From NCBI RefSeq assembly GCF_025847275.1, contig NZ_JAOZEV010000012.1:1-64000 (forward strand): DNA of 64,000 nucleotides, written 5' to 3'. Numbering within the stretch: the stretch's first letter is position 1; the number at the start of each line of letters is the position of its first letter. Positions 1 to 64,000 of the stretch are shown here, piece after piece. Origin of the DNA: Flavobacterium frigoritolerans. GTDB lineage: Bacteria; Bacteroidota; Bacteroidia; Flavobacteriales; Flavobacteriaceae. The position numbers were made by a program, and so were the translations under genes. The notes beneath the pieces were generated by a model, which was given only the letters and a program-made list of their open reading frames with translations, made no database searches and was not told the DNA's origin.

Positions 1-1350
1 GTAAGTAACACCATTGGAGAAAATAAATTTGTTTATGATGTTTCTAATACCAATAACGTTTCACTAGGCGCTAATAGTCCAACTGATTTTAAAGCAGGAA
101 ATCACTCTTTTTTACAAAATACTGTAAATGCCGATGTGACAAGACTGTATAAAGATATTTTTAATGGTCTGAATGTAGCTTTTGGAGGAGAATATCGTTT
201 CGAAAAATATAAAATTGTTGCAGGAGAAGAAGCTTCATATATTGATGGAGGATCGCAATCATTCCCAGGATTCTCTCCTTTAAATGCTGTAAATGAAAAT
301 AGGAATAGTGTAGGAGTTTATGCTGATGTAGAAGCAGATATTACCGAAAAATTATTAATAGGAGTTGCTGGTCGTTATGAAGATTTTTCAGATTTTGGAA
401 ATACTTTAAACGGAAAATTATCTGCTAGATATAAAATTCTGGATAATCTTTTTGTACGTGGAGCAATAAGTACTGGATTTAGAGCACCATCATTACATCA
501 ACAATACTTTAATAACATAGCTACTGATGCTGTTGATGGAAAAATTTTAAATTCAGGTATTTTTAGAAATGATAGCGATGTAGCTAAACAACTCGGAATT
601 CCGAAATTAAAGGAAGAAACCTCTAGAAATTACAGTTTTGGAGTTGTTTTTTCTCCAATAAAGAAATTAAACATTACAGCCGATTATTATCATATCAGAA
701 TCGATAACAGAATTATCTTAACTGGAAATTTAGGTAATGATGCCTACGGAGAACCAGTTCCAGAACTTCGCGATTTGTTTGCTGTTTATGGAGCTCAAAC
801 AGGACGTTTCTTTACTAATGCAATCAATACTACTACAAACGGACTTGATTTAGTTATTGATTATGATATGAATGTAGGTGAAGGAAAAATGAATCTTTCG
901 TTGTTGTATAACTATAATGATAATAAAGTTGACAAGCATTTAAACAATGTTCCAGCCTTATTTGCTGGTCAGGAAGATGTTTATTATGGCCCACAAGAAA
1001 GAAGTTTGATTGAAACCAATACGCCTAAACACAAAGGGACTTTTGCAATAAATTACAGTTTAAGCAAATGGAACTTTTTATTGAGAAATACTTATTTTGG
1101 AGAAGTAATTCGTGATGGATTTCCATTTGGTGGGATTCAAAAACATAACGGAAAAGTTGTTACAGATTTAACTGTTGCGTATAAGTTAACTCCAAAAATT
1201 CAAGTTGCTTTAGGAGCTAATAACCTATTTGATGTTTTCCCAGACAAGCAAATCTATGAAAATAGTTACTACGGAGTATTTAAATATGCACCTGTACAAA
1301 TGGGAACAACTGGAGCTTACTATTTTGGAAGAATGAGTTTTAGTTTGTAG
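1..1350 (+). CDS. TonB-dependent outer-membrane receptor, C-terminal part (5' truncated by window)
   Basis: The reading frame is open from base 1, so the first ATG/GTG-type codons inside it are internal and the real start lies left of the window. The visible 449 residues are the beta-barrel of a TonB-dependent receptor: amphipathic strands of alternating residues, the typical 'GFRAPS' strand (encoded near 475-490) and a terminal strand ending in aromatic-rich 'YYFGRMSFSL' with a C-terminal Leu after Phe/Ser, as needed for barrel assembly. Plug and TonB box are not visible. Substrate cannot be read from this part. A strong bidirectional terminator follows at 1421-1464. Confidence 0.85.
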   Translation, partial: VSNTIGENKFVYDVSNTNNVSLGANSPTDFKAGNHSFLQNTVNADVTRLYKDIFNGLNVAFGGEYRFEKYKIVAGEEASYIDGGSQSFPGFSPLNAVNENRNSVGVYADVEADITEKLLIGVAGRYEDFSDFGNTLNGKLSARYKILDNLFVRGAISTGFRAPSLHQQYFNNIATDAVDGKILNSGIFRNDSDVAKQLGIPKLKEETSRNYSFGVVFSPIKKLNITADYYHIRIDNRIILTGNLGNDAYGEPVPELRDLFAVYGAQTGRFFTNAINTTTNGLDLVIDYDMNVGEGKMNLSLLYNYNDNKVDKHLNNVPALFAGQEDVYYGPQERSLIETNTPKHKGTFAINYSLSKWNFLLRNTYFGEVIRDGFPFGGIQKHNGKVVTDLTVAYKLTPKIQVALGANNLFDVFPDKQIYENSYYGVFKYAPVQMGTTGAYYFGRMSFSL

Positions 1351-1420
1351 TAAGTGAACGGTGAGATGAAAAATCTAAACTAAACATTGTAAGGATTACT
1401 GTAAGTTGAAACTGAGTACT

Positions 1421-1464
1421 TATAAACAAAGAAACCGCCTAAATAGGCGGTTTCTTTGTTTATA
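1421..1464. terminator. Bidirectional intrinsic terminator
   Basis: A perfect 20-bp inverted repeat (1421-1440 and 1445-1464) with a 4-nt AAAT loop; the stem has a GC-rich core (ACCGCCT/AGGCGGT) and A/T-rich ends that supply a U-tract in both directions. It sits between the convergent receptor gene and the small gene at 1474-1683. Confidence 0.85.
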
Positions 1465-1473
1465 ATAGATTTT

Positions 1474-1683
1474 TTATTCTAGTTTGACACATTCAAAATT
1501 TTGAATATTAAGTAGTTCTATGATTTTGTCAGATTCTATCTTGTTAGCTTCAATTCGTAGTATTTTATCACAGTCTTCCAAATCAAAATTTATTTGATGG
1601 TCATGAAAATACTCTTGAATCCTTTTTATGATGATAGTTGTATCGGTTTCGTTTTGAACATTTGTTTTAAAAACTTCAATCAT
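1474..1683 (-). CDS. Small hypothetical protein, ferredoxin-like (HMA-like) pattern
   Basis: A 69-residue protein with no recognised name. Its predicted order, beta strand (IEVFKTNV), helix (IIIKRIQEYFHDH), strands (INFDLEDC, KILRIEA) and helix (IESDKIIELLNI) followed by a final strand, resembles the beta-alpha-beta-beta-alpha-beta fold of heavy-metal-associated domains. It lacks the CxxC metal site, so metal binding is not implied. The gene ends 10 bp from the shared terminator and has an ATG start at 1683; about 90 bp separate it from the DUF6268-type gene. Confidence 0.6.
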   Translation of the reverse strand: MIEVFKTNVQNETDTTIIIKRIQEYFHDHQINFDLEDCDKILRIEANKIESDKIIELLNIQNFECVKLE

Positions 1684-1772
1684 GATTTCTTTTTTATTGG
1701 TCCATTTTATTTCAAGTTAATGGCATAAATGCATTATTTTGATTTATTAATATGGATCGTTTCTTGTTTTTT

Positions 1773-2753
1773 CTAAAAGGGATTATAAGATAAACCAAGT
1801 CTAAAATAAGCTTGAGCATCTTGTTTGTTCTCATAAATATATTTATCGGTACGTTCTCCTTTTTCGGTAACGCGAGTGCTTAAAACATTATTTATTCCTG
1901 CTTTAAATGTGCCTATAATTTTTCTATCTAAATGATATTCGTAAGTTACCCCAGATTTTAGCTCAAGAGAATTCACTTCATAAATTCCGTTTAATTGAGG
2001 CTTTTTTAAATTCAGGTAAAAATTTTCAGAATCAAATTCAGTTCCAAACGAAATACGGCCGTTCTCTAGTAGCCCTCTTCTTAAAAGAATACTTTTAGGA
2101 AGGATTACATCAATTTCCCATTTAGAGTCTAAGAACTGGTGATTATAAGTAAATAAAGGAGCAACAGGAACTATTGAAGAAGGATCGGCAATTACCAAAA
2201 GACCTGCAGTAATAGTTGTATTTGCTGTTCTTTTAAGGACTAAGCTAGCAGTAGCAAATCCTTTAATACGCTGTATGTTTTCCTGATTTCCATCTGCTAT
2301 TATTGTAGCATTGTAAATTATAGGTTTACTAAAGAGTGAAGACACATAGGTTGCACTTAATGCTCCTGCAAAATAATGAAAATCTTGTGTTGATCTTGTA
2401 TGAGTTGCATTAGAATTAAAATTATAAATAGCACCAAATCCATAAGATTCATACTTATAAACGTAGGTGTTTGTTACAACAAATCGTTGCGATTTAGTTT
2501 TATACAAGGGTAAGTTTACTGCGAGTTTTAATCTGTTGTGACTGTCAAATCTCCCTTTTTCTTGTTTTTGCCCAAAGAGTTTAGAATCATAGTTTGCAGG
2601 ACCAAATTGATCATATTGTAAGTCGAAAGTACGTGTAATTGGAAAGTTCTTCTTTACGCCTTTAATAAAGCCCTTCATTGTAGGGTTCTCTTCCTGAGCC
2701 GTGGCTTGTAAAGAAGCCAATCCTAATAGTGTAAAATAAATAATTCTTTTCAT
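1773..2753 (-). CDS. Outer-membrane beta-barrel protein, DUF6268-like
   Basis: 326 residues with a clear Sec signal peptide (MKRIIYFTLLGLASLQATAQ, cleavage after AQ). The rest is a series of alternating hydrophobic/polar strands typical of a 10-14-strand barrel, ending in 'YFRLGLSYNPF' with a C-terminal Phe. The pattern fits the DUF6268 family of Bacteroidota outer-membrane proteins; function unknown. It is divergent from the LytS/LytTR-type pair, and the tandem repeat at 2847-2880 lies upstream of both, so it may be a target of that regulator (inference). Confidence 0.65.
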   Translation of the reverse strand: MKRIIYFTLLGLASLQATAQEENPTMKGFIKGVKKNFPITRTFDLQYDQFGPANYDSKLFGQKQEKGRFDSHNRLKLAVNLPLYKTKSQRFVVTNTYVYKYESYGFGAIYNFNSNATHTRSTQDFHYFAGALSATYVSSLFSKPIIYNATIIADGNQENIQRIKGFATASLVLKRTANTTITAGLLVIADPSSIVPVAPLFTYNHQFLDSKWEIDVILPKSILLRRGLLENGRISFGTEFDSENFYLNLKKPQLNGIYEVNSLELKSGVTYEYHLDRKIIGTFKAGINNVLSTRVTEKGERTDKYIYENKQDAQAYFRLGLSYNPF

Positions 2754-2808
2754 GGTTAGCGTATAAAAAAAAGTAAATCCATGCTACTGACTAGCGAAAA
2801 ACAGGAGG

Positions 2809-2816
2809 CAAATATA
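2809..2816 (-). promoter_or_regulatory. Candidate -7 box for the DUF6268-like gene
   Basis: On the - strand this reads TATATTTG, an exact match to the Bacteroidota -7 consensus TAnnTTTG, about 55 bp before the ATG. The nearest TTG upstream (complement at 2843-2845) is 26 bp away, longer than the usual 19-22, so the -33 part is weak. Confidence 0.4.
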
Positions 2817-2846
2817 GTTAGTAGTTTCTTATTATAAGAGAACAAT

Positions 2847-2880
2847 TATACTAATGGCGCATGATTTATACCAATGGCGT
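2847..2880. promoter_or_regulatory. Tandem direct repeat, candidate LytTR operator
   Basis: Two copies of a 14-bp word lie exactly 20 bp apart: TATACTAATGGCGC at 2847-2860 and TATACCAATGGCGT at 2867-2880. LytTR-type regulators are known to bind pairs of direct repeats spaced about two helical turns. The site is 60 bp before the sensor-kinase gene and upstream of the divergent outer-membrane gene, so autoregulation and control of the barrel protein are plausible inferences. Confidence 0.55.
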
Positions 2881-2926
2881 TTGTATAATTTTAGCATTAT
2901 AAAAGATTATAAATTAAATATTAAGC

Positions 2927-2934
2927 TAATTTTG
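2927..2934 (+). promoter_or_regulatory. Candidate -7 box abutting the kinase start codon
   Basis: TAATTTTG matches TAnnTTTG and ends only 5 bp before the ATG at 2940. If used, the transcript would be nearly leaderless. No good -33 TTG is present at the usual distance, which would fit an activator-dependent promoter. Chance occurrence in AT-rich DNA is possible. Confidence 0.35.
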
Positions 2935-2939
2935 CATTT

Positions 2940-3938
2940 ATGAAATTTTTTAAAATTTATCAAAACTTTTTCTTAAGAAATCTTATTATAAATGCTCTTG
3001 TTGTAGGGATTATTTTTGCTTGTGTGTATGATGAGTTTAGTGTAGAGAATCTAGATTGGTTTTATCTTTTTAAGAAAATATGTTTGGGATATTTACCAAT
3101 GTATTTTGGCGTATTGTGCAGTAATATTGTTTTGATTAAGATATTCTTTTTTCAAAAAAAGTATAAAATTTTTGCTGTACTTTTTATTGTCTATTGGATT
3201 TGTTTCTATTTTCTGATGTCTTGGTATTTTTTATATACAGATTTAGGCAGACTTAAAACGTTATCTGTATTTTCATTAGTTTGCAATGGTACAGGTATTT
3301 ATTTTCTTCATTTATGGATTGTTCAGAAAATTTCTCAAACCAGTAAGGATCTTATTAATTATGAATCGGAACTTTCTTTTCTTAAACAACAACTCAATCC
3401 TCATTTTTTACTCAATGCAATGAATAATCTTTATGGAGAATCATTGGTTGCACCAGAAAGGCTTCCGGATCGAATATTAAATTTATCTGATATGCTTCGG
3501 TATCAGATAGAAGCTACCAAAAAAGATTTTGTGTTACTTGTTGAAGAAGTAGAATTTATTAAAAAATATATAGAGTATTATGCTTTTCGGAATGAACGTC
3601 TTTCGATTACACAAAATTATGAAGGTCATTTTGAAGGAATTGAGATATCGCCATTGTTTTTTTTACCATTAGTAGAGAATGCTATTAAATTTTCAGGAGA
3701 AACTTCTGCACCTTATATAATTCTAGATGTAAGCGTTAAGGAGAGAAAACTATCGTTTTCGATAAATAACAACTTTTTGATAACAGGTTCCAGACTTTCA
3801 AGTACTGGAATAGGGATTGAAAACCTTAAAAGACGCCTTGAAGTTTATGGATTAAAGCATGAACTTAAATACGAGAAAAAGGATGATTTATTTAGTATAA
3901 AATTAATAATATGGGATTTACCTACCGCTGCCTTATAA
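2940..3938 (+). CDS. LytS/YehU-type sensor histidine kinase
   Basis: 332 residues. The N-terminal third has four hydrophobic segments (about residues 13-30, 46-70, 77-98, 106-128), then a short coiled linker and the His_kinase core: 'QLNPHFLLNAMNNLY' carries the phospho-acceptor His155, and the catalytic domain has the N-box-like 'LPLVENAIKFS' and a glycine motif 'STGIGIENLKRRLE'. This is the family that pairs with LytTR response regulators, and the gene overlaps exactly such a partner by 28 bp. The signal sensed is unknown; no extracellular sensor domain is visible, so sensing would be within the membrane. Confidence 0.9.
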   Translation: MKFFKIYQNFFLRNLIINALVVGIIFACVYDEFSVENLDWFYLFKKICLGYLPMYFGVLCSNIVLIKIFFFQKKYKIFAVLFIVYWICFYFLMSWYFLYTDLGRLKTLSVFSLVCNGTGIYFLHLWIVQKISQTSKDLINYESELSFLKQQLNPHFLLNAMNNLYGESLVAPERLPDRILNLSDMLRYQIEATKKDFVLLVEEVEFIKKYIEYYAFRNERLSITQNYEGHFEGIEISPLFFLPLVENAIKFSGETSAPYIILDVSVKERKLSFSINNNFLITGSRLSSTGIGIENLKRRLEVYGLKHELKYEKKDDLFSIKLIIWDLPTAAL

Positions 3939-4627
3939 TAGATGATGAGACTCCTGCTCACAAGGCTTTAGCTTCGCATATTGCTAAATATGATGATCTA
4001 GAGCATTCTGGAAGTGCATTTAGTGGTATGGAAGCCTTAAAATTGCTCAATGAAAATACCTATGATATTATTTTTCTGGATATTAATATGCCAGTTATAT
4101 CTGGAGTAGAATTAATGGAGTTGCAGCCTAATCGTCCGCTCACAATTGTTACAACAGCCTATTCTGATTTTGCCCTTTCTGCCTACGAAAATGATGCTAT
4201 CGATTATTTGCTTAAGCCTATTTCGATAGAAAAATTCACGAAAGCAATTACAAAAGCAAAAGCTTATTTTTTGGGTAAAAGCTTGAAAAAGGAAAATGAG
4301 AATAATTACCAAGACAAGGTTCTTTGTTATCGGGTAAATGGTCAAATAGCAAAAATATTATTAAAAGATATTATTTACATAGAAAGTTTAGGTAACTACA
4401 TGAAACTATTTAGTAATAAACTAGATATTCCAATTATAATATATGGATCGCTTTCTAGTATAGCTAAAGATATTGATAGTATTAACTTTGTACAAATACA
4501 TCGATCATTTATTGTAAATACACATGCTATACAGTCTCTAACTCCAAGAACGCTGACGATGTATAATGGTGAAATTTTACCTGTTGGAAGGAAATATCAA
4601 ATTTTGGTTGATAATTTAAATTTATAG
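3911..4627 (+). CDS. LytTR-family response regulator
   Basis: 238 residues: a receiver domain (about 5-118) with acidic pair DD at 11-12, phospho-acceptor Asp57 in 'FLDINMP', Thr in 'VTTAYS' and Lys in 'YLLKP', followed by a LytTR DNA-binding domain (about 135-236) with 'IIYIESLGNYMKLF' and 'FVQIHRSFIVN'. It acts as a cytoplasmic transcription factor phosphorylated by the kinase encoded just upstream; the start overlaps the kinase end by 28 bp, suggesting translational coupling. The direct repeats at 2847-2880 are its best candidate operator in this window. Confidence 0.92.
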   Translation: MGFTYRCLIIDDETPAHKALASHIAKYDDLEHSGSAFSGMEALKLLNENTYDIIFLDINMPVISGVELMELQPNRPLTIVTTAYSDFALSAYENDAIDYLLKPISIEKFTKAITKAKAYFLGKSLKKENENNYQDKVLCYRVNGQIAKILLKDIIYIESLGNYMKLFSNKLDIPIIIYGSLSSIAKDIDSINFVQIHRSFIVNTHAIQSLTPRTLTMYNGEILPVGRKYQILVDNLNL

Positions 4628-4780
4628 ATTACAAAGATGTTTGACAGCAAAGAGAGCAAAGATTTAGTCTGAAAATGTTGATTATAGAATTGATTATTCT
4701 TTATATTATACTACTAAAAAATAATCTAAAATTTTTATAAGTTATTGATTACCTTTATGTAAGCCATTAATATGTGATTT

Positions 4781-7333
4781 ATGGAAAGCAAGTCAGATCT
4801 AGAAAATAGTTTTTGGAGTTTAAGCATAGATGATGCTTATCATAAGTTAAATGCTAGTCCTAATGGACTAAATGATTCTGATGTTGCACAAAGGCTCAAG
4901 CAGTATGGGTCTAATACATTAAAGAACAATGCTAATACTTCTATGTTTATATTGTTTCTTTCGCAGTTTAAAAGCCCTATTACTATATTGCTTATTGTTG
5001 CGGCGATATTATCAGCTGGTTTAGGCGATATTTCGGATACTTTGATTATTCTTTGTATCATATTACTAAGTAGTTTACTTGGTTTTTGGCAGGAAAAAGG
5101 AGCAGCAAATGCTGTAAAAGAACTGCTAAAAATGGTTCGGCTCCAATGTAGAGTAGTAAGAAATGGAGTTTCGAAAGAAATAGCTGTAGAAGAGGTTGTA
5201 CCAGGAGATGTGGTGACTTTATCAGCTGGAGATATAATTCCTGGTGATTGTCTTATTCTGGAATCTAAAGAATTGTTTGTTGATGAAGCCGCTTTTACAG
5301 GAGAAACTTTCCCTGTAGAAAAAAATAGTGGCGAACCGCTTCCTGCCAAAACAGTACTTTCTAAAAGGAGCAATACCTTGTTTATGGGCGCAAGCGTTAT
5401 TAGCGGAAAAGCTTCGGCGCTTGTAATGGCAACAGGAAAGCAAACAGAATTTGGGAAAATATCGACTAACCTTCAATTAAAAGCACCAGAAACAGATTTT
5501 GAACTTGGAATACGTAAATTCGGGTATTTGTTGATGGAAGTTACATTAATACTTGTAATTATTATTTTTGGTGTAAACGTATTTCTGCATAAGCCTATAC
5601 TAGACTCGTTCTTATTTTCCCTCGCACTTGCAGTAGGACTTACACCACAATTGCTTCCTGCTATTATTAGTGTCAATTTATCAACAGGTGCCAAAAGAAT
5701 GGCTAAATTACAAGTAATTGTAAAACGATTGTCTTCGATAGAAAATATCGGAAGTATGAATATTCTTTGTTCAGATAAAACAGGAACAATTACTCAAGGA
5801 AAAGTAAACCTAAAAGATACTTTAGATATTGAGGGACAACATAGTGATAAAGTATTGCAATATGCATGGCTTAATGCATCTATGCAGCAAGGGTTTCGTA
5901 ACCCCATCGACGAAGCAATATGTTTATCGTACAAAGAAACTACAACTGTATTTATAGCCAAGTCTGAGATACCTTATGATTTTATTCGCAAACGCTTGAC
6001 TATAGTAGTAAAAGATGACAAACAAAGTTTAGCTATTACTAAAGGCGCTTTAAATTCAATATTTTCTATATGTACGCATGCAGAAGTTTCAGAAGGAAAG
6101 CTGTTGGATATATCAGATTCTAAGGCGTCAATATTAAAACAATATCAAGAGTTAAGCGAGGCTGGTTTCAGAACTTTAGGAGTAGCTTATAAGCCAGTAA
6201 TTAATACTGCTGGATTTACTCGTGACGATGAAAAAGAAATGATTTTTTTAGGATTCATTACTTTATTCGACCCCCCAAAACCAAACGTTCAGGAAATAAT
6301 AAGTAAATTAAATACACTTGGGGTAAAGCTTAAAATTATTACTGGAGATAATGCGCTTGTAGCAAAAAGTTTAGCATTACAAGTAGGTATCAAAGATCCA
6401 AAGATACTTACTGGTGCCGAATTGTTAAAAATGAATAAAGCAGCATTAATGCATCAGGCAATACATACGGATATTTTTGCAGAAGTAGAACCCAATCAAA
6501 AAGAACGTATTATTTCTATTTTAAAAAGTGGTGGTAATGTAGTAGGATTTATGGGAGATGGTATTAACGATGCTCCTGCCTTGCATACTGCCGATGTAGG
6601 TATATCTGTAGATACGGCTGTAGATGTTGCTAAAGAAGCTGCAGATATTGTATTATTGAGTCAGGATTTGGGTGTTTTAACAAATGGTATAGTTGAAGGG
6701 CGTAAAACATTTACCAATACAATGAAATATATTTTCATGGCTACCAGTGCCAATTTTGGTAATATGTTTAGTATGGCAGGAGCCTCATTATTTCTTCCCT
6801 TTTTGCCCTTATTACCTAAACAGATTTTATTGACCAATCTTTTAACAGATTTTCCAGAAATGGCAATTGCGACCGATCGTGTAGATGATCTCAATATACA
6901 AGAACCACAGCGCTGGGATATTTCTTTTATTCGAAAATTCATGATTGTTTTTGGTTTGTTAAGCTCCGTGTTTGATTTCTTGATGTTTGGTATTCTATTA
7001 TTTATTTTTCATGCCAAAGAAAAAGAATTTCAAACGGCATGGTTTATAGAATCGGTAATTTCGGCAACATTAATAGTATTGGTAGTACGAACCAGATTAC
7101 CATTCTTTAAGAGTTTGCCAGGTAAGTATTTATCTATTGCAACAGCAATAATTGTATTGTTTGTACTCCTATTACCATTTACGCCAATATCAGAATGGTT
7201 TGATTTTGTCAAGTTGCCTTTTATGATTTATATATGGATGTTTTTATTAATCACTACTTATATTATATCTGCAGAAATTGTAAAACATAAGTTTTATAAA
7301 GTCATGCTAAAAAAGCATAGGAAGCACCATTAG
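4781..7333 (+). CDS. mgtA: Magnesium-translocating P-type ATPase (P3B)
   Basis: 850 residues, close to the size of MgtA/MgtB. It has a short N-terminal cation-ATPase domain, the actuator motif 'TGETFPVEK', the phosphorylation motif 'CSDKTGTIT' with Asp332, a KGA nucleotide-binding motif (ITKGAL), the hinge 'MGDGINDAPAL' and ten hydrophobic segments. The M4 segment 'GLTPQLLPAIISVNLSTGA' resembles the MgtA M4 signature (GLTPEMLPMIV) rather than Ca2+ or heavy-metal pumps. It imports Mg2+ into the cytoplasm. It lies 150 bp after the two-component pair on the same strand, with an MgtC-like gene 5 kb downstream. No Mg2+ leader peptide or riboswitch could be recognised upstream. Confidence 0.88.
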   Translation: MESKSDLENSFWSLSIDDAYHKLNASPNGLNDSDVAQRLKQYGSNTLKNNANTSMFILFLSQFKSPITILLIVAAILSAGLGDISDTLIILCIILLSSLLGFWQEKGAANAVKELLKMVRLQCRVVRNGVSKEIAVEEVVPGDVVTLSAGDIIPGDCLILESKELFVDEAAFTGETFPVEKNSGEPLPAKTVLSKRSNTLFMGASVISGKASALVMATGKQTEFGKISTNLQLKAPETDFELGIRKFGYLLMEVTLILVIIIFGVNVFLHKPILDSFLFSLALAVGLTPQLLPAIISVNLSTGAKRMAKLQVIVKRLSSIENIGSMNILCSDKTGTITQGKVNLKDTLDIEGQHSDKVLQYAWLNASMQQGFRNPIDEAICLSYKETTTVFIAKSEIPYDFIRKRLTIVVKDDKQSLAITKGALNSIFSICTHAEVSEGKLLDISDSKASILKQYQELSEAGFRTLGVAYKPVINTAGFTRDDEKEMIFLGFITLFDPPKPNVQEIISKLNTLGVKLKIITGDNALVAKSLALQVGIKDPKILTGAELLKMNKAALMHQAIHTDIFAEVEPNQKERIISILKSGGNVVGFMGDGINDAPALHTADVGISVDTAVDVAKEAADIVLLSQDLGVLTNGIVEGRKTFTNTMKYIFMATSANFGNMFSMAGASLFLPFLPLLPKQILLTNLLTDFPEMAIATDRVDDLNIQEPQRWDISFIRKFMIVFGLLSSVFDFLMFGILLFIFHAKEKEFQTAWFIESVISATLIVLVVRTRLPFFKSLPGKYLSIATAIIVLFVLLLPFTPISEWFDFVKLPFMIYIWMFLLITTYIISAEIVKHKFYKVMLKKHRKHH

Positions 7334-7619
7334 TTTTACTATTCTAAAAAGATATATTAAAAACATAAACTTAAAATCATTTGTTTGCTTAAAAGAATGT
7401 ATCAGATAAGTTTATTTTAATTATGATTATAAAGATCTTGCTTCGGTAAAAGTGTTAAAATAATCGTTATATTTGATATGATTAATTGTTTTGTACAATG
7501 TTAGTATTAATAATGTACTAAATTCCCCTTTTTAGTCAAATCCATAATACGCTCAAAGCAAATTTTTATTATCTAAGATCAGGTTGCATTTTATTTTTTA
7601 ATTTAAAATAAGTACAAGT

Positions 7620-8960
7620 ATGAGGTCATTTATGATAAATACTTTAATGGCTATTTTGATTATTCATTCTGTGCGTATTAGAGCACAAACTATTGAATCT
7701 AATCAATTGCCTACAGTATGGAATCTTGAACAATGTATTGCTTACTCAAAGCAACAGAACATTCAAATTAATACTTTAAGATTAACAACTAAATCTACAG
7801 AACAAGATTTATTGTTATCGAAAGCAGCAAAGCAACCTAATCTTTTGGGCAATGCATCACAGACTTTCACTAATGCAAAAAATGCAGATTTAGTTGTTGG
7901 AGGTTTTCAGACCCAGTCTAGTTTTGCTGGTAACTATTCTTTAGGATCATCAATGGTTTTATACAATGGAGGTTATTTAAATAATGATGTCAGACAGAAA
8001 GAATTATTTATAAAATCGGCACAATTTAATGCCGATGCTGCTCAGAATAGTATTACAATATTAATCACGCAGGCATATTTAACCATTCTTTTGGCAAAAG
8101 AGAATAGTGTGTATTTAAATGAAATTGTGACTACTTCAAAAGCACAACTCAAGTTAGGAGAATTAAAATATAATGCAGGCAGCATTGCTAAGAAAGACTT
8201 TGTTTTATTAAAAGCACAATTAGCAACGGATAATTATAATTTGGTTGTTTCTCAGAATAATGAACGTCAAAATACATTAACATTAAAGCAGTTATTACAG
8301 CTTCCGTCAGGATATAATTTAAATATTCAGAAACCTGAAAATTTGACGACTACTTTACCTGTGATTAATTTAGAAGATGCTCAAAAAATTGCGTTAGAAC
8401 AAAGACCTGAAATTAAAAGTAGTTTACTGGAAAAAGAGGCAGCTGATTTGGAGTTATTAAAATCCAAAGCTAGTTTTAAACCAACACTTACTGCTAGTGG
8501 TACATTGGCTTCGGGATATTCAGATAATCTTAATACCCCATTTGTATCACAATTGGATAATAATTTTTATCAGCGTGTAGGTCTTTCATTGACTATTCCG
8601 GTATTTAATAATCGGATAGCAAGAACAAGTGTCGAAAAATCTAAGATAGCAATAGATCAATCTAAGTTAGATCTTACCAATACTGAAACAGTACTTTCTC
8701 AAGAAGTAGAGCAAGCGTATATTAATGTACTTAATGCACAATCTCAGTTTACTGCTGCCAATGAACAACTTGACGCCAATACAGAGAATTATCGTATAGC
8801 AAATGAACAATTAAGATTGGGTGGAATTAATACTGTAGATTATCTACTGGAGAAGAATTTGTATGTTCAGGCATTCCAGAGTTTTATACAAGCAAAATAC
8901 AATGCTGTAGTGAGTTTAAAAATATATGATTTCTATAAAGGAGATCCAATTAAACTATAA
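7620..8960 (+). CDS. TolC-family outer-membrane efflux protein
   Basis: 446 residues with an N-terminal signal sequence ending near 'RIRAQ' (the start could also be the Met four residues later) and two repeats of the OEP domain (about 35-225 and 245-440) rich in coiled helices, e.g. 'ARTSVEKSKIAIDQSKLDL'. It forms the outer-membrane/periplasmic exit duct for the MacA/MacB pump encoded immediately downstream; the stop is 10 bp before the MacA start. The 286 bp upstream carry no gene and no recognisable promoter with both boxes. Confidence 0.9.
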   Translation: MRSFMINTLMAILIIHSVRIRAQTIESNQLPTVWNLEQCIAYSKQQNIQINTLRLTTKSTEQDLLLSKAAKQPNLLGNASQTFTNAKNADLVVGGFQTQSSFAGNYSLGSSMVLYNGGYLNNDVRQKELFIKSAQFNADAAQNSITILITQAYLTILLAKENSVYLNEIVTTSKAQLKLGELKYNAGSIAKKDFVLLKAQLATDNYNLVVSQNNERQNTLTLKQLLQLPSGYNLNIQKPENLTTTLPVINLEDAQKIALEQRPEIKSSLLEKEAADLELLKSKASFKPTLTASGTLASGYSDNLNTPFVSQLDNNFYQRVGLSLTIPVFNNRIARTSVEKSKIAIDQSKLDLTNTETVLSQEVEQAYINVLNAQSQFTAANEQLDANTENYRIANEQLRLGGINTVDYLLEKNLYVQAFQSFIQAKYNAVVSLKIYDFYKGDPIKL

Positions 8961-8970
8961 AAAGTGCAAA

Positions 8971-10224
8971 ATGAAAAAAAGTAAATTAATCATCATCATC
9001 ATTGGGGTATTACTTATAGGGTGCATAGGATACTTTATTTTTCATAAAGAGGGTAATACCGTAGCATTGATTACCGAAAAACCTCATTATGGAGATATAG
9101 CAACTAGTGTAACCGCAACAGGAAAAATTCAACCTGTAGATACCGTTGCGGTAGGAACGCAGGTTTCGGGTACGATACTAAAGGTATTTGTAGATTTTAA
9201 TTCGGTTGTAAAAAAAGGGCAATTGCTTGCACAAATAGATCAGTCGCTATTTCTTGCACAAGTAGAGCAAATAAATGCCAATTTACAATTAGCAAAAAGT
9301 AATTTAAGTTATCAATCATCCAATTACAATAGGCAAACAGAATTATATAAGGCTGGTGGAATTAGCAGAGCCGATTTTGAAAGTGCAAAAAATCAATATG
9401 AAGTTGCGAGAGATAATGTAAATAGTGTTGTCGCACAATTAAAATCAGCACAGAAGAATCTTTCTTTTACCAATATTTTGTCTCCAATTGATGGTACTGT
9501 TTTGTCTAGAAAAGTAAGTGAGGGACAAACAGTGGCTGCGAGTTTAAATACTCCAACATTATTTAGTATAGCCAAAGACCTTACCAAAATGCAAGTTCAG
9601 GCATCAGTTGATGAGGCTGATGTAGGGAATGTTAAAGTAGGAGAGAATGCGAGTTTTACAGTCGATGCTTTCCCTGATGATGTCTTTACAGGAACTGTGA
9701 TCGAAGTTCGCTTACAACCTGCTATATCTTCAAATGTAGTTACTTATACAACTATTATCAATGCTCCTAATAATGCTTTAAAGCTAAAGCCAGGAATGAC
9801 AGCTAATATTATTATTTATACTAAAGAGGTAAAAAATGCATTACTTATTTCGGCAAAAGCAATCGCTTTTCAGCCCGATTCTACATTGGGAAAACAATTT
9901 AAGATTAGAAAAGTATTTCTAGGAAACAATAAAGAAAAGAAGGGTAGAATAAATTCTAAAAATGAAACTGCTCCCAAGCCACAAAAAGATAGTATCGATC
10001 ATAAAAAAGCTATTGTATGGAAAAGAGTAGGCGATTCACTATTGCCATTGCATATAAAGATAGGGTTGGATGATGATGTTAATGTTCAGATACTAAGAGG
10101 GATCACTGCGCAAGATGAAATTATTACCGGTGTCAATACAGTGAAGCAATCTAAAAATTCTAAAGCAACAGAACAAAGTCCGTTTATGCCAAAACGTGGC
10201 GGTGGTGGATCAGGAAAAAAATAA
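8971..10224 (+). CDS. macA: MacA-like periplasmic adaptor (HlyD/RND-MFP family)
   Basis: 417 residues from the ATG at 8971; the frame extends upstream to 8926 but that would overlap the TolC-family gene, and the MKKSKLIII start gives a proper membrane anchor. Residues 5-22 are the anchor ('LIGC' looks lipobox-like, but TM anchoring is equally likely). A lipoyl/biotinyl half motif, an alpha-hairpin (about 95-170 with 'ANLQLAKSNLSYQSS'), the second lipoyl half 'NILSPIDGTVLSRKVSEGQ' and a beta-barrel domain follow. The C-terminus carries an unusual Lys-rich insert (about 310-345) and a Gly-rich tail. It links the MacB pump to TolC. Confidence 0.9.
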   Translation: MKKSKLIIIIIGVLLIGCIGYFIFHKEGNTVALITEKPHYGDIATSVTATGKIQPVDTVAVGTQVSGTILKVFVDFNSVVKKGQLLAQIDQSLFLAQVEQINANLQLAKSNLSYQSSNYNRQTELYKAGGISRADFESAKNQYEVARDNVNSVVAQLKSAQKNLSFTNILSPIDGTVLSRKVSEGQTVAASLNTPTLFSIAKDLTKMQVQASVDEADVGNVKVGENASFTVDAFPDDVFTGTVIEVRLQPAISSNVVTYTTIINAPNNALKLKPGMTANIIIYTKEVKNALLISAKAIAFQPDSTLGKQFKIRKVFLGNNKEKKGRINSKNETAPKPQKDSIDHKKAIVWKRVGDSLLPLHIKIGLDDDVNVQILRGITAQDEIITGVNTVKQSKNSKATEQSPFMPKRGGGGSGKK

Positions 10225-10253
10225 CAGCGTTTAGAAACACAAAATACATTGTG

Positions 10254-11015
10254 ATGAGCAAAAAGATTTTGGAAATACAAGACTTAAAGAGAGAATTCAC
10301 CATGGGATCAGAAACTGTTAGAGCCTTAAAAGGGGTATCTTTTGATGTTATGGAAGGAGAGTTTGTTACTATTATGGGAAGTAGTGGTTCTGGAAAAACT
10401 ACCTTACTTAATATTTTAGGATGTTTGGATAAGCCTTCGGATGGGAATTACTTATTGGATCAGGTAAATGTAAAGTCATTATCTAAGAATGAATTGGCAG
10501 CATTAAGAAATACCAAGATTGGTTTTATTTTTCAATCGTACAATCTTTTGGCTCGTACTTCGGCTATAGAAAACGTAGAGCTTCCATTATTATATAATTC
10601 AAAAATATCTACAAAAGAAAGAAGAGAAAGAGCCATTCATGCACTCGAAGCAGTAAAGTTAGCTGATAGGCTGGATCACTTTCCGAATCAGCTTTCAGGA
10701 GGGCAGCAGCAGCGTGTAGCTATTGCTAGAGCTTTAGTAAACGACCCTGTAATGATTCTTGCTGATGAAGCTACAGGGAATTTGGATACAAGAACTTCTT
10801 ATGAAATTATGGCATTAATTCAGGAATTAAACACACAAGGGAAAACAATAATTTTTGTAACGCATGAGCCAGATATAGCTGCTTTTAGCAATAGAACAGT
10901 AACACTTCGTGACGGCAGAATCATAAAAGATTTTAATAACCAAAACATAAAATCAGCGAAACAAATGCTAGCAGATTTTCATGTAGATGAAGATTATAAA
11001 TATGAAAATAGCTAA
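10254..11015 (+). CDS. macB: MacB-type ABC transporter ATP-binding protein
   Basis: 253 residues from ATG 10254 (a GTG directly before it is an alternative). Walker A '[10 protein letters not shown]', Q-loop '[12 protein letters not shown]', signature '[15 protein letters not shown]', Walker B '[12 protein letters not shown]' and H-loop 'FVTHEPD' are all intact, in the LolD/MacB subfamily pattern. In Escherichia coli MacB the ATPase and permease are one chain; here they are split, with the permease overlapping this gene by 14 bp. It powers export of macrolide-, peptide- or lipid-type substrates; the actual substrate is unknown. Confidence 0.92.
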
Positions 11016-12222
11016 TCTTTTTCTGATAGCTTTAAAAGCTTTACGCCGCAATAAGCTTCGCGCATTATTAACAATGTTGGGAATTATTATTGGTGTGGCT
11101 TCAGTTATTGCCATGGTAGCTATAGGGCAGGGCTCTAAAAAAAGTATACAAGATCAATTATCTAGTATGGGATCGAATATGATTACGATTCGTCCAAATA
11201 GTAATGTAACAGCTGGAGCGCGTTTGGATATATCCAGTGTACAAACTCTTACGCTTAGCGATGTTGATGCACTAAAGAAAGAAACCAAATATTTAAATGC
11301 AATTTCCCCAGCTGTATCAAGCAAGGGGCAGGCTATAAATGGAGCACTTAATTGGCCTACGACGATGCAAGGTGTAAGTATGGATTATCTAAAAATTAGA
11401 GATTGGCCATTAAAAGAAGGTATAGTCTTTAGGGAATCGGATATACATACTGCAAATAAGGTTTGTCTTATTGGCCAAACGGTAGTAGATAATATATTTC
11501 CCTATGGCGTAAATCCGATAGGACAAATTATTAGATTTAATAAAATTCCTTTTAGAGTTATTGGTGTGTTAGAATCTAAAGGAGAAAATGCGTTCGGGCA
11601 AGATCAGGATGATATCATTATTTCACCCTTTACAACAGTACAAAAAAGGATAACAAATTCTATTTACCTGCAAAATATTTATGCATCAACATCCGATGAG
11701 AGTTTAACGCAATTGGCAACAGACGAGATTGAGCAAATCATGCGTACAGCGCATCGGCTTAAAGGCAAGGATGAGAATGATTTTTCGGTACGAACACAGG
11801 CTGAATTAATTAGTACGTTTAGTTCAACTAGTCAGCTATTAACGGTATTGTTAACTGCAATTTCAGGAATTTCACTTTTAATTGGCGGAATCGGAATTAT
11901 GAATATTATGTATGTTTCGGTTACGGAACGAACTAAAGAAATAGGATTACGTATGTCTATTGGAGCAAACGGTAGAGATATCTTATTGCAGTTTTTAGTT
12001 GAAGCTATATTAATTAGTTTGACTGGTGGATTAATAGGTATTGTTTTAGGAATTGTTGCTTCTGAGTTGATACAATATTTCTTGCATTGGCCTACTTTAA
12101 TATCTGAATCTTCGGTTATACTTTCGTTTTTAGTTTGTGCTATTACAGGCATATTTTTCGGGTATTATCCTGCGTTAAAAGCATCTAAACTTGATCCAAT
12201 AGAAGCCTTGCATTTTGAATAA
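11002..12222 (+). CDS. MacB-type ABC transporter permease (FtsX family)
   Basis: 406 residues starting at ATG 11002, which overlaps the ATPase stop; an ATG 15 bp earlier is possible but the family begins with this '[23 protein letters not shown]' type helix. One N-terminal TM helix with 'GIIIGVASVIAMVAIG', a large periplasmic MacB_PCD domain (about 45-270), then three TM helices with 'TERTKEIGLRMSIGA' coupling sequence. Together with the preceding three genes it forms a complete TolC-MacA-MacB export system. Confidence 0.92.
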   Translation: MKIANLFLIALKALRRNKLRALLTMLGIIIGVASVIAMVAIGQGSKKSIQDQLSSMGSNMITIRPNSNVTAGARLDISSVQTLTLSDVDALKKETKYLNAISPAVSSKGQAINGALNWPTTMQGVSMDYLKIRDWPLKEGIVFRESDIHTANKVCLIGQTVVDNIFPYGVNPIGQIIRFNKIPFRVIGVLESKGENAFGQDQDDIIISPFTTVQKRITNSIYLQNIYASTSDESLTQLATDEIEQIMRTAHRLKGKDENDFSVRTQAELISTFSSTSQLLTVLLTAISGISLLIGGIGIMNIMYVSVTERTKEIGLRMSIGANGRDILLQFLVEAILISLTGGLIGIVLGIVASELIQYFLHWPTLISESSVILSFLVCAITGIFFGYYPALKASKLDPIEALHFE

Positions 12223-12339
12223 AATAAAATATTAAATTGTATCTGATTTTAAGTTATTTAGAATTACTTATTTAAAGATATAGTTTTATATGCATAATTG
12301 TAAAAACAGAAATGGTTTAATAATAAAAAAGTAATTATT

Positions 12340-12762
12340 TTGGATACATCAGAATTTTTAATACGCCTTGTAATAGCTTCTTTCGCAGGATTAATTATTG
12401 GTTTTGAAAGACAATGGCATCATAAGGAAACAGGTTTAAAAACCAATATGTTGGTAGCAACTGGCGCAGCAGCCTTTGTTTTGTTATCTATAAAAGTGGC
12501 AGCAACTGCACCAAATATTGATGTAACTCGTATTACAGCCCAAGTCGTTATGGGGGTAGGTTTCCTTGGGGCAGGAGTAATTTTTAGAGAAGGACCAAAT
12601 GTACATGGATTAAATTCGGCAGCTACGATATGGTGCAGTGCGGCAATAGGATGTATAGCTGCATCGGGTTATTTTATAGAAGCTTTAATCTGTACGTTTT
12701 TGGTGATTATAGTAAATACTGCTATTGAACCTGTAGATAAGTGGCTGCGAAATAGAAAGTAA
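12340..12762 (+). CDS. MgtC/SapB-family membrane protein
   Basis: 140 residues; the only in-frame start giving the full N-terminal helix is a TTG at 12340. Conserved MgtC features are visible: 'IGFERQWHHKETGLKTNMLVA' type arginine-rich loop, 'GVGFLGAGVIFREG' and 'GLNSAATIWCSAAIGC', with four hydrophobic helices and no C-terminal ACT-like domain. MgtC proteins act at the inner membrane and in several bacteria affect survival at low Mg2+ and F-type ATPase activity. It lies 117 bp after the MacB permease, on the same strand and 5 kb after mgtA. Confidence 0.85.
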   Translation: MDTSEFLIRLVIASFAGLIIGFERQWHHKETGLKTNMLVATGAAAFVLLSIKVAATAPNIDVTRITAQVVMGVGFLGAGVIFREGPNVHGLNSAATIWCSAAIGCIAASGYFIEALICTFLVIIVNTAIEPVDKWLRNRK

Positions 12763-12809
12763 TACGGTGGACTAAGAACCGAAAATAAAGTTTAGTTTTT
12801 AATTAAAAA

Positions 12810-12830
12810 CTTGAAACTTGAAACTTGAAA
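12810..12830. repeat. 7-bp tandem repeat, three copies
   Basis: CTTGAAA is repeated three times in a row in the 297-bp gene-free stretch between the MgtC-like gene and the DUF4494 gene. The rest of the stretch holds only a terminator (13012-13032). Confidence 0.7.
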
Positions 12831-13011
12831 ATGATACTGAATTTTTGGCACGCAGAATTGGCAGATTAAGGAGATTGTTGCTAGTGAGTAGTTCTCTATC
12901 AGTTGTAATTCGATTAATTATTTAAGGTTTTTTACTTAAAATCTAATAAGCCATTCCTTAATAAGAGTAGTTTTTTATTTATTGTTTTTACGCTTGTATT
13001 CTAAATAAAAA

Positions 13012-13032
13012 AGAGGACTATAAAAGTCCTCT
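13012..13032 (-). terminator. Intrinsic terminator of the DUF4494 gene
   Basis: An 8-bp stem (AGAGGACT / AGTCCTCT) with a 5-nt loop, preceded on the + strand by a run of A that reads as a U-tract on the - strand; it lies 28 bp past the stop codon of the - strand gene. Confidence 0.7.
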
Positions 13033-13059
13033 CTGTATATAATTATAGAAGCTCAGTGA

Positions 13060-13605
13060 TTATTCACTTTCGGCACCAACAAAATCATCTCCTGTTTCTC
13101 CTGCTGCTACTAATTCTGGTTTTGAAGCTTTAAGAGCATTGAATCTTTCTAACTGTTCCATTTCTCCTTCTTCACCACTAAAGTATGGGAAAACATCCAT
13201 AATTGGAGATTCTGCAATAGCTGGAATGGTATAATCTCCCATAGTATTTTTCATTATGGCAATTGTATTGTCATAAGCTTCTTTTACATCATTGGCTTGT
13301 ACTAATATATACATATTTGATCTGCGCTCTTTACCACTTTCTTCGTCATATGCCATTAAAGAAACTTTTGATTTAAACCAGCGATCTGCATTTTCAAAAG
13401 GGTGAATTTCGGCATAATTAGCCATTTTTATATTTGTGATTTTAAATTCTTCACTAATATAGGCAGACATTTCTTCATTAATTCTGGTTTCTGCCTCTGT
13501 ATAAGATAAAGCATCTACCAAATAAGGTTCTGTTGTAACCTTTTGTGTTCCAATATCATCTGTCTTTCTATATTTTACCTTGCATTCGTACCAAATTGTG
13601 CTCAT
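13060..13605 (-). CDS. DUF4494 domain-containing protein
   Basis: 181 residues from the ATG at 13605; the open frame continues 79 codons further upstream, but that extension is AT-rich, not family-like and would run into the divergent gene. The sequence 'MSTIWYECKVKYRK', 'EAETRINEEM', 'IHPFENADRWFKSKV' and 'ANDVKEAYDNTIAIMKNTMGDYTIPAIAESPIMDVFPY' is characteristic of DUF4494, a family found mainly in Bacteroidota with no assigned function. Cytoplasmic, no membrane segment. Confidence 0.85.
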   Translation of the reverse strand: MSTIWYECKVKYRKTDDIGTQKVTTEPYLVDALSYTEAETRINEEMSAYISEEFKITNIKMANYAEIHPFENADRWFKSKVSLMAYDEESGKERRSNMYILVQANDVKEAYDNTIAIMKNTMGDYTIPAIAESPIMDVFPYFSGEEGEMEQLERFNALKASKPELVAAGETGDDFVGAESE

Positions 13606-13815
13606 TTCTTTTTTTTTAAGGGTGTCAAAGATAGATTTTAATGAAAAAGAAATCAACAATATATTAAATAGATATTCACAATTTAAAAAGTTGGTATCGT
13701 ATTGGTTTTTTATGTCTTTTTTACGGGTTTTAAAAAATAACATAACTGTTTCAAAATAATCTGACAATATTAATCTACTATTTCTTATTTTTGAAGAAAC
13801 ATAACAACGTAATTT

Positions 13816-14280
13816 ATGATTCTGGAAACAATAAAAAAGCATGTAGTGAGTCTATTAATTTCTTTATTTGGGATTGTTTTATTAGTGTTGTTCTACAGTT
13901 GTAATCCAAGAGAAAAACCAGCTAAAGAAAAGCAATCTATTTATCGCGCAGTAAATGCCAATAAAGACACCGCGGTTTTATCAATAGTGATAAATAAAAC
14001 CCGTTTCTATGGTCAGTATGAAATTAAATATGGTGAAACTACTAAAGATTCTGGAAGTGTAAAAGGAAATATTAAAGGGAATATATTTATAGGCGAATAT
14101 TATTGTAGACCTTACGGAGGTAACCTAAAAAGAGTTCCGATATCTTTATTAAGAAAAGATAATAAATTATTCTTAGGAAATGGAGTCACAACCACATATC
14201 TTGGATTTCCTTGTTTCGCTCCTGGAGTTCCTATAACTTATGCTGATGCTGAATTTGTATTTGAAGAGATAAAAAAATAA
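13816..14280 (+). CDS. Hypothetical lipoprotein
   Basis: 154 residues. An N-terminal hydrophobic stretch (about 10-27) ends in a lipobox-like 'LFYSC' with Cys29, so it is probably lipid-anchored. The mature part has short beta-rich repeats ('SIVINKTRFYGQYEIKYG', 'GSVKGNIKGNIFIGEYYC') and no family I recognise. An exact TAnnTTTG box (TATTTTTG, 13786-13793) lies 22 bp before the ATG. The gene is divergent from the DUF4494 gene. Confidence 0.65.
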   Translation: MILETIKKHVVSLLISLFGIVLLVLFYSCNPREKPAKEKQSIYRAVNANKDTAVLSIVINKTRFYGQYEIKYGETTKDSGSVKGNIKGNIFIGEYYCRPYGGNLKRVPISLLRKDNKLFLGNGVTTTYLGFPCFAPGVPITYADAEFVFEEIKK

Positions 14281-14299
14281 GTATTTTTTCTAAAGTTAC

Positions 14300-14519
14300 A
14301 AAGGTTCTGAGTTGCAAAGGTTCAAAGACTGAGAATTTTGCAAGAGGGCACTGAAAAAGTAGTCATTTATCAAAAGAGGCTGTTTTCGATATCGAAAACA
14401 GCCTCTTTTTCTTTGGCGTACTCGGATAGTTTAACGGAGAGCACTTTCTTTTATTTGTAAAACTACCTCTTCAACTTTTAAGGACTTTTCAATGCTGTCC
14501 TTTGCAACTCAGAACCTTT
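14300..14519. repeat. Nested inverted repeat in the 282-bp intergenic stretch
   Basis: A 21-bp word at 14300-14320 (starting AAAGGTTCTGAGTTGCAAAG) recurs as its exact reverse complement at 14499-14519, bracketing a 38-bp perfect palindrome. The outer word belongs to a motif (AGGTTCTGAGG, CTCAGAACCTT) that reappears in degenerate form at about 15829, 14540 and 20125, so it looks like a dispersed flavobacterial intergenic repeat. Confidence 0.75.
14372..14409. terminator. Perfect 38-bp palindrome, probable bidirectional terminator
   Basis: AAAAGAGGCTGTTTTCGAT is followed directly by its exact reverse complement (19 + 19 bp, no spacer), with A/T runs at both ends. It lies between convergent genes (lipoprotein and nitroreductase). 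A hairpin with a 4-nt loop and U-tract would form in either transcript. Confidence 0.7.
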
Positions 14520-14562
14520 GAGCCTTTGCTCCTTAAAAAAAACCTTAGCGCCTCAGAATCTT

Positions 14563-15195
14563 TTATTTAATTTCTGTAATAAATTCTTCTTTAGGAGTTC
14601 TGACTTTTTTCATGTTAACCAACCAGTCATTAGCTTCATCTCTGTAGCCAAGTGGTAACATTAATACGCTTTTTAAGCCTTGTTCTTTTAATCCTAAAAG
14701 TTTGTCCAATTCTGCAGGAATAAAGCCTTCCATTGGTGTAGCATCTACTTTTTGCTCAGCAGCTGCTACAATTGCAATTCCCATCGAGATATAAGCTTGG
14801 TGTGCTGCATGATTTGCATGTGACTCTGTAGAAAGAGGTTCGTAAAGTCCCCAAAGTGTTTTCTTGTAATCATCCATTGTATCAGCAGGTAAGCCTCTTT
14901 CAGCTAGAGTTTTGTTGAATACAGCAGTAATTCTTTCAAGAGAATAGCCATCCCAAGCAGCGAAAACTAGTAAATGTGAACAATCTGTAATCTGACTTTG
15001 GTTCCAACCTATAGCTTTTATTTTTTCTAATAATTCAGGATTACTAATTACAAAAATTTTATAAGGCTGCAATCCCGAAGAAGAAGGGGCAAGTCTGGCA
15101 GCTTCCAGTATATAATCCAATTTTTCTTGTGGTACTTTATTACCGTTCATTTTTTTAGTAGCATAACGCCACTTCAATGTGTCTAATAAATTCAT
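14563..15195 (-). CDS. NAD(P)H-dependent nitroreductase family protein
   Basis: 210 residues from ATG 15195; the frame extends 33 codons upstream but that part crosses the regulatory region. 'LKWRYATKKMNG', 'ARLAPSSSGLQPYKIFVI', 'AAHQAYISMGIAIVAAAEQKVDATPMEGF' and 'LMLPLGYRDEANDWL' match the NfsB/YdgI type of FMN-dependent oxidoreductases. It would reduce nitro, quinone or flavin substrates in the cytosol. It is divergent from an HxlR regulator whose candidate operator covers both promoters, a common pairing for electrophile or oxidant response. Confidence 0.88.
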   Translation of the reverse strand: MNLLDTLKWRYATKKMNGNKVPQEKLDYILEAARLAPSSSGLQPYKIFVISNPELLEKIKAIGWNQSQITDCSHLLVFAAWDGYSLERITAVFNKTLAERGLPADTMDDYKKTLWGLYEPLSTESHANHAAHQAYISMGIAIVAAAEQKVDATPMEGFIPAELDKLLGLKEQGLKSVLMLPLGYRDEANDWLVNMKKVRTPKEEFITEIK

Positions 15196-15222
15196 CTTTA
15201 TATTATTTTTAATTAGGAGATA

Positions 15223-15299
15223 CAAATCTATATAAAAGCTTGTTACTTTTGGTAACTTTGTAACGAAAAGTAATAGTGACAAACGAGTAACCAAGTAAC
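15223..15299. promoter_or_regulatory. Divergent promoters with five GTAAC/GTTAC repeats, candidate HxlR operator
   Basis: GTTAC at 15242 and GTAAC at 15252, 15260, 15287 and 15295 crowd the 109-bp gap; the last four form two pairs with 8-bp spacing, 35 bp apart, and 15242-15256 is an inverted pair. The - strand box TAGATTTG (15223-15230) and + strand box TAACTTTG (15253-15260) both match TAnnTTTG and are overlapped or flanked by the repeats, consistent with repression of both genes. Confidence 0.5.
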
Positions 15300-15304
15300 A
15301 TGGT

Positions 15305-15658
15305 ATGGAAACAGATAATGAAATTAGATTAAAACAATGCTATAGCACAGTGATGGCTATTCAAGATGTGGTTGATATTCTAAATGGTAAATGGAAAATA
15401 TCTATTATTGCCTGTTTATGCTACAAAAAAATGCGTTATTCAGACTTGTTAAATGAAATCAAAGGAATATCAGGTAAGATGCTAAGTAGGGATTTGAAGG
15501 AATTAGAAGCAAATCTTCTTATTACAAGAACAGTTTTAAGTACTCAACCTATAATGGTTGAATATGAAATTACTGAATATGGCGCAACGCTCAAAGATGT
15601 TACTAAAGTAATCGCAGATTGGGGTATTAAACATCGACAGAGAATAATTAATAAATAA
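15305..15658 (+). CDS. HxlR-family transcriptional regulator
   Basis: 117 residues with the HxlR winged-helix pattern: 'VVDILNGKWKISIIACLCYKKMRYSDLLNEIKGISGKMLSRDLKELEANLLITR' divided over residues 22-78, then a wing and 'YEITEYGATLKDVTKVIADWG'. It has several Cys residues (N-terminal 'KQCYS' and 'IACLC'), which in some HxlR proteins serve redox sensing; that is inference here. Divergent from the nitroreductase gene. Confidence 0.88.
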   Translation: METDNEIRLKQCYSTVMAIQDVVDILNGKWKISIIACLCYKKMRYSDLLNEIKGISGKMLSRDLKELEANLLITRTVLSTQPIMVEYEITEYGATLKDVTKVIADWGIKHRQRIINK

Positions 15659-15745
15659 TACCAAGTCTTTAGTATTCTGTCATGTTTTTTTTATTGTAGT
15701 ACTATAGTATTTACTCTCAATAATTAAAAATTTAATCCTAAATAT

Positions 15746-15784
15746 TCTCCAATATTGTCATTTTTGTAAATGTACAATATTGGA
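15746..15784 (+). terminator. Hairpin after the HxlR gene
   Basis: A 12-bp perfect stem (CTCCAATATTGT at 15746-15757 with its complement at 15773-15784), extended inward by CATTT/AAATG with one bulged base, followed by TTATTTT. It lies about 90 bp past the stop codon. Confidence 0.55.
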
Positions 15785-15868
15785 GTTATTTTGTGGATAT
15801 AAAAGTATTCGATACAAGTTTTCATTCTCAGAACCTTAGTACCTCATAATCTTTATACTTTGATAAAA

Positions 15869-16303
15869 TTATTTGGCTACTTTTTTAAATCTCATCATTG
15901 GAATTTCATCCATCATTAGATTAAGCTTACCATCTTTATCGATAGCATAGCCATTAATTTTTTTGATTGTTTGTAAAAACGTTTGTTCTCCACCACCTTC
16001 ACAAAACATCAGCGTTGCTGGACCTTGCTCTCCAAAACTTAGTTTTTTACCTTTTAGAGTATATGGAGCACTATAACCATTGCAACCCGCGTTTCCAAAA
16101 ACCTGACCAGCGCTTTCGTCAAACTTAAGAAATGGCTTTTTGTCTGGATATAAACCTTCAAAAGCAATACGTGGACCAGTAATATATTCTAGTTCCCAAG
16201 TTGTATTATAAAGATCAGCAGTTTTTGTGGTGTCTTTCATCGTTGTACAAGAATTAAATGACAGTGTTAAAACAGAAACAAATAGTAATACGTAGTTTTT
16301 CAT
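15869..16303 (-). CDS. META-domain lipoprotein (HslJ-like)
   Basis: 144 residues with a lipoprotein signal (MKNYVLLFVSVLTLSFNSC, Cys19). The mature part is a META domain: 'TTWELEYITGP', 'PFLKFDESAGQVFGNAGCNGYSAPY' with the conserved 'GxxGCNxY' motif, and 'ATLMFC'. Such proteins are envelope lipoproteins of uncertain role, linked to stress or antibiotic tolerance in E. coli HslJ. The gene stands alone; 325 bp separate it from the peptidase gene. Confidence 0.85.
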   Translation of the reverse strand: MKNYVLLFVSVLTLSFNSCTTMKDTTKTADLYNTTWELEYITGPRIAFEGLYPDKKPFLKFDESAGQVFGNAGCNGYSAPYTLKGKKLSFGEQGPATLMFCEGGGEQTFLQTIKKINGYAIDKDGKLNLMMDEIPMMRFKKVAK

Positions 16304-16628
16304 AAGAGATATTTTAGAATATAAATTTAAATATTTTTAATCAGATTTGTTTATAAAAATCATGATTATTTTTGATTTGACTTGTTGAATTTTCTTATTT
16401 TGGTACGAGCACAATCTCAATAGGTTATAATGATATTATTCTTTATAAATCATTTGCAAAGAAATTAAAAGATTAAAGTTGTGCGCAAACGTGACAAATT
16501 AACGTCTGACAGTATGATTTATTATCTGGTTTTAGTCTGATTTTATTAGATATTAATAAGTGAGTACAAAAAAAGAGAATAGTAATTTTACTATTCTCTT
16601 TCCTTATTTAAAAGATACTTTTGTGGTG
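16304..16628. other. Gene-free stretch between META lipoprotein and S37-like peptidase
   Basis: AT-rich DNA with no coding frame. It holds the upstream region of the META gene and, at its far end, the terminator of the peptidase gene (16572-16601). Nothing else recognised. Confidence 0.6.
16572..16601 (-). terminator. Intrinsic terminator of the S37-like peptidase gene
   Basis: A 14-bp perfect stem (AAAGAGAATAGTAA at 16572-16585, complement 16588-16601) with a 2-bp centre, preceded on the + strand by A-rich sequence that gives the U-tract in the - strand transcript; 27 bp past the stop codon. Confidence 0.7.
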
Positions 16629-17921
16629 TTATTGGGCTAACCAATTTTTAAGGGTTTTCATTATTTTTTCCTGATCCTGTTCTGGAAAGTTTTTAATTCT
16701 TGTAGCATGACTTCCGCCAGGTAAAACCATTTTTAGAGCATCAAGCTTAGGATTTGGCGTTGGTGAACAAGCTCCCCATGTATCATAACCTCCGTAGATA
16801 TAAAGTATTTTTGAACCTTTATTTTCTACATATTCTCTAACTTTTTTGATATATTTTGGATTGTAATTTGTTTGAACATCTTTAGGTGCAAATCGTGAAT
16901 TTGATGTACTCTTTACTGAAGTTACTAAATCTTTTACTGGTGTAAAATCAAAACCATAATAACCCAATTCGCTCATATGTTGGTAATAAGATGGTAATAA
17001 ATCATGAAAAGTGGCGTCGTTGTAAAAACTAATACCAACTATCTTATTCATATAATCAAACAGTTCTTTTGAAGTGGCATTTTTACTTGGAATATCTTCA
17101 CATTTTCCTCCCCATTGCCAGAAAGAAAAAGGAAATTCCATAGCACTATATTCCAATGCTTCATCCATAGAAACTTCGGTAAAAGTCATTTTTTTAAGTT
17201 CTGCATAAGCTTTTATTTCATTAAGAAGCGCTGTTCTGTTTTGTAGTAATGCACGTTGAAACTCAATTATTTTCTCGCGACATTCTGCAGTTCCTACTGT
17301 TGCAAGATGTTGTTGTATTCTGGGATCTTCTTGTGTATTAATTAATGGAGCTACATAAGGAACTGCAATAGCAACATCTTTTGGGTATTTCGATTTGTAA
17401 ATTAAGGTCGTTTCTCCTCCTTTACTAATTCCAGTTGAAATCCACTTGCCTGTATATAATTGTTTTAGTTTGGTAACTATATTATGATAATCGGCTATAG
17501 CCTGATCGTTGGTTAAGTATTCCCAAGGAATTGGGTTAGGTCTTGATTTTCCATAAAAACGATATTCTACAATAACCTGATTTGCATTTAATAAAGTGCT
17601 TAATTCGGTTTTTGTGTATCGAGCTGCGTACCCTTCTGTTTCAATGATCATTGGACTATTAAAATCTAAATGTGATAAATAGATGTAATGTTTAAACGTT
17701 CCTTTTTTAGGGTTTTTATGATCTAATGGTTCATTAAGAACTAATTGATACGATTCGGTAAATCCTTCCAAATCCTTCATTTTGGTAACCTCAACACCAG
17801 GAAATAATTGGGATAATTTATTCTCTAAATCGGTTTTAATGGCGGTTTCGGTTTGTGCAAAACTCAAACATGAAATGAGGGAAACTACCAGAAGTAATAA
17901 AATGTGTTTTAACTTTTTCAT
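16629..17921 (-). CDS. Secreted S37-like serine peptidase (PS-10 family)
   Basis: 430 residues with a signal peptide (MKKLKHILLLLVVSLISCLSFAQ). It is an alpha/beta hydrolase: 'PLDHKNPKKGTFKHYIYLSHL' is typical for the S37 (PS-10, tripeptidyl aminopeptidase) family, the nucleophile is Ser166 in 'TGISKGGET', and likely acid and base are Asp in 'IYGGYDTWGACSPTP' and His in 'GGSHATR'. It would cut short peptides from N-termini, possibly before or after proline, in the periplasm or outside. Divergent from the 3-hydroxyproline operon; a TAGTTTTG box on the - strand at 17959-17966 fits a -7 element. Confidence 0.78.
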   Translation of the reverse strand: MKKLKHILLLLVVSLISCLSFAQTETAIKTDLENKLSQLFPGVEVTKMKDLEGFTESYQLVLNEPLDHKNPKKGTFKHYIYLSHLDFNSPMIIETEGYAARYTKTELSTLLNANQVIVEYRFYGKSRPNPIPWEYLTNDQAIADYHNIVTKLKQLYTGKWISTGISKGGETTLIYKSKYPKDVAIAVPYVAPLINTQEDPRIQQHLATVGTAECREKIIEFQRALLQNRTALLNEIKAYAELKKMTFTEVSMDEALEYSAMEFPFSFWQWGGKCEDIPSKNATSKELFDYMNKIVGISFYNDATFHDLLPSYYQHMSELGYYGFDFTPVKDLVTSVKSTSNSRFAPKDVQTNYNPKYIKKVREYVENKGSKILYIYGGYDTWGACSPTPNPKLDALKMVLPGGSHATRIKNFPEQDQEKIMKTLKNWLAQ

Positions 17922-18075
17922 TATTTTTAAATTGATTTTTTTATAAAAATATAGCCTTCAAAACTAATCAATTTATACTATATTAACCTTAAGTTGCCTT
18001 ATGTTAACTAGTTCTTTGTGAAATTGGATTTGGAAAAAATAATCTACTATTTTTAGTAAAATTTCAACTTAAAAT

Positions 18076-19050
18076 ATGGAACCTATTCAATTTATTTCAG
18101 ACAATTTCATTGAAGAAAATTGTGATTTTAAAAAACTAATCGAAGGACTTCGTGAGGGATTTTCGACTTCGGCTATAGAAGTACCTCTTCGGCATCATCA
18201 TGATTTTGCTAATCCAGAAGAAAACAAAGATTCAACATTATTATTAATGCCTGCTTTCCAACCGGGAAAAGATTTGGGAGTAAAAATCGTTACTGTAAGT
18301 CCTAATAATGGTAAATATGATTTGCCTTCGATACAAGGAACATACATTTATCTAGATGCTCATAAGGGTAATATTAAAGCTATTCTGGATGCAAAATCCT
18401 TAACGGGCAAAAGAACTGCTGCAACATCTGCATTGGCTAGTAGTTATCTTTCTCGTAAGGACGCTTCGTCTATGCTTATGATTGGAACTGGTGCTTTGGC
18501 TATTAATTTAATTCAGGCGCATGCCAGTGTTCGCCCTATAAAAGAGGTATATGTGTGGGGGAGAACCATACAAAAAGCACAATTGGTTTGCGACGCATTA
18601 AAAGGTTTTCCTTTTACATGTAAAGCAGTTTCTACAATAGAAGAGGTGATATCGCAAGTTGCCATTATTTCTTCGGCAACATTATCTCCTGTTCCGCTTG
18701 TGTTTGGTAAATGGCTTAAAGAAGGACAACATTTGGATTTAGTTGGTGCCTACAAAAAAGATATGCGTGAAGCTGATGATGAAGCAATCCTAAAATCTAG
18801 TGTGTTCCTTGATACCTATCAAGGCGGGCTAAAAGAAAGTGGTGATATATTGATTCCGTTAACTAATGGTATTATTACAAGAGAATCTATTAAGGCAGAT
18901 TTATTTGAATTATGCAGTAATAAAAAAACAGGCAGAACATCTGATACTGAAATCACTTTTTTTAAGTCAGTAGGTCATGCTTTAGAAGATCTTGTTGCCG
19001 CGGCTTATTTTTATAAAGAGTTTAATTTAAAATCAGAAATAAATGTCTAA
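18076..19050 (+). CDS. Delta1-pyrroline-2-carboxylate reductase (ornithine cyclodeaminase family)
   Basis: 324 residues of the ornithine cyclodeaminase/mu-crystallin fold: N-terminal dimer domain with the substrate lysine region 'ILDAKSLTGKRTAATSALAS', Rossmann segment 'MLMIGTGALAINLIQAHAS' (about 134-152), and 'HALEDLVAAAYFY' at the end. The next gene, overlapping it by 8 bp, is a trans-3-hydroxyproline dehydratase, whose product is Delta1-pyrroline-2-carboxylate; LhpI-type members reduce that to L-proline with NAD(P)H. The pairing is the reason for this call over ornithine cyclodeaminase. Confidence 0.82.
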   Translation: MEPIQFISDNFIEENCDFKKLIEGLREGFSTSAIEVPLRHHHDFANPEENKDSTLLLMPAFQPGKDLGVKIVTVSPNNGKYDLPSIQGTYIYLDAHKGNIKAILDAKSLTGKRTAATSALASSYLSRKDASSMLMIGTGALAINLIQAHASVRPIKEVYVWGRTIQKAQLVCDALKGFPFTCKAVSTIEEVISQVAIISSATLSPVPLVFGKWLKEGQHLDLVGAYKKDMREADDEAILKSSVFLDTYQGGLKESGDILIPLTNGIITRESIKADLFELCSNKKTGRTSDTEITFFKSVGHALEDLVAAAYFYKEFNLKSEINV

Positions 19051-20110
19051 AACGTATACTAATATTTGCACCAACACTGAATATAAAATGGCTTCGAATG
19101 CGCTACAAATTAAAACAATTGATATGCATACTGGTGGTGAACCATTGCGTGTTATTGTTTCTGGGTTTCCTGAACTTAAAGGAAATAGTGTATTGGAATA
19201 TCGTCGTGACATAAAAGAAAATTACGATTACTTAAGAACGTCATTGATGTTTGAGCCTCGTGGTCATGCTGATATGTACGGTTGTATTTTGCTTCCGCCA
19301 AATGACGACGATGCCGATTTTGGAATTTTGTTTATGCATAATGAGGGATATAGTAGTATGTGCGGTCACGCTATTATTGCTATTAGTACACTTGCCGCAA
19401 AAATGAATTGGATTAGTATTAAGGAAGGTGAAAATGAATTAAAAATAGATGCTCCTTGTGGTCGTATTTATTCATATGTAAATATAAAAAACAGAGAAGT
19501 AACAGGAGTACGATTTCATTGTGTACCTAGTTTTGTTGTAGGATTGGATCGTATTGTAGATGTTCCGGGTATAGGAAATATTATTTATGATTTGGCGTAT
19601 GGTGGTGCTTTTTATGCTTATGTTGATTTGAGAAAGAATACGAATTTGAACTTTGGTTTGACAGAAGAAGACTACCGTGCTATTATCTTAAGCGGAATTG
19701 ATATAAAACATGCTGTAATGAATCAAGACAAAGAAATTTTGCATCCATTTGAAGATGATTTGAGTTTTCTTTACGGAACTATTTTTATAGATGAACCTCA
19801 GGATATTGTTAATCATAGCAGAAATGTTTGTGTTTTTGCCGATGGTGAAGTCGATCGTTCTCCAACAGGTTCGGGTGTGTCGGGTAGAATCGCTATTGAG
19901 AACGCAAGGAATACTATAAATTTAAATGAATCTATTACGATTGAAAGTATTACCGGAAGTACTTTTAAAGGTTCGCTTGTTGAAGAAAAAGACTTTGGAC
20001 CATTTAAGGCTGTGATTCCACAAGTAGAAGGAACTGCTTTTGTAACTGGCGTAAATACTTTTATTATTGATCCAAAAGATCCTATGAAAAATGGGTTTAT
20101 TTTGAGATAG
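19043..20110 (+). CDS. trans-3-hydroxy-L-proline dehydratase (proline racemase family)
   Basis: 355 residues of the proline racemase fold ('DMHTGGEPLRVIVSG', 'EPRGHADMYG'). The first catalytic residue is Cys107 in 'SSMCGHA', but the second position is Thr275 in 'DRSPTGSGVSGR' instead of Cys. In this family Cys/Cys gives racemase or epimerase, and Cys/Thr marks trans-3-hydroxyproline dehydratases. The start at 19043 overlaps the reductase stop; Met16 (19088) is an alternative closer to the family's usual N-terminus. It dehydrates trans-3-hydroxy-L-proline, an imino acid of collagen. Confidence 0.85.
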   Translation: MSKTYTNICTNTEYKMASNALQIKTIDMHTGGEPLRVIVSGFPELKGNSVLEYRRDIKENYDYLRTSLMFEPRGHADMYGCILLPPNDDDADFGILFMHNEGYSSMCGHAIIAISTLAAKMNWISIKEGENELKIDAPCGRIYSYVNIKNREVTGVRFHCVPSFVVGLDRIVDVPGIGNIIYDLAYGGAFYAYVDLRKNTNLNFGLTEEDYRAIILSGIDIKHAVMNQDKEILHPFEDDLSFLYGTIFIDEPQDIVNHSRNVCVFADGEVDRSPTGSGVSGRIAIENARNTINLNESITIESITGSTFKGSLVEEKDFGPFKAVIPQVEGTAFVTGVNTFIIDPKDPMKNGFILR

Positions 20111-20488
20111 GTTTTTTCTTGAGGTTCAAAGGGGCAGAGGTTCTGAGGGGCTAGGAAACTGAGAGTGATTTTTTTGTTAAAAGGGAATCACAATCTTGCT
20201 ATCCTGTGAAATGAAGGGGGGCGCATTAAATAGCTTGACAAAGATTATGTAGTTTCTCGTGATGATTCTTCGACTCCGCTCAGAATGACAATATTGAGGA
20301 GGAACTTTGTGAACTTTATGTATCCCGATAGCTATCGGGACTGTGTTCTTTGCGGTTAATTTCCCGCTCTTGATTAGAAAGAATTTAAAATCTTTGCGAG
20401 CTTTGCGTAAATCTTTGCGAACTTAGCGGTTAAAATTTTCACCACATAAGTTTTAAACATATTAATTAAACAATTTAAAATATAAAAA
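20111..20488. repeat. Intergenic stretch packed with dispersed flavobacterial repeats
   Basis: No gene. In order: AGGTTCAAAGGGGCAGAGG / AGGTTCTGAGGGGCTAGG words (about 20121-20156), the motif CTTCGACTCCGCTCAGAATG (from about 20268), a perfect 18-bp palindrome TCCCGATAGCTATCGGGA (20323-20340), then two degenerate copies of ATCTTTGCGAGCTTTGCG / ATCTTTGCGAACTTAGCG (about 20390-20430). Related words recur at 14300-14519, 15829, 31810-31860 and 55430. These look like noncoding repeats or remnants; mobility is not shown. Confidence 0.65.
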
Positions 20489-21700
20489 ATGACAATTGGA
20501 ATAGGAGGTTCAACCGTTGCTGTTGAGTTAGAAAAAATAGTAAATATGACACTGGATGTAAAACCAATACAAGCAGAGGAATATTTAGGACGAATTAAAA
20601 AAGCAGTTACTATTATGAAGGATATAAAGGTAAAGGCAACATTTGTTAATGCTGGAACGAACCTTTATTATTTTACTGGTACAAAATGGAATCCTTCTGA
20701 AAGAATGGTTGGAGCTTTATTATATGATGATGGAACACTGGATTATATTGTTCCTAAGTTTGAAGAAGGTACTTTTAAAAAGTATATGGAAATTAACGGA
20801 AAAATCAACTGTTGGGAAGAGCATGAATCCCCTTATGCGTTAATGGGAGAATTATTAAAGAATAAAAATATAGATAACGAAACTATCGCTATAGATGAAT
20901 CGGCTCCATATTTTTTAGTCGATGGTGTGATCAAAACAAATCATACATACACTATCGTAAATGCACTTCCAATTACTTCGGGTTGTCGAATGCAAAAATC
21001 GGTTAATGAAATTGCGATTATACAAAAAGCGAAGGACATTACGATGGTAGTACAACGTGCTGCAGCTAGAATATTGCGACCTGGTATTAGCGTTAATGAG
21101 GTTACAGCTTTTATCAACGATGCACATATAAAAGCTGGTGTATCTTCGGGATCGTATTTTTGTATTGTCTTGTTTGCTGATGATACTCAATATCCTCACG
21201 GGGTATCTGTTCCTCAGGATTTAAAAGAAAATGGAGCTGTTATTATAGATACTGGTTGCAGACTAGAAGGGTATCTTTCGGATATTACCAGATCATACGC
21301 TTACGGAACTCCATCTGAAGAATATAAAACGATTTGGAATCTTGAAAAAGCAACACAACGTACCGCTTTTGAAGCTGCTCAAATAGGAGCGACTTGTGGT
21401 TCTGTTGATGATGCTGCCAGAAAAACTCTTGCAGAAGCAGGATTAAGCCCTGATTATAATTTACCGGGATTGCCACACAGAGTAGGGCATGGAACAGGTT
21501 TAGACATTCATGAGTATCCTTATTTGGTACGAGGTAGCGAAATTAAACTTGAAGAAGGAATGGTTGTAAGTAATGAACCGATGATTTGTATTCCAGGAAA
21601 ATTTGGTATTCGTCATGAAGATCATTTTTATATGACTACTAATGGTCCAAAATGGTTTACCGAACCAATGGATAGTGTTGAAAATCCATTTGGGTATTAA
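20489..21700 (+). CDS. M24-family metallopeptidase (Xaa-Pro dipeptidase-like)
   Basis: 403 residues: an N-terminal creatinase-like domain (about 28-160, 'NAGTNLYYFTGTKWNPSER') and a C-terminal pita-bread domain with the five metal ligands in place: Asp in 'AVIIDTGCRL', Asp in 'YLSDITRSYA', His in 'VGHGTGLDIHEYP', Glu in 'VVSNEPMICIPG' and Glu in 'GIRHEDHFYM'. It would cleave Xaa-Pro (or Xaa-Hyp) bonds in the cytosol, freeing imino acids. Same strand as the 3-hydroxyproline genes but separated by 378 bp of repeats, so probably its own unit. Confidence 0.85.
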   Translation: MTIGIGGSTVAVELEKIVNMTLDVKPIQAEEYLGRIKKAVTIMKDIKVKATFVNAGTNLYYFTGTKWNPSERMVGALLYDDGTLDYIVPKFEEGTFKKYMEINGKINCWEEHESPYALMGELLKNKNIDNETIAIDESAPYFLVDGVIKTNHTYTIVNALPITSGCRMQKSVNEIAIIQKAKDITMVVQRAAARILRPGISVNEVTAFINDAHIKAGVSSGSYFCIVLFADDTQYPHGVSVPQDLKENGAVIIDTGCRLEGYLSDITRSYAYGTPSEEYKTIWNLEKATQRTAFEAAQIGATCGSVDDAARKTLAEAGLSPDYNLPGLPHRVGHGTGLDIHEYPYLVRGSEIKLEEGMVVSNEPMICIPGKFGIRHEDHFYMTTNGPKWFTEPMDSVENPFGY

Positions 21701-21764
21701 AATTATTTAAAGTCTTTTAAGATGTTTGAAGTTTAAGCTTTAAATTTTCACGCAGATTTATTAT

Positions 21765-21873
21765 CCTGCAAGGTCTTTTTTGACCTTGTAGGTATGATTA
21801 TTAATATTAAAAACCTGTTGGGTATTTAGTACCGACTATCTATATACCTACAAGGTTTTAAAAACCTTGCAGG
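21765..21873. repeat. Two related hairpins, terminator-like
   Basis: 21765-21792 (CCTGCAAGGT ... ACCTTGTAGG) and 21847-21873 (CCTACAAGGT ... ACCTTGCAGG) are each imperfect palindromes and are inverted copies of each other. They lie between the convergent M24 peptidase and ParB-like genes and could terminate both transcripts; the same word family is a known kind of flavobacterial intergenic repeat (recognition from memory, not tested). Confidence 0.6.
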
Positions 21874-21893
21874 AAATAAGGAAAGTTTAATTT

Positions 21894-22271
21894 TCAATAC
21901 GGTAGTTCGTCTGCCGGAATACCTATAAAATCGGGTTCGGGTGTAGTTTCAAACTGTACTGCTTTAATATCAGTATGACCTTGTTGAAGCGCCTTCATTA
22001 CTCTATGCATTCCATCCATTAATCGCCCATTGGCACACAAGATAATAGGATATTCTAAACTTGCTTCTTCCATAAGTTTTATATGCTCCAGAATTGCCGT
22101 ACCAGTGGGTAATTGGCTTGGGTCTTGAAACCAATATATTTCGTTTACTTCGTTAATTTCACTTAGTAAAATACGTTTAACTGAGAAGTTTTTTGACAAC
22201 TCTATTAATCGATGTATATCCCAAGCTCTTAGGCCTTCTTTACTCGGACGTAAGTTATATTGTTTTCTCAT
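21894..22271 (-). CDS. ParB/sulfiredoxin-fold protein, standalone
   Basis: 125 residues. 'YPIILCANGRLMDGMHRVMKALQQGH' carries the ParB-like GxxxDGxHR loop, and 'ILLSEINEVNEIYWFQD' precedes it, but there is no HTH or C-terminal dimerisation region, so it is not a chromosome-partition ParB. Such short ParB-fold proteins are usually annotated as hypothetical, with possible nucleotide-binding or nuclease activity unproven. ATG at 22271; the terminator of the upstream metalloprotease gene separates it from that transcript. Confidence 0.65.
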   Translation of the reverse strand: MRKQYNLRPSKEGLRAWDIHRLIELSKNFSVKRILLSEINEVNEIYWFQDPSQLPTGTAILEHIKLMEEASLEYPIILCANGRLMDGMHRVMKALQQGHTDIKAVQFETTPEPDFIGIPADELPY

Positions 22272-22311
22272 ATTGTTTCTTACTTAATCATGCAAAGTTA
22301 TGTAAAAAGAA

Positions 22312-22342
22312 AAACCGCCGAAAGGATATCTTTCGGCGGTTT
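22312..22342 (-). terminator. Intrinsic terminator of the M43 metalloprotease gene
   Basis: A 13-bp perfect stem (AAACCGCCGAAAG at 22312-22324, complement 22330-22342) with a 5-nt loop and a GC-rich core, preceded by a + strand A-run that is a U-tract on the - strand; 32 bp past the stop codon. Confidence 0.85.
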
Positions 22343-22374
22343 AGTTTTAGAAATTATTTTTCTAAAATCACTAC

Positions 22375-25300
22375 TTATTTAATTACTAACTTTTTGGTTT
22401 CTTTAATCGTACCATCAGTAAAAACTACATAATAAATACCTGTTGGTAAATGGTTCACATAATAACTAGTTGCATTACGAACTGTATCGATTAAAGCTCC
22501 GGTATTATTATAAATTGAAATGACAAGAGTTGTTGTGTCTATATTCTTAAAGGAGAAATTAACAACATCTGAAGCTGGATTTGGGGAAACTGTAAATGAT
22601 TTTTCATTTTCAACTTCATTAACTCCAAGTGTAGGAGGAAGGGTAACATCCATAGGAGCGCTCCAATCACTTGCACCAGTTGCATATACTGCTCTAATTC
22701 TTATTTTATAGTTTTTTTCTTCACCTTGTTTAGCTATATATTGGTTATAAGTAGTAGATGTTGCAAAATCTGCCCATCCTGTTACTGCGTTATATAATTG
22801 TATTTCATAACTAGTAGCTCCACTAATTAAAGCCCATGTAGCGTAAAAACCATAAGTGTAAGTTCCATTTGTTGGGTCATAAAATACTGGTATTTCAAGA
22901 CCTGGGTTTACATCATCGAAAGTTACTGTTGCAATATTCGAATACGTAGAATATGTTGCATTCTCGTTTGCTCTTACTTTATATGAGTAGCTACTTCCTG
23001 CTGTTAACCCTGTATCTGTATATGAATTTTCATCGGCTCCAAGAGTTGCAATTACGCTGTATGTTCCGTTACCTAAGGCTCTTTCTATAGAGAATCCAGT
23101 TTCGATATCTGAGTTATCATCCCATGTTAAATCAACTTCAAGAGTAGTTGCATTTGCTGTTGCAACAAGATTAGATGGCGCTAGTAATGCTCCAGGAAGA
23201 ATGAAATCTCTAGGAGTGCTCCAGTCACTTGTGCCAGTTGCATTTACAGCTCTCATTCTTACTCTATAACTTGTTTGTGTTCCTTTCTTAGTGATATATA
23301 AGAAATGCTCTGTTGATGTTCCTTGATCAACCCATCCGTCAGTTTCATTATATACCTGAATATCATAACTCGTTGCGCCATTAATTAATCCCCATGTTAC
23401 ATAAAATCCTGTAGCATATATTCCTGTATTACCTTCATTAATTACTGGTTTAGCCAATGTAGGGTTAGGATTTGTATCTTCGATAGTTGCGGTTACAACA
23501 TTCGAATAATCAGAGCTTGTAGCATTCATGTTTGCTTTTATTCTATAAGAATACGCATTTCCTTTTGTTAATCCAGTATCAGTATAAGAAGGGATGTTTG
23601 GGGCAAAAGTTTTGATAACGCTATATGCGCCAGTTCCTTCGGCTCTTTCTAATGTAAAGCCTGTTTCATTATCTGAGTTGTCTACCCATGTTAATGCAAC
23701 CGTAAGTGCTGTTACATTTATTGTTGCTGCCAGATTACTTGGAGCATTAATAATAGGTGTTGTTATAGACTCATTTGGTTTTGTATTATAAGCAAAATTA
23801 GTGATGGTATATCCATTTCCAGTTGCATCTACTTTTACTTTCATCCATCCATAACATATTCTTCCTCTGTTGGTGTATTCAAAACCTACATAACCAGTTT
23901 CGTTATCCCATACATTGTATGCTGCTGTACGTAAATCTAATTGATTAGGATATGCTCCCGGGGCTGTAAAATTACTTGACGATCCTATTGTGCCTCCTGC
24001 AGGAACTTTAGTAATATTTCTTGTTCCAGATTCGCAAACCAATCTTTTACCATAGGTTTCAATTTTTAATGCATTTGCTGCAAATTGCCATGCTCCATAT
24101 TCGGTATTATCTCCAATAGCCAAACTAAACCATTTCCAGTTTGCTGCAGATGAAGCGCTATAATCAGGATTGTCTACATAATAGATTCCAAAAGGAGCCT
24201 CAAATTCTACTTTTATTGTTTTTGATGCATTATCAAGTGTTGTAACTCCACCAGTTATAGCTGCATCTTTAAATGTTACTATTACCGAAGAATTATTATT
24301 AGGTAAGTGAGAAGTTGCCTTTCCTGTGAAAGCAAGTACAGCTTTGGAGTTGTTCTCTAATGTTAAAGTTGCGGTTAATCCAGCTGGAACTCCTGTAATT
24401 GTATAATCAGTACCTGCTGTTAATGCACCTGTACTTTTTGTAAAAGTTCCGTTATTGGTCGATAACGTAATTACGGCATTTGCAGGAACGCTACCATCAT
24501 TATTATCTGATTCATATAACGTACTAGGAGATAATGTTACACCAACTTTTGCAGTTACTCCAGTAGTAATAGGTGAGCCTGGTTGTGTGTTATATGCGTA
24601 TTCAGATATTGTATATCCGTTTCCATCCGCATCTACAGTAACTTTAAACCATCCATAACAAGTCGCGCCCTCAAGTAGATAGTCAAAACCTACATATCCT
24701 GTTTTACCATCCCAAGCTTTGTATGTTGTTGTACGTAAATCCAATTGGTCAGGATATGCTCCTGGAGCTTTAAAATTGCTTGTTGGTCCTACTTGTGTAT
24801 TTGCAGGAAGTAATGAAATATTTCTTGTTCCTGTTTCGCATACTAATTTTTTAGCATAAGTCTCGATCTTTAATGCATTGGCTGCATATCTCCAAGCTCC
24901 AAAAGATGGATCATCTCCTTTTTCTATGTCAAATGCTTTCCATGTAAGTGATGCATTTGCAGTAGCATCAGGCATATCTACGAAGTAAATTCCGTACGGA
25001 TCTACAAATTTAATATCGAAATACATAGCAGTACAGGTCATAGTTGAAGCTCCACCTGAAAAAGCTGCTGGTAAGAATGTAATTGTTCCTTTGGCACTAT
25101 TAGATTTTAAATGACTTGTCGCTTTTCCTGTTAAGGTAACGGTTAATTGAGAATTAGAATTAACTGTAATTACTGGAGTAATTCCTGCAGGAAAGTTATG
25201 AGTGAAATGTGTTCCAGATGCAAGTGTTCCAGATGCAAGTGCAAATGTTTCTGTTCCTGAAAGGGTAATTACTGGTGCAGCATCAAATGAACCATCGTTT

Positions 25301-26337
25301 ATAACGGCTTCCTTAAAGAAGTTTGTACTTGATGCTAATAGACCTCCTGTAGTGTTTACTCCTGTAGCTATTAAGTTGCTTTCTTGCCAAAGTGTTTTTC
25401 TTGAAGGGTGCTCTAATGCAGCAAGCATTCTATCGATTTGTCCCTGAGTGTACATTTTATAGCAACCTTGGGCTCCATTGTATCCCATATAGTTTTCATT
25501 GTTTACTCTGTCGCCATTACAGTTTGTTCCTTGTGTACAAGATAAAGTATGTTTTCCGTCTTCGAGAGGAGTGTCATCTACCTCATCTGAACCTGTACAT
25601 CCACCTTCGAAAGTATGTATTAAGTTTAAATAATGGCCAAATTCATGTGTTAGAGTAGCAGAAAACTCTTTGCTGTATGAGTTGTCAAATAAATAGGCTC
25701 CGTTAAAAACAACCCTAGCTGTATTGCTGGCAGTCATGCTTGAGCTAGGATACCATGCAACTCCTGAATTGTTAAGTGTACCGTCAGCATACAAATCGTT
25801 TTGGATGTAAACATTCATGTACTTTTTATTGTCCCATGCATCTGCTGCAATTTGATCATCGTATCCACCGCCATTACCATAACCATTTTTGGCTGGGTGA
25901 AATACAACTCCTGAGCTGCAACCACCATTTGGATCGATTTTGGCAAGTTTGAATTCAATTTTTAATGTTCCTCTTCTTGCTTGAAAAAAAGGATCAACCG
26001 TAGCGTAATCAGCATTACGTCCATTAAAATCATCATTAAGTTCTTTTAGATGATTTACGATTTTTTGGTAAGTAACGGTTTTTCCACTTTGCACATCACC
26101 ATAAATATGAAACACTACTGGTATAACATAGGATGTTTCTACTTTTTTGGATGTTATGGATTTTCTCTCTGTACTGAATTTTTTACTAAATGCATCAAAG
26201 TCTTGTTTTTCTTTTAATGCATGGGGATTCAGTTTGTAGATTTTTTCGTTTTCTTCGCTAGTCCGACAAGGAAGACCTTGTGCACTTATTTTTAAAACGA
26301 AAATGAACGCCATAAATAAAAATAATTTTGTTTTCAT
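22375..26337 (-). CDS. Secreted M43-type zinc metalloprotease with duplicated module, Fn3-like domains and T9SS sorting domain
   Basis: 1320 residues. Signal peptide 1-19; M43 (pappalysin-like) catalytic domain about 65-312 with zinc site HEFGHYLNLIH (231-241) and Met-turn 'NENYMGY' (Met284). Two copies of an unnamed module follow (about 351-592 and 617-855), each an Ig-like strand set, 'PYGIYFVD'/'PFGIYYVD', an 'ANALKIETY' block with a Cys, and 'PDQLDLRT'/'PNQLDLRT'. Then four Fn3-like domains in two pairs (about 863-1047 and 1053-1234) and a C-terminal type A sorting domain (1245-1320, 'SPNPASDVVNFSF' ... 'KKLVIK') for T9SS export and surface attachment. It should digest extracellular protein; the neighbouring SusCD and hydroxyproline genes suggest proline-rich or collagen-like substrates (inference). 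Confidence 0.9.
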   Translation of the reverse strand: MKTKLFLFMAFIFVLKISAQGLPCRTSEENEKIYKLNPHALKEKQDFDAFSKKFSTERKSITSKKVETSYVIPVVFHIYGDVQSGKTVTYQKIVNHLKELNDDFNGRNADYATVDPFFQARRGTLKIEFKLAKIDPNGGCSSGVVFHPAKNGYGNGGGYDDQIAADAWDNKKYMNVYIQNDLYADGTLNNSGVAWYPSSSMTASNTARVVFNGAYLFDNSYSKEFSATLTHEFGHYLNLIHTFEGGCTGSDEVDDTPLEDGKHTLSCTQGTNCNGDRVNNENYMGYNGAQGCYKMYTQGQIDRMLAALEHPSRKTLWQESNLIATGVNTTGGLLASSTNFFKEAVINDGSFDAAPVITLSGTETFALASGTLASGTHFTHNFPAGITPVITVNSNSQLTVTLTGKATSHLKSNSAKGTITFLPAAFSGGASTMTCTAMYFDIKFVDPYGIYFVDMPDATANASLTWKAFDIEKGDDPSFGAWRYAANALKIETYAKKLVCETGTRNISLLPANTQVGPTSNFKAPGAYPDQLDLRTTTYKAWDGKTGYVGFDYLLEGATCYGWFKVTVDADGNGYTISEYAYNTQPGSPITTGVTAKVGVTLSPSTLYESDNNDGSVPANAVITLSTNNGTFTKSTGALTAGTDYTITGVPAGLTATLTLENNSKAVLAFTGKATSHLPNNNSSVIVTFKDAAITGGVTTLDNASKTIKVEFEAPFGIYYVDNPDYSASSAANWKWFSLAIGDNTEYGAWQFAANALKIETYGKRLVCESGTRNITKVPAGGTIGSSSNFTAPGAYPNQLDLRTAAYNVWDNETGYVGFEYTNRGRICYGWMKVKVDATGNGYTITNFAYNTKPNESITTPIINAPSNLAATINVTALTVALTWVDNSDNETGFTLERAEGTGAYSVIKTFAPNIPSYTDTGLTKGNAYSYRIKANMNATSSDYSNVVTATIEDTNPNPTLAKPVINEGNTGIYATGFYVTWGLINGATSYDIQVYNETDGWVDQGTSTEHFLYITKKGTQTSYRVRMRAVNATGTSDWSTPRDFILPGALLAPSNLVATANATTLEVDLTWDDNSDIETGFSIERALGNGTYSVIATLGADENSYTDTGLTAGSSYSYKVRANENATYSTYSNIATVTFDDVNPGLEIPVFYDPTNGTYTYGFYATWALISGATSYEIQLYNAVTGWADFATSTTYNQYIAKQGEEKNYKIRIRAVYATGASDWSAPMDVTLPPTLGVNEVENEKSFTVSPNPASDVVNFSFKNIDTTTLVISIYNNTGALIDTVRNATSYYVNHLPTGIYYVVFTDGTIKETKKLVIK

Positions 26338-26364
26338 AATCTTAGGAATTTGTTAGTATGAAAC

Positions 26365-26372
26365 CAAAGATA
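26365..26372 (-). promoter_or_regulatory. Candidate -7 box for the M43 metalloprotease gene
   Basis: Reads TATCTTTG on the - strand, identical to the -7 box of both tRNA promoters in this window and 28 bp before the ATG. No TTG is seen at the usual -33 position. Confidence 0.45.
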
Positions 26373-26740
26373 TTTTTATATTAAATTATGTAGTTATACT
26401 ATTTTATTCGTTTATGATATGAAATTATCTATAAATTATGTTTAAAATTTCATTATGTATTTTTATTCTTATAAAATGATGAATATTTCTCATTTTGCGA
26501 ATATTGGCTTTGAATAATAATTATTATCGAGTGTAACTCTATAAGACGGCATCTAGCATATTGAAGCATAGATTTTATGCGTAAAAAAGAATACCAAAAA
26601 ATAAAATATTTCTTTAACAGCCTTGTTTGCTATGTGGATTTTGAATAAGTGAAACGTCTTTTTTAGAGTTTGTAAAATCTATATGTTAAAAAGTTTGTAT
26701 CCAACTGCTTAATAATAAACTATTAAATTAGGCATAAAAA

Positions 26741-26766
26741 AAACAGGCACTGGGGAGTGCCTGTTT
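26741..26766 (-). terminator. Intrinsic terminator of the susCD operon
   Basis: An 11-bp perfect stem (AAACAGGCACT / AGTGCCTGTTT) with a GGGG-containing loop, with a long A-run on the + strand side giving a - strand U-tract; 38 bp past the SusD-like stop. Confidence 0.8.
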
Positions 26767-26803
26767 AAATTCAAGGAAAGCTTAATATGTTACTAATTCA
26801 AAA

Positions 26804-28261
26804 TTAAAATTTATCCCAGAATAATTTTGTTGTCATTTTATCACCGCCAATTGCAGTGGCAGCAGCATTGTAGTTATCTCTGTTTAATGTAGAATCAAAA
26901 AGAGAATATATATTTCGTACTGGTACTTTTCCTTCAGCCTCAGCAACTGCTGTTGGAGGAGCTACCAAAATAGGGAAGTCTAGTCTTCTGTACTCAGTCC
27001 AAGCTTCGAAACCGCGGTTGTAGTAAGCAATCCAAAGTTGGTAAGCAATTTTTTGTTTATCAGTTCCAGAAGCAGTAGCAAAAGCTACATCAGTTCTAGC
27101 TATATAAGCATCTGCATCAGCACTTGAAACGTTCCAATAATCCATGCTAGAGCGAATTCCTTTTTCATAGTAATCGGCAGCTGTGCCACCTACGCTAAAG
27201 CCTCTGTTTGCAGCATCGGCAAGCAAGAAACAAGTTTCAGTATAATCGAAAATTACACCTGGATTTGTATTTTGTTTTATTCTAACTCCAGGAAGTGAGT
27301 AGCCACTGTAGGTAACTTGTTTTGCATATGGAGCACCTTTATATACTCCATCAATTTTTGAAATTGGATCAAAAAAGATATCTCTTCTTGGGTCAGATTT
27401 GGCATTTAATTCGTTTACAAAAAATTCTGTAAGTATGATTTGTGTTTCGTCTACCAAACTTGTATATAATGGATTTTGATCTACAGTAGTACTGAAGTAT
27501 TGAAACAAAGCGTTTTCAGAATTGTTATTCATTAATCCGGAGTTATACGCAGATTCTACCATAGCCTTTGCTTTTGCAGCATCAACATCAGCAAGATGTA
27601 ATCCCATTTTCAACTTAACACTGTTGGCTAGTTTTTTCCATTTTGCAACATTACCTTTATAAATAAGATCTGCCGAATCAAAACTTTTGTTACCACTATC
27701 TAGGTTTCCAATAGCCTCATCTAATCTGCGTGCTAAATCAAGATAAACTGTTTTGGCATCATCATATTTTGGAGTTGGATGATTCGTAATATCCAATGCT
27801 TCTGAGTAAACAATGTCACCAAAAATATCAACTAAAGTTTGGTAAGCCATTATGATTTGAATATCTAATACAGCTAATTTGTTTTTCTTAACAGCAATTT
27901 CTATTGAACCTAGAGCTTGCTCGTTAGTTATCATGTTTTTAGCAACTTGTAAATCTTTTAAAACATCTCTATATAATATTACCGAATGAGAGTTTCCCAA
28001 ATTTCTTTTTGCCTGGTTGTAGTTTACTTCATCTGTATAAGTTGATGTAGACCAATATTGAGCATATCCTCTAAAGTTATTATCATTTACAGATGCATTT
28101 GTCAAGAAATAAGAATAATTTACTTGAGAGGTAGTCATTAAAGCACTAGGTATAGTAGTTGTATACGCTTTAGTGTTTTCGTTTAATGTATCGAGATCAT
28201 CACAAGAAGCTATTGTAAGCAATAGTGCTCCTGCAAAGAATATTGTTTTTAAATTTTTCAT
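26804..28261 (-). CDS. SusD/RagB-family nutrient-binding outer-membrane lipoprotein
   Basis: 485 residues with a lipoprotein signal (MKNLKTIFFAGALLLTIASC, Cys20). The helical TPR-rich fold is indicated by 'KKNKLAVLDIQIIMAYQTLVDIFGDI', 'NVAKWKKLANSVKLKMGLHLADVD' and 'IAYQLWIAYYNRGFEAWTEYRRLDFP', typical of the SusD-like_2 subgroup. It caps the SusC-type channel encoded 11 bp upstream and binds the ligand on the cell surface. RagB-type members take peptides; no glycoside hydrolase is nearby, so a peptide ligand is the better inference. Confidence 0.93.
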   Translation of the reverse strand: MKNLKTIFFAGALLLTIASCDDLDTLNENTKAYTTTIPSALMTTSQVNYSYFLTNASVNDNNFRGYAQYWSTSTYTDEVNYNQAKRNLGNSHSVILYRDVLKDLQVAKNMITNEQALGSIEIAVKKNKLAVLDIQIIMAYQTLVDIFGDIVYSEALDITNHPTPKYDDAKTVYLDLARRLDEAIGNLDSGNKSFDSADLIYKGNVAKWKKLANSVKLKMGLHLADVDAAKAKAMVESAYNSGLMNNNSENALFQYFSTTVDQNPLYTSLVDETQIILTEFFVNELNAKSDPRRDIFFDPISKIDGVYKGAPYAKQVTYSGYSLPGVRIKQNTNPGVIFDYTETCFLLADAANRGFSVGGTAADYYEKGIRSSMDYWNVSSADADAYIARTDVAFATASGTDKQKIAYQLWIAYYNRGFEAWTEYRRLDFPILVAPPTAVAEAEGKVPVRNIYSLFDSTLNRDNYNAAATAIGGDKMTTKLFWDKF

Positions 28262-28272
28262 TTTATTTGTTT

Positions 28273-31200
28273 TTAGAATTGAACTTTTAAATTAAAGTTA
28301 TACTCCTTTGTTGTAGGCAATACTCCTGATTGAAAACCTTGTAAGTTACCAGATGATGTTCCAGCTTCTGGATCTGCATACGGAAGGTTTTTACTAATGA
28401 TCCATAAGTTGCTACCGTTTACAGCAAAAATGACACTATTCATAAATGTGTTTGTTAAGTATTTAGAAGGCAGTCTATAGCTTAATCCTACTTCACGTAA
28501 TTTTACATAAGATGCATCGTAAACGTATCTTTCTTGTGGCATAGCGTTATAAGTATCATAATCAGCCAAAACAACTGTAGTGTTAGGAGTTCCATTTGCC
28601 TTTACACCATCAAGAATAATTCCTCCACCATCAGCAATAGAATTTCTCACTGGGTTGCCTAAATGGTTGTTTCCTACAGTACTTTGGTAAATACCTGTTG
28701 TATGGCCATATTGTTGATCTAATGAATACACATCGCCACCTTTTTTAATATCTATAAGGAAGTTAAAAGTGAAATTTTTGTAGTTAAGGATGTTGTTGAT
28801 ACCTCCTGTCCATTCAGGATTTACATCACCAATTGTTGCTCCATTTACAATTTCATATTGTCCGTTGTCTTTTACAACTTTCTGTCCGTCTAGATATTTA
28901 TATCCTCTTCCGATAAGTTGTCCGATTGGTTTACCAACTTCTGCGATATATCCAATTCCTTGAGTTGATCCAATAGAAAGTCTTTCGGCACCACCAAGGT
29001 CAAGCACTTTATTTTTATTGGTTGCCCAGTTAATTCTAGCTTCCCAAGAAAAGTCTTTAGTTTTAAACGGAATAACATTCAAAGAAAGTTCATATCCTTT
29101 GTTCTCAACATCTCCACCGTTTATCCATGATCTGCTATATCCAGTTTGTGAAGGAGTTTCGATTGATAAAATTTGATTAGTAGTATTTGTTTTGTAATAA
29201 GAAAAATCTAATCCTACTCTGTTTTTAAAGAATTTAAGTTCGATACCAGCTTCATAACCTTTAGTAAGTTCACTCTTTAAGTCGGCGTTACTCTTATTGT
29301 TTTCATCGGAAAAACGTATACCATCAGGTCCAAAATTACTCAATTTGTCATAGGTTGATTGGATTACTGCAAATTCAGCATCATTTCCAGTTTCAGCATA
29401 ATTTAAACGTAGTTTACCAAATGATAACCAACTAGCATCGATATGATTGCTAAAAATATAAGTACCTGTAATGGAAGGGTATGTATATGTATTATTTTTC
29501 TTAGGTAATGTTGAAGATTGGTCAACTCTATAAGAACCTTCCAAGAAATAGGTTTCTTTAAAATTGAAAGTTGCATTTGCATATACACTTTGTGTACCTA
29601 TAGTTTCTAAAAATTCCTGAGGGAAGTTAATAGGGGATATAGTATTACTTAACATATACTTTTCAGGAACGATTAAACCTCCATTAGTTGTTGAAAGGGT
29701 ATTACCTTTAACTGATCGTCTTGAATTACCTCCTAATAACCCATAAAATTTGATATTTTCTGTTATATCAGTTTTAAAATTTAAGATTAAATCTAAATTG
29801 ACTTCACGGAATGTTTTGTCATATCTGGAATATTGCCCTTTTTTATTTGCTACTCTTCTAGACCCTACTGCTATACGTTCTTCTTGTAATTGCGTATAAT
29901 AATCTACAGATCCTTTACCTACAACGTTTAACCATTTTGCTACGTCTGTGCTTATTGCAAAATTACCAAAGAAACGATCTCTGTTTAAAGAGTTGTAGTT
30001 TTTATCTCGTTGAAAGTATGGATTATCATGAAATTGTACATCTAAATTTTTTGGTATTCCAATACTCCAACTCGTGTTTCTGCCTGTTATATTGTAAGCA
30101 TCTTCTAAATCCTGAAAATCAATGCTTGTATTATACCATTGTCTCACACTACTTAGGTAGTTATTTCCACCATCGCCATATCCTGTTTCGTTCATCCCTT
30201 TTGCATACGCCTTTAGGTAATTTGCTGAAGCTGATATTTTGGTTTTTGGACTAAGGTTGTAGCTAGCTGATAAATTAAAGTTATCTTTTTTGTTACTGCT
30301 ATTTGGTAATATACCTTGTGCTTGATTGTAATTTGTATATCCAAATCTAAAATCTCCATTTTCATTAGAACCTGCTACAGCTATACTATTAGTATAAGTA
30401 AGACTATGTTGGTAAAAATCATTAGGCGTTTTTTTAACAGGAGCCCATGGAGTTGGGATACCATAGGTAGGTAATTCTGGATAAAAAGAGTTCCACTTGT
30501 AAACTAATATGCTTGGATCATATTTTGGTCCCCAAGAAGCATCATCTGTTGCCGCATAAGGATGTACGCCACCACCTAGATTTACAGTACCACTAAAATC
30601 GCCATAACCGCCACCGTATTCCATTTGGTATTCTGGTAATGTTTTTTTATCAGCAACTCCTATGTTTACACCACTATTAAAAGTGATACCTAATCCAGCT
30701 TTGGTTTTGTTACCTTTTTTTAGAGTTACAAGAATAACTCCATTAGCAGCTCTAGAGCCATAAAGAGCAGAAGCAGCGGCCCCTTTTAGGACATTTATAG
30801 ATTCGATATCATCTGGATTTATATCCGATGCAGCATTTCCATAATCATATCCACCGGTGTTTCCAGCTGTTTTTTGTTCTTTTGTATTGGTGTTGTCATT
30901 GTTCAACGGAACACCATCTACAACCCATAAAGCTTGATTATCTCCAGTTAACGATGATGATCCACGGATAACAACATTCGTTGAACCACCTATGTTGTTA
31001 TTTCGTCTAATATCAACACCAGCAACTTTTCCTGAGAGTGAATTTGCTACGTTACCGCTATTTACCTTAGTTAAATCTTCTCCTTTTACTTCCTGAGTAG
31101 CATAACCAAGAGATTTTTTTTCTCTTTTTACACCTAATGCTGTAACTACAACTTCGTTAAGTGATGTCGAACCGCCAGACATTTTAATGTTTACCTTATT

Positions 31201-31467
31201 GGTAGTTGCAGGCATTTCTTGAGTTTTCATTCCGATGTAGCTAAATGAAAGAATTTGACTAGGAGACGCATTGATAGCGTACGCTCCATCAAAGTCAGTC
31301 TGTGTTCCTGTTTTAGTTCCTTTAACTAATACACTCACGCCTGGTAAAGGCATTCCTGTATCATCGGTCACAATTCCTGTAACTAATCTTTCTTGTGCAA
31401 GAATTAGTTGTGTTGCAAATACAAAAAAGAGTATTGCAACTTTCCTAAAATTAAATTTAAATTTCAT
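28273..31467 (-). CDS. SusC/RagA-family TonB-linked outer-membrane transporter
   Basis: 1064 residues: signal peptide (about 1-24), carboxypeptidase-regulatory-like domain ('VTGIVTDDTGMPLPGVSVLV', 26-100), TonB-box-like 'LNEVVVTALG', plug domain with 'VDGVPLNNDN' and 'INVLKGAAASALYGSRAANGV', then a large beta-barrel ending in 'KEYNFNLKVQF'. Imports oligomers across the outer membrane with the SusD-like partner, energised by TonB. Its position between a secreted protease and peptidase/hydroxyproline genes points to peptides. Confidence 0.95.
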   Translation of the reverse strand: MKFKFNFRKVAILFFVFATQLILAQERLVTGIVTDDTGMPLPGVSVLVKGTKTGTQTDFDGAYAINASPSQILSFSYIGMKTQEMPATTNKVNIKMSGGSTSLNEVVVTALGVKREKKSLGYATQEVKGEDLTKVNSGNVANSLSGKVAGVDIRRNNNIGGSTNVVIRGSSSLTGDNQALWVVDGVPLNNDNTNTKEQKTAGNTGGYDYGNAASDINPDDIESINVLKGAAASALYGSRAANGVILVTLKKGNKTKAGLGITFNSGVNIGVADKKTLPEYQMEYGGGYGDFSGTVNLGGGVHPYAATDDASWGPKYDPSILVYKWNSFYPELPTYGIPTPWAPVKKTPNDFYQHSLTYTNSIAVAGSNENGDFRFGYTNYNQAQGILPNSSNKKDNFNLSASYNLSPKTKISASANYLKAYAKGMNETGYGDGGNNYLSSVRQWYNTSIDFQDLEDAYNITGRNTSWSIGIPKNLDVQFHDNPYFQRDKNYNSLNRDRFFGNFAISTDVAKWLNVVGKGSVDYYTQLQEERIAVGSRRVANKKGQYSRYDKTFREVNLDLILNFKTDITENIKFYGLLGGNSRRSVKGNTLSTTNGGLIVPEKYMLSNTISPINFPQEFLETIGTQSVYANATFNFKETYFLEGSYRVDQSSTLPKKNNTYTYPSITGTYIFSNHIDASWLSFGKLRLNYAETGNDAEFAVIQSTYDKLSNFGPDGIRFSDENNKSNADLKSELTKGYEAGIELKFFKNRVGLDFSYYKTNTTNQILSIETPSQTGYSRSWINGGDVENKGYELSLNVIPFKTKDFSWEARINWATNKNKVLDLGGAERLSIGSTQGIGYIAEVGKPIGQLIGRGYKYLDGQKVVKDNGQYEIVNGATIGDVNPEWTGGINNILNYKNFTFNFLIDIKKGGDVYSLDQQYGHTTGIYQSTVGNNHLGNPVRNSIADGGGIILDGVKANGTPNTTVVLADYDTYNAMPQERYVYDASYVKLREVGLSYRLPSKYLTNTFMNSVIFAVNGSNLWIISKNLPYADPEAGTSSGNLQGFQSGVLPTTKEYNFNLKVQF

Positions 31468-31985
31468 ATACTGGTTTTATTATTAATAAGTGCAAATATT
31501 TTGCATTTATAGCTTTTTTTATGCCAATATATTATCATAAACTCAGATTATATTATCTTGTTTTGAGTATATTTTATTTTTAATTTATTGTGTTTTCTAG
31601 ATTTGAAAGTATTTGTTTACTAAATGGTTCTTTATTTGTTTTATTGAAAAAATTACGGGATAATATTTACTAAAATAATAAGGTGTAAATAGGGGATAAA
31701 TGGCATATATTATGCATATTTATTTAGAAAAACTGGACAATTATTTATGTGTGATTTTGACAAAAAAGAAGCTAGATTTGAGTTTTATAAAATTTAATTT
31801 TTCAAGTAAAGTCGCAAAGTTTACAGGTTATTTTTTTTCGTCTTTGCGACCTTGCGAGAGATTTATAAGCAAAGTATTATCTTGATTTATAAACAGGAAA
31901 TAATTAAAATAAATTCAAAAAAAAACAGTTACAAAATTGCTCTTGTAACTGTTAAAATTAATAGTCCTAAAAGGAGGGTATAAGA
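31468..31985. other. 518-bp gene-free stretch upstream of susC
   Basis: No gene. It contains the susC leader and promoter region, a near-palindrome TGCAAATATTTTGCA about 25 bp before the susC ATG, a degenerate copy of the 'GTCGCAAAG ... CTTTGCGACCTTGCG' intergenic repeat (about 31810-31856), and the terminator of the aminopeptidase P operon (31924-31953). A short open frame at 31700-31885 is AT-rich and not gene-like. Confidence 0.6.
31924..31953 (-). terminator. Intrinsic terminator of the hydroxyproline/aminopeptidase operon
   Basis: An 11-bp perfect stem (AACAGTTACAA / TTGTAACTGTT) with an 8-nt loop, preceded by an A-run on the + strand; 33 bp past the aminopeptidase P stop codon on the - strand. 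Confidence 0.75.
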
Positions 31986-33281
31986 CTATTTTTTTTGAAT
32001 AAGTCTTTCTATATCTTCAATCTCTATAGGTAATGCTTCTGAAAGATTGATGTTACCATTATCTGTGAGCAGGTAATCATTTTCTAATCGACAACCGATT
32101 TCCTCTTCAGGTATATAAATTCCAGGTTCGCAGGTAAGCACCATTCCTTTTTCTAAAATGCGAGAATACAATCCCACATCATGAACATCTAGTCCTAGAT
32201 GATGGGCTGTTCCGTGCATAAAATATTTTTTATAAGCTGGAGAATCTGGTTTTTGATTAGCTATATCTTCGTTGGTAATTAATCCAAGTTTAATTAGTTC
32301 TTTTTCAACCAAAGCAGCCATTTGTTTTTCGTAATCACTATGTTTGATACCAGGTTTTAATAACTTAGAACCTTCTTTTAAACAATGTAAAACAGACGAA
32401 TATACTTCTCGCTGACGAGGAGAAAATACTCCATTTACAGGAACACATCTGGTAGTATCTGAATTATAATTGGCGTAACAAACACCAAAGTCAACCAAAA
32501 CCATTTGATCGTCTTTACAAACGGTATCATTAGAATTATAATGTAGGGCACATGCATTTTTTCCAGCAGCAATAATTGGTTTAAAAGCATGACGTGTAGC
32601 ACCATTTTTTATTAGCTCGTAAACAAGTTCGGCTTCTAATTCAAATTCATTTATGTTTGGTTTAATAGCACTAAGAAGGCCTTCGAAGCCTTTAACGCTA
32701 ATAGCTACTGCTTTTTTTATAAGACTAACTTCTTCTTCAGACTTTATTGGTCTTAATTCACGGGTAATTTTTGCAGCTCGATCGTATTGATGTAATGGAT
32801 ATTTTTCTTTGCACCATTGTATCATTCGGTCTTGTCGAGTGACCATTTCGGATGTAATTCTTTTAATGTGTTCATTGTGACCCAAATAAAAGGTATCAGC
32901 TTCAAAAGCAAAAAGCTGCAATGTCTTTTCGTATTCATGAACCCATTTTACATTTTTTATACCCGAAATTGCTGTTGCTTCATCTTTGGTCAAAAAATCC
33001 CCATCCCAAAGTTTAGTATGTTCGCTTACTTCTTTTACAAATAAAACAGCTCGATTTTCTTCTTTATATGCATCTGGATAAAGAACCAAAATAGTTTCGT
33101 CCTGATCAATTCCTGTTAAATAGAATAAATCATTGTTTTGTGCAAACCCCATAACATCATCTGCATTATTAGGCATTACATCATTAGAAACTAAAATAGC
33201 CAAGCTATTTGGGCTCATTTTTTTCGAAAAGCGTTTTCTGTTTTCGATAAATAAAGAAGAAGGAATCGATTCGTATCTCAT
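31986..33281 (-). CDS. pepP: Xaa-Pro aminopeptidase (aminopeptidase P, M24B)
   Basis: 431 residues, full length for bacterial PepP. N-terminal AMP_N domain (about 5-140, 'NNDLFYLTGIDQDETILVLYPD') and catalytic domain with Asp in 'MVLVDFGVCYANYNSDTTR', Asp three turns later, His in 'MHGTAHHLGLDVHDVG', Glu in 'VLTCEPGIYIPEEEIGCRLENDYL'. It removes the residue before a proline at the N-terminus of cytosolic peptides. It is the last gene of the - strand hydroxyproline cluster, 5 bp after the FAD dehydrogenase, which ties proline-peptide cleavage to imino-acid catabolism. Confidence 0.93.
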   Translation of the reverse strand: MRYESIPSSLFIENRKRFSKKMSPNSLAILVSNDVMPNNADDVMGFAQNNDLFYLTGIDQDETILVLYPDAYKEENRAVLFVKEVSEHTKLWDGDFLTKDEATAISGIKNVKWVHEYEKTLQLFAFEADTFYLGHNEHIKRITSEMVTRQDRMIQWCKEKYPLHQYDRAAKITRELRPIKSEEEVSLIKKAVAISVKGFEGLLSAIKPNINEFELEAELVYELIKNGATRHAFKPIIAAGKNACALHYNSNDTVCKDDQMVLVDFGVCYANYNSDTTRCVPVNGVFSPRQREVYSSVLHCLKEGSKLLKPGIKHSDYEKQMAALVEKELIKLGLITNEDIANQKPDSPAYKKYFMHGTAHHLGLDVHDVGLYSRILEKGMVLTCEPGIYIPEEEIGCRLENDYLLTDNGNINLSEALPIEIEDIERLIQKK

Positions 33282-33286
33282 AAATT

Positions 33287-34522
33287 TTATAATTGAAACA
33301 TTTGTGTATTAACGGAGGTGTTTTTTCCAGAAATAATTTCTGAAACAATTTTACCAGTTGCAGGTGCCAAACTTAATCCCATCATGGCATGTCCAGTTGC
33401 CAAAGTTAAGTTTTTTATTCTTTTATCTCTAGCAATTATTGGCATTCCCGATGGAGTGCAAGGTCTGAATCCGTACCATGTTTCTTTTTCTTTGGGCATT
33501 TCAATCTTTAAGTCAGGGTAAAAATCATTGATACTATTAACAATTCCCTGAACTCTATTTTGGTTGATTTTGGTATCGTTAGTATGAGTAATTTCCATTG
33601 TACCTCCAAAACGAATATCATTGTTCATAGGAGTCACAGCAACTTTTCCTTCGCATAGAATTGCTGGGATAGAAGGTTTTTTACTCATATCTTTTAAAGT
33701 AAAGCTATATCCTTTTCCTGGTAGAATAGAAATAGATCTATTTAATTTTTTGGCAATATTTGGGCTCCATGATCCAGTTGCTAAAACAACTTCGTCGGTC
33801 ATAAAAGGCCCCATGTCGGTAAGTATTTCGGTAACAGTATTGTTTTTTATTACAAAATCTTCAACTAGGGTTCTATTGTGAATTGTTACATTCAATCTAC
33901 TCAACTCTGCTTTTATAAATTGCATGAATTTTTGAGGATAGATATGCGCATCACTTTTATAATGTACACCGCCTAATACATCAGTTTTAGTGCCTTTTTC
34001 TAGTTTAGTTACTTCATCTTTAGAAAGGTAATCTACTTCTAAACCAAAACATTCAGCTAATTTTCCTTCATGATTAATTTCTTCGGCTGTTTTCTCTGTT
34101 TTATAAAGCATTAGGAGTCCTTTTTTTTCATAAAAAAAAGAATTATTTTCTTTGATAAAATCTTGATATAGCTCTTTACTAAAAAGGGATAAATTACAAA
34201 GTGCTGGCATTGCTTTTTCTACATGTTGTTTATTGGCATGTTTGTAAAATTGTAATCCCCATTTTGCCAAATCCATACTTAATCTGGGTTTTACATAAAA
34301 CGGACTTTGACTATCAAACATCCATTTTATCCCTTGAGTAATCATCCCTGGTTGTGCCAACGGAATAATATGTGAAGGAACTATCATTCCTGCATTCCCA
34401 TAAGAACAACCATCTGTCATATCCGATTTATCGAAAATAACCACCTGATATCCTTCTTTTGCTAAATAATATGCTGAACATAGTCCGATTATTCCTCCAC
34501 CAATAATGCTTACTTTTTTCAT
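33287..34522 (-). CDS. FAD-dependent D-hydroxyproline dehydrogenase (DadA-like)
   Basis: 411 residues of the DAO/DadA family: FAD-binding 'IIGGGIIGLCSAYYLAKEG' (about 6-24), 'CSYGNAGMIVPSHIIPLAQPGM' type loop, and C-terminal 'TWYGFRPCTPSGMPIIARD' and 'GHAMMGLSLAPATGKI'. In the known trans-4-hydroxyproline pathway this enzyme oxidises cis-4-hydroxy-D-proline (product of the epimerase encoded just upstream, 77 bp) to Delta1-pyrroline-4-hydroxy-2-carboxylate. Single-subunit type, probably membrane-associated and feeding the respiratory chain. Generic D-amino acid dehydrogenase is the alternative, but context favours hydroxyproline. Confidence 0.85.
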   Translation of the reverse strand: MKKVSIIGGGIIGLCSAYYLAKEGYQVVIFDKSDMTDGCSYGNAGMIVPSHIIPLAQPGMITQGIKWMFDSQSPFYVKPRLSMDLAKWGLQFYKHANKQHVEKAMPALCNLSLFSKELYQDFIKENNSFFYEKKGLLMLYKTEKTAEEINHEGKLAECFGLEVDYLSKDEVTKLEKGTKTDVLGGVHYKSDAHIYPQKFMQFIKAELSRLNVTIHNRTLVEDFVIKNNTVTEILTDMGPFMTDEVVLATGSWSPNIAKKLNRSISILPGKGYSFTLKDMSKKPSIPAILCEGKVAVTPMNNDIRFGGTMEITHTNDTKINQNRVQGIVNSINDFYPDLKIEMPKEKETWYGFRPCTPSGMPIIARDKRIKNLTLATGHAMMGLSLAPATGKIVSEIISGKNTSVNTQMFQL

Positions 34523-34599
34523 TATACTTATAAATTTATAAAATCATTGATACGAATTATGTTCTGTAAAACAATGATTTGTTTTGAATTATATTTTTA

Positions 34600-35610
34600 T
34601 TAAATTACTTGAAAACCAAATGCATAAGGATCTTCATCTTCATCAATGATTATATTGTTGTATCCATATACTTTTGCCCATCCTTGTATGCTTGGAACAA
34701 TAGCTTTTATATCTCCAATAGTAGTTTCTTCTTCGACTCTTCCTATAAATTTGCTGCCAATAAAACTTTCGTGTATATAATCTTCCCCTTTTTTTAGTTT
34801 GCCCTTTGCGTGAAGCTGAGCAAGTCTAGCTGATGTTCCAGTTCCACAAGGAGAACGATCTATGGCTTTGTCACCATAAAAAACAGCATTTCTTCCTGAT
34901 GATGTAGGGTCTATAGGATCGCCTGTCCATAACATATGACTTACATCGCGAATAGTATCATTTTCTGGATGGATGAAAAAGTTAGGATACTTTTCGTTAA
35001 TTCGCTTGCGAACTTCCTGACTGTATTGAACAATTTTTCCTGCTGTAAAATTCTGTATTCCCGAAAAATTGGTTTGCGGATCTACTATTGCATAATAATT
35101 TCCGCCATAAGCTACATCAAAAACTATTTCGCCCAATTCAGGACAATCCACAGTAAGACCTTCTGCAGCTAAGTATGATTTAACATTGGTTAATCGTACC
35201 CAGTCTACTTTTTTTCCTGTTTGTTGGTATTCAATCTGAACCAAACCAGCAGGAGCTTCCATTTTTATCTTACCTGGAATTTTTGGAGTTACCAATCCTT
35301 CTTCAATAGCGATAGTTATCGTCCCGATAGTTCCGTGACCGCACATTGGCAAACAGCCAGATGTTTCGATAAATAAGATTCCAAAATCATTATTAGGATC
35401 ACTTGGTGGATAAAGTATGCTGCCGCTCATCATATCATGACCTCGAGGTTCAAACATTAGTCCTTTTCGGATCCAATCGTACTCTTTTAAGAAATGTTGG
35501 CGTTTCTCACTCATGTTGTTCCCAACCAAATTCGGACCGCCTCCAGCAACCACTCTCACTGGGTTACCGCAGGTATGTGCATCGACACAAAAAAAAGTTT
35601 TTCTTGGCAT
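34600..35610 (-). CDS. 4-hydroxyproline 2-epimerase
   Basis: 336 residues of the proline racemase family, with both catalytic cysteines: Cys90 in 'LPMCGHGT' and Cys255 in 'DRSPCGTGTS'. 'DAHTCGNPVRVVAGG' at the N-terminus and the aldehyde dehydrogenase, dehydrogenase and deaminase neighbours identify it as hydroxyproline 2-epimerase (trans-4-hydroxy-L-proline to cis-4-hydroxy-D-proline) rather than proline racemase. Its Cys/Cys pair contrasts with the Cys/Thr pair of the paralogue at 19043-20110. Only 3 bp separate it from the aldehyde dehydrogenase stop. Confidence 0.92.
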   Translation of the reverse strand: MPRKTFFCVDAHTCGNPVRVVAGGGPNLVGNNMSEKRQHFLKEYDWIRKGLMFEPRGHDMMSGSILYPPSDPNNDFGILFIETSGCLPMCGHGTIGTITIAIEEGLVTPKIPGKIKMEAPAGLVQIEYQQTGKKVDWVRLTNVKSYLAAEGLTVDCPELGEIVFDVAYGGNYYAIVDPQTNFSGIQNFTAGKIVQYSQEVRKRINEKYPNFFIHPENDTIRDVSHMLWTGDPIDPTSSGRNAVFYGDKAIDRSPCGTGTSARLAQLHAKGKLKKGEDYIHESFIGSKFIGRVEEETTIGDIKAIVPSIQGWAKVYGYNNIIIDEDEDPYAFGFQVI

Positions 35611-35613
35611 ATA

Positions 35614-37197
35614 CTAAATAGGTTTGTTGGTTATTATATCATTTACGGTTCTGGTAATATTTAAAGGATTTTTATTTTGTAATGCACTAGGTAATAACTC
35701 GTCTGGCCAATTTTGGTAACTAAACGGGCGTACCCAGCGTTTAACCGCATGAATTCCTACAGCTGTAAATCGTGAGTCAGATGAAGCAGGATAGGGGCCA
35801 CCATGAATCATCGAAGCACACACTTCGACACCAGTAGGTACTCCATTAAAAATTAATCTTCCGACTCTGTTCTGTAAAGCATCTACAACTGCATTATAAT
35901 TAGAAAGTTCCATTGGCTCAGCAATTATAGTTCCTGTTAACTGTCCGTCTAATTTATTAATTATTGTTAGCAATTCCTCATTATTTTTACATTGAACAAT
36001 AATAGAAAATGGACCAAAAACTTCATGGCTTAAAGCAGGGTTTTCTAAGAAGGTTTTACCATCTACAGTGAGTATTGTTTGTGGAGCATAATTTGGAGCG
36101 ATTTCTCCCTTATATTCAGCAACAGTACTTACTCCGTTTTGCGATTGTATCTTCTCTTTTCCATTATTAAAATCAGCTTTGATTGATGGATGCAACATAC
36201 AAGAGGGAGCTATTTTTTCAATTTCTTCTGCTAATTGATCTATAAATTGATTTAATTTTTCTCCTTTTATCCCTAAAAGTAATCCTGGATTAGTACAAAA
36301 CTGACCTGTTCCTAATGTTATTGAACCTGCATAGGCAGCTGCCCATTTTTTACTGTTTTTTTCTAATGCATCAGGTAATATAACCACAGGATTAATGCTT
36401 CCCATTTCGGCAAATACAGGAATAGGTTCCGGACGTTGTGAAGCCAAATCAAATAAAGCTCTACCACCATTAATACTTCCTGTAAAACCTACAGCTTTTA
36501 CAAGCGGATGTTTTACCAAGCTTGTTCCGAGTGTTACTCCGCTACCAATTAAGTTGGAGAAAACGCCTTCGGGAATATTGTTCTTTTTTGCTGCTTTTAT
36601 GACTGCGGAGGCAACCATTTCGCCTGTTCCGATATGCATCGAATGACTTTTTACGATTACTGGACAGCCTGCTGCCAAAGCTGAAGCGGTATCACCGCCT
36701 GCAGTAGAAAATGCAAATGGAAAATTACTCGAGCCGAAAACAACAACTGGTCCTAATGGAACTAGCATTTTACGTAAATCGTCTTTTGGTAAAGGCAATC
36801 TATCCGGAATAGAAGTATCTATTGTTGCTTCGAGCCAGCTTCCTTCAGTTAGCATGTTTGCAAAAGTACGTAATTGAAAAATTGTGCGTCCGCGTTCTCC
36901 TTCGGCTCTGCCTTTTGGATATCCTGATTCTGAGCAATATACTTCTAGTAATTCATCGCCAAGAGCGAGAATTTCTTCGGCAATAGCATTTAAAAAATCA
37001 GCCTTTTTTTGTGCTGGATAATTTTTATAAATTTTAAACGCATCATTTGCCAGAGCAACAGCTTCATTTATTTCCTCAGGAGTTGCTTCTATAAACGACC
37101 AAGGATTTTCTATATTCAACTGAGGATTTATTGTTTTATATATTTTAGTTCCTGCTGCTTTAAGCTGACTTCCTATATAATTTTTTCCTGTAATCAT
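35614..37197 (-). CDS. 2-oxoglutarate semialdehyde dehydrogenase (NADP+-type ALDH)
   Basis: 527 residues from ATG 37197; the frame is open 33 codons further upstream but that part is not ALDH-like. Catalytic Glu264 in 'FAEMGSINP' and Cys301 in 'GTGQFCTNPG', cofactor region 'VVVFGSSNFPFAFS' and 'VGFTGSINGGRAL'. The sequence belongs to the long KGSADH group seen in hydroxyproline and pentose/glucarate pathways. It oxidises 2-oxoglutarate semialdehyde, formed by the deaminase encoded upstream, to 2-oxoglutarate for the TCA cycle. Confidence 0.9.
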   Translation of the reverse strand: MITGKNYIGSQLKAAGTKIYKTINPQLNIENPWSFIEATPEEINEAVALANDAFKIYKNYPAQKKADFLNAIAEEILALGDELLEVYCSESGYPKGRAEGERGRTIFQLRTFANMLTEGSWLEATIDTSIPDRLPLPKDDLRKMLVPLGPVVVFGSSNFPFAFSTAGGDTASALAAGCPVIVKSHSMHIGTGEMVASAVIKAAKKNNIPEGVFSNLIGSGVTLGTSLVKHPLVKAVGFTGSINGGRALFDLASQRPEPIPVFAEMGSINPVVILPDALEKNSKKWAAAYAGSITLGTGQFCTNPGLLLGIKGEKLNQFIDQLAEEIEKIAPSCMLHPSIKADFNNGKEKIQSQNGVSTVAEYKGEIAPNYAPQTILTVDGKTFLENPALSHEVFGPFSIIVQCKNNEELLTIINKLDGQLTGTIIAEPMELSNYNAVVDALQNRVGRLIFNGVPTGVEVCASMIHGGPYPASSDSRFTAVGIHAVKRWVRPFSYQNWPDELLPSALQNKNPLNITRTVNDIITNKPI

Positions 37198-37543
37198 TTT
37201 TTGTATGTTTAAGATTATAATTGAATCCGGACTTGCTAAAAAAATATTATGTTTTATGAGCTGGCTATCATCACAAAATAACCAGCTCAAAAACAAACCA
37301 AACTAAAAACAAATCAACTTTTAAAAAAAAAGTATTTTTAATCCCGTTGGTTTTGAATTGCAAAGTTTTATTCGACACTTAGAGTTGTGTGTTTTGTTTT
37401 GCTGCAGATTTTATAGATTAAAACGATTCAGCTTTTTAATCTTTTAGTCTGGGCAATTTTTTTTAAAATGTCTTTAGAACTTTACAATAAATAATTTCAA
37501 ATTTTTAATAAAAAATCTGTTTATAAACCAACGGGGTATATTT
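37198..37543. other. 346-bp stretch inside the hydroxyproline cluster
   Basis: No gene. A hairpin (TGAGCTGG at 37257-37264, complement 37282-37289, extendable with one mismatch) sits about 60 bp before the dehydrogenase ATG. An 11-bp inverted pair CCCGTTGGTTT (37343-37353) / AAACCAACGGG (37525-37535) brackets the stretch, the right arm lying just after the deaminase stop. The gap suggests a second promoter or attenuation point inside the cluster. Confidence 0.55.
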
Positions 37544-38464
37544 TTATAGTACTATCGATTTATAATCAGGGAGCGTAGGTCTTGTACGTAAGCCTTCTGC
37601 AATAATTGCCAAAACTCTTTCTCTTTCGGCTCCATGAAGTGGTAATCTCGGGGCACGAACATGTTCTGTTCCCAGACCTGTAGCTACTTCAGCTAATTTT
37701 ATGTTTTGTACCAAAAGCGGATTAATATCCAATTCTAATAAAGGCAAGAACCATCTATAAATAGCCAATGCTTCTTCGGCTCTTCCTGCTTTTGCTAATT
37801 TGAAAATCGCTACTGTTTCTGCTGGAAATGCATCTACTAGACCCGAAACCCATCCATCAGACCCCATAAAAATACTTTCTAATGCTAGAGTATCAACACC
37901 AGACAATACTTTTAAACGGCCTTTAAAACGATTTATAATTCGGGTTACATTTGATATGTCTCTGGTAGATTCTTTTACCGCTTGAATATTATCGAATTTC
38001 AAAATTTCTTCGAACATATCCAATGAAACGTCAATTTTATAATCGATAGGATTGTTGTAAATCATGATAGGAAGCGAAGTGCTTTTTGCCACTTCAGAGA
38101 AATAGGTAACTGTTTCATGACTAGCTGCATTGTAACGCATAGGAGGTAATAACATTAATCCTTTAGCACCATTTTCTTCGGCTTTATTAGCAGCAAGAAT
38201 TGCAGCCCGCGTAGTTTGTTCGGCTATATTCATGATCACTGGAACTTGTCCGTTAACGATGTTAATAGTCTCTTTGATCAATTCTTTTTTCTCATCTTCT
38301 AATAGCGTGCTTGCTTCTCCAAGAGTTCCTCCCAGAATAATTCCAGAAACACCAGCTTCAAGCTGCGCTTTTACATTTACTTCAAACATATTGAAGTCTA
38401 ATTTGTCATCGGCAGTAAACTTTGTTGTAACTGCTGGCATAACGCCTTTCCATTGAATACTCAT
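37544..38464 (-). CDS. Delta1-pyrroline-4-hydroxy-2-carboxylate deaminase (DHDPS/NAL family)
   Basis: 306 residues from ATG 38464. Dihydrodipicolinate-synthase fold with 'GGTLGEASTLLEDEK' , Tyr136 in 'IMIYNNP' and Schiff-base Lys164 in 'AVKESTRD'. The sequence alone fits several lyases, but the flanking epimerase, FAD dehydrogenase and semialdehyde dehydrogenase define the LhpC-type deaminase: Delta1-pyrroline-4-hydroxy-2-carboxylate to 2-oxoglutarate semialdehyde and ammonia. First gene of the - strand cluster, divergent from the AraC regulator; a TATTTTTG box on the - strand at 38486-38493 is a candidate -7. Confidence 0.88.
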   Translation of the reverse strand: MSIQWKGVMPAVTTKFTADDKLDFNMFEVNVKAQLEAGVSGIILGGTLGEASTLLEDEKKELIKETINIVNGQVPVIMNIAEQTTRAAILAANKAEENGAKGLMLLPPMRYNAASHETVTYFSEVAKSTSLPIMIYNNPIDYKIDVSLDMFEEILKFDNIQAVKESTRDISNVTRIINRFKGRLKVLSGVDTLALESIFMGSDGWVSGLVDAFPAETVAIFKLAKAGRAEEALAIYRWFLPLLELDINPLLVQNIKLAEVATGLGTEHVRAPRLPLHGAERERVLAIIAEGLRTRPTLPDYKSIVL

Positions 38465-38485
38465 AATTACGATTTTAATTTTTTT

Positions 38486-38493
38486 CAAAAATA
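38486..38493 (-). promoter_or_regulatory. Candidate -7 box of the hydroxyproline cluster
   Basis: TATTTTTG on the - strand matches TAnnTTTG 21 bp before the deaminase ATG. There is no clear -33 TTG, consistent with a promoter needing the divergently encoded AraC activator (inference). Confidence 0.35.
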
Positions 38494-38607
38494 TTTATAA
38501 CCTGTAAATATGTAATTAGGTAAGTTATCATAAAAAGATACTATATTATCCGATTTAATGCTAATTTTTAAAAATATTACTTAATATCTATATGTTTTTT
38601 TATATTT

Positions 38608-39495
38608 ATGGCATATAATTTATCTGTTATGAAAGTATTTCCATTTAAAATTCCAAAAACTAAAGAAGATTCACTAATTTATCAAGAGGATGTAGAGTTT
38701 GTTTTTTATGATAAATTACATCAACACGAAGAAATTCAAATAAGCTATATTGAAAATGGTGAAGGAACCATTTTTGTAGGCGACACTATTTCTCCATATC
38801 AAAAAGGAGATATTGTCGTCATAGGAAGTAATTTACCACACGTGTTTAGAAGTGAAACCAATACAAATGAGTTATCAGTTATGTTAACATTGTTTTTTAC
38901 ATCTAATTCCTTTGGAAAAGATTTCTTTATGCTGCCTGCTTTAAAAGACATCCAGCCTTTTTGGGAAAATAGCAAAAACGGATTTGTAGTTAATAATCCT
39001 TCTAATAAGGTCGTTAAGTGTTTTAAGAAAATTAAAAAAGTAAATGAATTTGATCGTTTTATTCTGTTTTTAGAAATAACTAAGAAACTTTCTCAAGATA
39101 AGAAGGTGCCACTTTCTAGTTATATCTATGATAAGAAAATTACAGATAATGAAGGTAAGCGTATGCAAACGGTTTTTGAATATGTAATGACTAATTTTCA
39201 GAAGAATATTACCCTCGAGGAAATTGCTGCTTTATCGAATATGACTAAAAATGCTTTTTGCAAATATTTTAAAGTCCGGACGAACAAGACTTTTTTTCAG
39301 TTCCTGATAGAAATACGGATTGAGCGGGCCGGGAAGCTATTATCCCGGTCCCAAGAGCTTTCGGTTTTAGAAGTTTCTGAATTATGCGGGTTTAATAATA
39401 TTTCTAATTTTAATCGAAAATTCAAAGAAATTAAAGGGATTTCTCCCTTGGCTTATAGGAAATCCCAAATGCTAAAATGGAAACAAAAAGTATAA
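38608..39495 (+). CDS. AraC-family transcriptional regulator
   Basis: 295 residues (start 38608; Met8 at 38629 is an alternative). N-terminal cupin-like ligand domain with 'HQHEEIQISYIENGEGTIFVGD' and 'GDIVVIGSNLPHVF', C-terminal double HTH with 'NITLEEIAALSNMTKNAFCKYFK' and 'VLEVSELCGFNNISNFNRKFK'. It is divergent from the hydroxyproline catabolic genes and shares their 143-bp promoter gap, so it most likely senses an imino acid and activates them. Confidence 0.9.
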   Translation: MAYNLSVMKVFPFKIPKTKEDSLIYQEDVEFVFYDKLHQHEEIQISYIENGEGTIFVGDTISPYQKGDIVVIGSNLPHVFRSETNTNELSVMLTLFFTSNSFGKDFFMLPALKDIQPFWENSKNGFVVNNPSNKVVKCFKKIKKVNEFDRFILFLEITKKLSQDKKVPLSSYIYDKKITDNEGKRMQTVFEYVMTNFQKNITLEEIAALSNMTKNAFCKYFKVRTNKTFFQFLIEIRIERAGKLLSRSQELSVLEVSELCGFNNISNFNRKFKEIKGISPLAYRKSQMLKWKQKV

Positions 39496-39526
39496 TAGCT
39501 ATTTATGAAGTACCAGTACTATATAA

Positions 39527-39558
39527 AAAAAGCTAAATCCAAATGAATTTAGCTTTTT
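39527..39558. terminator. Bidirectional terminator between araC-like and mscS-like genes
   Basis: A 12-bp perfect stem (AAAAAGCTAAAT / ATTTAGCTTTTT) with an 8-nt loop and A/T tracts at both ends, between convergent genes. Confidence 0.8.
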
Positions 39559-39579
39559 GATAATTGTTTTCAAGTTTGC

Positions 39580-41943
39580 TTAAGTTGAAAAAGTTAGTCC
39601 TTTATTTTTAAAATTACTAAACAAAGCTTGACGGGCACTACTGATAGTTTCTTCGGTACGGTAAATACTGCACCAAAATTTTACTAATAATTTATAATTT
39701 CCATCGGATATGGCGGTGTAGTAAATTTGTGGAGTTCTGGTGTCATTTATCAACGGCTGACTATTTAAGGCTTCTAACACGATTAAATTGATGTTTTCTG
39801 GAATTATATCACCTACAACCTCAAAGGAAATTTCTACAAGTTTAAAATTATCAGTGTACGTCCAGTTGGTTATATTTTGAGATAATAAATTACCATTCGG
39901 AATAATTATTTCAGCACCATTTGGAGCATTAATTTTGGTAGTACGAAGTCCCATAGCTTTTACTCGGCCTGATTGAGAGCTAATCTCGATAACATCACCA
40001 ATTTGTATTGGTTTATCAAAAATCAAAATAATACCAGATACAAAGTTGCTTACAATGTTTTGTAAACCAAGTCCAACACCAACTCCCAACGCACCTAGTA
40101 AGATGCTAAGTTTGTCTAATGGCATTCCCGATGCTGCTACAGCCAGTAAATAACCACCAATTAGCACTACAAGACGTGTAATTAATAATTTGGAATGCTG
40201 ACGTTTATTTACGTTTTCTTCATTCTCTTCATCGACTTCTCCAAAAAAGTAAGCAACATATTTTTGAAGAAGATGAGCCATCCAGATTATAATAAAAAAT
40301 AAAACAATATTTTCCAGAGTAAATGTGATACTTCCGATAGTATTGGGATGGGTAAGGATTGAATTAAATGAAACACGCAACGATTCCCATATATTTAAAT
40401 TAGATGCAATCACAATTAACCACATATAACTAATTACGATTATAAATGGTTTTTTTAGGTTGTCTGATAAGCTCTCATGATCAAATATAGTTTCGATTCC
40501 GCGCTTGATTCTTGTAGTATATATTTGTAAAAGAATAATTTCTAAAATTATTTTTAAGAGTACACTAAGTGCAATGATTTGGGTAATTGCAATAAAGGCA
40601 GTAAGACTAAGCATATTTGAAAGAGAAACTCTTCCAAATAGATTAAAAATTATAGCTAAAACATTTAAACTAATGAATATTATACTCGCCCATTTAAAGA
40701 AAGCCTTTATGTATAATTGATCTTTTATACTTTTTAGTTGTACCAAACCATAACGTATTCCTAAGACATTAATCAGGATAAAAGCACAACGCTGAAACAA
40801 GCTAATTCCGATAAATAAATCTAGAAAACAAAGGGCCGAAAATAATCCTACTAATAGAAATAAGTTTCGCATAGATTCCTTAGACCAATGATTTTTAAAA
40901 AGAATAGTAAGAGCTATAAGTAAAATCAATTGTAATAATTCTATAAATAATGCGGGAGCATATAAATTACTTACTATGGCAATATTGAGCCCAATTACAA
41001 TTACAGGAAGGATGATACCGCTGTTTAGGTATTTAAAATTAAGAAGAGAAAGGTTTTCATAGTGATTATTATTCTTTAGGTATTTAAGATTACGTGATAT
41101 ATACCATGCCAATAATCCCATAAAAAACGCCAAAGTGATTAATCCGCTGATGCTGTAGTTTAAGTAATAAGAAACTACGCTATTTTCTATAGCAACTTTT
41201 CCTTTTATATTTTTAGAAATGTCTTTTTTAGCAATAGTATCATTAGTATTCCATAAAAAAGGATATTCTCTGCCAAGAATGCTTATCCCTGATTTTTCAA
41301 GTTTCTTTTCAACAGTTAAAAGAGCGCTTGATACAGCAATTTTTCTTTGTACAGTTAACCTGTTTTTAGTGTTTAGAACCTCTAGATTGTGGTTCATAAG
41401 ACTATCTGTACTTAAATAGGTTTTTTTAAGATTTAAGAATTCATTCTTGAATTGTTTGCGAAGTATAGTATCTTTTAATAACGTAATTAATGCTTTGTCT
41501 TTGCGTAAGTCAGCAAATCGTACTTTGATTTTATCAAGGTTCTTGTTACGTAAATTAATGGCAGTATTTTGCTCCTCTAATTCCTGACGAATTTCTTCGA
41601 GAACAATACGATACATTTGTTGGTTACGTACATTCGGGTTTGCACCTTTTAAATTAGCCAGAATAAGATCTAATTTATTTTGAGTTCTGTCAATTTCTGC
41701 AAACAGATGAAATGTACTACCTTCAAAAACAGCGTCATTATAAGCAGATTGTAATACTTCACCAGCTTTTTCGATAGCCATAAGATAGTCACTATCGGTC
41801 TTCGTTGAATCGTCAAATAATTTTCCACTACCTTGGGTTTTAGTAGTATCCGGATTAGCTGCGGTTTGCGAGTAAGTAACCGGTGAGAAGAACAGTATCG
41901 TTAGTAATGATAAAAGTCCAATAAATTTTCTGTTATGAAGCAT
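39580..41943 (-). CDS. MscS-family mechanosensitive channel with long N-terminal region
   Basis: 787 residues from ATG 41943, chosen because it places the signal peptide (LLSLLTILFFSPVTYSQ) at the N-terminus; nine more codons upstream are open. A periplasmic coiled-coil-rich region (about 30-250) is followed by about ten TM helices and the MscS pore and beta domain ('LLGALGVGVGLGLQNIVSNFVSGIILIFDKPIQIGDVIE'). The Gly/Ala-rich pore helix and 'GLQNI' are conserved. It resembles the MscK/YbdG-type larger channels and would release solutes on hypo-osmotic shock. A TAAATTTG box on the - strand (41968-41975) is a candidate -7. Confidence 0.88.
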   Translation of the reverse strand: MLHNRKFIGLLSLLTILFFSPVTYSQTAANPDTTKTQGSGKLFDDSTKTDSDYLMAIEKAGEVLQSAYNDAVFEGSTFHLFAEIDRTQNKLDLILANLKGANPNVRNQQMYRIVLEEIRQELEEQNTAINLRNKNLDKIKVRFADLRKDKALITLLKDTILRKQFKNEFLNLKKTYLSTDSLMNHNLEVLNTKNRLTVQRKIAVSSALLTVEKKLEKSGISILGREYPFLWNTNDTIAKKDISKNIKGKVAIENSVVSYYLNYSISGLITLAFFMGLLAWYISRNLKYLKNNNHYENLSLLNFKYLNSGIILPVIVIGLNIAIVSNLYAPALFIELLQLILLIALTILFKNHWSKESMRNLFLLVGLFSALCFLDLFIGISLFQRCAFILINVLGIRYGLVQLKSIKDQLYIKAFFKWASIIFISLNVLAIIFNLFGRVSLSNMLSLTAFIAITQIIALSVLLKIILEIILLQIYTTRIKRGIETIFDHESLSDNLKKPFIIVISYMWLIVIASNLNIWESLRVSFNSILTHPNTIGSITFTLENIVLFFIIIWMAHLLQKYVAYFFGEVDEENEENVNKRQHSKLLITRLVVLIGGYLLAVAASGMPLDKLSILLGALGVGVGLGLQNIVSNFVSGIILIFDKPIQIGDVIEISSQSGRVKAMGLRTTKINAPNGAEIIIPNGNLLSQNITNWTYTDNFKLVEISFEVVGDIIPENINLIVLEALNSQPLINDTRTPQIYYTAISDGNYKLLVKFWCSIYRTEETISSARQALFSNFKNKGLTFST

Positions 41944-42259
41944 AATATAAATCATGTATTTAGCTACCAAATTTAGAAAAATAGATGGGTATAATACTTA
42001 TAAGATGTAAACTTTAAGTTTTGTTTACCTAAAAATTTAACTATGAAAGAGATATTGGTTTATCTAAGTGAACAGTATAAAAGTTTATATTCCCTTAGAT
42101 AGCTTGTATGATTTTAAAGACTAAGATCATTTGTTTTGTTTAAAAAAAAACAACCATATAAGAGATGTAAGTTTGTTAAAGCAAAGTATTTAAATGCTTG
42201 TAATTTCTTAAATGACTTATATGGTTTTATAGGGTGATACAGGTAAATAAGATGAAAAA
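41944..42259. other. 316-bp gene-free stretch with a long-range inverted repeat
   Basis: No gene. AACCATATAAG (42152-42162) and its exact complement CTTATATGGTT (42216-42226) enclose 53 bp of AT-rich DNA, with a T/A run beside the left arm. It lies just past the fumarate reductase iron-sulfur gene and may end that transcript; otherwise only the MscS-like upstream region. Confidence 0.5.
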
Positions 42260-43006
42260 TTATTTCTTCATTATCAATGCCTTATTGTATTCGTAATTCA
42301 TTTTTGCAATAGACAATACTGATATACCTTGCGGACATTCTACTTCACAAGCTTCGGTATTAGAACAAGCTCCAAAACCTTCTTTGTCCATTTGGTCAAC
42401 CATTGTGAGTACCCTCTTTGAAGCTTCTATTTTTCCTTGTGGGAGTAATGCTAAGTGTGTTATTTTGGCACCAACAAATAGGGCAGCACTAGAGTTTTTG
42501 CAAGTTGCAACACAGGCGCCACAACCTATACATGCAGCTGCATCAAATGAAGCTTCGACAGTTTCGTATGAAATAGGAATGCTATTGGCCTCTGGGGCTT
42601 GACCTGTTGAAGCTCCGATATAACCACCAGCTGTAATGATAGAATCAAAAGATGTTCTATTAATTTTTAAATCCCGAACTACAGGAAAAGCTGTTGCTCG
42701 AAAAGGTTCAATATATATAGTATCCCCATCCTTAAAACTTCTCATATGAAGTTGACAAGTAGTAGTCTGTTTTAAAGGACCATGTGCTCTTCCATTAATC
42801 ATAACACCACATTGCCCACAAATGCCTTCTCTACAATCATGGTCAAATTCAATAACACGTTCTTTAAGTTGAATAAGTGATTCATTTAAAAGATCAAGCA
42901 TTTCTAGGAAAGACATATGCTCGGTAACACCATCTATCTCATAATCTACCATTTCTCCTTTGGAAGTGGCATTTAATTGACGCCATATTTTAAGATATAG
43001 TTTCAT
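42260..43006 (-). CDS. sdhB: Succinate dehydrogenase/fumarate reductase iron-sulfur subunit
   Basis: 248 residues. The [2Fe-2S] motif 'CREGICGQCGVMINGRAHG', the [4Fe-4S] motif 'CIGCGACVATCKN' and the [3Fe-4S] region 'CSNTEACEVECPQGIS' are complete. It passes electrons between the flavoprotein and the cytochrome b subunit at the inner membrane. The gene follows sdhA by 15 bp. The sequence cannot tell the direction; the divergent aspartate/fumarate genes suggest fumarate reduction may be important (symbol frdB equally apt). Confidence 0.95.
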   Translation of the reverse strand: MKLYLKIWRQLNATSKGEMVDYEIDGVTEHMSFLEMLDLLNESLIQLKERVIEFDHDCREGICGQCGVMINGRAHGPLKQTTTCQLHMRSFKDGDTIYIEPFRATAFPVVRDLKINRTSFDSIITAGGYIGASTGQAPEANSIPISYETVEASFDAAACIGCGACVATCKNSSAALFVGAKITHLALLPQGKIEASKRVLTMVDQMDKEGFGACSNTEACEVECPQGISVLSIAKMNYEYNKALIMKK

Positions 43007-43021
43007 ATTTTATAATTTAAA

Positions 43022-44938
43022 TTATTTGTAGCTGCGCACCGCAAGTTCAACATTTTCAAATACCAAAGGTTCTTTGTGTAGTTCAGGAGGATTAGTAAGC
43101 CCTTTCCATTCCCAAGCCGAAACATAACAATAATCTGCATCATTCCGTACTGCTTCACCTTCATTACTCTGATATTCTTCTCTAAAGTGCGCACCGCAAG
43201 ATTCTTCTCTTTGCAAAGCATCATAACACATTAGCTCAGCTAATTCTATATAATCTGCCACGCGTCCTGCTTTTTCTAATTCGCTGTTTAAAGTGTCATC
43301 TCCAGTTATAAGTAAATCTTTTTCAAAAGATGCTTTTAATGTTTTAATAGCTACAATAGCTTCTTCAAGATTTTGTTTACTTCTGGATAAACCACATTTT
43401 TCATAAAGCAATCTGCCTATGGTTTTATGAAAGTAATCAGTTGAAAGAGTTCCTTTACTTTGTAAAAAACGGTTTAATTGTTCTCTAACCGAATTTTCTG
43501 CTTCTGCAAAAGCGGGATGATCAGTACTGATTTTTGTTGCTTTTAATTCACCAGACAAATAATTAGGAATAGTATAGGGAGCTATAAAATACCCGTCGAC
43601 ACAAGCTTGAAGTAATGAATTTGCACCAAGTCTATTCGCGCCATGATCGGCAAAATTGGCTTCTCCAAGAGCAAATAATCCAGGAATTGTTGTCATAAGT
43701 TCATAATCTACCCAAAGTCCGCCCATAGTAAAATGCGCAGCAGGGGAGATAAGCATAGGTTCTTTATAAGCATCGATTCCATTTATTTTTTCATACATAG
43801 CAAAGAGATTGCTGTATTTGGCTTCGATTGTTTTTTTGCCTTGAGCGGCTATAGCATCTGAGAAATCAAGATATACTGCATTTTTCATTGGTCCTGCACC
43901 ATGTCCGGAATCAATACGTTCTTTGGCTGCGCGAGAAGAGATATCTCTTGGGGCGAGGTTTCCAAAGGCAGGATATTTGCGTTCTAGATAATAATCTCGT
44001 TCTTCTTCGGGAATAGAATTAGGAAGTCTGTCGTCACCAGCTTTTTTAGGTACCCAAATACGTCCATCATTTCGTAGTGATTCGGACATAAGGGTAAGTT
44101 TCGACTGATTTGCTCCATGTTGAGGAAGGCAAGTAGGGTGAAACTGAATCCAGCTTACACCTGCCATATAAGCTCCTTTTTTATGAGCTCTCCATAGTGC
44201 CGAACTATTACATCCCATGGCAAGGGTAGAAAGATAGTAAACCTTACCATATCCACCTGTTGCAAGTACTACAGCATCGGCAACATGACGTTCTATGGCT
44301 CCTGTTTCAAGATTTCTGGCAATAATACCTTTGGCTTTACCATCGACCAATACTAGTTCTAGCATTTCATGGCGGGTATGCATCGTAACTTTCCCTGTGT
44401 TTACTTGACGAAGAAGCGATTGGTAAGCTCCTAGTAATAGTTGCTGACCTGTTTGTCCGCGGGCATAAAAAGTTCTTGAAACCTGTACACCTCCAAAGGA
44501 TCTATTATTAAGATAACCTCCATATTCTCTGGCAAAAGGTACACCTTGAGCCACCGATTGGTCTATCAAACTAGCAGAGCATTCGGCTAAACGATATACA
44601 TTGGCTTCACGAGATCTAAAATCACCACCTTTAATAGTATCATAGAACATCCTATAAACGCTATCGCCATCGTTTTTATAATTCTTAACCGCATTTACAC
44701 CTCCTTGTGCCGCAACCGAATGGGCTCTTCTGGGAGAGTCTTGAAAACAAAATGATTGAATGTTGTACCCTTGTTCAGCTAGTGATGCTGCACAAGAAGA
44801 TCCTGCAAGTCCAGTTCCTACAACTATAATAGTCAGTTTTTTTCTATTGGCTGGGTTAACAAGCTTTGCTTTGGCTTTATAAGTATTCCATTTATCAGCA
44901 AGAGGGCCGTCAGGTATTTTTGAATCTATCATTTTCAT
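43022..44938 (-). CDS. sdhA: Succinate dehydrogenase/fumarate reductase flavoprotein subunit
   Basis: 638 residues. FAD site '[21 protein letters not shown]' (about 33-53), the covalent-flavin His in '[11 protein letters not shown]', active-site '[10 protein letters not shown]' and '[20 protein letters not shown]'. The start could be Met1 (44938) or Met3 (44932). Interconverts succinate and fumarate. The stop of the cytochrome b gene is 1 bp upstream, so the three genes form one operon sdhCAB, the usual order for the b558-type enzymes of Bacteroidota. Confidence 0.96.
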
Positions 44939-44939
44939 A

Positions 44940-45596
44940 CTATTTTAAATAAATATAAAGAGGAATTGCCATGAAACCTCCTGTAATGATTAGGGTATAT
45001 CCCCATCCGAATATTTTTATTGCCTTTACGTATTTTGGATGATAAAGGCCAAGTGTTCTTGATGCGCTAAAAAAACCATGCAGCAAATGAAAACCTAATG
45101 CTACAAAAGATATCTCGTAGATTATAACATACCATAGCTGCGAATAGGATTGTACAACAACTTCATATAGATCTTTATTTCCAGCAGCATCTATAGGTAG
45201 GTTTGTAAATTTATAAACATACCAAAAATCCTTAAAATGAATTATAAGAAATAGGAGTAGAATAGTTCCTAATATACCCATGTTTCGGCTATTCCATGCG
45301 CTGGCAAAATTTCTTTTGTCATAATGATAGTTCTGTTTACTAGCAGTATTATTTTTTATTGTAACTATTATAGCATAAAGAGCATGAGATATTAAAGACA
45401 AATACAGGACCCACGAAATGATTTTGATGAATACATTACCAGATAATAGCTTGGAGTACCAATTAAATTGTTCTCTTGCTTGATCTTCGGGTAAAAAAAG
45501 CTGCAAGTTACCGAGTAAATGTATGACAAGAAAAAAGCATAAAAAGAGACCAGTGCCAGCGATAATGATCTTGTTTTTTAAAGTAGTAGATTTCAT
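44940..45596 (-). CDS. sdhC: Succinate dehydrogenase/fumarate reductase cytochrome b558 subunit
   Basis: 218 residues with five hydrophobic helices and conserved His residues ('[11 protein letters not shown]' type, '[10 protein letters not shown]', '[10 protein letters not shown]') that bind two hemes, the single-polypeptide (type B) anchor. It couples menaquinone to the flavoprotein and iron-sulfur subunits. First gene of the operon; a weak -7-like TAATCTTG lies about 10 bp upstream. Confidence 0.92.
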
Positions 45597-46406
45597 TTAT
45601 TTGCAAGATTATTTAATAACTTATTATTAATTAGGAGAATCTAAATTTACTATTTATGATTGAATTTCATGAAGAATCTTTCTATTAAAAATGTAAAATG
45701 GAATGGGTTTAAATAATCTAGTTGTAATCTTATTACGGCAATTATTTTGAAAAATACAATTATAGTTTTGCAGTTTCAAAGCGATTTCATTCAAAAATAA
45801 AACACATTAAGGTTATGTGAAAAAAAATAATTTTAGAGAAAAATTTCGGCTATCATTTTATGCTTATATTTCTAAGTGTTATATGCTATTTTGATTATTA
45901 TTCCCAAGTAAACTAGTAATACTTCAAAAAAAAGCAACTAAAACCAAAGTATTATTTATTCTTTAATTTTAAGCCTAACTTATTTGCTAATAATAAATTA
46001 TTAAAAATAAAATAACGATTTCATTAAATAGTAAGTAATTATTTAGGATAAAACAAATTTATTTTTGTAAGATTTTGTGGTTATTTTTTTATATTTGTGT
46101 ATGTCACTGGCTTTATACAAAATCCAATATTTGAAATTGTATAAGAAAGATATCTCCGTAATGTATTAACTTTATTAAGTTATGCTACCATTTCGATAGC
46201 AGGAATACTAGAATACATTAAATATTTGAGGATGATTTTAAAGACCATTGAGATATTTACAATACCACCAATCTAGTTAATTGTCTAGAGAAAAATTTAT
46301 AATTATTTTACAGTATCATTATTATACCTGTGAAGGTATAATTGTATAAGCCATTCCAAAAACTAGATAATAAGAGTCTAATTATCCCCACAAATTTTTA
46401 TAAATT
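45597..46406. other. 810-bp divergent regulatory region between sdhCAB and the porin-asparaginase operon
   Basis: The longest gene-free stretch in the window: very AT-rich, no credible frame. It contains a promoter candidate (46064-46097) and a small hairpin ATTATACC/GGTATAAT (46321-46342) 65 bp before the porin ATG. No known RNA family was recognised by eye; a long leader or small RNA is possible. Confidence 0.55.
46064..46097 (+). promoter_or_regulatory. Candidate promoter (TTTG-22-TATATTTG)
   Basis: TTTG at 46064-46067 and TATATTTG at 46090-46097 match the Bacteroidota -33/-7 consensus with 22-bp spacing. It would leave a leader of about 300 nt before the porin gene, containing the hairpin at 46321-46342. 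Confidence 0.4.
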
Positions 46407-47648
46407 ATGAAGCAAAACAAACTTTTTTTGGTAGTCTTTTTTTGTTCTTTTATCTTGTTCAGTAGCTCATTAAGTGCACAATTAATGGCAGTAGAATCAA
46501 AAGACACTTTAAACGGAAAACCCAAATTTACAGCAAGGCTAATAGGTAGGCTTAAGCTAAATGGTATTTATGATATTAAGGGAAATCTTAACGGAAACAG
46601 TTCTTTTCTTATTCATAAAAATGATGTTTCGGGTATGGATATACCTGCTTTTAGTATGGATATGAGACAATCACAGTTGCGTTTTGTAAGTACGATACAA
46701 TTAAATAATGGTAAAGAATTAAAATCAATGCTGGAAGCTGATTTTGAAGGAGCAAATAACACATCTCAGTTTAGGCTGCGTCATGCTTATATTCAGTATG
46801 ATAATTGGACAGTGGGGCAGACCTGGTCAAATTTTGGAGATTCATCATTATGGCCAGCGCCTTTATTAGATTGGGATGGACCAACAGGTATGGTACTCTC
46901 GCGCAGAATTCAGGTGCGATATACAGGGCGTTTTAAAGAAAATGGGCCTACTGCTTTTGAATTATCTGCTGAGACTATGGAACCTCGCCGTTTATATGAT
47001 TATACATTAAGTCCAGCCAGTGGTGTAGATTATGCGCCATCCAGACTTCCTGATGTGGTAGCAGGTATAAGATATGCTTTTGATAATGGAGGATTTATGA
47101 AATTAGCTGGTCTTTACCGCAGTATCGCGTATGATTCTCAGAACATCGCAGCAGGAGAAACTAAATTTGATTTTGATTCACAAGATGCTGGTGGTGTTAC
47201 TGGTATTATGAGCATTTTTTTTAGAAAAAAATCGGGATTAGTAAATAATTTACAAGCACAATGGACAATAGGCAAGGGGATTAGTGATTATTTTTTGGCC
47301 GTAGGAGGTTCTGGTCTTGATGGTTATGCTAGATCTGATTTTTCAGGAAAGCTGGATTTAATGCCTGTACATGCAGGTTTTATATCATATCAACGTTATT
47401 GGGATAAAAAGTTTAATACAATGCTTATGACATCATATAATCATTTCTATGATGGCGGAGGCACTCAGGCAGGATGGGATAAAATGACTAATTATCAGTT
47501 TACGCTTAATGTGTCTTATGATTTCTTTGATTTTCTTACACTGGGATTCGAACCCCAAATTGGCTATAAAGAATTACAGTACAATGATGGCAGCAAACAG
47601 GGAGCAAATGCTGTTCGTATTAATTTTGGTATGCTCTTTAATTTCTAA
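46407..47648 (+). CDS. DcaP-like outer-membrane porin
   Basis: 413 residues: signal peptide (LFLVVFFCSFILFSSSLSAQ), then a beta-barrel with 'AFSMDMRQSQLRFVST', 'MLEADFEGANNTSQFRLRHAYIQYDNWTVGQTWSNFGD' and 'WDGPTGMVLSRRIQVRYTG', a pattern shared with DcaP-type trimeric porins for dicarboxylates, ending in 'RINFGMLFNF' with C-terminal Phe. First gene of an operon with asparaginase, aspartase and a C4-dicarboxylate carrier, so it likely lets acidic amino acids and dicarboxylates into the periplasm. Confidence 0.8.
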   Translation: MKQNKLFLVVFFCSFILFSSSLSAQLMAVESKDTLNGKPKFTARLIGRLKLNGIYDIKGNLNGNSSFLIHKNDVSGMDIPAFSMDMRQSQLRFVSTIQLNNGKELKSMLEADFEGANNTSQFRLRHAYIQYDNWTVGQTWSNFGDSSLWPAPLLDWDGPTGMVLSRRIQVRYTGRFKENGPTAFELSAETMEPRRLYDYTLSPASGVDYAPSRLPDVVAGIRYAFDNGGFMKLAGLYRSIAYDSQNIAAGETKFDFDSQDAGGVTGIMSIFFRKKSGLVNNLQAQWTIGKGISDYFLAVGGSGLDGYARSDFSGKLDLMPVHAGFISYQRYWDKKFNTMLMTSYNHFYDGGGTQAGWDKMTNYQFTLNVSYDFFDFLTLGFEPQIGYKELQYNDGSKQGANAVRINFGMLFNF

Positions 47649-47679
47649 TAACATGATTAACTCAATAAATATAAAAAAA

Positions 47680-48729
47680 ATGAAAAAATTAGTACTTGTA
47701 TTTTTGTTGTTTTTGGCAACATCTATGGCTTTTGCACAACAAAAGCCAAGAATTATAATTCTTGCTACAGGAGGAACTATTGCAGGTGAAGGAAAATCAT
47801 CAGATAGAGCCGGATATACAGCAGGCAAAATTCCTGTATCTGATCTTATAGGGAGTATCCCTAGTGTAAATGCTATTGCAGATATTAGCGGTGAACAAAT
47901 ATCGTCTGTTGGAAGTCAAGATATGAGTATAGAAATTTGGAAAAAATTAGCAGTACGTATTAATGAAATAGCTAGCAAAAATGAAGCTGATGGTGTTGTT
48001 ATCACTCATGGTACCGATACTCAGGAAGAAACTGCTTATTTTCTGAACTTAGTTTTACCAAACGACCTACCTGTTGTATTAACTGGATCTATGCGTCCAG
48101 CAACTGCTATTAGTGCCGATGGGCCTAAAAATCTTTTTGACGCTATTACTGTTGCTGCAAATCCTAAAAGCAAAGGACGTGGCGTAATGGTTTCTTTTAA
48201 CGAATCGATATACGATTCAAGAGAAGTAACTAAAACAAGTACGACCAAAGTAAATGCTTTTAGATCTCCAGATACAGGGCCACTTGGTGAAGTATATGAT
48301 GGACGTGTTGAGTATTATAAAACAGCTGTAAGAGAAAGCGGAAAAGAAAAACCTTTTGGAGTAAACAATAATACTAAACTGCCTAGAGTAGAAGTTGTAT
48401 ATATGTATGCCGATGCATCTGCTGATTATATAAATTATTTAGTAAAGCAAAAAGTAGATGGAATTGTAATAGCTGGAGTTGGAAATGGAAACTTTTCAAA
48501 GGCTTTTACAGATGCAATAAAAAAAGCTACTAAGGCAAAGATTGCTGTATGTCGTTCAAGTCGCAGTCTAGAAGGCAGAGTAGTGCTGGATGGAGAAACT
48601 AATGATAATGAACTTGGTACAGTTGTATCAGATAATCTAAATCCACAAAAAGCAAGAATATTATTGATGCTTGGACTTACAAAAACTAAAAATCAAAAAG
48701 AACTGCAAGATTTTTTCTTCCGTTTTTAA
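47680..48729 (+). CDS. ansB: Periplasmic type II L-asparaginase
   Basis: 349 residues from ATG 47680, where a signal peptide begins (MKKLVLVFLLFLATSMAFAQ); the frame is open upstream into the porin gene but that is not used. Catalytic Thr33 in 'LATGGTIAGEG' and the second Thr/Asp in 'VITHGTDTQEETAYFL' plus 'SMRPATAISADGPKNLFDA' are diagnostic. Converts asparagine to aspartate and ammonia in the periplasm. 31 bp after the porin stop, 30 bp before aspA. Confidence 0.95.
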   Translation: MKKLVLVFLLFLATSMAFAQQKPRIIILATGGTIAGEGKSSDRAGYTAGKIPVSDLIGSIPSVNAIADISGEQISSVGSQDMSIEIWKKLAVRINEIASKNEADGVVITHGTDTQEETAYFLNLVLPNDLPVVLTGSMRPATAISADGPKNLFDAITVAANPKSKGRGVMVSFNESIYDSREVTKTSTTKVNAFRSPDTGPLGEVYDGRVEYYKTAVRESGKEKPFGVNNNTKLPRVEVVYMYADASADYINYLVKQKVDGIVIAGVGNGNFSKAFTDAIKKATKAKIAVCRSSRSLEGRVVLDGETNDNELGTVVSDNLNPQKARILLMLGLTKTKNQKELQDFFFRF

Positions 48730-48759
48730 TTCCCTTTTAATAATTTAATAAATACTATT

Positions 48760-50169
48760 ATGAGCAACTTTCGTACAGAGCATGATTTTCTTGGAGAAAA
48801 ACAAATACCAGACAATTGTTATTATGGAGTACAGACAGTACGTGCCAAAGAAAATTTTGATATAACTGGTATTCCAATAGGATCAGAACCTTTATTTATT
48901 AAGGCTTTTGGTCATGTAAAAAAAGCTGCCGCAATGGCAAACAGAGATCTTGGTGTATTAGATGCAAAAAAGGCAGAAGCAATTATTTATGCATGTGATC
49001 GACTAATTGCAGGAGAATTTGCAGATCAGTTTATAAGTGATCTAATTCAAGGAGGAGCTGGAACATCTACCAATATGAATGCAAATGAGGTAATTGCCAA
49101 TCTTGGATTGGAATATATGGGACATAAAAAAGGAGAGTATCAATACCTTCATCCTAATAATGATGTAAATCTTTCGCAAAGTACAAACGATGCTTATCCA
49201 TCAGCTTTTAGAATAGCAATTTACCTTAAAATAGAGTCTTTTACCAATGCATTGGAACAACTACAGGATTCATTTTTCCAAAAAGGGAAAGAGTTCGCTA
49301 ATGTTATCAAAATGGGGCGTACACAATTGCAGGATGCAGTACCAATGACATTAGGGCAGGAGTTTAATGCCTTTGCAACAACCATAGGAGAAGATGTAAT
49401 GCGTTTACGTCAATCAGAAAGGTTAATTACCGAAGTAAATATGGGAGCTACTGCTATTGGTAGTAAAGTAAATGCACCAGAAGGCTATCCAGAACTTTGT
49501 GTAAAATATCTTGAAGAAGTAAGTGGGGTACCAGTTACTCTAGCGGCAGATTTATTTGAAGCTACTTATGATCCAAGTGCTTTTGTAGAAGTAAGTGGTA
49601 CTTTAAAAAGGAGTGCTATTAAATTGAGCAAGGTTTGTAATGATCTTCGTTTATTGAGCAGCGGACCTCGTTGTGGATTTAATGAGATAAACTTACCAGC
49701 TCTTCAGCCAGGATCATCGATTATGCCTGGAAAAGTAAATCCTGTTATCCCCGAAGTGGTAAATCAGACTTGTTTTTATGTTATTGGAGCCGATTTAACG
49801 GTTACTATGGCTGCTGAAGCGGGACAATTACAATTAAATGTAATGGAGCCTGTAATAGGATTTGCCTTGTTTACATCACTTGAATATCTTACCAAAGCTT
49901 GTAACACTTTGAAAGACAAATGCATTGTAGGAATCACAGCTAATGCTGAACATGCTAAAGATTTAGTTATGAATAGTATTGGTATTGTTACGCAACTTAA
50001 TCCAATTCTGGGATATGAGTCTTCTGCAAGTATAGCTAAAGAAGCGCTTAAAACAGGTAAATCGATACATGATATTGTTGTAAATGAAAGAAAGCTTATA
50101 ACTCAAGAAAAATGGGATGAGATATACTCAATAGAAAACTTGATTAATCCTAAATTCATTACTTCATGA
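48760..50169 (+). CDS. aspA: Aspartate ammonia-lyase
   Basis: 469 residues of the fumarase/aspartase superfamily. Signature 'GSSIMPGKVNPVIPEVVNQ', 'GGAGTSTNMNANEVIANL' and 'HPNNDVNLSQSTNDAYPS' are intact. The superfamily also includes fumarase C, but neighbours (asparaginase before, Dcu carrier after, overlapping by 4 bp) support aspartase. Makes fumarate and ammonia from aspartate in the cytosol. Confidence 0.93.
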   Translation: MSNFRTEHDFLGEKQIPDNCYYGVQTVRAKENFDITGIPIGSEPLFIKAFGHVKKAAAMANRDLGVLDAKKAEAIIYACDRLIAGEFADQFISDLIQGGAGTSTNMNANEVIANLGLEYMGHKKGEYQYLHPNNDVNLSQSTNDAYPSAFRIAIYLKIESFTNALEQLQDSFFQKGKEFANVIKMGRTQLQDAVPMTLGQEFNAFATTIGEDVMRLRQSERLITEVNMGATAIGSKVNAPEGYPELCVKYLEEVSGVPVTLAADLFEATYDPSAFVEVSGTLKRSAIKLSKVCNDLRLLSSGPRCGFNEINLPALQPGSSIMPGKVNPVIPEVVNQTCFYVIGADLTVTMAAEAGQLQLNVMEPVIGFALFTSLEYLTKACNTLKDKCIVGITANAEHAKDLVMNSIGIVTQLNPILGYESSASIAKEALKTGKSIHDIVVNERKLITQEKWDEIYSIENLINPKFITS

Positions 50170-51500
50170 TATTAGTACAGTTCGCTATACTTTTGGCTAT
50201 GATCCTTATTGGGTCAAGGCTTAAGGGAATCGGTTTAGGTGTTATGGGAATGATAGGGCTACTTATATTTGTTCTGTTTTTTCATATGCGTCCTGCCGAT
50301 CCACCCATAGCGGTACTACTTATCATTTTAGCCATTGTAACCACAGCTGCCACATTACAGGCAGCTGGAGGTTTGGATTATTTGGTAAGCATTGCCGAAA
50401 AAATTATTCGACGTAATCCAAAGCATATTACTTTCATAGCGCCGTTTACCGTTTATTTCTTATGTTTATTTGCGGGTACAGCGCATATTGTATATTCGCT
50501 GCTTCCTATTATAGCCGAAGTATCAGCTAAGAAAAGAATACGACCGGAACGACCATTAAGTATATCGGTTATCGCATCACACATGGCACTTACTGGTAGT
50601 CCAATGAGTGCTGCAACAGCATCATTGGCCGCTATATTAGTGTATTCTACAGCAGTTGTTGATATAATGAAAGTGTGTATTCCTGCTTGTCTTATAGGAA
50701 TTGCTGCAGGAGTTTTTTCGGTATGGAAAAAAGGTAAAGAACTTAACGATGATCCAGAGTTTATCGAAAAAATGAAAGATCCAGTATTTGCAGAGAGTAT
50801 AGACAAGACATCTGAATCAAACAGAGAATTAAAACCAGGTGCTAAAACAGCTGTTTTTATTTTTGGAAGTGCAATATTACTGATCATATTTTTTGGAGCT
50901 TTTCCACAATTTCTTCCTAATGTGGGAGCAGGAGCTGCAGGATTTGCAGTAGGAGCAGACGGGGCTATTAATCTTACCGGATTAATAATAATGATTACAT
51001 TATCAGCTTCGGCATTGATAATGATAATTACAAAAACATCGGCTGTATCGGTATCAAAAATGAGTCTGTTTACTTCAATGGCGACTGCAGTTGTTTCAGT
51101 GCTTGGTGTAGTTTGGATGAGTGCTACTTTTATGGGAGCTAATGAAGTTTTAATAGAAAGTACCTTCAGAGATATAACCTCAGAGTATCCTTTTACTTTT
51201 GCTTTTGCGTTGGTCATCATGGGAGCACTAACTTTTAGTCAAGCTGCTACTACAAGAATCATGATGCCAATAGGATTGTCTTTAGGAATTGGACAGCCAC
51301 ATCTTATAGCTATGTTCCCCGCAGTTAATGCAGACTTTATATTACCGGGTTACCCTACATTGGTTGCTGCAATGGATTTTGACCGTACTGGTACAACCCG
51401 TATAGGTAAATATGTAGTTAATCATAGTTTTATGCTTCCCGGACTTGTTACGATTGCCGTAACGATTGCTTCAGGTTTTTTATTAAGCATGTTTTTGTAG
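50166..51500 (+). CDS. Anaerobic C4-dicarboxylate transporter, Dcu family
   Basis: 444 residues with about ten TM helices; 'LFAGTAHIVYSLLPIIAEVSAKKRIRPERPLSISVIASHMALTGSPMSAA' region and 'GYPTLVAAMDFDRTGTTRIGKYVVNHSFMLPGL' are typical of DcuA/DcuB (the quoted parts span about residues 98-150 and 395-430). It exchanges succinate for aspartate or fumarate at the inner membrane. Start overlaps the aspA stop (ATGA), so translation is coupled. DcuA versus DcuB cannot be decided. Confidence 0.93.
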   Translation: MILVQFAILLAMILIGSRLKGIGLGVMGMIGLLIFVLFFHMRPADPPIAVLLIILAIVTTAATLQAAGGLDYLVSIAEKIIRRNPKHITFIAPFTVYFLCLFAGTAHIVYSLLPIIAEVSAKKRIRPERPLSISVIASHMALTGSPMSAATASLAAILVYSTAVVDIMKVCIPACLIGIAAGVFSVWKKGKELNDDPEFIEKMKDPVFAESIDKTSESNRELKPGAKTAVFIFGSAILLIIFFGAFPQFLPNVGAGAAGFAVGADGAINLTGLIIMITLSASALIMIITKTSAVSVSKMSLFTSMATAVVSVLGVVWMSATFMGANEVLIESTFRDITSEYPFTFAFALVIMGALTFSQAATTRIMMPIGLSLGIGQPHLIAMFPAVNADFILPGYPTLVAAMDFDRTGTTRIGKYVVNHSFMLPGLVTIAVTIASGFLLSMFL

Positions 51501-51578
51501 TATTTATTTTGAGTAAAAGTGGTACATAACAATAAAACATAGTATAAAAATGATATTCTGATTGCATTTTTAAAATAT

Positions 51579-51610
51579 AAAAGCCCAATTCTTCATAGGA
51601 TTGGGCTTTT
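51579..51610 (+). terminator. Intrinsic terminator of the porin-ansB-aspA-dcu operon
   Basis: An 11-bp perfect stem (AAAAGCCCAAT / ATTGGGCTTTT) with a 10-nt loop followed by a T-run, 79 bp past the Dcu stop. Confidence 0.85.
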
Positions 51611-51733
51611 TGCTTCTTATTGATAGATTTATTTTTGAAAAAATAATAGGTATAAGTTCCTTGAACAACAGTAAATTAAGTAGTGTACTTAGTTTGGTAC
51701 TTACTTTTATTTAAAAATAATTCATTTTTTGTA

Positions 51734-51763
51734 TTGTTTAACTGTAAAGACTACGTATCTTTG
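51734..51763 (+). promoter_or_regulatory. tRNA-fMet promoter, copy 1
   Basis: TTG (51734-51736), 19-bp spacer, TATCTTTG (51756-51763): an exact Bacteroidota -33/-7 promoter ending 12 bp before the tRNA. Confidence 0.8.
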
Positions 51764-51775
51764 CACCCGAAACAA

Positions 51776-51848
51776 CGCGGGATAGAGCAGTAGGCAGCTC
51801 GTCGGGCTCATAACCCGAAGGTCACAGGTTCGAGTCCTGTTCCCGCTA
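51776..51848 (+). tRNA. Initiator tRNA-Met (CAT)
   Basis: 73 nt forming a cloverleaf with anticodon CAT at 51809-51811. The anticodon stem has the three consecutive G:C pairs (GGG at 51804-51806, CCC at 51814-51816) that mark initiator tRNAs, and the first acceptor pair is unpaired (C1 opposite T72), also an initiator trait. The T-arm GGTTCGAGTCC is standard. CCA is not encoded. Confidence 0.93.
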
Positions 51849-51855
51849 CTAAGAC

Positions 51856-51886
51856 AAAAGCTTCAGAGAAATCTGGAGCTTTTTTG
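51856..51886 (+). terminator. Terminator of tRNA-fMet copy 1
   Basis: AAAAGCTTCAGA, GAAA loop, TCTGGAGCTTTT (one G:T pair) followed by T's. The same hairpin accompanies all four copies of the tRNA 3' end in this region. Confidence 0.8.
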
Positions 51887-51903
51887 TTTTAATTATTTTA
51901 CTT

Positions 51904-52107
51904 AACGTTCCATACCATACACGAGCGGGACGCCTGGCGCCTTCTGCAAATATTGATATTCATTTGTAGAAAAATGTTGATTTTTGGCCCTGCAAAGAGC
52001 TCTAGAGTAAGTTAAGCCATATTTTTGGAATTTTCGGATTTGCCAACAAAACCAACTTTCCACTAAGTCAATTGTCCAAATCCGTTGTATTTGTAATATA
52101 TCGTTTT
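51904..52107. repeat. Cassette-separating element, copy E0
   Basis: Noncoding stretch between the tRNA terminator and the SUKH gene. It starts TAACGTTCC and contains ACAAAACCAACTTTCCACTA (from 52046), differing by two bases from the core of element E9 (from 62090). An 84-codon frame across it is not gene-like. Confidence 0.5.
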
Positions 52108-52467
52108 TTATTCTGAGATGTTTGGATAATTTTGTATAAAATATTCTAATGAACATATTTCTTTAGGAGTTTTTTGTCCTTCATAATAAAAGTAAACGTT
52201 AGGATTCTCATTTCCATTAGCTTTGAAATACCAAAACATATACCCTTGATGCATCATAAAAACAAAATCATCATCATTGAGAAAATTTTCAGCATTATCT
52301 TCATCCAATAATTCTTTCGCCCATTTATTCAATTCTTTGTATTTATTGAATAAGTCAGTTCCAGTCATTCCTTTAGGAGTTGAACTTTCGCAAAGCTTAT
52401 AAAAATCCTTATAGATTTTCGGAAAACTTAAACCATTCGTCATTTCTACTTCATTTAAATTATTCAT
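52108..52467 (-). CDS. SMI1/KNR4 (SUKH)-family protein
   Basis: 119 residues. 'LSFPKIYKDFYKLCESS', 'FLNDDDFVFMMHQGYMFWYFKANGNENP' and 'VYFYYEGQ' match the SUKH superfamily core (LP..y..Fl, f..hqGy.f.fF). SUKH proteins are commonly immunity proteins against polymorphic or contact-dependent toxins; no toxin is adjacent, so it may be an orphan immunity gene. Met8 is an alternative start. It is the last - strand gene of the array next to the tRNA. Confidence 0.8.
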   Translation of the reverse strand: MNNLNEVEMTNGLSFPKIYKDFYKLCESSTPKGMTGTDLFNKYKELNKWAKELLDEDNAENFLNDDDFVFMMHQGYMFWYFKANGNENPNVYFYYEGQKTPKEICSLEYFIQNYPNISE

Positions 52468-52521
52468 TTGATTTCAATGGATTTTAACAATTCTGTTTCT
52501 CAAAATGAGGTATAACGCCTG

Positions 52522-53178
52522 TTAGCTACTGGCTTTTTCAATTATTCTTTTTAACGTTTGAATTGTCAAATCATCTTTTATATTTTCAGTTTTTATTGTC
52601 TCAAAATAGTTAAAATAATTTGCAATTTCTGTTATATCCTCTAGTGTAATTGATTTGCATTTATTTAAGAATTCGATATTATCAATTAAAGCTAAGAAAA
52701 TATCATTTCTATATCTATCGCGTTCTTCCCCAATAATTAATAACTTTTTAAGTAACTGAAATCTTTTCATCATTGTTGAATTAAATTCATCATTTTCATT
52801 TTGCCCGCTTCCTTCTAAAATACTTTCGGTAAAAATCTCCAATTGGTTAGTGCTCCAGTTTTCTAGTTCAGTTTCCAACTCTTTCCAATCTGTTTCCAAA
52901 AAATAGTATTCTAATATTCTTATTACATCATCATTTCCGCCACCAACTGTCCAAACATCACTATCAACAACTTCATTTTTTAAGATGAATGAATATAACT
53001 CAAGAATTGCTGAATTTTCACTTTCAGTTTTACAATTTTCTTTATATTTCTGTTTAAATAAATCAAAGTCTTTTTTGAGCATTTTTTCTACGGTTTTTTT
53101 GAATCTTGTAGTTAACTTGAATAGATGTCTGATAAAATCCGACTTATCTATTCTAAAGTGGATTGCTATGTCTGACAA
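52522..53178 (-). CDS. Hypothetical protein
   Basis: 218 residues, not recognised. Charged, alpha-helical, no membrane segment or signal. The start given is a TTG at 53178; no ATG occurs in the first 32 codons, so the true start is uncertain. The stop codon lies inside a GTTA word next to TATAACGCCTGTTAGC, whose CGCCTGTTAGC is the exact complement of a word inside element E8. A small palindrome CTGACAAATGTCAG (53172-53185) covers the start. Confidence 0.5.
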   Translation of the reverse strand: MSDIAIHFRIDKSDFIRHLFKLTTRFKKTVEKMLKKDFDLFKQKYKENCKTESENSAILELYSFILKNEVVDSDVWTVGGGNDDVIRILEYYFLETDWKELETELENWSTNQLEIFTESILEGSGQNENDEFNSTMMKRFQLLKKLLIIGEERDRYRNDIFLALIDNIEFLNKCKSITLEDITEIANYFNYFETIKTENIKDDLTIQTLKRIIEKASS

Positions 53179-53599
53179 ATGTCAGTGTTTATTTGTTTTC
53201 AAAAATAGGATATTTACTTAACAATATCCGAACGAACTTATATTTGTTGAATCCTTTAGTACATTCATGAGTGCAATTTCAATAGTATAAAATTTTATGT
53301 CAAGCTAATTCTTGTTTAAACTCTAATTAGTTCTACTTTCTGAAAATAAAATAAGAACTAAACAAGCCAACTTTTATTCCATTGATTTAATATTATAAAT
53401 GACTAAGATCAAATTTGAACATGGAAATCAATATAAAATAATATTTATTTTTTAAGTCATCCACAAAATGGTCCGAAAACTGTCCCGTTTGAGCTACTAA
53501 GACAAAAGCTTCAGAGAAATCTGGAGCTTTTTTTATGTAGTATAATATTTTGAGGTTTAAAATCTGTAGACTTGTTTTAGGATGAGACAGGGGCAGTTT
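53179..53599. other. 421-bp gene-free stretch with a tRNA-3'-end repeat
   Basis: No gene. Contains a 7-bp hairpin GGATATT/AATATCC (53208-53229) and the second copy of the tRNA-fMet 3' end plus terminator (53493-53534), followed by about 55 bp also shared with 55341-55408. Confidence 0.6.
53493..53534 (+). repeat. Partial tRNA-fMet 3' end + terminator, copy 2
   Basis: GCTACTAAGACAAAAGCTTC and the rest of the terminator hairpin are identical to 51845-51886, but the tRNA body is missing; the bases before are unrelated. The following sequence to the phrase CTGTAGACTTGTTTT (about 53565-53579) recurs after copy 3. Resembles an attachment-site-like remnant at a tRNA 3' end. Confidence 0.75.
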
Positions 53600-54988
53600 T
53601 TATTTCGTCCGTTTTGCTTCTATCTTTTTTCCATTCTGTAATAAAAACAAATTTGAAATTTCTCCTTTTTCGTTCTTTTCAAACTGAATTTGTGCATCTA
53701 CTACTTTGTAGAAAAATAACATTTCACTTTCTGCAAATATCGGCAACACATTTTGTCCTGTCAATTGTGAAAAAAGTTGGTCTTTATCTACTGTAATTTT
53801 GATTTCAAAACCATTTTCAACTTCATAAGTCCCAACGAACTTTTGAAGTTCTTCAGTTGTAATACTAATTTCTTTTCTGATTTTTTGCACAGGCAATGGT
53901 TTATTATATAGAATACTTCTAATTGCTTTAGTAGGAATTGAAACGTTGTTGTGATTTTGAAGTATTATTATTGTTTTATCATTTGTAATATGTCTATCGA
54001 TAAGAGTTGCATAGCCTGGCCAACCCCCATCATGGTTTGCAATTTTTCCAAAATCAGCATTGTTTTCAATTCCCCAACCAAAACCATAATTCCTTTTAGC
54101 TCCGTCTTTCAAAGTTGCTAATTCAAAAACTTCTTTCATTCCCTCTTTTGTGAGTAATTTATTGGTATATAATGCTCTATCCCAAATCAATAAATCTTTT
54201 ACAGTTGAATTAACTGATCCGTCTCCAACAATACCATCAAGCCAAATAACGATTTTAGTTTCTTTCAATTCGTCTGGTAAAGCATATTTTTTCAAACTAT
54301 CTGAGTAAATATAACCAAAAGCATAATTGTCAATTTTCTTTGGCAATAATCTACGATTGTAAACAAAGGTATTTTTCATTTTCAACGGTTCGAAAATAGC
54401 TGTTTTTAAATAATCAGCGTATGTCAAACCCGATGCTTTCTCAATTATTGATGCCAATAGTGCATAGCCCGTGTTGCTATATTCCCATTTAGTATTTGGC
54501 TCAAATAATATTTTTGGTTGATGGTTACTAAACGTATTAATTATGTCTTTGTTAGTAGCAATTTTAGATTTGTCAAACAAACTATCCATAAGCGCCATAT
54601 AGTCTGGCAGACCTCCAGTATGATTCAATAAGTTTCTTACAGTTACACCTTTATAAAAAGAAAGTTCTGGTAAGTATTTTTTAATGTCATCGTCCAAATT
54701 CAATTTCCCTTTTTCTTTAAGTATCATTATCCCCATAGCCGTGAACTGCTTTGAACAAGATGCCAATTCAAAAATCGAATTTTCGTCCAATTTATCTTTT
54801 GTTGTTTCGTTTGCAAGTCCAAAACTACGGTTATAAATAACTTTCCCTTTTTCTGCAATTAGAAAATTTCCATTAATTTTCTCTTTTGAATAAAGAGAAT
54901 TGAGTAAGCTGTCAATTTTTTGAATTCTGTCTTGTCCAAATGTAAGATGCCCAATTAAAAGAAGTCCGATTGTAATTGTTAATTTCAT
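53600..54988 (-). CDS. Secreted serine hydrolase, beta-lactamase (S12) family
   Basis: 462 residues with a signal peptide (MKLTITIGLLLIGHLTFGQ). Ser77-x-x-Lys80 in 'FELASCSKQFTAMG', the Tyr-x-Asn motif in 'WEYSNTGYALLASI' and a His-x-Gly motif in 'ANHDGGWPGY' give the penicillin-binding-protein-like active site. A lipocalin-like C-terminal domain (about 370-460, 'FVGTYEVENGFEIKI') follows. Role: peptidase/esterase or beta-lactamase-like, not resolvable. It is bracketed by tRNA-3'-end copies 2 and 3, as if inserted as a unit. Confidence 0.87.
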   Translation of the reverse strand: MKLTITIGLLLIGHLTFGQDRIQKIDSLLNSLYSKEKINGNFLIAEKGKVIYNRSFGLANETTKDKLDENSIFELASCSKQFTAMGIMILKEKGKLNLDDDIKKYLPELSFYKGVTVRNLLNHTGGLPDYMALMDSLFDKSKIATNKDIINTFSNHQPKILFEPNTKWEYSNTGYALLASIIEKASGLTYADYLKTAIFEPLKMKNTFVYNRRLLPKKIDNYAFGYIYSDSLKKYALPDELKETKIVIWLDGIVGDGSVNSTVKDLLIWDRALYTNKLLTKEGMKEVFELATLKDGAKRNYGFGWGIENNADFGKIANHDGGWPGYATLIDRHITNDKTIIILQNHNNVSIPTKAIRSILYNKPLPVQKIRKEISITTEELQKFVGTYEVENGFEIKITVDKDQLFSQLTGQNVLPIFAESEMLFFYKVVDAQIQFEKNEKGEISNLFLLQNGKKIEAKRTK

Positions 54989-55295
54989 TTTTTTATTTCT
55001 AGTTAATTAATGTAGAGAGATGTCTCGAAAAATTGCCACCAACTTATTTATATGTGCGACAAAATCACACATAGCCATCCAAATTTGGATAGCTATGTAT
55101 GATAAATTTTATACATTATTTATCTTTCAAATATATATTTTTTTCACTACAAACTGTCAAAGGACATTAAATTTGATTGATGCTTTTTAGCACTTATATG
55201 AGTGGCTATGCAAACAAAATGCATAGATAAAATTAAGATGCACATGCTAAAATACCGTAATAACCCATGATAATTTGGTTAGATATTAGAATGCT

Positions 55296-55340
55296 TCCCG
55301 CTACTAAAACTAAGCTTTAGAGAAATCTGAAGCTTAGTTT
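55296..55340 (+). repeat. Partial tRNA-fMet 3' end + diverged terminator, copy 3
   Basis: TCCCGCTACTAAAACTAAGC and a hairpin AAGCTTTAGA/TCTGAAGCTT repeat the tRNA 3' end with several changes; the tRNA body is absent. The 68 bp that follow match those after copy 2. Confidence 0.7.
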
Positions 55341-55462
55341 ATGCAGTATAGTATATTGACGTTTAATGAGTAAGCCAAATCTGTAGACTTGTTTTTAGGA
55401 TGAGACAAACGTTTGTGGCAAGGTTGCAAATCCGGGCTATCGGGTATAATTCATTTTTTGTA

Positions 55463-55492
55463 TTGTTTAACCGTAAAAACTACGTATCTTTG
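55463..55492 (+). promoter_or_regulatory. tRNA-fMet promoter, copy 2
   Basis: TTG (55463-55465), 19-bp spacer, TATCTTTG (55485-55492), as in copy 1. Confidence 0.8.
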
Positions 55493-55504
55493 CACCCGAA
55501 ACAA

Positions 55505-55577
55505 CGCGGGATAGAGCAGTAGGCAGCTCGTCGGGCTCATAACCCGAAGGTCACAGGTTCGAGTCCTGTTCCCGCTA
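55505..55577 (+). tRNA. Initiator tRNA-Met (CAT), second copy
   Basis: Identical over all 73 nt to 51776-51848, with anticodon CAT at 55538-55540, three G:C pairs in the anticodon stem and the C1/T72 mismatch. Promoter and terminator are complete, so it should be functional. Confidence 0.93.
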
Positions 55578-55584
55578 CTAAGAC

Positions 55585-55610
55585 AAAGCTTCAGAGAAAT
55601 CTGAAGCTTT
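55585..55610 (+). terminator. Terminator of tRNA-fMet copy 2
   Basis: An 11-bp perfect stem AAAGCTTCAGA / TCTGAAGCTTT with GAAA loop, followed by TTTTG. Confidence 0.8.
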
Positions 55611-55827
55611 TTTTGTTTGTATTAGAATCTATCAAAAACAATTTATACTTGATTCAGTTCGCGAGTGCGAAGTCAGGAGATATTTGTATGGCTTTTAGTT
55701 GAATACTAGGAGAGCGAGGGCTTTGTTTGTTTTAACTATGCTTATAAACGTCTTTCTTTGTTAACTTTTAATTGTATTCACGAACGAGATGCTTGCGCAA
55801 GCAGGGCGATAGCTTTTTTGTCTGTTG

Positions 55828-56718
55828 TTATATGTCACATAATATTGTTACTGGGTACTTTTTATGTTGAAATATTTTTATGTGATTTTCTAAGTCACTA
55901 AAAATTGTTTCAAATCTTTCAAAGTCCTCTTCATAACCAAATGATCCCATCTTTTTTAGTCCATCTATAATTCTCAAAGTCCCAACTTTTTCAAATCGTT
56001 CTTTGAAGTTTATAAAGTCTTTGTGGGTTATAGCAAGCTGTATTACGCCAAAAAAGAAATTACAATTTCCACCTGAAAAGTTCCAAATTCTCTCAATGCC
56101 TGGTTGCATCTCTTTTGTTGTTCGTTGGTCGTAGCCACTTCCAATTTGTCTGCCTAATATTTCCTTGTCTTTCAAATTGTCAATTGTCGGTTTTTTACTT
56201 GAATTGTAAGTTGTCGGAACTAAAATATAATTGCATTGTCCTCTGTATTGCTCAATAGCTGTACATATAACTGCTCTGTAATTGCCGTCTTTAAGTTTAA
56301 AAGTCAATAAGTCATCAGGTTGAAAATAGAAGTTAGTTATTTTTCTATATTTTTTTCTTGCTCTTATTTTTGCATTTGTCTGACTTATTTTCTTCCAAAA
56401 TTTGTCAAGTTCTTTTTTTCTTGCCTTGCCGTCTTTTTCATTGTTTTTTGCCCATTCTCTAACGCAAGCAGCTTTGTCAATAATTGATTTTACATAAGCT
56501 AATTTATCATCAGTCAATACTCCCATTTCCCAAAGAGCCAAGGCACAAGAAGTAACATAAATTTCATTGTCAAAGTCGTCAAAGTAGTCAGATTGAATTA
56601 AAGGGAATTCTTTGTTGATAATGTCAAATTCTACTCCATTGTCATACAAGTCCATAATACCCCAATAAGTATCGTGGGCTGTGTCACCATCAATTATCTT
56701 AACTCCGTCTGTTGCCAT
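55828..56718 (-). CDS. Imm26-like immunity protein with DUF4259-like N-terminus
   Basis: 296 residues. The N-terminal half ('TAHDTYWGIMDLYDNGVEFD', 'SCALALWEMGVLTDDKLAYVKSII') resembles the short helical DUF4259-type region; the middle ('FYFQPDDLLTFKLKDGNYRAVI') resembles Imm26 immunity proteins, whose GD.f.ipl.dGky.a.v pattern is visible. Family assignment is by eye and moderate. Likely cytosolic, protecting against a peptide or nuclease toxin, but no toxin gene is seen. Its TAA stop lies in the TGTTA word that ends the preceding intergenic element. Confidence 0.55.
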   Translation of the reverse strand: MATDGVKIIDGDTAHDTYWGIMDLYDNGVEFDIINKEFPLIQSDYFDDFDNEIYVTSCALALWEMGVLTDDKLAYVKSIIDKAACVREWAKNNEKDGKARKKELDKFWKKISQTNAKIRARKKYRKITNFYFQPDDLLTFKLKDGNYRAVICTAIEQYRGQCNYILVPTTYNSSKKPTIDNLKDKEILGRQIGSGYDQRTTKEMQPGIERIWNFSGGNCNFFFGVIQLAITHKDFINFKERFEKVGTLRIIDGLKKMGSFGYEEDFERFETIFSDLENHIKIFQHKKYPVTILCDI

Positions 56719-56753
56719 TTTTTGTTAATTTGTATCGTTTTGTAAATTTACCA

Positions 56754-56861
56754 CTAACGTTCTAATACTACAGCGGATTTGACATTAAGCCTTATTTTTG
56801 AATTTGTCACCTAAGTGATAGTGAATAGGCGAAACAAATCATTCCAAATCCTTTGTAGTAC
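56754..56861. repeat. Cassette-separating element, copy E5
   Basis: Imperfect palindrome: TACTACA-GC-GGATTTG (56766-56781) pairs with CAAATCC-TT-TGTAGTA (56845-56860). Centre GTCACCTAAGTGATAGTG and AATAGGCGAA match the centre of E8. The outer edge begins CTAACGTT. Confidence 0.7.
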
Positions 56862-58529
56862 TTATTTCTTTAGTTGTTCAAGCAATAGTTCTTTTAATTG
56901 TGAATTTAATTTTGAGATTGCTTTTGTATAATTTCTTCCCCAAATAGAATAAATAATCTCTTCGACGTTATAGCTTTCTAGTTTTTTCAACTCATCAATT
57001 AAAAGTTCTAAATTTTGTTCTTTATTCATTAGTGCCGCAAGGTTTTTATATGTCATTTCAAACTGTGCAGAGAGGATACCTTCACAAATCAGAACTATTG
57101 ATTTTTTAGTAACTCCATATTTATCAATTAGGTCATTAATAAAGTATTTATGAACCATTTGATGTTCATCATCTAATATTTCAAAATATTTATGAACTAA
57201 TGGAAAATATTTTTCAGAAGCCAATCCCAACCCAAATACGGCATAACTTCCAGGTAAGCAGCTTTTTTCGCCTTCTTCTACGTCATTATACCATTCAAAT
57301 TCTTTCATGGCAACCAATGCATATTGCTCGATTTTATCGTGTAGTTCGGGATATTGTAAGCAATTGGTAAAAAATCTGTTGGTAGAAGATTTTGCAATTC
57401 CTTTAATTGGTAAAAATTGTTTTTCAGATTTTGAATAAAATTTAATAGAGTAACTGTTAGGAAACCCTTTCTGAAGTAAATTAACTATGAAATCTAAAGC
57501 CTTTCCGTAGCATTCCGAAGTTTCGTTTTTGATAGTAACGGAAATTGTAGAAAAAACATCATTGGCTTTACATTCAATGTTTTTGTCTTTATAATGAATA
57601 TCTTCTTGAGCAAATAATCCTGTACCGAAATTAAGATATTTCTTTGCTGTTTCAGAACCGAAATCCTTGCTTGCTATTTCTAAATCTTTCAATGCATCTG
57701 AAGCATAATCTTTAAGTTTAATCCTCAAATAGGAAGTGTAAACCCAAAGTGAAAGTTGTTCAGCGTTTACATTTTCTTTCTTAAAATCATTTTTGAATGT
57801 GAATTTTTCAGAGTAATTTCCCGAAATATCTAAATACAATGGTTTAAATTCGTCTCCTACCCAGTTTTTGAGCCTATGTAAAATGCTTCGTTCAAAATCA
57901 TCACTTGATTTTCTGTTTTTGATGTCTTTGAAGGTTTGATTTAAACAATGTTCTATTGTTTCAATTAGCTTCGTTGGCGAAAAATCCATCAAATTAAAAT
58001 TTACTAGGTTGCCAGCAAACACAGTTACTTCTCTTGCATCCTTGACTTTTCTGTCAAGATTGTAAATAACTTTTGTGATATAATTGTTCATTCGTTCCCG
58101 AAGCTCTAGTTTTCGTTCTTCATCTTCGATGAAAAATGTTTCCTTGTATGAACCGCTTTTATATTCAAATTCCAAAACTACCTTAATACAATAGCTAAAC
58201 ATTGGTTGATTGGCTTTGTCAAAAAAGAAATCTGAAATTTGTTGTTTCAGAATAGAAATTACATTGTCAATAAGATTCTCTTTCGGTAGATTATCTATGG
58301 GTTCTGAAATTTCGAGTTTAAAGTAAGGTGTTCTGTCCCAAGCGAAATCGTATAAAAAGAATCCTATCTTCTGTCCTTTGAATTGAATTTTGAGATAATC
58401 GTGATACCCTTCCTGAATTTCACATTCAGAATATGCGGTTTCTCCGATATGATTTTTTAAGTCTTTTTTTGTTACTTCGGCAATACCATTGGTGACATTG
58501 TCGATAATTATTTTTTCGATTGTATTCAT
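56862..58529 (-). CDS. Large hypothetical protein
   Basis: 555 residues, no family recognised. No signal peptide or membrane helices; mixed alpha/beta, rich in Lys, Glu and aromatic residues, with an N-terminal half built of strands ('YLKIQFKGQKIGFFLYDFAW', 'YFKLEISEP') and a helical C-terminal half ('LLEQLKK' end). It may be a single-gene defence or nucleic-acid-related factor because of its setting, but nothing in the sequence shows it. ATG at 58529; flanked by elements E5 and E6. Confidence 0.55.
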   Translation of the reverse strand: MNTIEKIIIDNVTNGIAEVTKKDLKNHIGETAYSECEIQEGYHDYLKIQFKGQKIGFFLYDFAWDRTPYFKLEISEPIDNLPKENLIDNVISILKQQISDFFFDKANQPMFSYCIKVVLEFEYKSGSYKETFFIEDEERKLELRERMNNYITKVIYNLDRKVKDAREVTVFAGNLVNFNLMDFSPTKLIETIEHCLNQTFKDIKNRKSSDDFERSILHRLKNWVGDEFKPLYLDISGNYSEKFTFKNDFKKENVNAEQLSLWVYTSYLRIKLKDYASDALKDLEIASKDFGSETAKKYLNFGTGLFAQEDIHYKDKNIECKANDVFSTISVTIKNETSECYGKALDFIVNLLQKGFPNSYSIKFYSKSEKQFLPIKGIAKSSTNRFFTNCLQYPELHDKIEQYALVAMKEFEWYNDVEEGEKSCLPGSYAVFGLGLASEKYFPLVHKYFEILDDEHQMVHKYFINDLIDKYGVTKKSIVLICEGILSAQFEMTYKNLAALMNKEQNLELLIDELKKLESYNVEEIIYSIWGRNYTKAISKLNSQLKELLLEQLKK

Positions 58530-58579
58530 TTCTGTTTTTTGTCGAGTTTTGTTTTGACGTAGTGATATTGTGCTATTAC

Positions 58580-58700
58580 AGCTAACGTCTCACTACTAAA
58601 GTGGGTTTGGGACTAAATTAAACCCTATTTTAGGATTTCGCAAATCATCCCAAATACAAAACCAAGTTTTTATTAAGCCCAGTTATAGGAGCTGTTATAC
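58580..58700. repeat. Cassette-separating element, copy E6
   Basis: Begins AGCTAACGTCTC, contains GTGGGTTTGGGACTAAATTA, TTTTAGGATTT, CCAAATACAAAACCAAG and TTATTAAGCCC, ends GCTGTTATAC just before the next gene's stop. The shared words occur in the same order in E7, E8 and E9. Confidence 0.7.
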
Positions 58701-58707
58701 TGTTGTT

Positions 58708-59052
58708 TTATTTATGCCAATCAAAACCGCAAAATCGGCATTGTTTGGCGTTTGGTGTTCTTGCTAGTTTTTTACATTTTGGACATGTGTTGAAAAATAC
58801 TTTATCAGGATACTCTTCAATAATTTTTTTAGCGGTATTAATTTCGAAATTATCATATCCAAGCTTAAGTAAATCTAAAACTTCTTGTTTATCAGTTATC
58901 CATCCTTTTCGTTTATACATTTCTAAAAGTTTAGGACTGTCATTGTCTTCAAGTTTTAAAATTGAAGAATGATGTCTCCAAGCAAGTTTTTCTTTTTCAG
59001 GTAAAAGACTAAAAAAGTATGTTACAATATATTCAGCTGTTTCTTTGTCCAT
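58708..59052 (-). CDS. Small zinc-ribbon protein, hypothetical
   Basis: 114 residues from ATG 59052; a longer form from 59106 (132 residues) is possible, but that part lies partly in the repeat element. The C-terminus is a zinc ribbon, 'CPKCKKLARTPNAKQCRFCG', with four cysteines; the rest is helical ('AEYIVTYFFSLLPEKEKLAWRHHS'). Function unknown. Confidence 0.6.
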   Translation of the reverse strand: MDKETAEYIVTYFFSLLPEKEKLAWRHHSSILKLEDNDSPKLLEMYKRKGWITDKQEVLDLLKLGYDNFEINTAKKIIEEYPDKVFFNTCPKCKKLARTPNAKQCRFCGFDWHK

Positions 59053-59099
59053 TAGTGTGAAATATTTCGATAAATTTAGTTTATTATTAAAGCATGGAT

Positions 59100-59224
59100 A
59101 GAGCAAAGCAGATTTGGAACTAAATTAAGACTTATTTTTGGTTGAATATAAGTTTTCCAAATACAAGACCATTTTTAAATTTAGGCTAAAACCCCAATCT
59201 CGCAAACGGTTGTTAGCGGTAGTG
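59100..59224. repeat. Cassette-separating element, copy E7
   Basis: GCAGATTTGGAACTAAATTA, GACTTATTTTTGG, CCAAATACAAGACCATT, TTTAGGCTAAAACCCCAATC, then TCGCAAACGGTTGTTAGCGG and TAGTGC before the stop of the next gene. Confidence 0.7.
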
Positions 59225-59782
59225 CTAGTAGTTAACGATATTTTTATAATTCTGCTCTCCTAATTTTCCAAATCGATAATAAGTTCTGAGTTCATCTGAA
59301 AACATTCTTATATTTTCTGTTTTAGTTTGAAAAAAAAAATATTTTTTATACTCTCCATCTTTTTTATATATTTCGATATAATTTTTAACACCATTTGATT
59401 TTTTACGTTCCAAAGCTCTTGTATTTCCATTAAATTTTCCGTGAAAAGAATCACTTAAAATCCTTATTTTTTCAATTTCGTAAATTGTATAAACATCATT
59501 ATTGCAAGTAATTTTATCGGAATCTATAATCAAGTTGCCACTATATTCTCTATTTGTAGTTTCGCATATAAAAAAATTACTTATCATAAAATAAAGAGAA
59601 TATAGAAAAGTAATGATTACAAAAACAAATCCAAGTAATTCGAGATTCTCTATATATGAAGTAAATATTGATGTTGATGAATAGATTAAAAAAGTAATTG
59701 ACCATAAAAGCAATAGACTAAACAAACGTTTATCAATCTTAAATGAATTGTTTGGAGTATATATTCTGAGTTTTTTTTCCAT
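59225..59782 (-). CDS. Membrane protein of unknown function
   Basis: 185 residues with two adjacent hydrophobic helices (about 20-40 and 47-72, 'LLLLWSITFLIYSSTSIF' and 'LLGFVFVIITFLYSLYFMIS') and a cytosolic beta-rich C-terminal domain ('GNLIIDSDKITCNNDVYTIYEIEKIRI') like the PH-like membrane-anchored domains. No named family. ATG at 59782. Flanked by elements E7 and E8. Confidence 0.6.
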   Translation of the reverse strand: MEKKLRIYTPNNSFKIDKRLFSLLLLWSITFLIYSSTSIFTSYIENLELLGFVFVIITFLYSLYFMISNFFICETTNREYSGNLIIDSDKITCNNDVYTIYEIEKIRILSDSFHGKFNGNTRALERKKSNGVKNYIEIYKKDGEYKKYFFFQTKTENIRMFSDELRTYYRFGKLGEQNYKNIVNY

Positions 59783-59849
59783 TAGGATTTGTGAAATTCC
59801 AAGTAGGCTTTTAAGTTATGAATAGTTAAATTTTCTAGTATCTCGTGGA

Positions 59850-60004
59850 ATTACCGCTACGACTGTGGGTTTGGAACTAAATCAAGGCCTATTTTAGGAT
59901 TTGCCACTGAAGCGATAGCTAACAGGCGAAGGAAATCTCCCAAATACAAAATCAGTTTTCTATTAAGCCTAAAATCCCAATCTCGCCAAACGGCTGTTAT
60001 GCCT
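59850..60004. repeat. Cassette-separating element, copy E8
   Basis: Starts TTACCGCTACGACTGTGGG, contains TTTGGAACTAAATCAAGGCC, TTTGCCACTGAAGCGATAGC, TAACAGGCGAAGG, CCAAATACAAAATCAG, TTAAGCCTAAAATCCCAATC, and ends TCGCCAAACGGCTGTTATGC. The starting TACCGCTA mirrors the TAGCGGTA that ends E7, as expected for palindromic ends. Confidence 0.75.
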
Positions 60005-60006
60005 AG

Positions 60007-61959
60007 TTATTTATACAATTTTATTTTAATTTCCTCTATCCAATCCAATTTATTTAATTCTTTAAAAAATGGTTTCTCTGCTAATTCAACATATTTTTTG
60101 GCAAAAAGAATTTTATTAAATCCTTCATGATCGTCAAAAAAACTTTTGATTATTTCTTTTTCCTTTTTGGTTAAATCAAAAAAATCTGCTGAATACTTTT
60201 CTTCAAGTTCTTGTTTTTTTTTAGCAAATAAATCCCAAAGAGTTTGGTAATCATTGCTGAATTCTTGAAGTGCATGATAAAATATTGTTGGATCCAGGCA
60301 ATCCTCTATTTCGGTTGGAGGATTCATTAATACGTTGTTTACTTCTACTAAAATTGATTCATTCTTCCTTATAACTAGTCTTTCAAAGAGTAGATTTTTA
60401 TCCTTTGAATACTCAGAGACCTCTATTCTTTCTTTGTCTGTATCGATTAAACAGTATACTTTTCCAATTACCTTATAATCAGGGTCTTTTATTGGAGTTG
60501 TTAGGTAGCTGTATATTTTTTTAACTTCTTTAAATCCACCAACAGGTAATATTCTTAAATTTTTTTGGTCAATTTCACTTTTAAAATAGTGATCAAAATA
60601 AATTTTTTCAGACTGTCCTTCACAAACTATCCAATAATACGCATTGTCTTGCATAACAGATATAATAATTGATTGTACTAAATCATTATAACTTTTTATA
60701 TTGTAATCGATTGGTAAAGGTCCTTTATGGAGTTTTCTTGAGTGTAGTATATTTTCTCTATAATTGTAAAGATTCAGAAATTTGAAAGTAACTTCATTTT
60801 TAGCATTTTTTGTTACTGCAGTAGCACTACCGTTTGTAATAATTGGTAAGAATCCGTACCAATGAGTTGAAACTAAAATTTGATGATTATCCTTGCTAAT
60901 CCTTAATAATTTATCAAATTGTTCATAACAGTTTGAGATATGTAATGATGCTTCTGGTTCATCTATTGCTAAAATAATGTTACTTTCTCTATCATTATTT
61001 TTTCTTAGAAATGAATATGCAACATCAATTAAAGCTTTTCTTTTTTCACCTGAACTTAATTCAGTTACTGGAATTGATTTTGAATTTTCAACTTTTTTAT
61101 TTAATACTTTTATTGAGAAATAGGCTTCTATAATCTTAGAAACCAAGTCAGGCATTGTTAAATTATTTTTGAAATGTCCTTTATAATGATATATTTCTAA
61201 TACTTCTTCAATTTCTTTTACAAATTTGTCTAAGTCTTTATTAATTTGATTTATTGTTTTTGATGTAATTGCTTTTTCTATTTCTCTTTGGATATTTTTA
61301 TCCATTAATTTCTGCATATCTTGGGTCTCTAACTTAGTGTAAGTTTGAACATCAGTTTCAACAGGAATATAGATATATGAATAATGCGAATTTATATATT
61401 CATAAAAGCCTTTAAAGAATTTTTGTAATTCAGCATCCTCATAAGTTTCATGAGGTTTATCATTAATGAAAGTTAATTGATTATGGAACGAACCAAAGTA
61501 AACTCCTGGGTCATTATATTTTTTACCTACAAATAATAATAGATATTCTTCTGGATCATATATATTAGAAAGCTCATCACGATGTTTATAAAAATCATCG
61601 TAAAACTTTCCTTTCGCCTTAATTGTTGTTCTCCAAAGAAAATCGGATAATGATTTAGCATTGTTATATTGCTCTAAATCTGGTTTATTTTCTTTCCTAA
61701 GCTTATTTTTATGTATTAAAAAAACAGGAACAATAAAAGGAAAATTATCACCACTAATTCCGTCAGATTTTGCTTCATTATTAATAGGCCAATCCGTAGC
61801 ACCTTTTTTATTAAAACAAAAATCTAGAGCCTCAAGAATTGAACTTTTTCCACATCCGTTTTCTCCAATTATACTTGAAAAGCCAACTCCTTCAGATATT
61901 GGCAAGTAGTTTATTCCTTTATATATTTTAAAATGTCTTAGAAAAATACTTATTATCAT
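60007..61959 (-). CDS. AAA ATPase fused to a TOPRIM-like nuclease domain (OLD/PARIS-like)
   Basis: 650 residues. ATPase of the SMC/ABC type: Walker A 'GENGCGKS' (32-39), signature 'ELSSGEKRKAL' (about 300-310), Walker B 'IILAIDEPEASLH' (328-340) and His in 'VSTHWY'. The C-terminal part has a TOPRIM-like acidic set: Glu447 in 'IVCEGQSEK', 'ILPVGGFKEV', and Asp506/Asp508 in 'CLIDTDKER'. The arrangement is that of OLD-family nucleases and of fused AAA plus DUF4435 proteins in the PARIS anti-phage system; which is not decidable by eye. Lies in the cassette array beside a second AAA ATPase, so phage defence is the likely role (inference). Confidence 0.75.
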   Translation of the reverse strand: MIISIFLRHFKIYKGINYLPISEGVGFSSIIGENGCGKSSILEALDFCFNKKGATDWPINNEAKSDGISGDNFPFIVPVFLIHKNKLRKENKPDLEQYNNAKSLSDFLWRTTIKAKGKFYDDFYKHRDELSNIYDPEEYLLLFVGKKYNDPGVYFGSFHNQLTFINDKPHETYEDAELQKFFKGFYEYINSHYSYIYIPVETDVQTYTKLETQDMQKLMDKNIQREIEKAITSKTINQINKDLDKFVKEIEEVLEIYHYKGHFKNNLTMPDLVSKIIEAYFSIKVLNKKVENSKSIPVTELSSGEKRKALIDVAYSFLRKNNDRESNIILAIDEPEASLHISNCYEQFDKLLRISKDNHQILVSTHWYGFLPIITNGSATAVTKNAKNEVTFKFLNLYNYRENILHSRKLHKGPLPIDYNIKSYNDLVQSIIISVMQDNAYYWIVCEGQSEKIYFDHYFKSEIDQKNLRILPVGGFKEVKKIYSYLTTPIKDPDYKVIGKVYCLIDTDKERIEVSEYSKDKNLLFERLVIRKNESILVEVNNVLMNPPTEIEDCLDPTIFYHALQEFSNDYQTLWDLFAKKKQELEEKYSADFFDLTKKEKEIIKSFFDDHEGFNKILFAKKYVELAEKPFFKELNKLDWIEEIKIKLYK

Positions 61960-62011
61960 TTATTTTTTATTGTTGTTAGTTTCTTGAATTCTCAGGTTTT
62001 CCGCACAACTA

Positions 62012-62153
62012 GCCCATAACGTTCTGGCGCTTGGCGAGGTTGGGGATTAAAGATGCGGGATTTTTCGGTTAAATACAAATTTACCAAATACAAAACCATC
62101 TTTCCATTAAGCCAAATACCCAAATTGCTTGTAGCGTGTGTTGGCGGTAGTGC
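62012..62153. repeat. Cassette-separating element, copy E9
   Basis: Starts CCCATAACGTTCTGGCGC and TTGGCGAGGTTGGGGATTAA; contains ACCAAATACAAAACCATC, TTTCCATTAAGCCAAATACC; ends CAAATTGCTTGTAGCGTG and TTGGCGGTAGTGC. Left arm TTGGGGATTAAAG and right arm TTAAGCC...CCCAA are imperfect complements. Confidence 0.7.
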
Positions 62154-62159
62154 ATTTAT

Positions 62160-64000
62160 TTATATTTCGTTATCTATTAAATTCAAAGCGTCTGTAACAA
62201 AATTAGCAAGTTCTGAAACATTTAATAAATTTGGATTGAATCCTAAAAGATTATAATCAGGTAGCGGTTCTCCGTGGTGTGGCTTACAAGAAATTCCATT
62301 TATTAAATTTAGTTTTGAAATAATTGTTGTTCTATTCTGATTATCTCTAAAAACTACATTTTGTGAAACTAAAGCGTTAATTATAGTGCCAAACGTTTGG
62401 TTATTACTTGGTAGATGCGAAAGTTGTCTATAAAATTTGAATCTTATATGTGCTTCGAGAACATTTCTTAACCAACCTAATACTATTTCTTTTTTGCTTA
62501 AATCAGGATTTCGTAAAAATACTTCAAGTTCTTTTATATGTTTGAAATATTCATTTTCTACAAGTGTTTCTAATGATAACGGCTCAATTAGTGATGCTTT
62601 ATCTATAAAATTTTGACTTATGCGTAAAGTTTTTTTATCTCCTGCTGAAAATCCTTTTGAAAGTTCATAAAGAAAATATTCATTATGACTTAAAATTATT
62701 GCTTGCTTAATTTTTGGAAATAAATCTTTAATCAATTGAATTGTATAAAATCTTCGATTACTGTCAAAGCTTGAAAGTGGGTCGTCAAAGACTAAAATTT
62801 TATTATTAATTGTTGTGTCAATATCTAATTTTGAGAGAAAGAAGGCTAAAGCAATTGTACTTTTGTCGCCTTCACTTAATGAATCTTTTGCATTGGTATT
62901 TTGATTAAAATCAAACGAAATATCTTGACCATCAATGGTTAATTTATAACCAATTTTACTCTGTGTTGCCATACCTCGAGGGGCAACGTGAACAACATCT
63001 TCTATTCTAAAAAGAGTTTTAAATACTGTACCTAAATAATGATTTATTTGTGTTTTATAACTATTGAAGAAAGTAGTTGCAGATGCCTCTTGTTGTTGCA
63101 TTAAGACAGGATATGCAGTTGTAAGTGATGCTAAGTTTTGTCTTTGTGAAATTAGTTCATTACATAGAGTTGAAATTGGAGCTTCAAATCTTTTTTTTAT
63201 TCTTCTTAATTTATCTAATTCAAGTTGAGCTTGTGGAACTGTTTTGATAGCTAAACGAAAGGTTGTTAATTGATTATTATAAACTAATATTTGTTGATTG
63301 TAGCTTATGATATTTTGGCTTATTGTTTGTAAGGAAATCTGTAAATTATTAGCTATAGAATTAGTATAAGTAATTGAAGGATTTTGAATTTTAAGTGTTA
63401 CAGTATTTATTAATTCTTGCAATTGTTGTCTTAAAATTGTTTCATCAGAAATTATATTATAAACTGGAACAACAGAACTTAAAAAATATTGTTTCCAAGT
63501 ATTTGTATGAGATAAGTTTGTTTTATTAGTAGTTTCTAAAGAAAGTAAGAATGTCTCTAAATTGAAAGACTGAAGAGCCATTAAATGATTTTTTAATCTT
63601 TCAAGTAAAGAATTAAATTCAGCATTGAATTGTAATGTATATGAATTTATAATATTCATTGTATTATCAATTGTTTGTTTGCAAAAAGGACAAGTTAAAT
63701 CTTGAATGTTTTTGGCTCTTTTTGATTCTAAATATGTTTGCCCCCAATGCAACCAATTTGTTGGATTTTGTAGTGAATTATCAGCTAACTCTTGACAATG
63801 TTCTGAAAAAAGCGTTTGCAAAGCAGTATTTTGTAATGTCTGTAATGACATTTCTAAATCAATAGCTAATTGGGTAAAATTAATACCTGAATTAATATCA
63901 GATGCTGGTAATAATAAAGGTAATGGTTGTATTACAGAATTTGCATTAGCTGATGTTAAAATAGTTTCTGCTGAAGTAATTAGTGAATCTATATTATTAG
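62160..64000 (-). CDS. AAA_13-type ATPase with CPFC zinc-hook motif (RloC/PrrC-like), N-terminus beyond window
   Basis: On the - strand the frame is open to the last base of the window, so the ATG at 63851 is internal and the start and Walker A lie outside; at least 613 residues are visible. 'LTCPFCKQTI' (encoded near 63680-63700) between coiled coils resembles the zinc hook of RloC-type proteins. ABC signature 'DSLSEGDKSTIALAFFLSKLD', Walker B 'ILVFDDPLSSFDSNRR' and H-loop 'ILSHNEYFLYEL' follow, then a C-terminal helical domain with 'LEAHIRFKFY' and 'KPHHGEPLPDYN'. RloC/PrrC relatives are phage-triggered anticodon nucleases; whether the C-terminal region here is such a nuclease is not established. 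Confidence 0.7.
   Translation of the reverse strand, partial: NNIDSLITSAETILTSANANSVIQPLPLLLPASDINSGINFTQLAIDLEMSLQTLQNTALQTLFSEHCQELADNSLQNPTNWLHWGQTYLESKRAKNIQDLTCPFCKQTIDNTMNIINSYTLQFNAEFNSLLERLKNHLMALQSFNLETFLLSLETTNKTNLSHTNTWKQYFLSSVVPVYNIISDETILRQQLQELINTVTLKIQNPSITYTNSIANNLQISLQTISQNIISYNQQILVYNNQLTTFRLAIKTVPQAQLELDKLRRIKKRFEAPISTLCNELISQRQNLASLTTAYPVLMQQQEASATTFFNSYKTQINHYLGTVFKTLFRIEDVVHVAPRGMATQSKIGYKLTIDGQDISFDFNQNTNAKDSLSEGDKSTIALAFFLSKLDIDTTINNKILVFDDPLSSFDSNRRFYTIQLIKDLFPKIKQAIILSHNEYFLYELSKGFSAGDKKTLRISQNFIDKASLIEPLSLETLVENEYFKHIKELEVFLRNPDLSKKEIVLGWLRNVLEAHIRFKFYRQLSHLPSNNQTFGTIINALVSQNVVFRDNQNRTTIISKLNLINGISCKPHHGEPLPDYNLLGFNPNLLNVSELANFVTDALNLIDNEI

Follow-up and report, generated by a model that had tools for sequence, protein, structure and literature searches.

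A probable collagen-peptide utilization locus of Flavobacterium with the layout of a polysaccharide utilization locus

Gene organization of the locus

The locus lies between positions 16629 and 39495 of the window (the whole 64-kb stretch of Flavobacterium frigoritolerans DNA analysed, to which all positions refer), where open reading frames and family matches, considered gene by gene, located every gene named in an earlier sequence-only reading. At its left end is a secreted S37 peptidase of the PS-10 family (16629..17921, minus strand; Pfam PF05576, 208 bits against a cut-off of 27), whose translation displays a GISKG serine motif and a signal-like N-terminus. Three genes on the plus strand follow, encoding a Δ1-pyrroline-2-carboxylate (P2C) reductase of the ornithine-cyclodeaminase family (18076..19050; NCBIfam NF004793, 375.9 bits, cut-off 322), a probable trans-3-hydroxy-L-proline (3-Hyp) dehydratase of the proline-racemase family (19043..20110; PF05544) and a prolidase-like M24 Xaa-Pro peptidase (20489..21700; PF00557, PF01321). 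The minus strand then carries a secreted metalloprotease of the M43 family that bears fn3 domains and a T9SS sorting tail (22375..26337; PF05572, PF00041, PF18962), in which TIGR04183 scores above cut-off, the nearest solved structure is mirolysin and the active-site pattern HEXXHXXNXXH is kept as HEFGHYLNLIH, Asn being the residue found at that position in this group. Thus, the S37-like peptidase, the T9SS-exported M43 protease and, with the one described below, the two M24 Xaa-Pro peptidases that had been predicted are all matched by Pfam models or motifs.

Next on the minus strand is a tandem susC-susD pair, the two genes being 11 bp apart and both products scoring above cut-off: a SusD-like surface lipoprotein (26804..28261; PF12771, 440.6 bits) with a lipobox-like SC at residues 19-20, belonging to the SusD-like_2 class, which we take to be equivalent to IPR041662, and a SusC/RagA TonB-dependent importer (28273..31467; TIGR04056, 611 bits, cut-off 368). 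The SusC protein finds its best solved chain in BT_2264 (5fq6_B, E 4e-115), a peptide importer, so that its kinship with peptide-importing SusC proteins is established; the nearest solved relative of the SusD is instead 5j5u, its solved relatives being mostly glycan-type or unassigned, and BT_2263 ranks low among its matches (E 3e-20). Set against RagAB and BT2263-2264, the idea of a RagAB-type SusCD is supported by sequence for SusC, whereas the SusD is a weak match. An AlphaFold model of SusD built from 13 orthologues was too poor to be informative on peptide binding (mean pLDDT 48).

The catabolic genes, also on the minus strand, comprise an aminopeptidase P-type M24 peptidase (31986..33281; PF05195, PF00557), matched by Xaa-Pro aminopeptidase structures and displaying no recognizable signal peptide, a FAD-dependent D-amino-acid dehydrogenase, from its context probably acting on D-hydroxyproline (33287..34522; PF01266), a 4-hydroxyproline (4-Hyp) epimerase (34600..35610), an aldehyde dehydrogenase that is probably an alpha-ketoglutarate semialdehyde dehydrogenase (35614..37296; PF00171) and a DHDPS-family protein whose role is suggested by context (37544..38488; PF00701). 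Judging from the translations, the start codons of the last two are probably internal to the open reading frames, near 37197 and 38464, respectively. An AraC-family regulator with a cupin domain (38608..39495, plus strand; PF12833, PF07883) closes the locus.

A Pfam scan revealed no carbohydrate-active enzymes among the proteins encoded between 14563 and 45596, so that the locus was not filed as a polysaccharide locus. For an S9 (DPP-IV-type) gene, which in many type-A relatives sits between SusC and M24, tblastn gave only chance-level matches in the window. The M9 collagenase (PF01752) is absent from this genome and was found in just one of the 58 genomes searched, being absent in 57; the substrate claim is therefore limited to peptides of collagen or gelatin and does not extend to native collagen.

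The two predicted hydroxyproline pathways

Only two members of the proline-racemase family were found in this genome, namely the epimerase, with the Cys/Cys signature MCGH/DRSPCG, and the dehydratase, with the Cys/Thr signature MCGH/DRSPTG, as seen in translations and alignments. For the 3-Hyp route expected from the sequence-only reading, the reductase scores above its cut-off and the dehydratase is probable from its signature, its best NCBIfam model being the dehydratase, albeit at 369 bits against a cut-off of 540, with 6r76 and 7qpo as PDB matches. The claim of a complete 4-Hyp pathway holds for the epimerase, which passes NF010578 (594.6 bits, cut-off 376); the other three proteins belong to the right Pfam families and stay below the NCBIfam cut-offs, be it those of the D-amino acid dehydrogenase models, that of 2,5-dioxovalerate dehydrogenase, the top model for the aldehyde dehydrogenase and far from reached (nearest solved structure 3v4c), or that of dapA. 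DAO lies beside the core in 18 of 20 loci of other families. The P2C reductase was considered as a marker of 3-Hyp use and rejected; several relatives' loci have it without the dehydratase.

Operator-like sites

A 26-bp pattern of tandem half-sites has exactly two matches in the 4.8-Mb genome, one before susC (31532..31557, plus strand), the other between the catabolic operon and araC (38525..38550, plus strand). The pattern recurs in relatives: 64 of the 69 exact matches across 56 genomes fall, when placed by coordinates, in these loci or in relocated modules, against a single match for the reversed-pattern control; of the five matches elsewhere, one precedes a SusC gene in a genome that lacks the epimerase. 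This rare site, common to the catabolic and susC operons, together with the adjoining araC, makes the two operons candidates for co-regulation on sequence grounds.

Weaker copies occur on the plus strand between the S37 and P2C reductase genes (17976..18008, half-sites spaced by 21 bp; score 13.4) and before M43 (26397..26429; score 11.9). The former does not by itself exceed resampled sequence, 21 bp being the best spacing in 11 of the 13 such promoters scored; the latter is not significant alone in the window and, among 24 promoters, 21 bp has the top mean score, yet most single promoters favour another spacing. The type-B DHDPS promoters carry an ACTATATTACC word, but a spacing other than 21 bp scores best in them. 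A regulatory link of the S37/3-Hyp block and of M43 to the rest of the locus may thus be suggested, but weakly.

Conservation and mobility in relatives

The 4-Hyp epimerase is present in 63 of 398 genomes. All 27 Flavobacterium genomes having an orthologue of the SusD (at least 70% identity) also possess it, and in 26 of them the two genes lie within 14 kb of each other; in the 27th (G328), the module consisting of regulator, peptidase, SusCD and M43 is intact but relocated. Because it recurs in relatives, the layout is more than chance, and linkage of the gene blocks, one of the checks that the sequence-only reading had set for itself, is borne out; the proposed arrangement of a polysaccharide utilization locus adapted to peptides, with tandem susC-susD next to peptidases and hydroxyproline enzymes, is supported. 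Conservation is not complete: SusCD is missing from four and the 3-Hyp dehydratase from 12 of the 31 type-A genomes, the S37/3-Hyp block is mobile and, in 10 of the 26 genomes having both, the 3-Hyp gene is far from the 4-Hyp epimerase or on another contig. Independent evolutionary contrasts are few.

An unlinked cassette, probably for glycosylated hydroxylysine

Elsewhere in the genome there is a three-gene cassette encoding a glucosidase-like enzyme, a GH42 protein and a fusion of an APH-kinase with a class-III-aminotransferase-type lyase domain (own-genome copy 82% identical), for which NCBIfam yields general models only, below cut-off, and which would act on hydroxylysine. Of 33 genomes carrying type-A genes, 29 have the cassette, as against none of the 19 having only type-B or type-C genes (p 1.2e-10, a value to be read with caution), the only type-B genomes that contain it being exactly the two that hold relocated type-A genes. 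Collagen hydroxylysine carries alpha-Glc-1,2-beta-Gal (PMC11012932), and the composition of the cassette fits a breakdown of glucosyl-galactosyl-hydroxylysine. In Tenacibaculum-like genomes with the 3-Hyp gene, the fusion is found in 7/7, the glucosidase-like enzyme in 4/7 and GH42, at the threshold used, in 0/7.

Possibly exchangeable front ends

The same 4-Hyp core adjoins GH127 together with other enzymes in 13 loci of Flavobacterium and in 19 of another 46 that were tested, which suggests plant Hyp-rich glycoproteins as the substrate in those relatives. This different front end in other species had escaped the sequence-only reading. None of 32 genomes with a GH127 locus contains the 3-Hyp dehydratase, as against 43 of 75 without such a locus (Fisher p 1e-9); split by front-end type, it occurs in 25 of 37 vs 0 of 21 (Fisher p 1.3e-7). 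These associations are not relied on, since trees give only 4 and 1 independent pairs behind them, respectively. The putative plant module contains GH127, DUF885, DUF5695 and another SusCD; the putative collagen module contains M43, SusCD, S9 and M24, and the genomes that have it would also catabolize 3-Hyp and glucosyl-galactosyl-hydroxylysine. Type-A names are presumably often those of fish isolates and type-B names those of plant or rhizosphere isolates, F. bizetiae, which we take to be a fish isolate of type B, being an exception.

We give about even chances to a broader proposal, in which a single hydroxyproline core, controlled through a single AraC-type operator, would serve exchangeable front ends for collagen and for plant Hyp-glycoproteins, the collagen module being mobile as a unit and both modules being able to coexist in a genome that has one epimerase. 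The genes together would then allow a bacterium to degrade every modified residue of collagen, glycosylated hydroxylysine included.

Proposed function and alternative explanations

The locus is probably devoted to the utilization of collagen or gelatin peptides. The secreted M43 and S37 peptidases would cleave a proline-rich protein outside the cytoplasm and the resulting oligopeptides would be bound by SusD and imported by SusC; the two M24 peptidases, helped in many relatives by the DPP-IV-type S9, would then release proline and hydroxyproline. 4-Hyp would pass in turn through the epimerase, the D-Hyp dehydrogenase, the deaminase and the semialdehyde dehydrogenase and end as alpha-ketoglutarate, whereas the dehydratase and the P2C reductase would turn 3-Hyp into proline. 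AraC may act on the tandem half-sites, 21 bp apart, that precede the catabolic operon and susC and, less certainly, S37/P2C reductase, and the unlinked cassette probably removes glucose and galactose from hydroxylysine before degrading the latter.

Could the Hyp enzymes be just one use, among several, of an importer and peptidases that handle proline-rich or any oligopeptides in general? M24, S9 and S37 peptidases act on proline in many proteins, the P2C reductase is present without the dehydratase in several loci, and the homologous locus of F. collinsii has been annotated simply as an oligopeptide PUL (PMC10132118). Nevertheless, the sharing of a rare operator by SusCD and the 4-Hyp catabolic operon, the constant presence of the epimerase alongside the SusD orthologue and the cassette travelling together with the type-A genes render this unlikely. 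Even less credit is due to the possibility that the locus feeds on extensin-like Hyp-rich glycoproteins of plants or algae and not on animal collagen, as the GH127-bearing relatives probably do. The same core does sit beside GH127 in those relatives, and 4-Hyp alone cannot separate the two substrates; GH127, however, is absent from both the window and the type-A loci, the dehydratase is lacking from the genomes with a GH127 locus, and the hydroxylysine-type cassette follows type A, not B or C. Finally, the divergent strands, the gaps of 378-518 bp between blocks, the mobility of the S37/3-Hyp block and the type-A genomes devoid of SusCD might indicate that the protease/SusCD, 3-Hyp and 4-Hyp blocks are functionally separate neighbours that met by chance, a very improbable explanation in view of the 26/27 linkage, the relocation of a whole module and the common operator. 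The collagen reading is on the contrary supported by these same three features and by the co-occurring cassette.

Relation to known systems

The TRV642_0198-0209 PUL of F. collinsii, in which a SusCD with a SusD of IPR041662 likewise stands beside S9, S37, M24 and M43 peptidases and for which oligopeptide uptake was predicted, most likely corresponds to the present locus in a different species; the SusCD-peptidase part is already in print, although that paper mentions neither hydroxyproline nor collagen, nor an operator, nor a link with 3-Hyp, 4-Hyp or hydroxylysine (PMC10132118). The 21-kb collagen cluster of Colwellia BB5 also comprises a secreted protease, a TonB receptor, a 4-Hyp epimerase with downstream Hyp genes, and peptidases; this organism, however, is a gammaproteobacterium with an M9 collagenase, SusCD and 3-Hyp dehydratase go unmentioned in the excerpted description, and M43, SusCD, S37 and the AraC regulator are on the Flavobacterium side (PMC7883544). 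In F. psychrophilum, import of collagen oligopeptides by a SusCD (THC0290_2100/2101) was similarly proposed alongside a collagenase, the link being co-expression, with no reference to hydroxyproline in that paper (PMC9723704). A neighbourhood survey of the proline racemase superfamily describes, in a passage on Bacilli, genes of the racemase family next to peptidase genes and to genes of the ornithine-cyclodeaminase family, as here, but makes no mention there of Bacteroidetes, TonB or SusC (PMC4113996). Beyond these papers, no published account of the present reading was found in the literature searched.

Collagen is an abundant animal protein whose uptake by Bacteroidota is little worked out in that literature, and the locus would carry the principle of the polysaccharide utilization locus over from glycans to one modified protein. 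The 3-Hyp dehydratase, the three-gene cassette and the 26-bp operator would represent signatures separating probable collagen users from probable users of plant glycoproteins, and may serve as such in genomes and metagenomes, including those of fish-associated bacteria.

Gene content of the locus

The sequence-only reading had proposed a locus for the utilisation of collagen or proline-rich protein at 16629-39495, and every gene that it named was recovered at its position by ORF calling and profile searches. Just two members of the proline-racemase family were found in the 4.8-Mb genome, one with the Cys/Cys signature of a 4-hydroxyproline (4-Hyp) epimerase and the other with the Cys/Thr signature of a probable 3-Hyp dehydratase. 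The epimerase and the pyrroline-2-carboxylate (P2C) reductase pass the curated NCBIfam cut-offs; the 3-Hyp dehydratase, the D-amino-acid dehydrogenase (DAO), the DHDPS-like protein and the aldehyde dehydrogenase (ALDH) fall below them, so that the roles of these four lean on context. SusC lies above its cut-off, and among solved structures it is closest to the peptide importer BT_2264; SusD is less telling, its top solved match being 5j5u with BT_2263 far lower in the list. The M43 protease has an intact zinc motif and ends in a T9SS tail.

The genome encodes a further SusCD belonging to the same class (L242, G000:C12:204109-205563), its SusD being 53% identical to that of the window; no peptidase or Hyp gene was recognised in the 20 kb inspected around it. 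P2C reductase genes are also present at L076, L100, L232 and L234, in genomes devoid of 3-Hyp dehydratase, where the enzyme may serve D-proline instead.

Linkage and exchange of the front end in Flavobacterium

Proline-racemase family matches were obtained in 65 of 398 Flavobacterium genomes, the present one included; 63 of these have the 4-Hyp epimerase, one has the 3-Hyp dehydratase alone and one gives a weak match. Each of the 27 genomes with a SusD orthologue of at least 70% identity also has the epimerase, and in 26 of them the two genes lie within 14 kb of each other; the gene blocks are thus not unlinked in all relatives, the outcome that would have spoken against a common locus. Weaker SusD homologues (47–61%, matches at E 1e-130) sit elsewhere, one of them in the window's genome, the exception being a homologue of 55% in genome G047, which sits at the epimerase locus.

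When the surroundings of the epimerase (up to 20 kb) were taken from the other 62 genomes and sorted by neighbouring genes, the protease, importer and glycosidase genes beside the core (the front end) fell into distinct types. Type A, that of the window, is defined by an M43 and/or SusCD closely related to those found there, and comprises 31 genomes, our own included, with SusCD in 27; six variants have mostly S9 and M24 without the window's SusCD or a typical M43; type B (13 genomes) has GH127 and an S9 peptidase, usually with DUF885 and DUF5695; type C (8 genomes) has another SusCD, M61, DUF885 and S9. Three genomes have no clear front end and two loci are interrupted by contig ends. Four type-A loci (L065, L076, L118 and L121) have M43 and no SusCD at the locus or close SusD elsewhere. 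The type-C loci (L062, L063, L067, L069, L087, L101, L105 and L113) also have a second DAO-like gene and an amino-acid permease; GH127, 3-Hyp dehydratase and the glycosidase cassette discussed below are absent from all eight.

Genomes of other families (n=19) yielded 20 loci, of which 18 have DAO and two a SusC in the stretch; at three loci from the same order, SusCD was found once. Since the core alone is common in these families, the SusCD-protease front end looks like an addition in this Flavobacterium lineage.

The core adjoins GH127, DUF885, S9 and often DUF5695 at L073, L077, L079, L088, L103 and other type-B loci, and the same arrangement recurs at L182, L183, L193, L210, L214, L218 and L220-L222, several having an upstream SusCD of the SusD_RagB class. 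Judging from GH127, such loci would possibly serve plant or algal Hyp-rich glycoproteins; the nearest solved relatives of GH127 include β-L-arabinofuranosidases, but the top one, 5opj, has other titles, so that a pectic substrate is also possible for type B. In a comparison of L073 with L064 and the window, the epimerase and DAO of L073 are 97% and 85% identical to those of the window, compared with ~90% and ~78% in many type-A loci, whereas its ALDH (62%) and AraC (58%) are more distant; this mosaic core suggests recombination.

The type-A module can move as a unit. In genome G328 the epimerase locus is of type B and an intact type-A module lies ~2 Mb away (L245, G328:C1:3203000-3222900), consisting of AraC, DHDPS-like, M24, S9, SusC, SusD, M43 and M24 genes; it has its own AraC and DHDPS-like gene and lacks epimerase, DAO and ALDH. 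Another type-B genome, G142, has a second set of AraC, DHDPS-like, M24, S9 and M43 genes without SusCD.

A probable shared operator

In promoter alignments two half-sites spaced by 21 bp are conserved ahead of both the catabolic operon (38525..38550) and susC (31532..31557), and TTAYCNNAAANNNNNNNTATATTAYC is matched exactly twice in the window's genome, at these two places. The AraC regulator encoded alongside would bind these tandem half-sites. In 56 genomes of our own choice (31 type A, 6 variants, 5 of the 13 type B, 4 of the 8 type C and 10 without epimerase) the pattern yielded 69 matches and the reversed pattern, used as control, one; by coordinates, 64 of the 69 fall within the two relocated modules or loci of type A, type C or the variants, and five elsewhere. 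Presence at type-A promoters is partly circular, because the pattern was derived from them, but this does not apply to the relocated modules, to the type-C sites, which precede SusC in 4/4, or to how rare the pattern is elsewhere. The pattern is wholly absent from two of the six variants, and a third has it solely away from the locus.

A matrix trained on type-A sites scores at least 12 before the S9-GH127 operon in 8/13 type-B loci and before SusC in 5/8 type-C loci, single scores near 15 being weak since shuffled 64-kb windows (20 trials) reach 17.5. Outside the training set, 11 of the 13 S37-P2C reductase or S37-M24 promoters that could be scored fit best with a 21-bp spacing (15 were collected, two being too short); with M43 promoters (n=24) this spacing tops the mean score, most individual promoters favoring another spacing. 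The window's own S37/P2C reductase (13.4) and M43 (11.9) sites show no excess over resampled sequence.

A co-travelling glycosidase cassette

A GH63/YgjK-like glycosidase, a GH42 β-galactosidase and an APH kinase-class-III aminotransferase fusion are encoded just after, or close to, the 3-Hyp genes in five of the six variants. Human hydroxylysine breakdown employs an APH-type kinase and a class-III-aminotransferase-like phospho-lyase. The three genes would fit the breakdown of glucosyl-galactosyl-hydroxylysine, collagen hydroxylysine being described as bearing α-glucosyl-1,2-β-galactose (PMC11012932).

Complete cassettes (three genes within 6 kb) are found in 27/31 type-A genomes, including our own (G000:C44:288210-295004, outside the window), in 5/6 variants, 0/8 type C, 0/4 others and 1/6 genomes without epimerase, as well as in 2/13 type B, exactly the two that hold relocated type-A genes; the cassette thus accompanies type-A genes in 29/33 genomes, compared with 0/19 having type B or C only. 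In 14 genomes, the window's not among them, cassette and epimerase are no more than 40 kb apart. GH42 homologues of 45–51% are frequent in every type, those of the cassette being solely the ones of at least 78%. In Tenacibaculum-like genomes and those of Polaribacter the fusion, aligned over its lyase half alone, occurs in 7/7 with 3-Hyp dehydratase and 0/2 without; a glucosidase-like enzyme is present in four of the seven and GH42 in none. No fusion was found in three marine GH127 genomes. The dehydratase itself occurs in 0/32 genomes with a GH127 locus versus 43/75 without. Because types B and C each form one clade in the trees, and type A nearly so, such counts are not independent events (independent pairs for dehydratase against front-end type number 1 and 4), and the best independent support is offered by the two type-B genomes having both relocated type-A genes and cassette.

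Substrate of the locus

Several observations weigh against a simple collagen locus. M9 collagenase is absent from the window's genome and from 57 of 58 genomes searched, so that the opening of native collagen may fall to M43 or to other organisms. The 3-Hyp gene is apart from the epimerase in 10/26 genomes (on another contig in seven, far away in three), 12/31 type-A genomes lack the dehydratase and four lack SusCD, and the cassette is unlinked to the window's locus. Genome G017, without epimerase, has an exact operator match ~245 bp before SusC (L250, near 8536) and the cassette on another contig, and is not explained by a simple model.

The homologous locus of F. collinsii was published as an oligopeptide PUL with S9, S37, M24 and M43 peptidases; that account deals with neither hydroxyproline nor collagen (PMC10132118). 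Accounts of other systems describe a collagen utilisation cluster of Colwellia with M9 collagenase and 4-Hyp genes (PMC7883544), a co-induced SusCD and collagenase of F. psychrophilum, proposed for feeding on collagen peptides (PMC9723704), robust growth of Tenacibaculum mesophilum on fish-skin gelatin (PMC12565237), and the founder of family S37, listed as cleaving after proline (PMC9147577). The literature searched yielded no account of a tie to both hydroxyproline routes, of the operator, of the co-travelling cassette or of front-end exchange.

Taken as a strong inference, with collagen or proline-rich protein as putative substrate, the original proposal is supported, and the locus would represent a variant of the PUL kind directed at a modified protein rather than a glycan.
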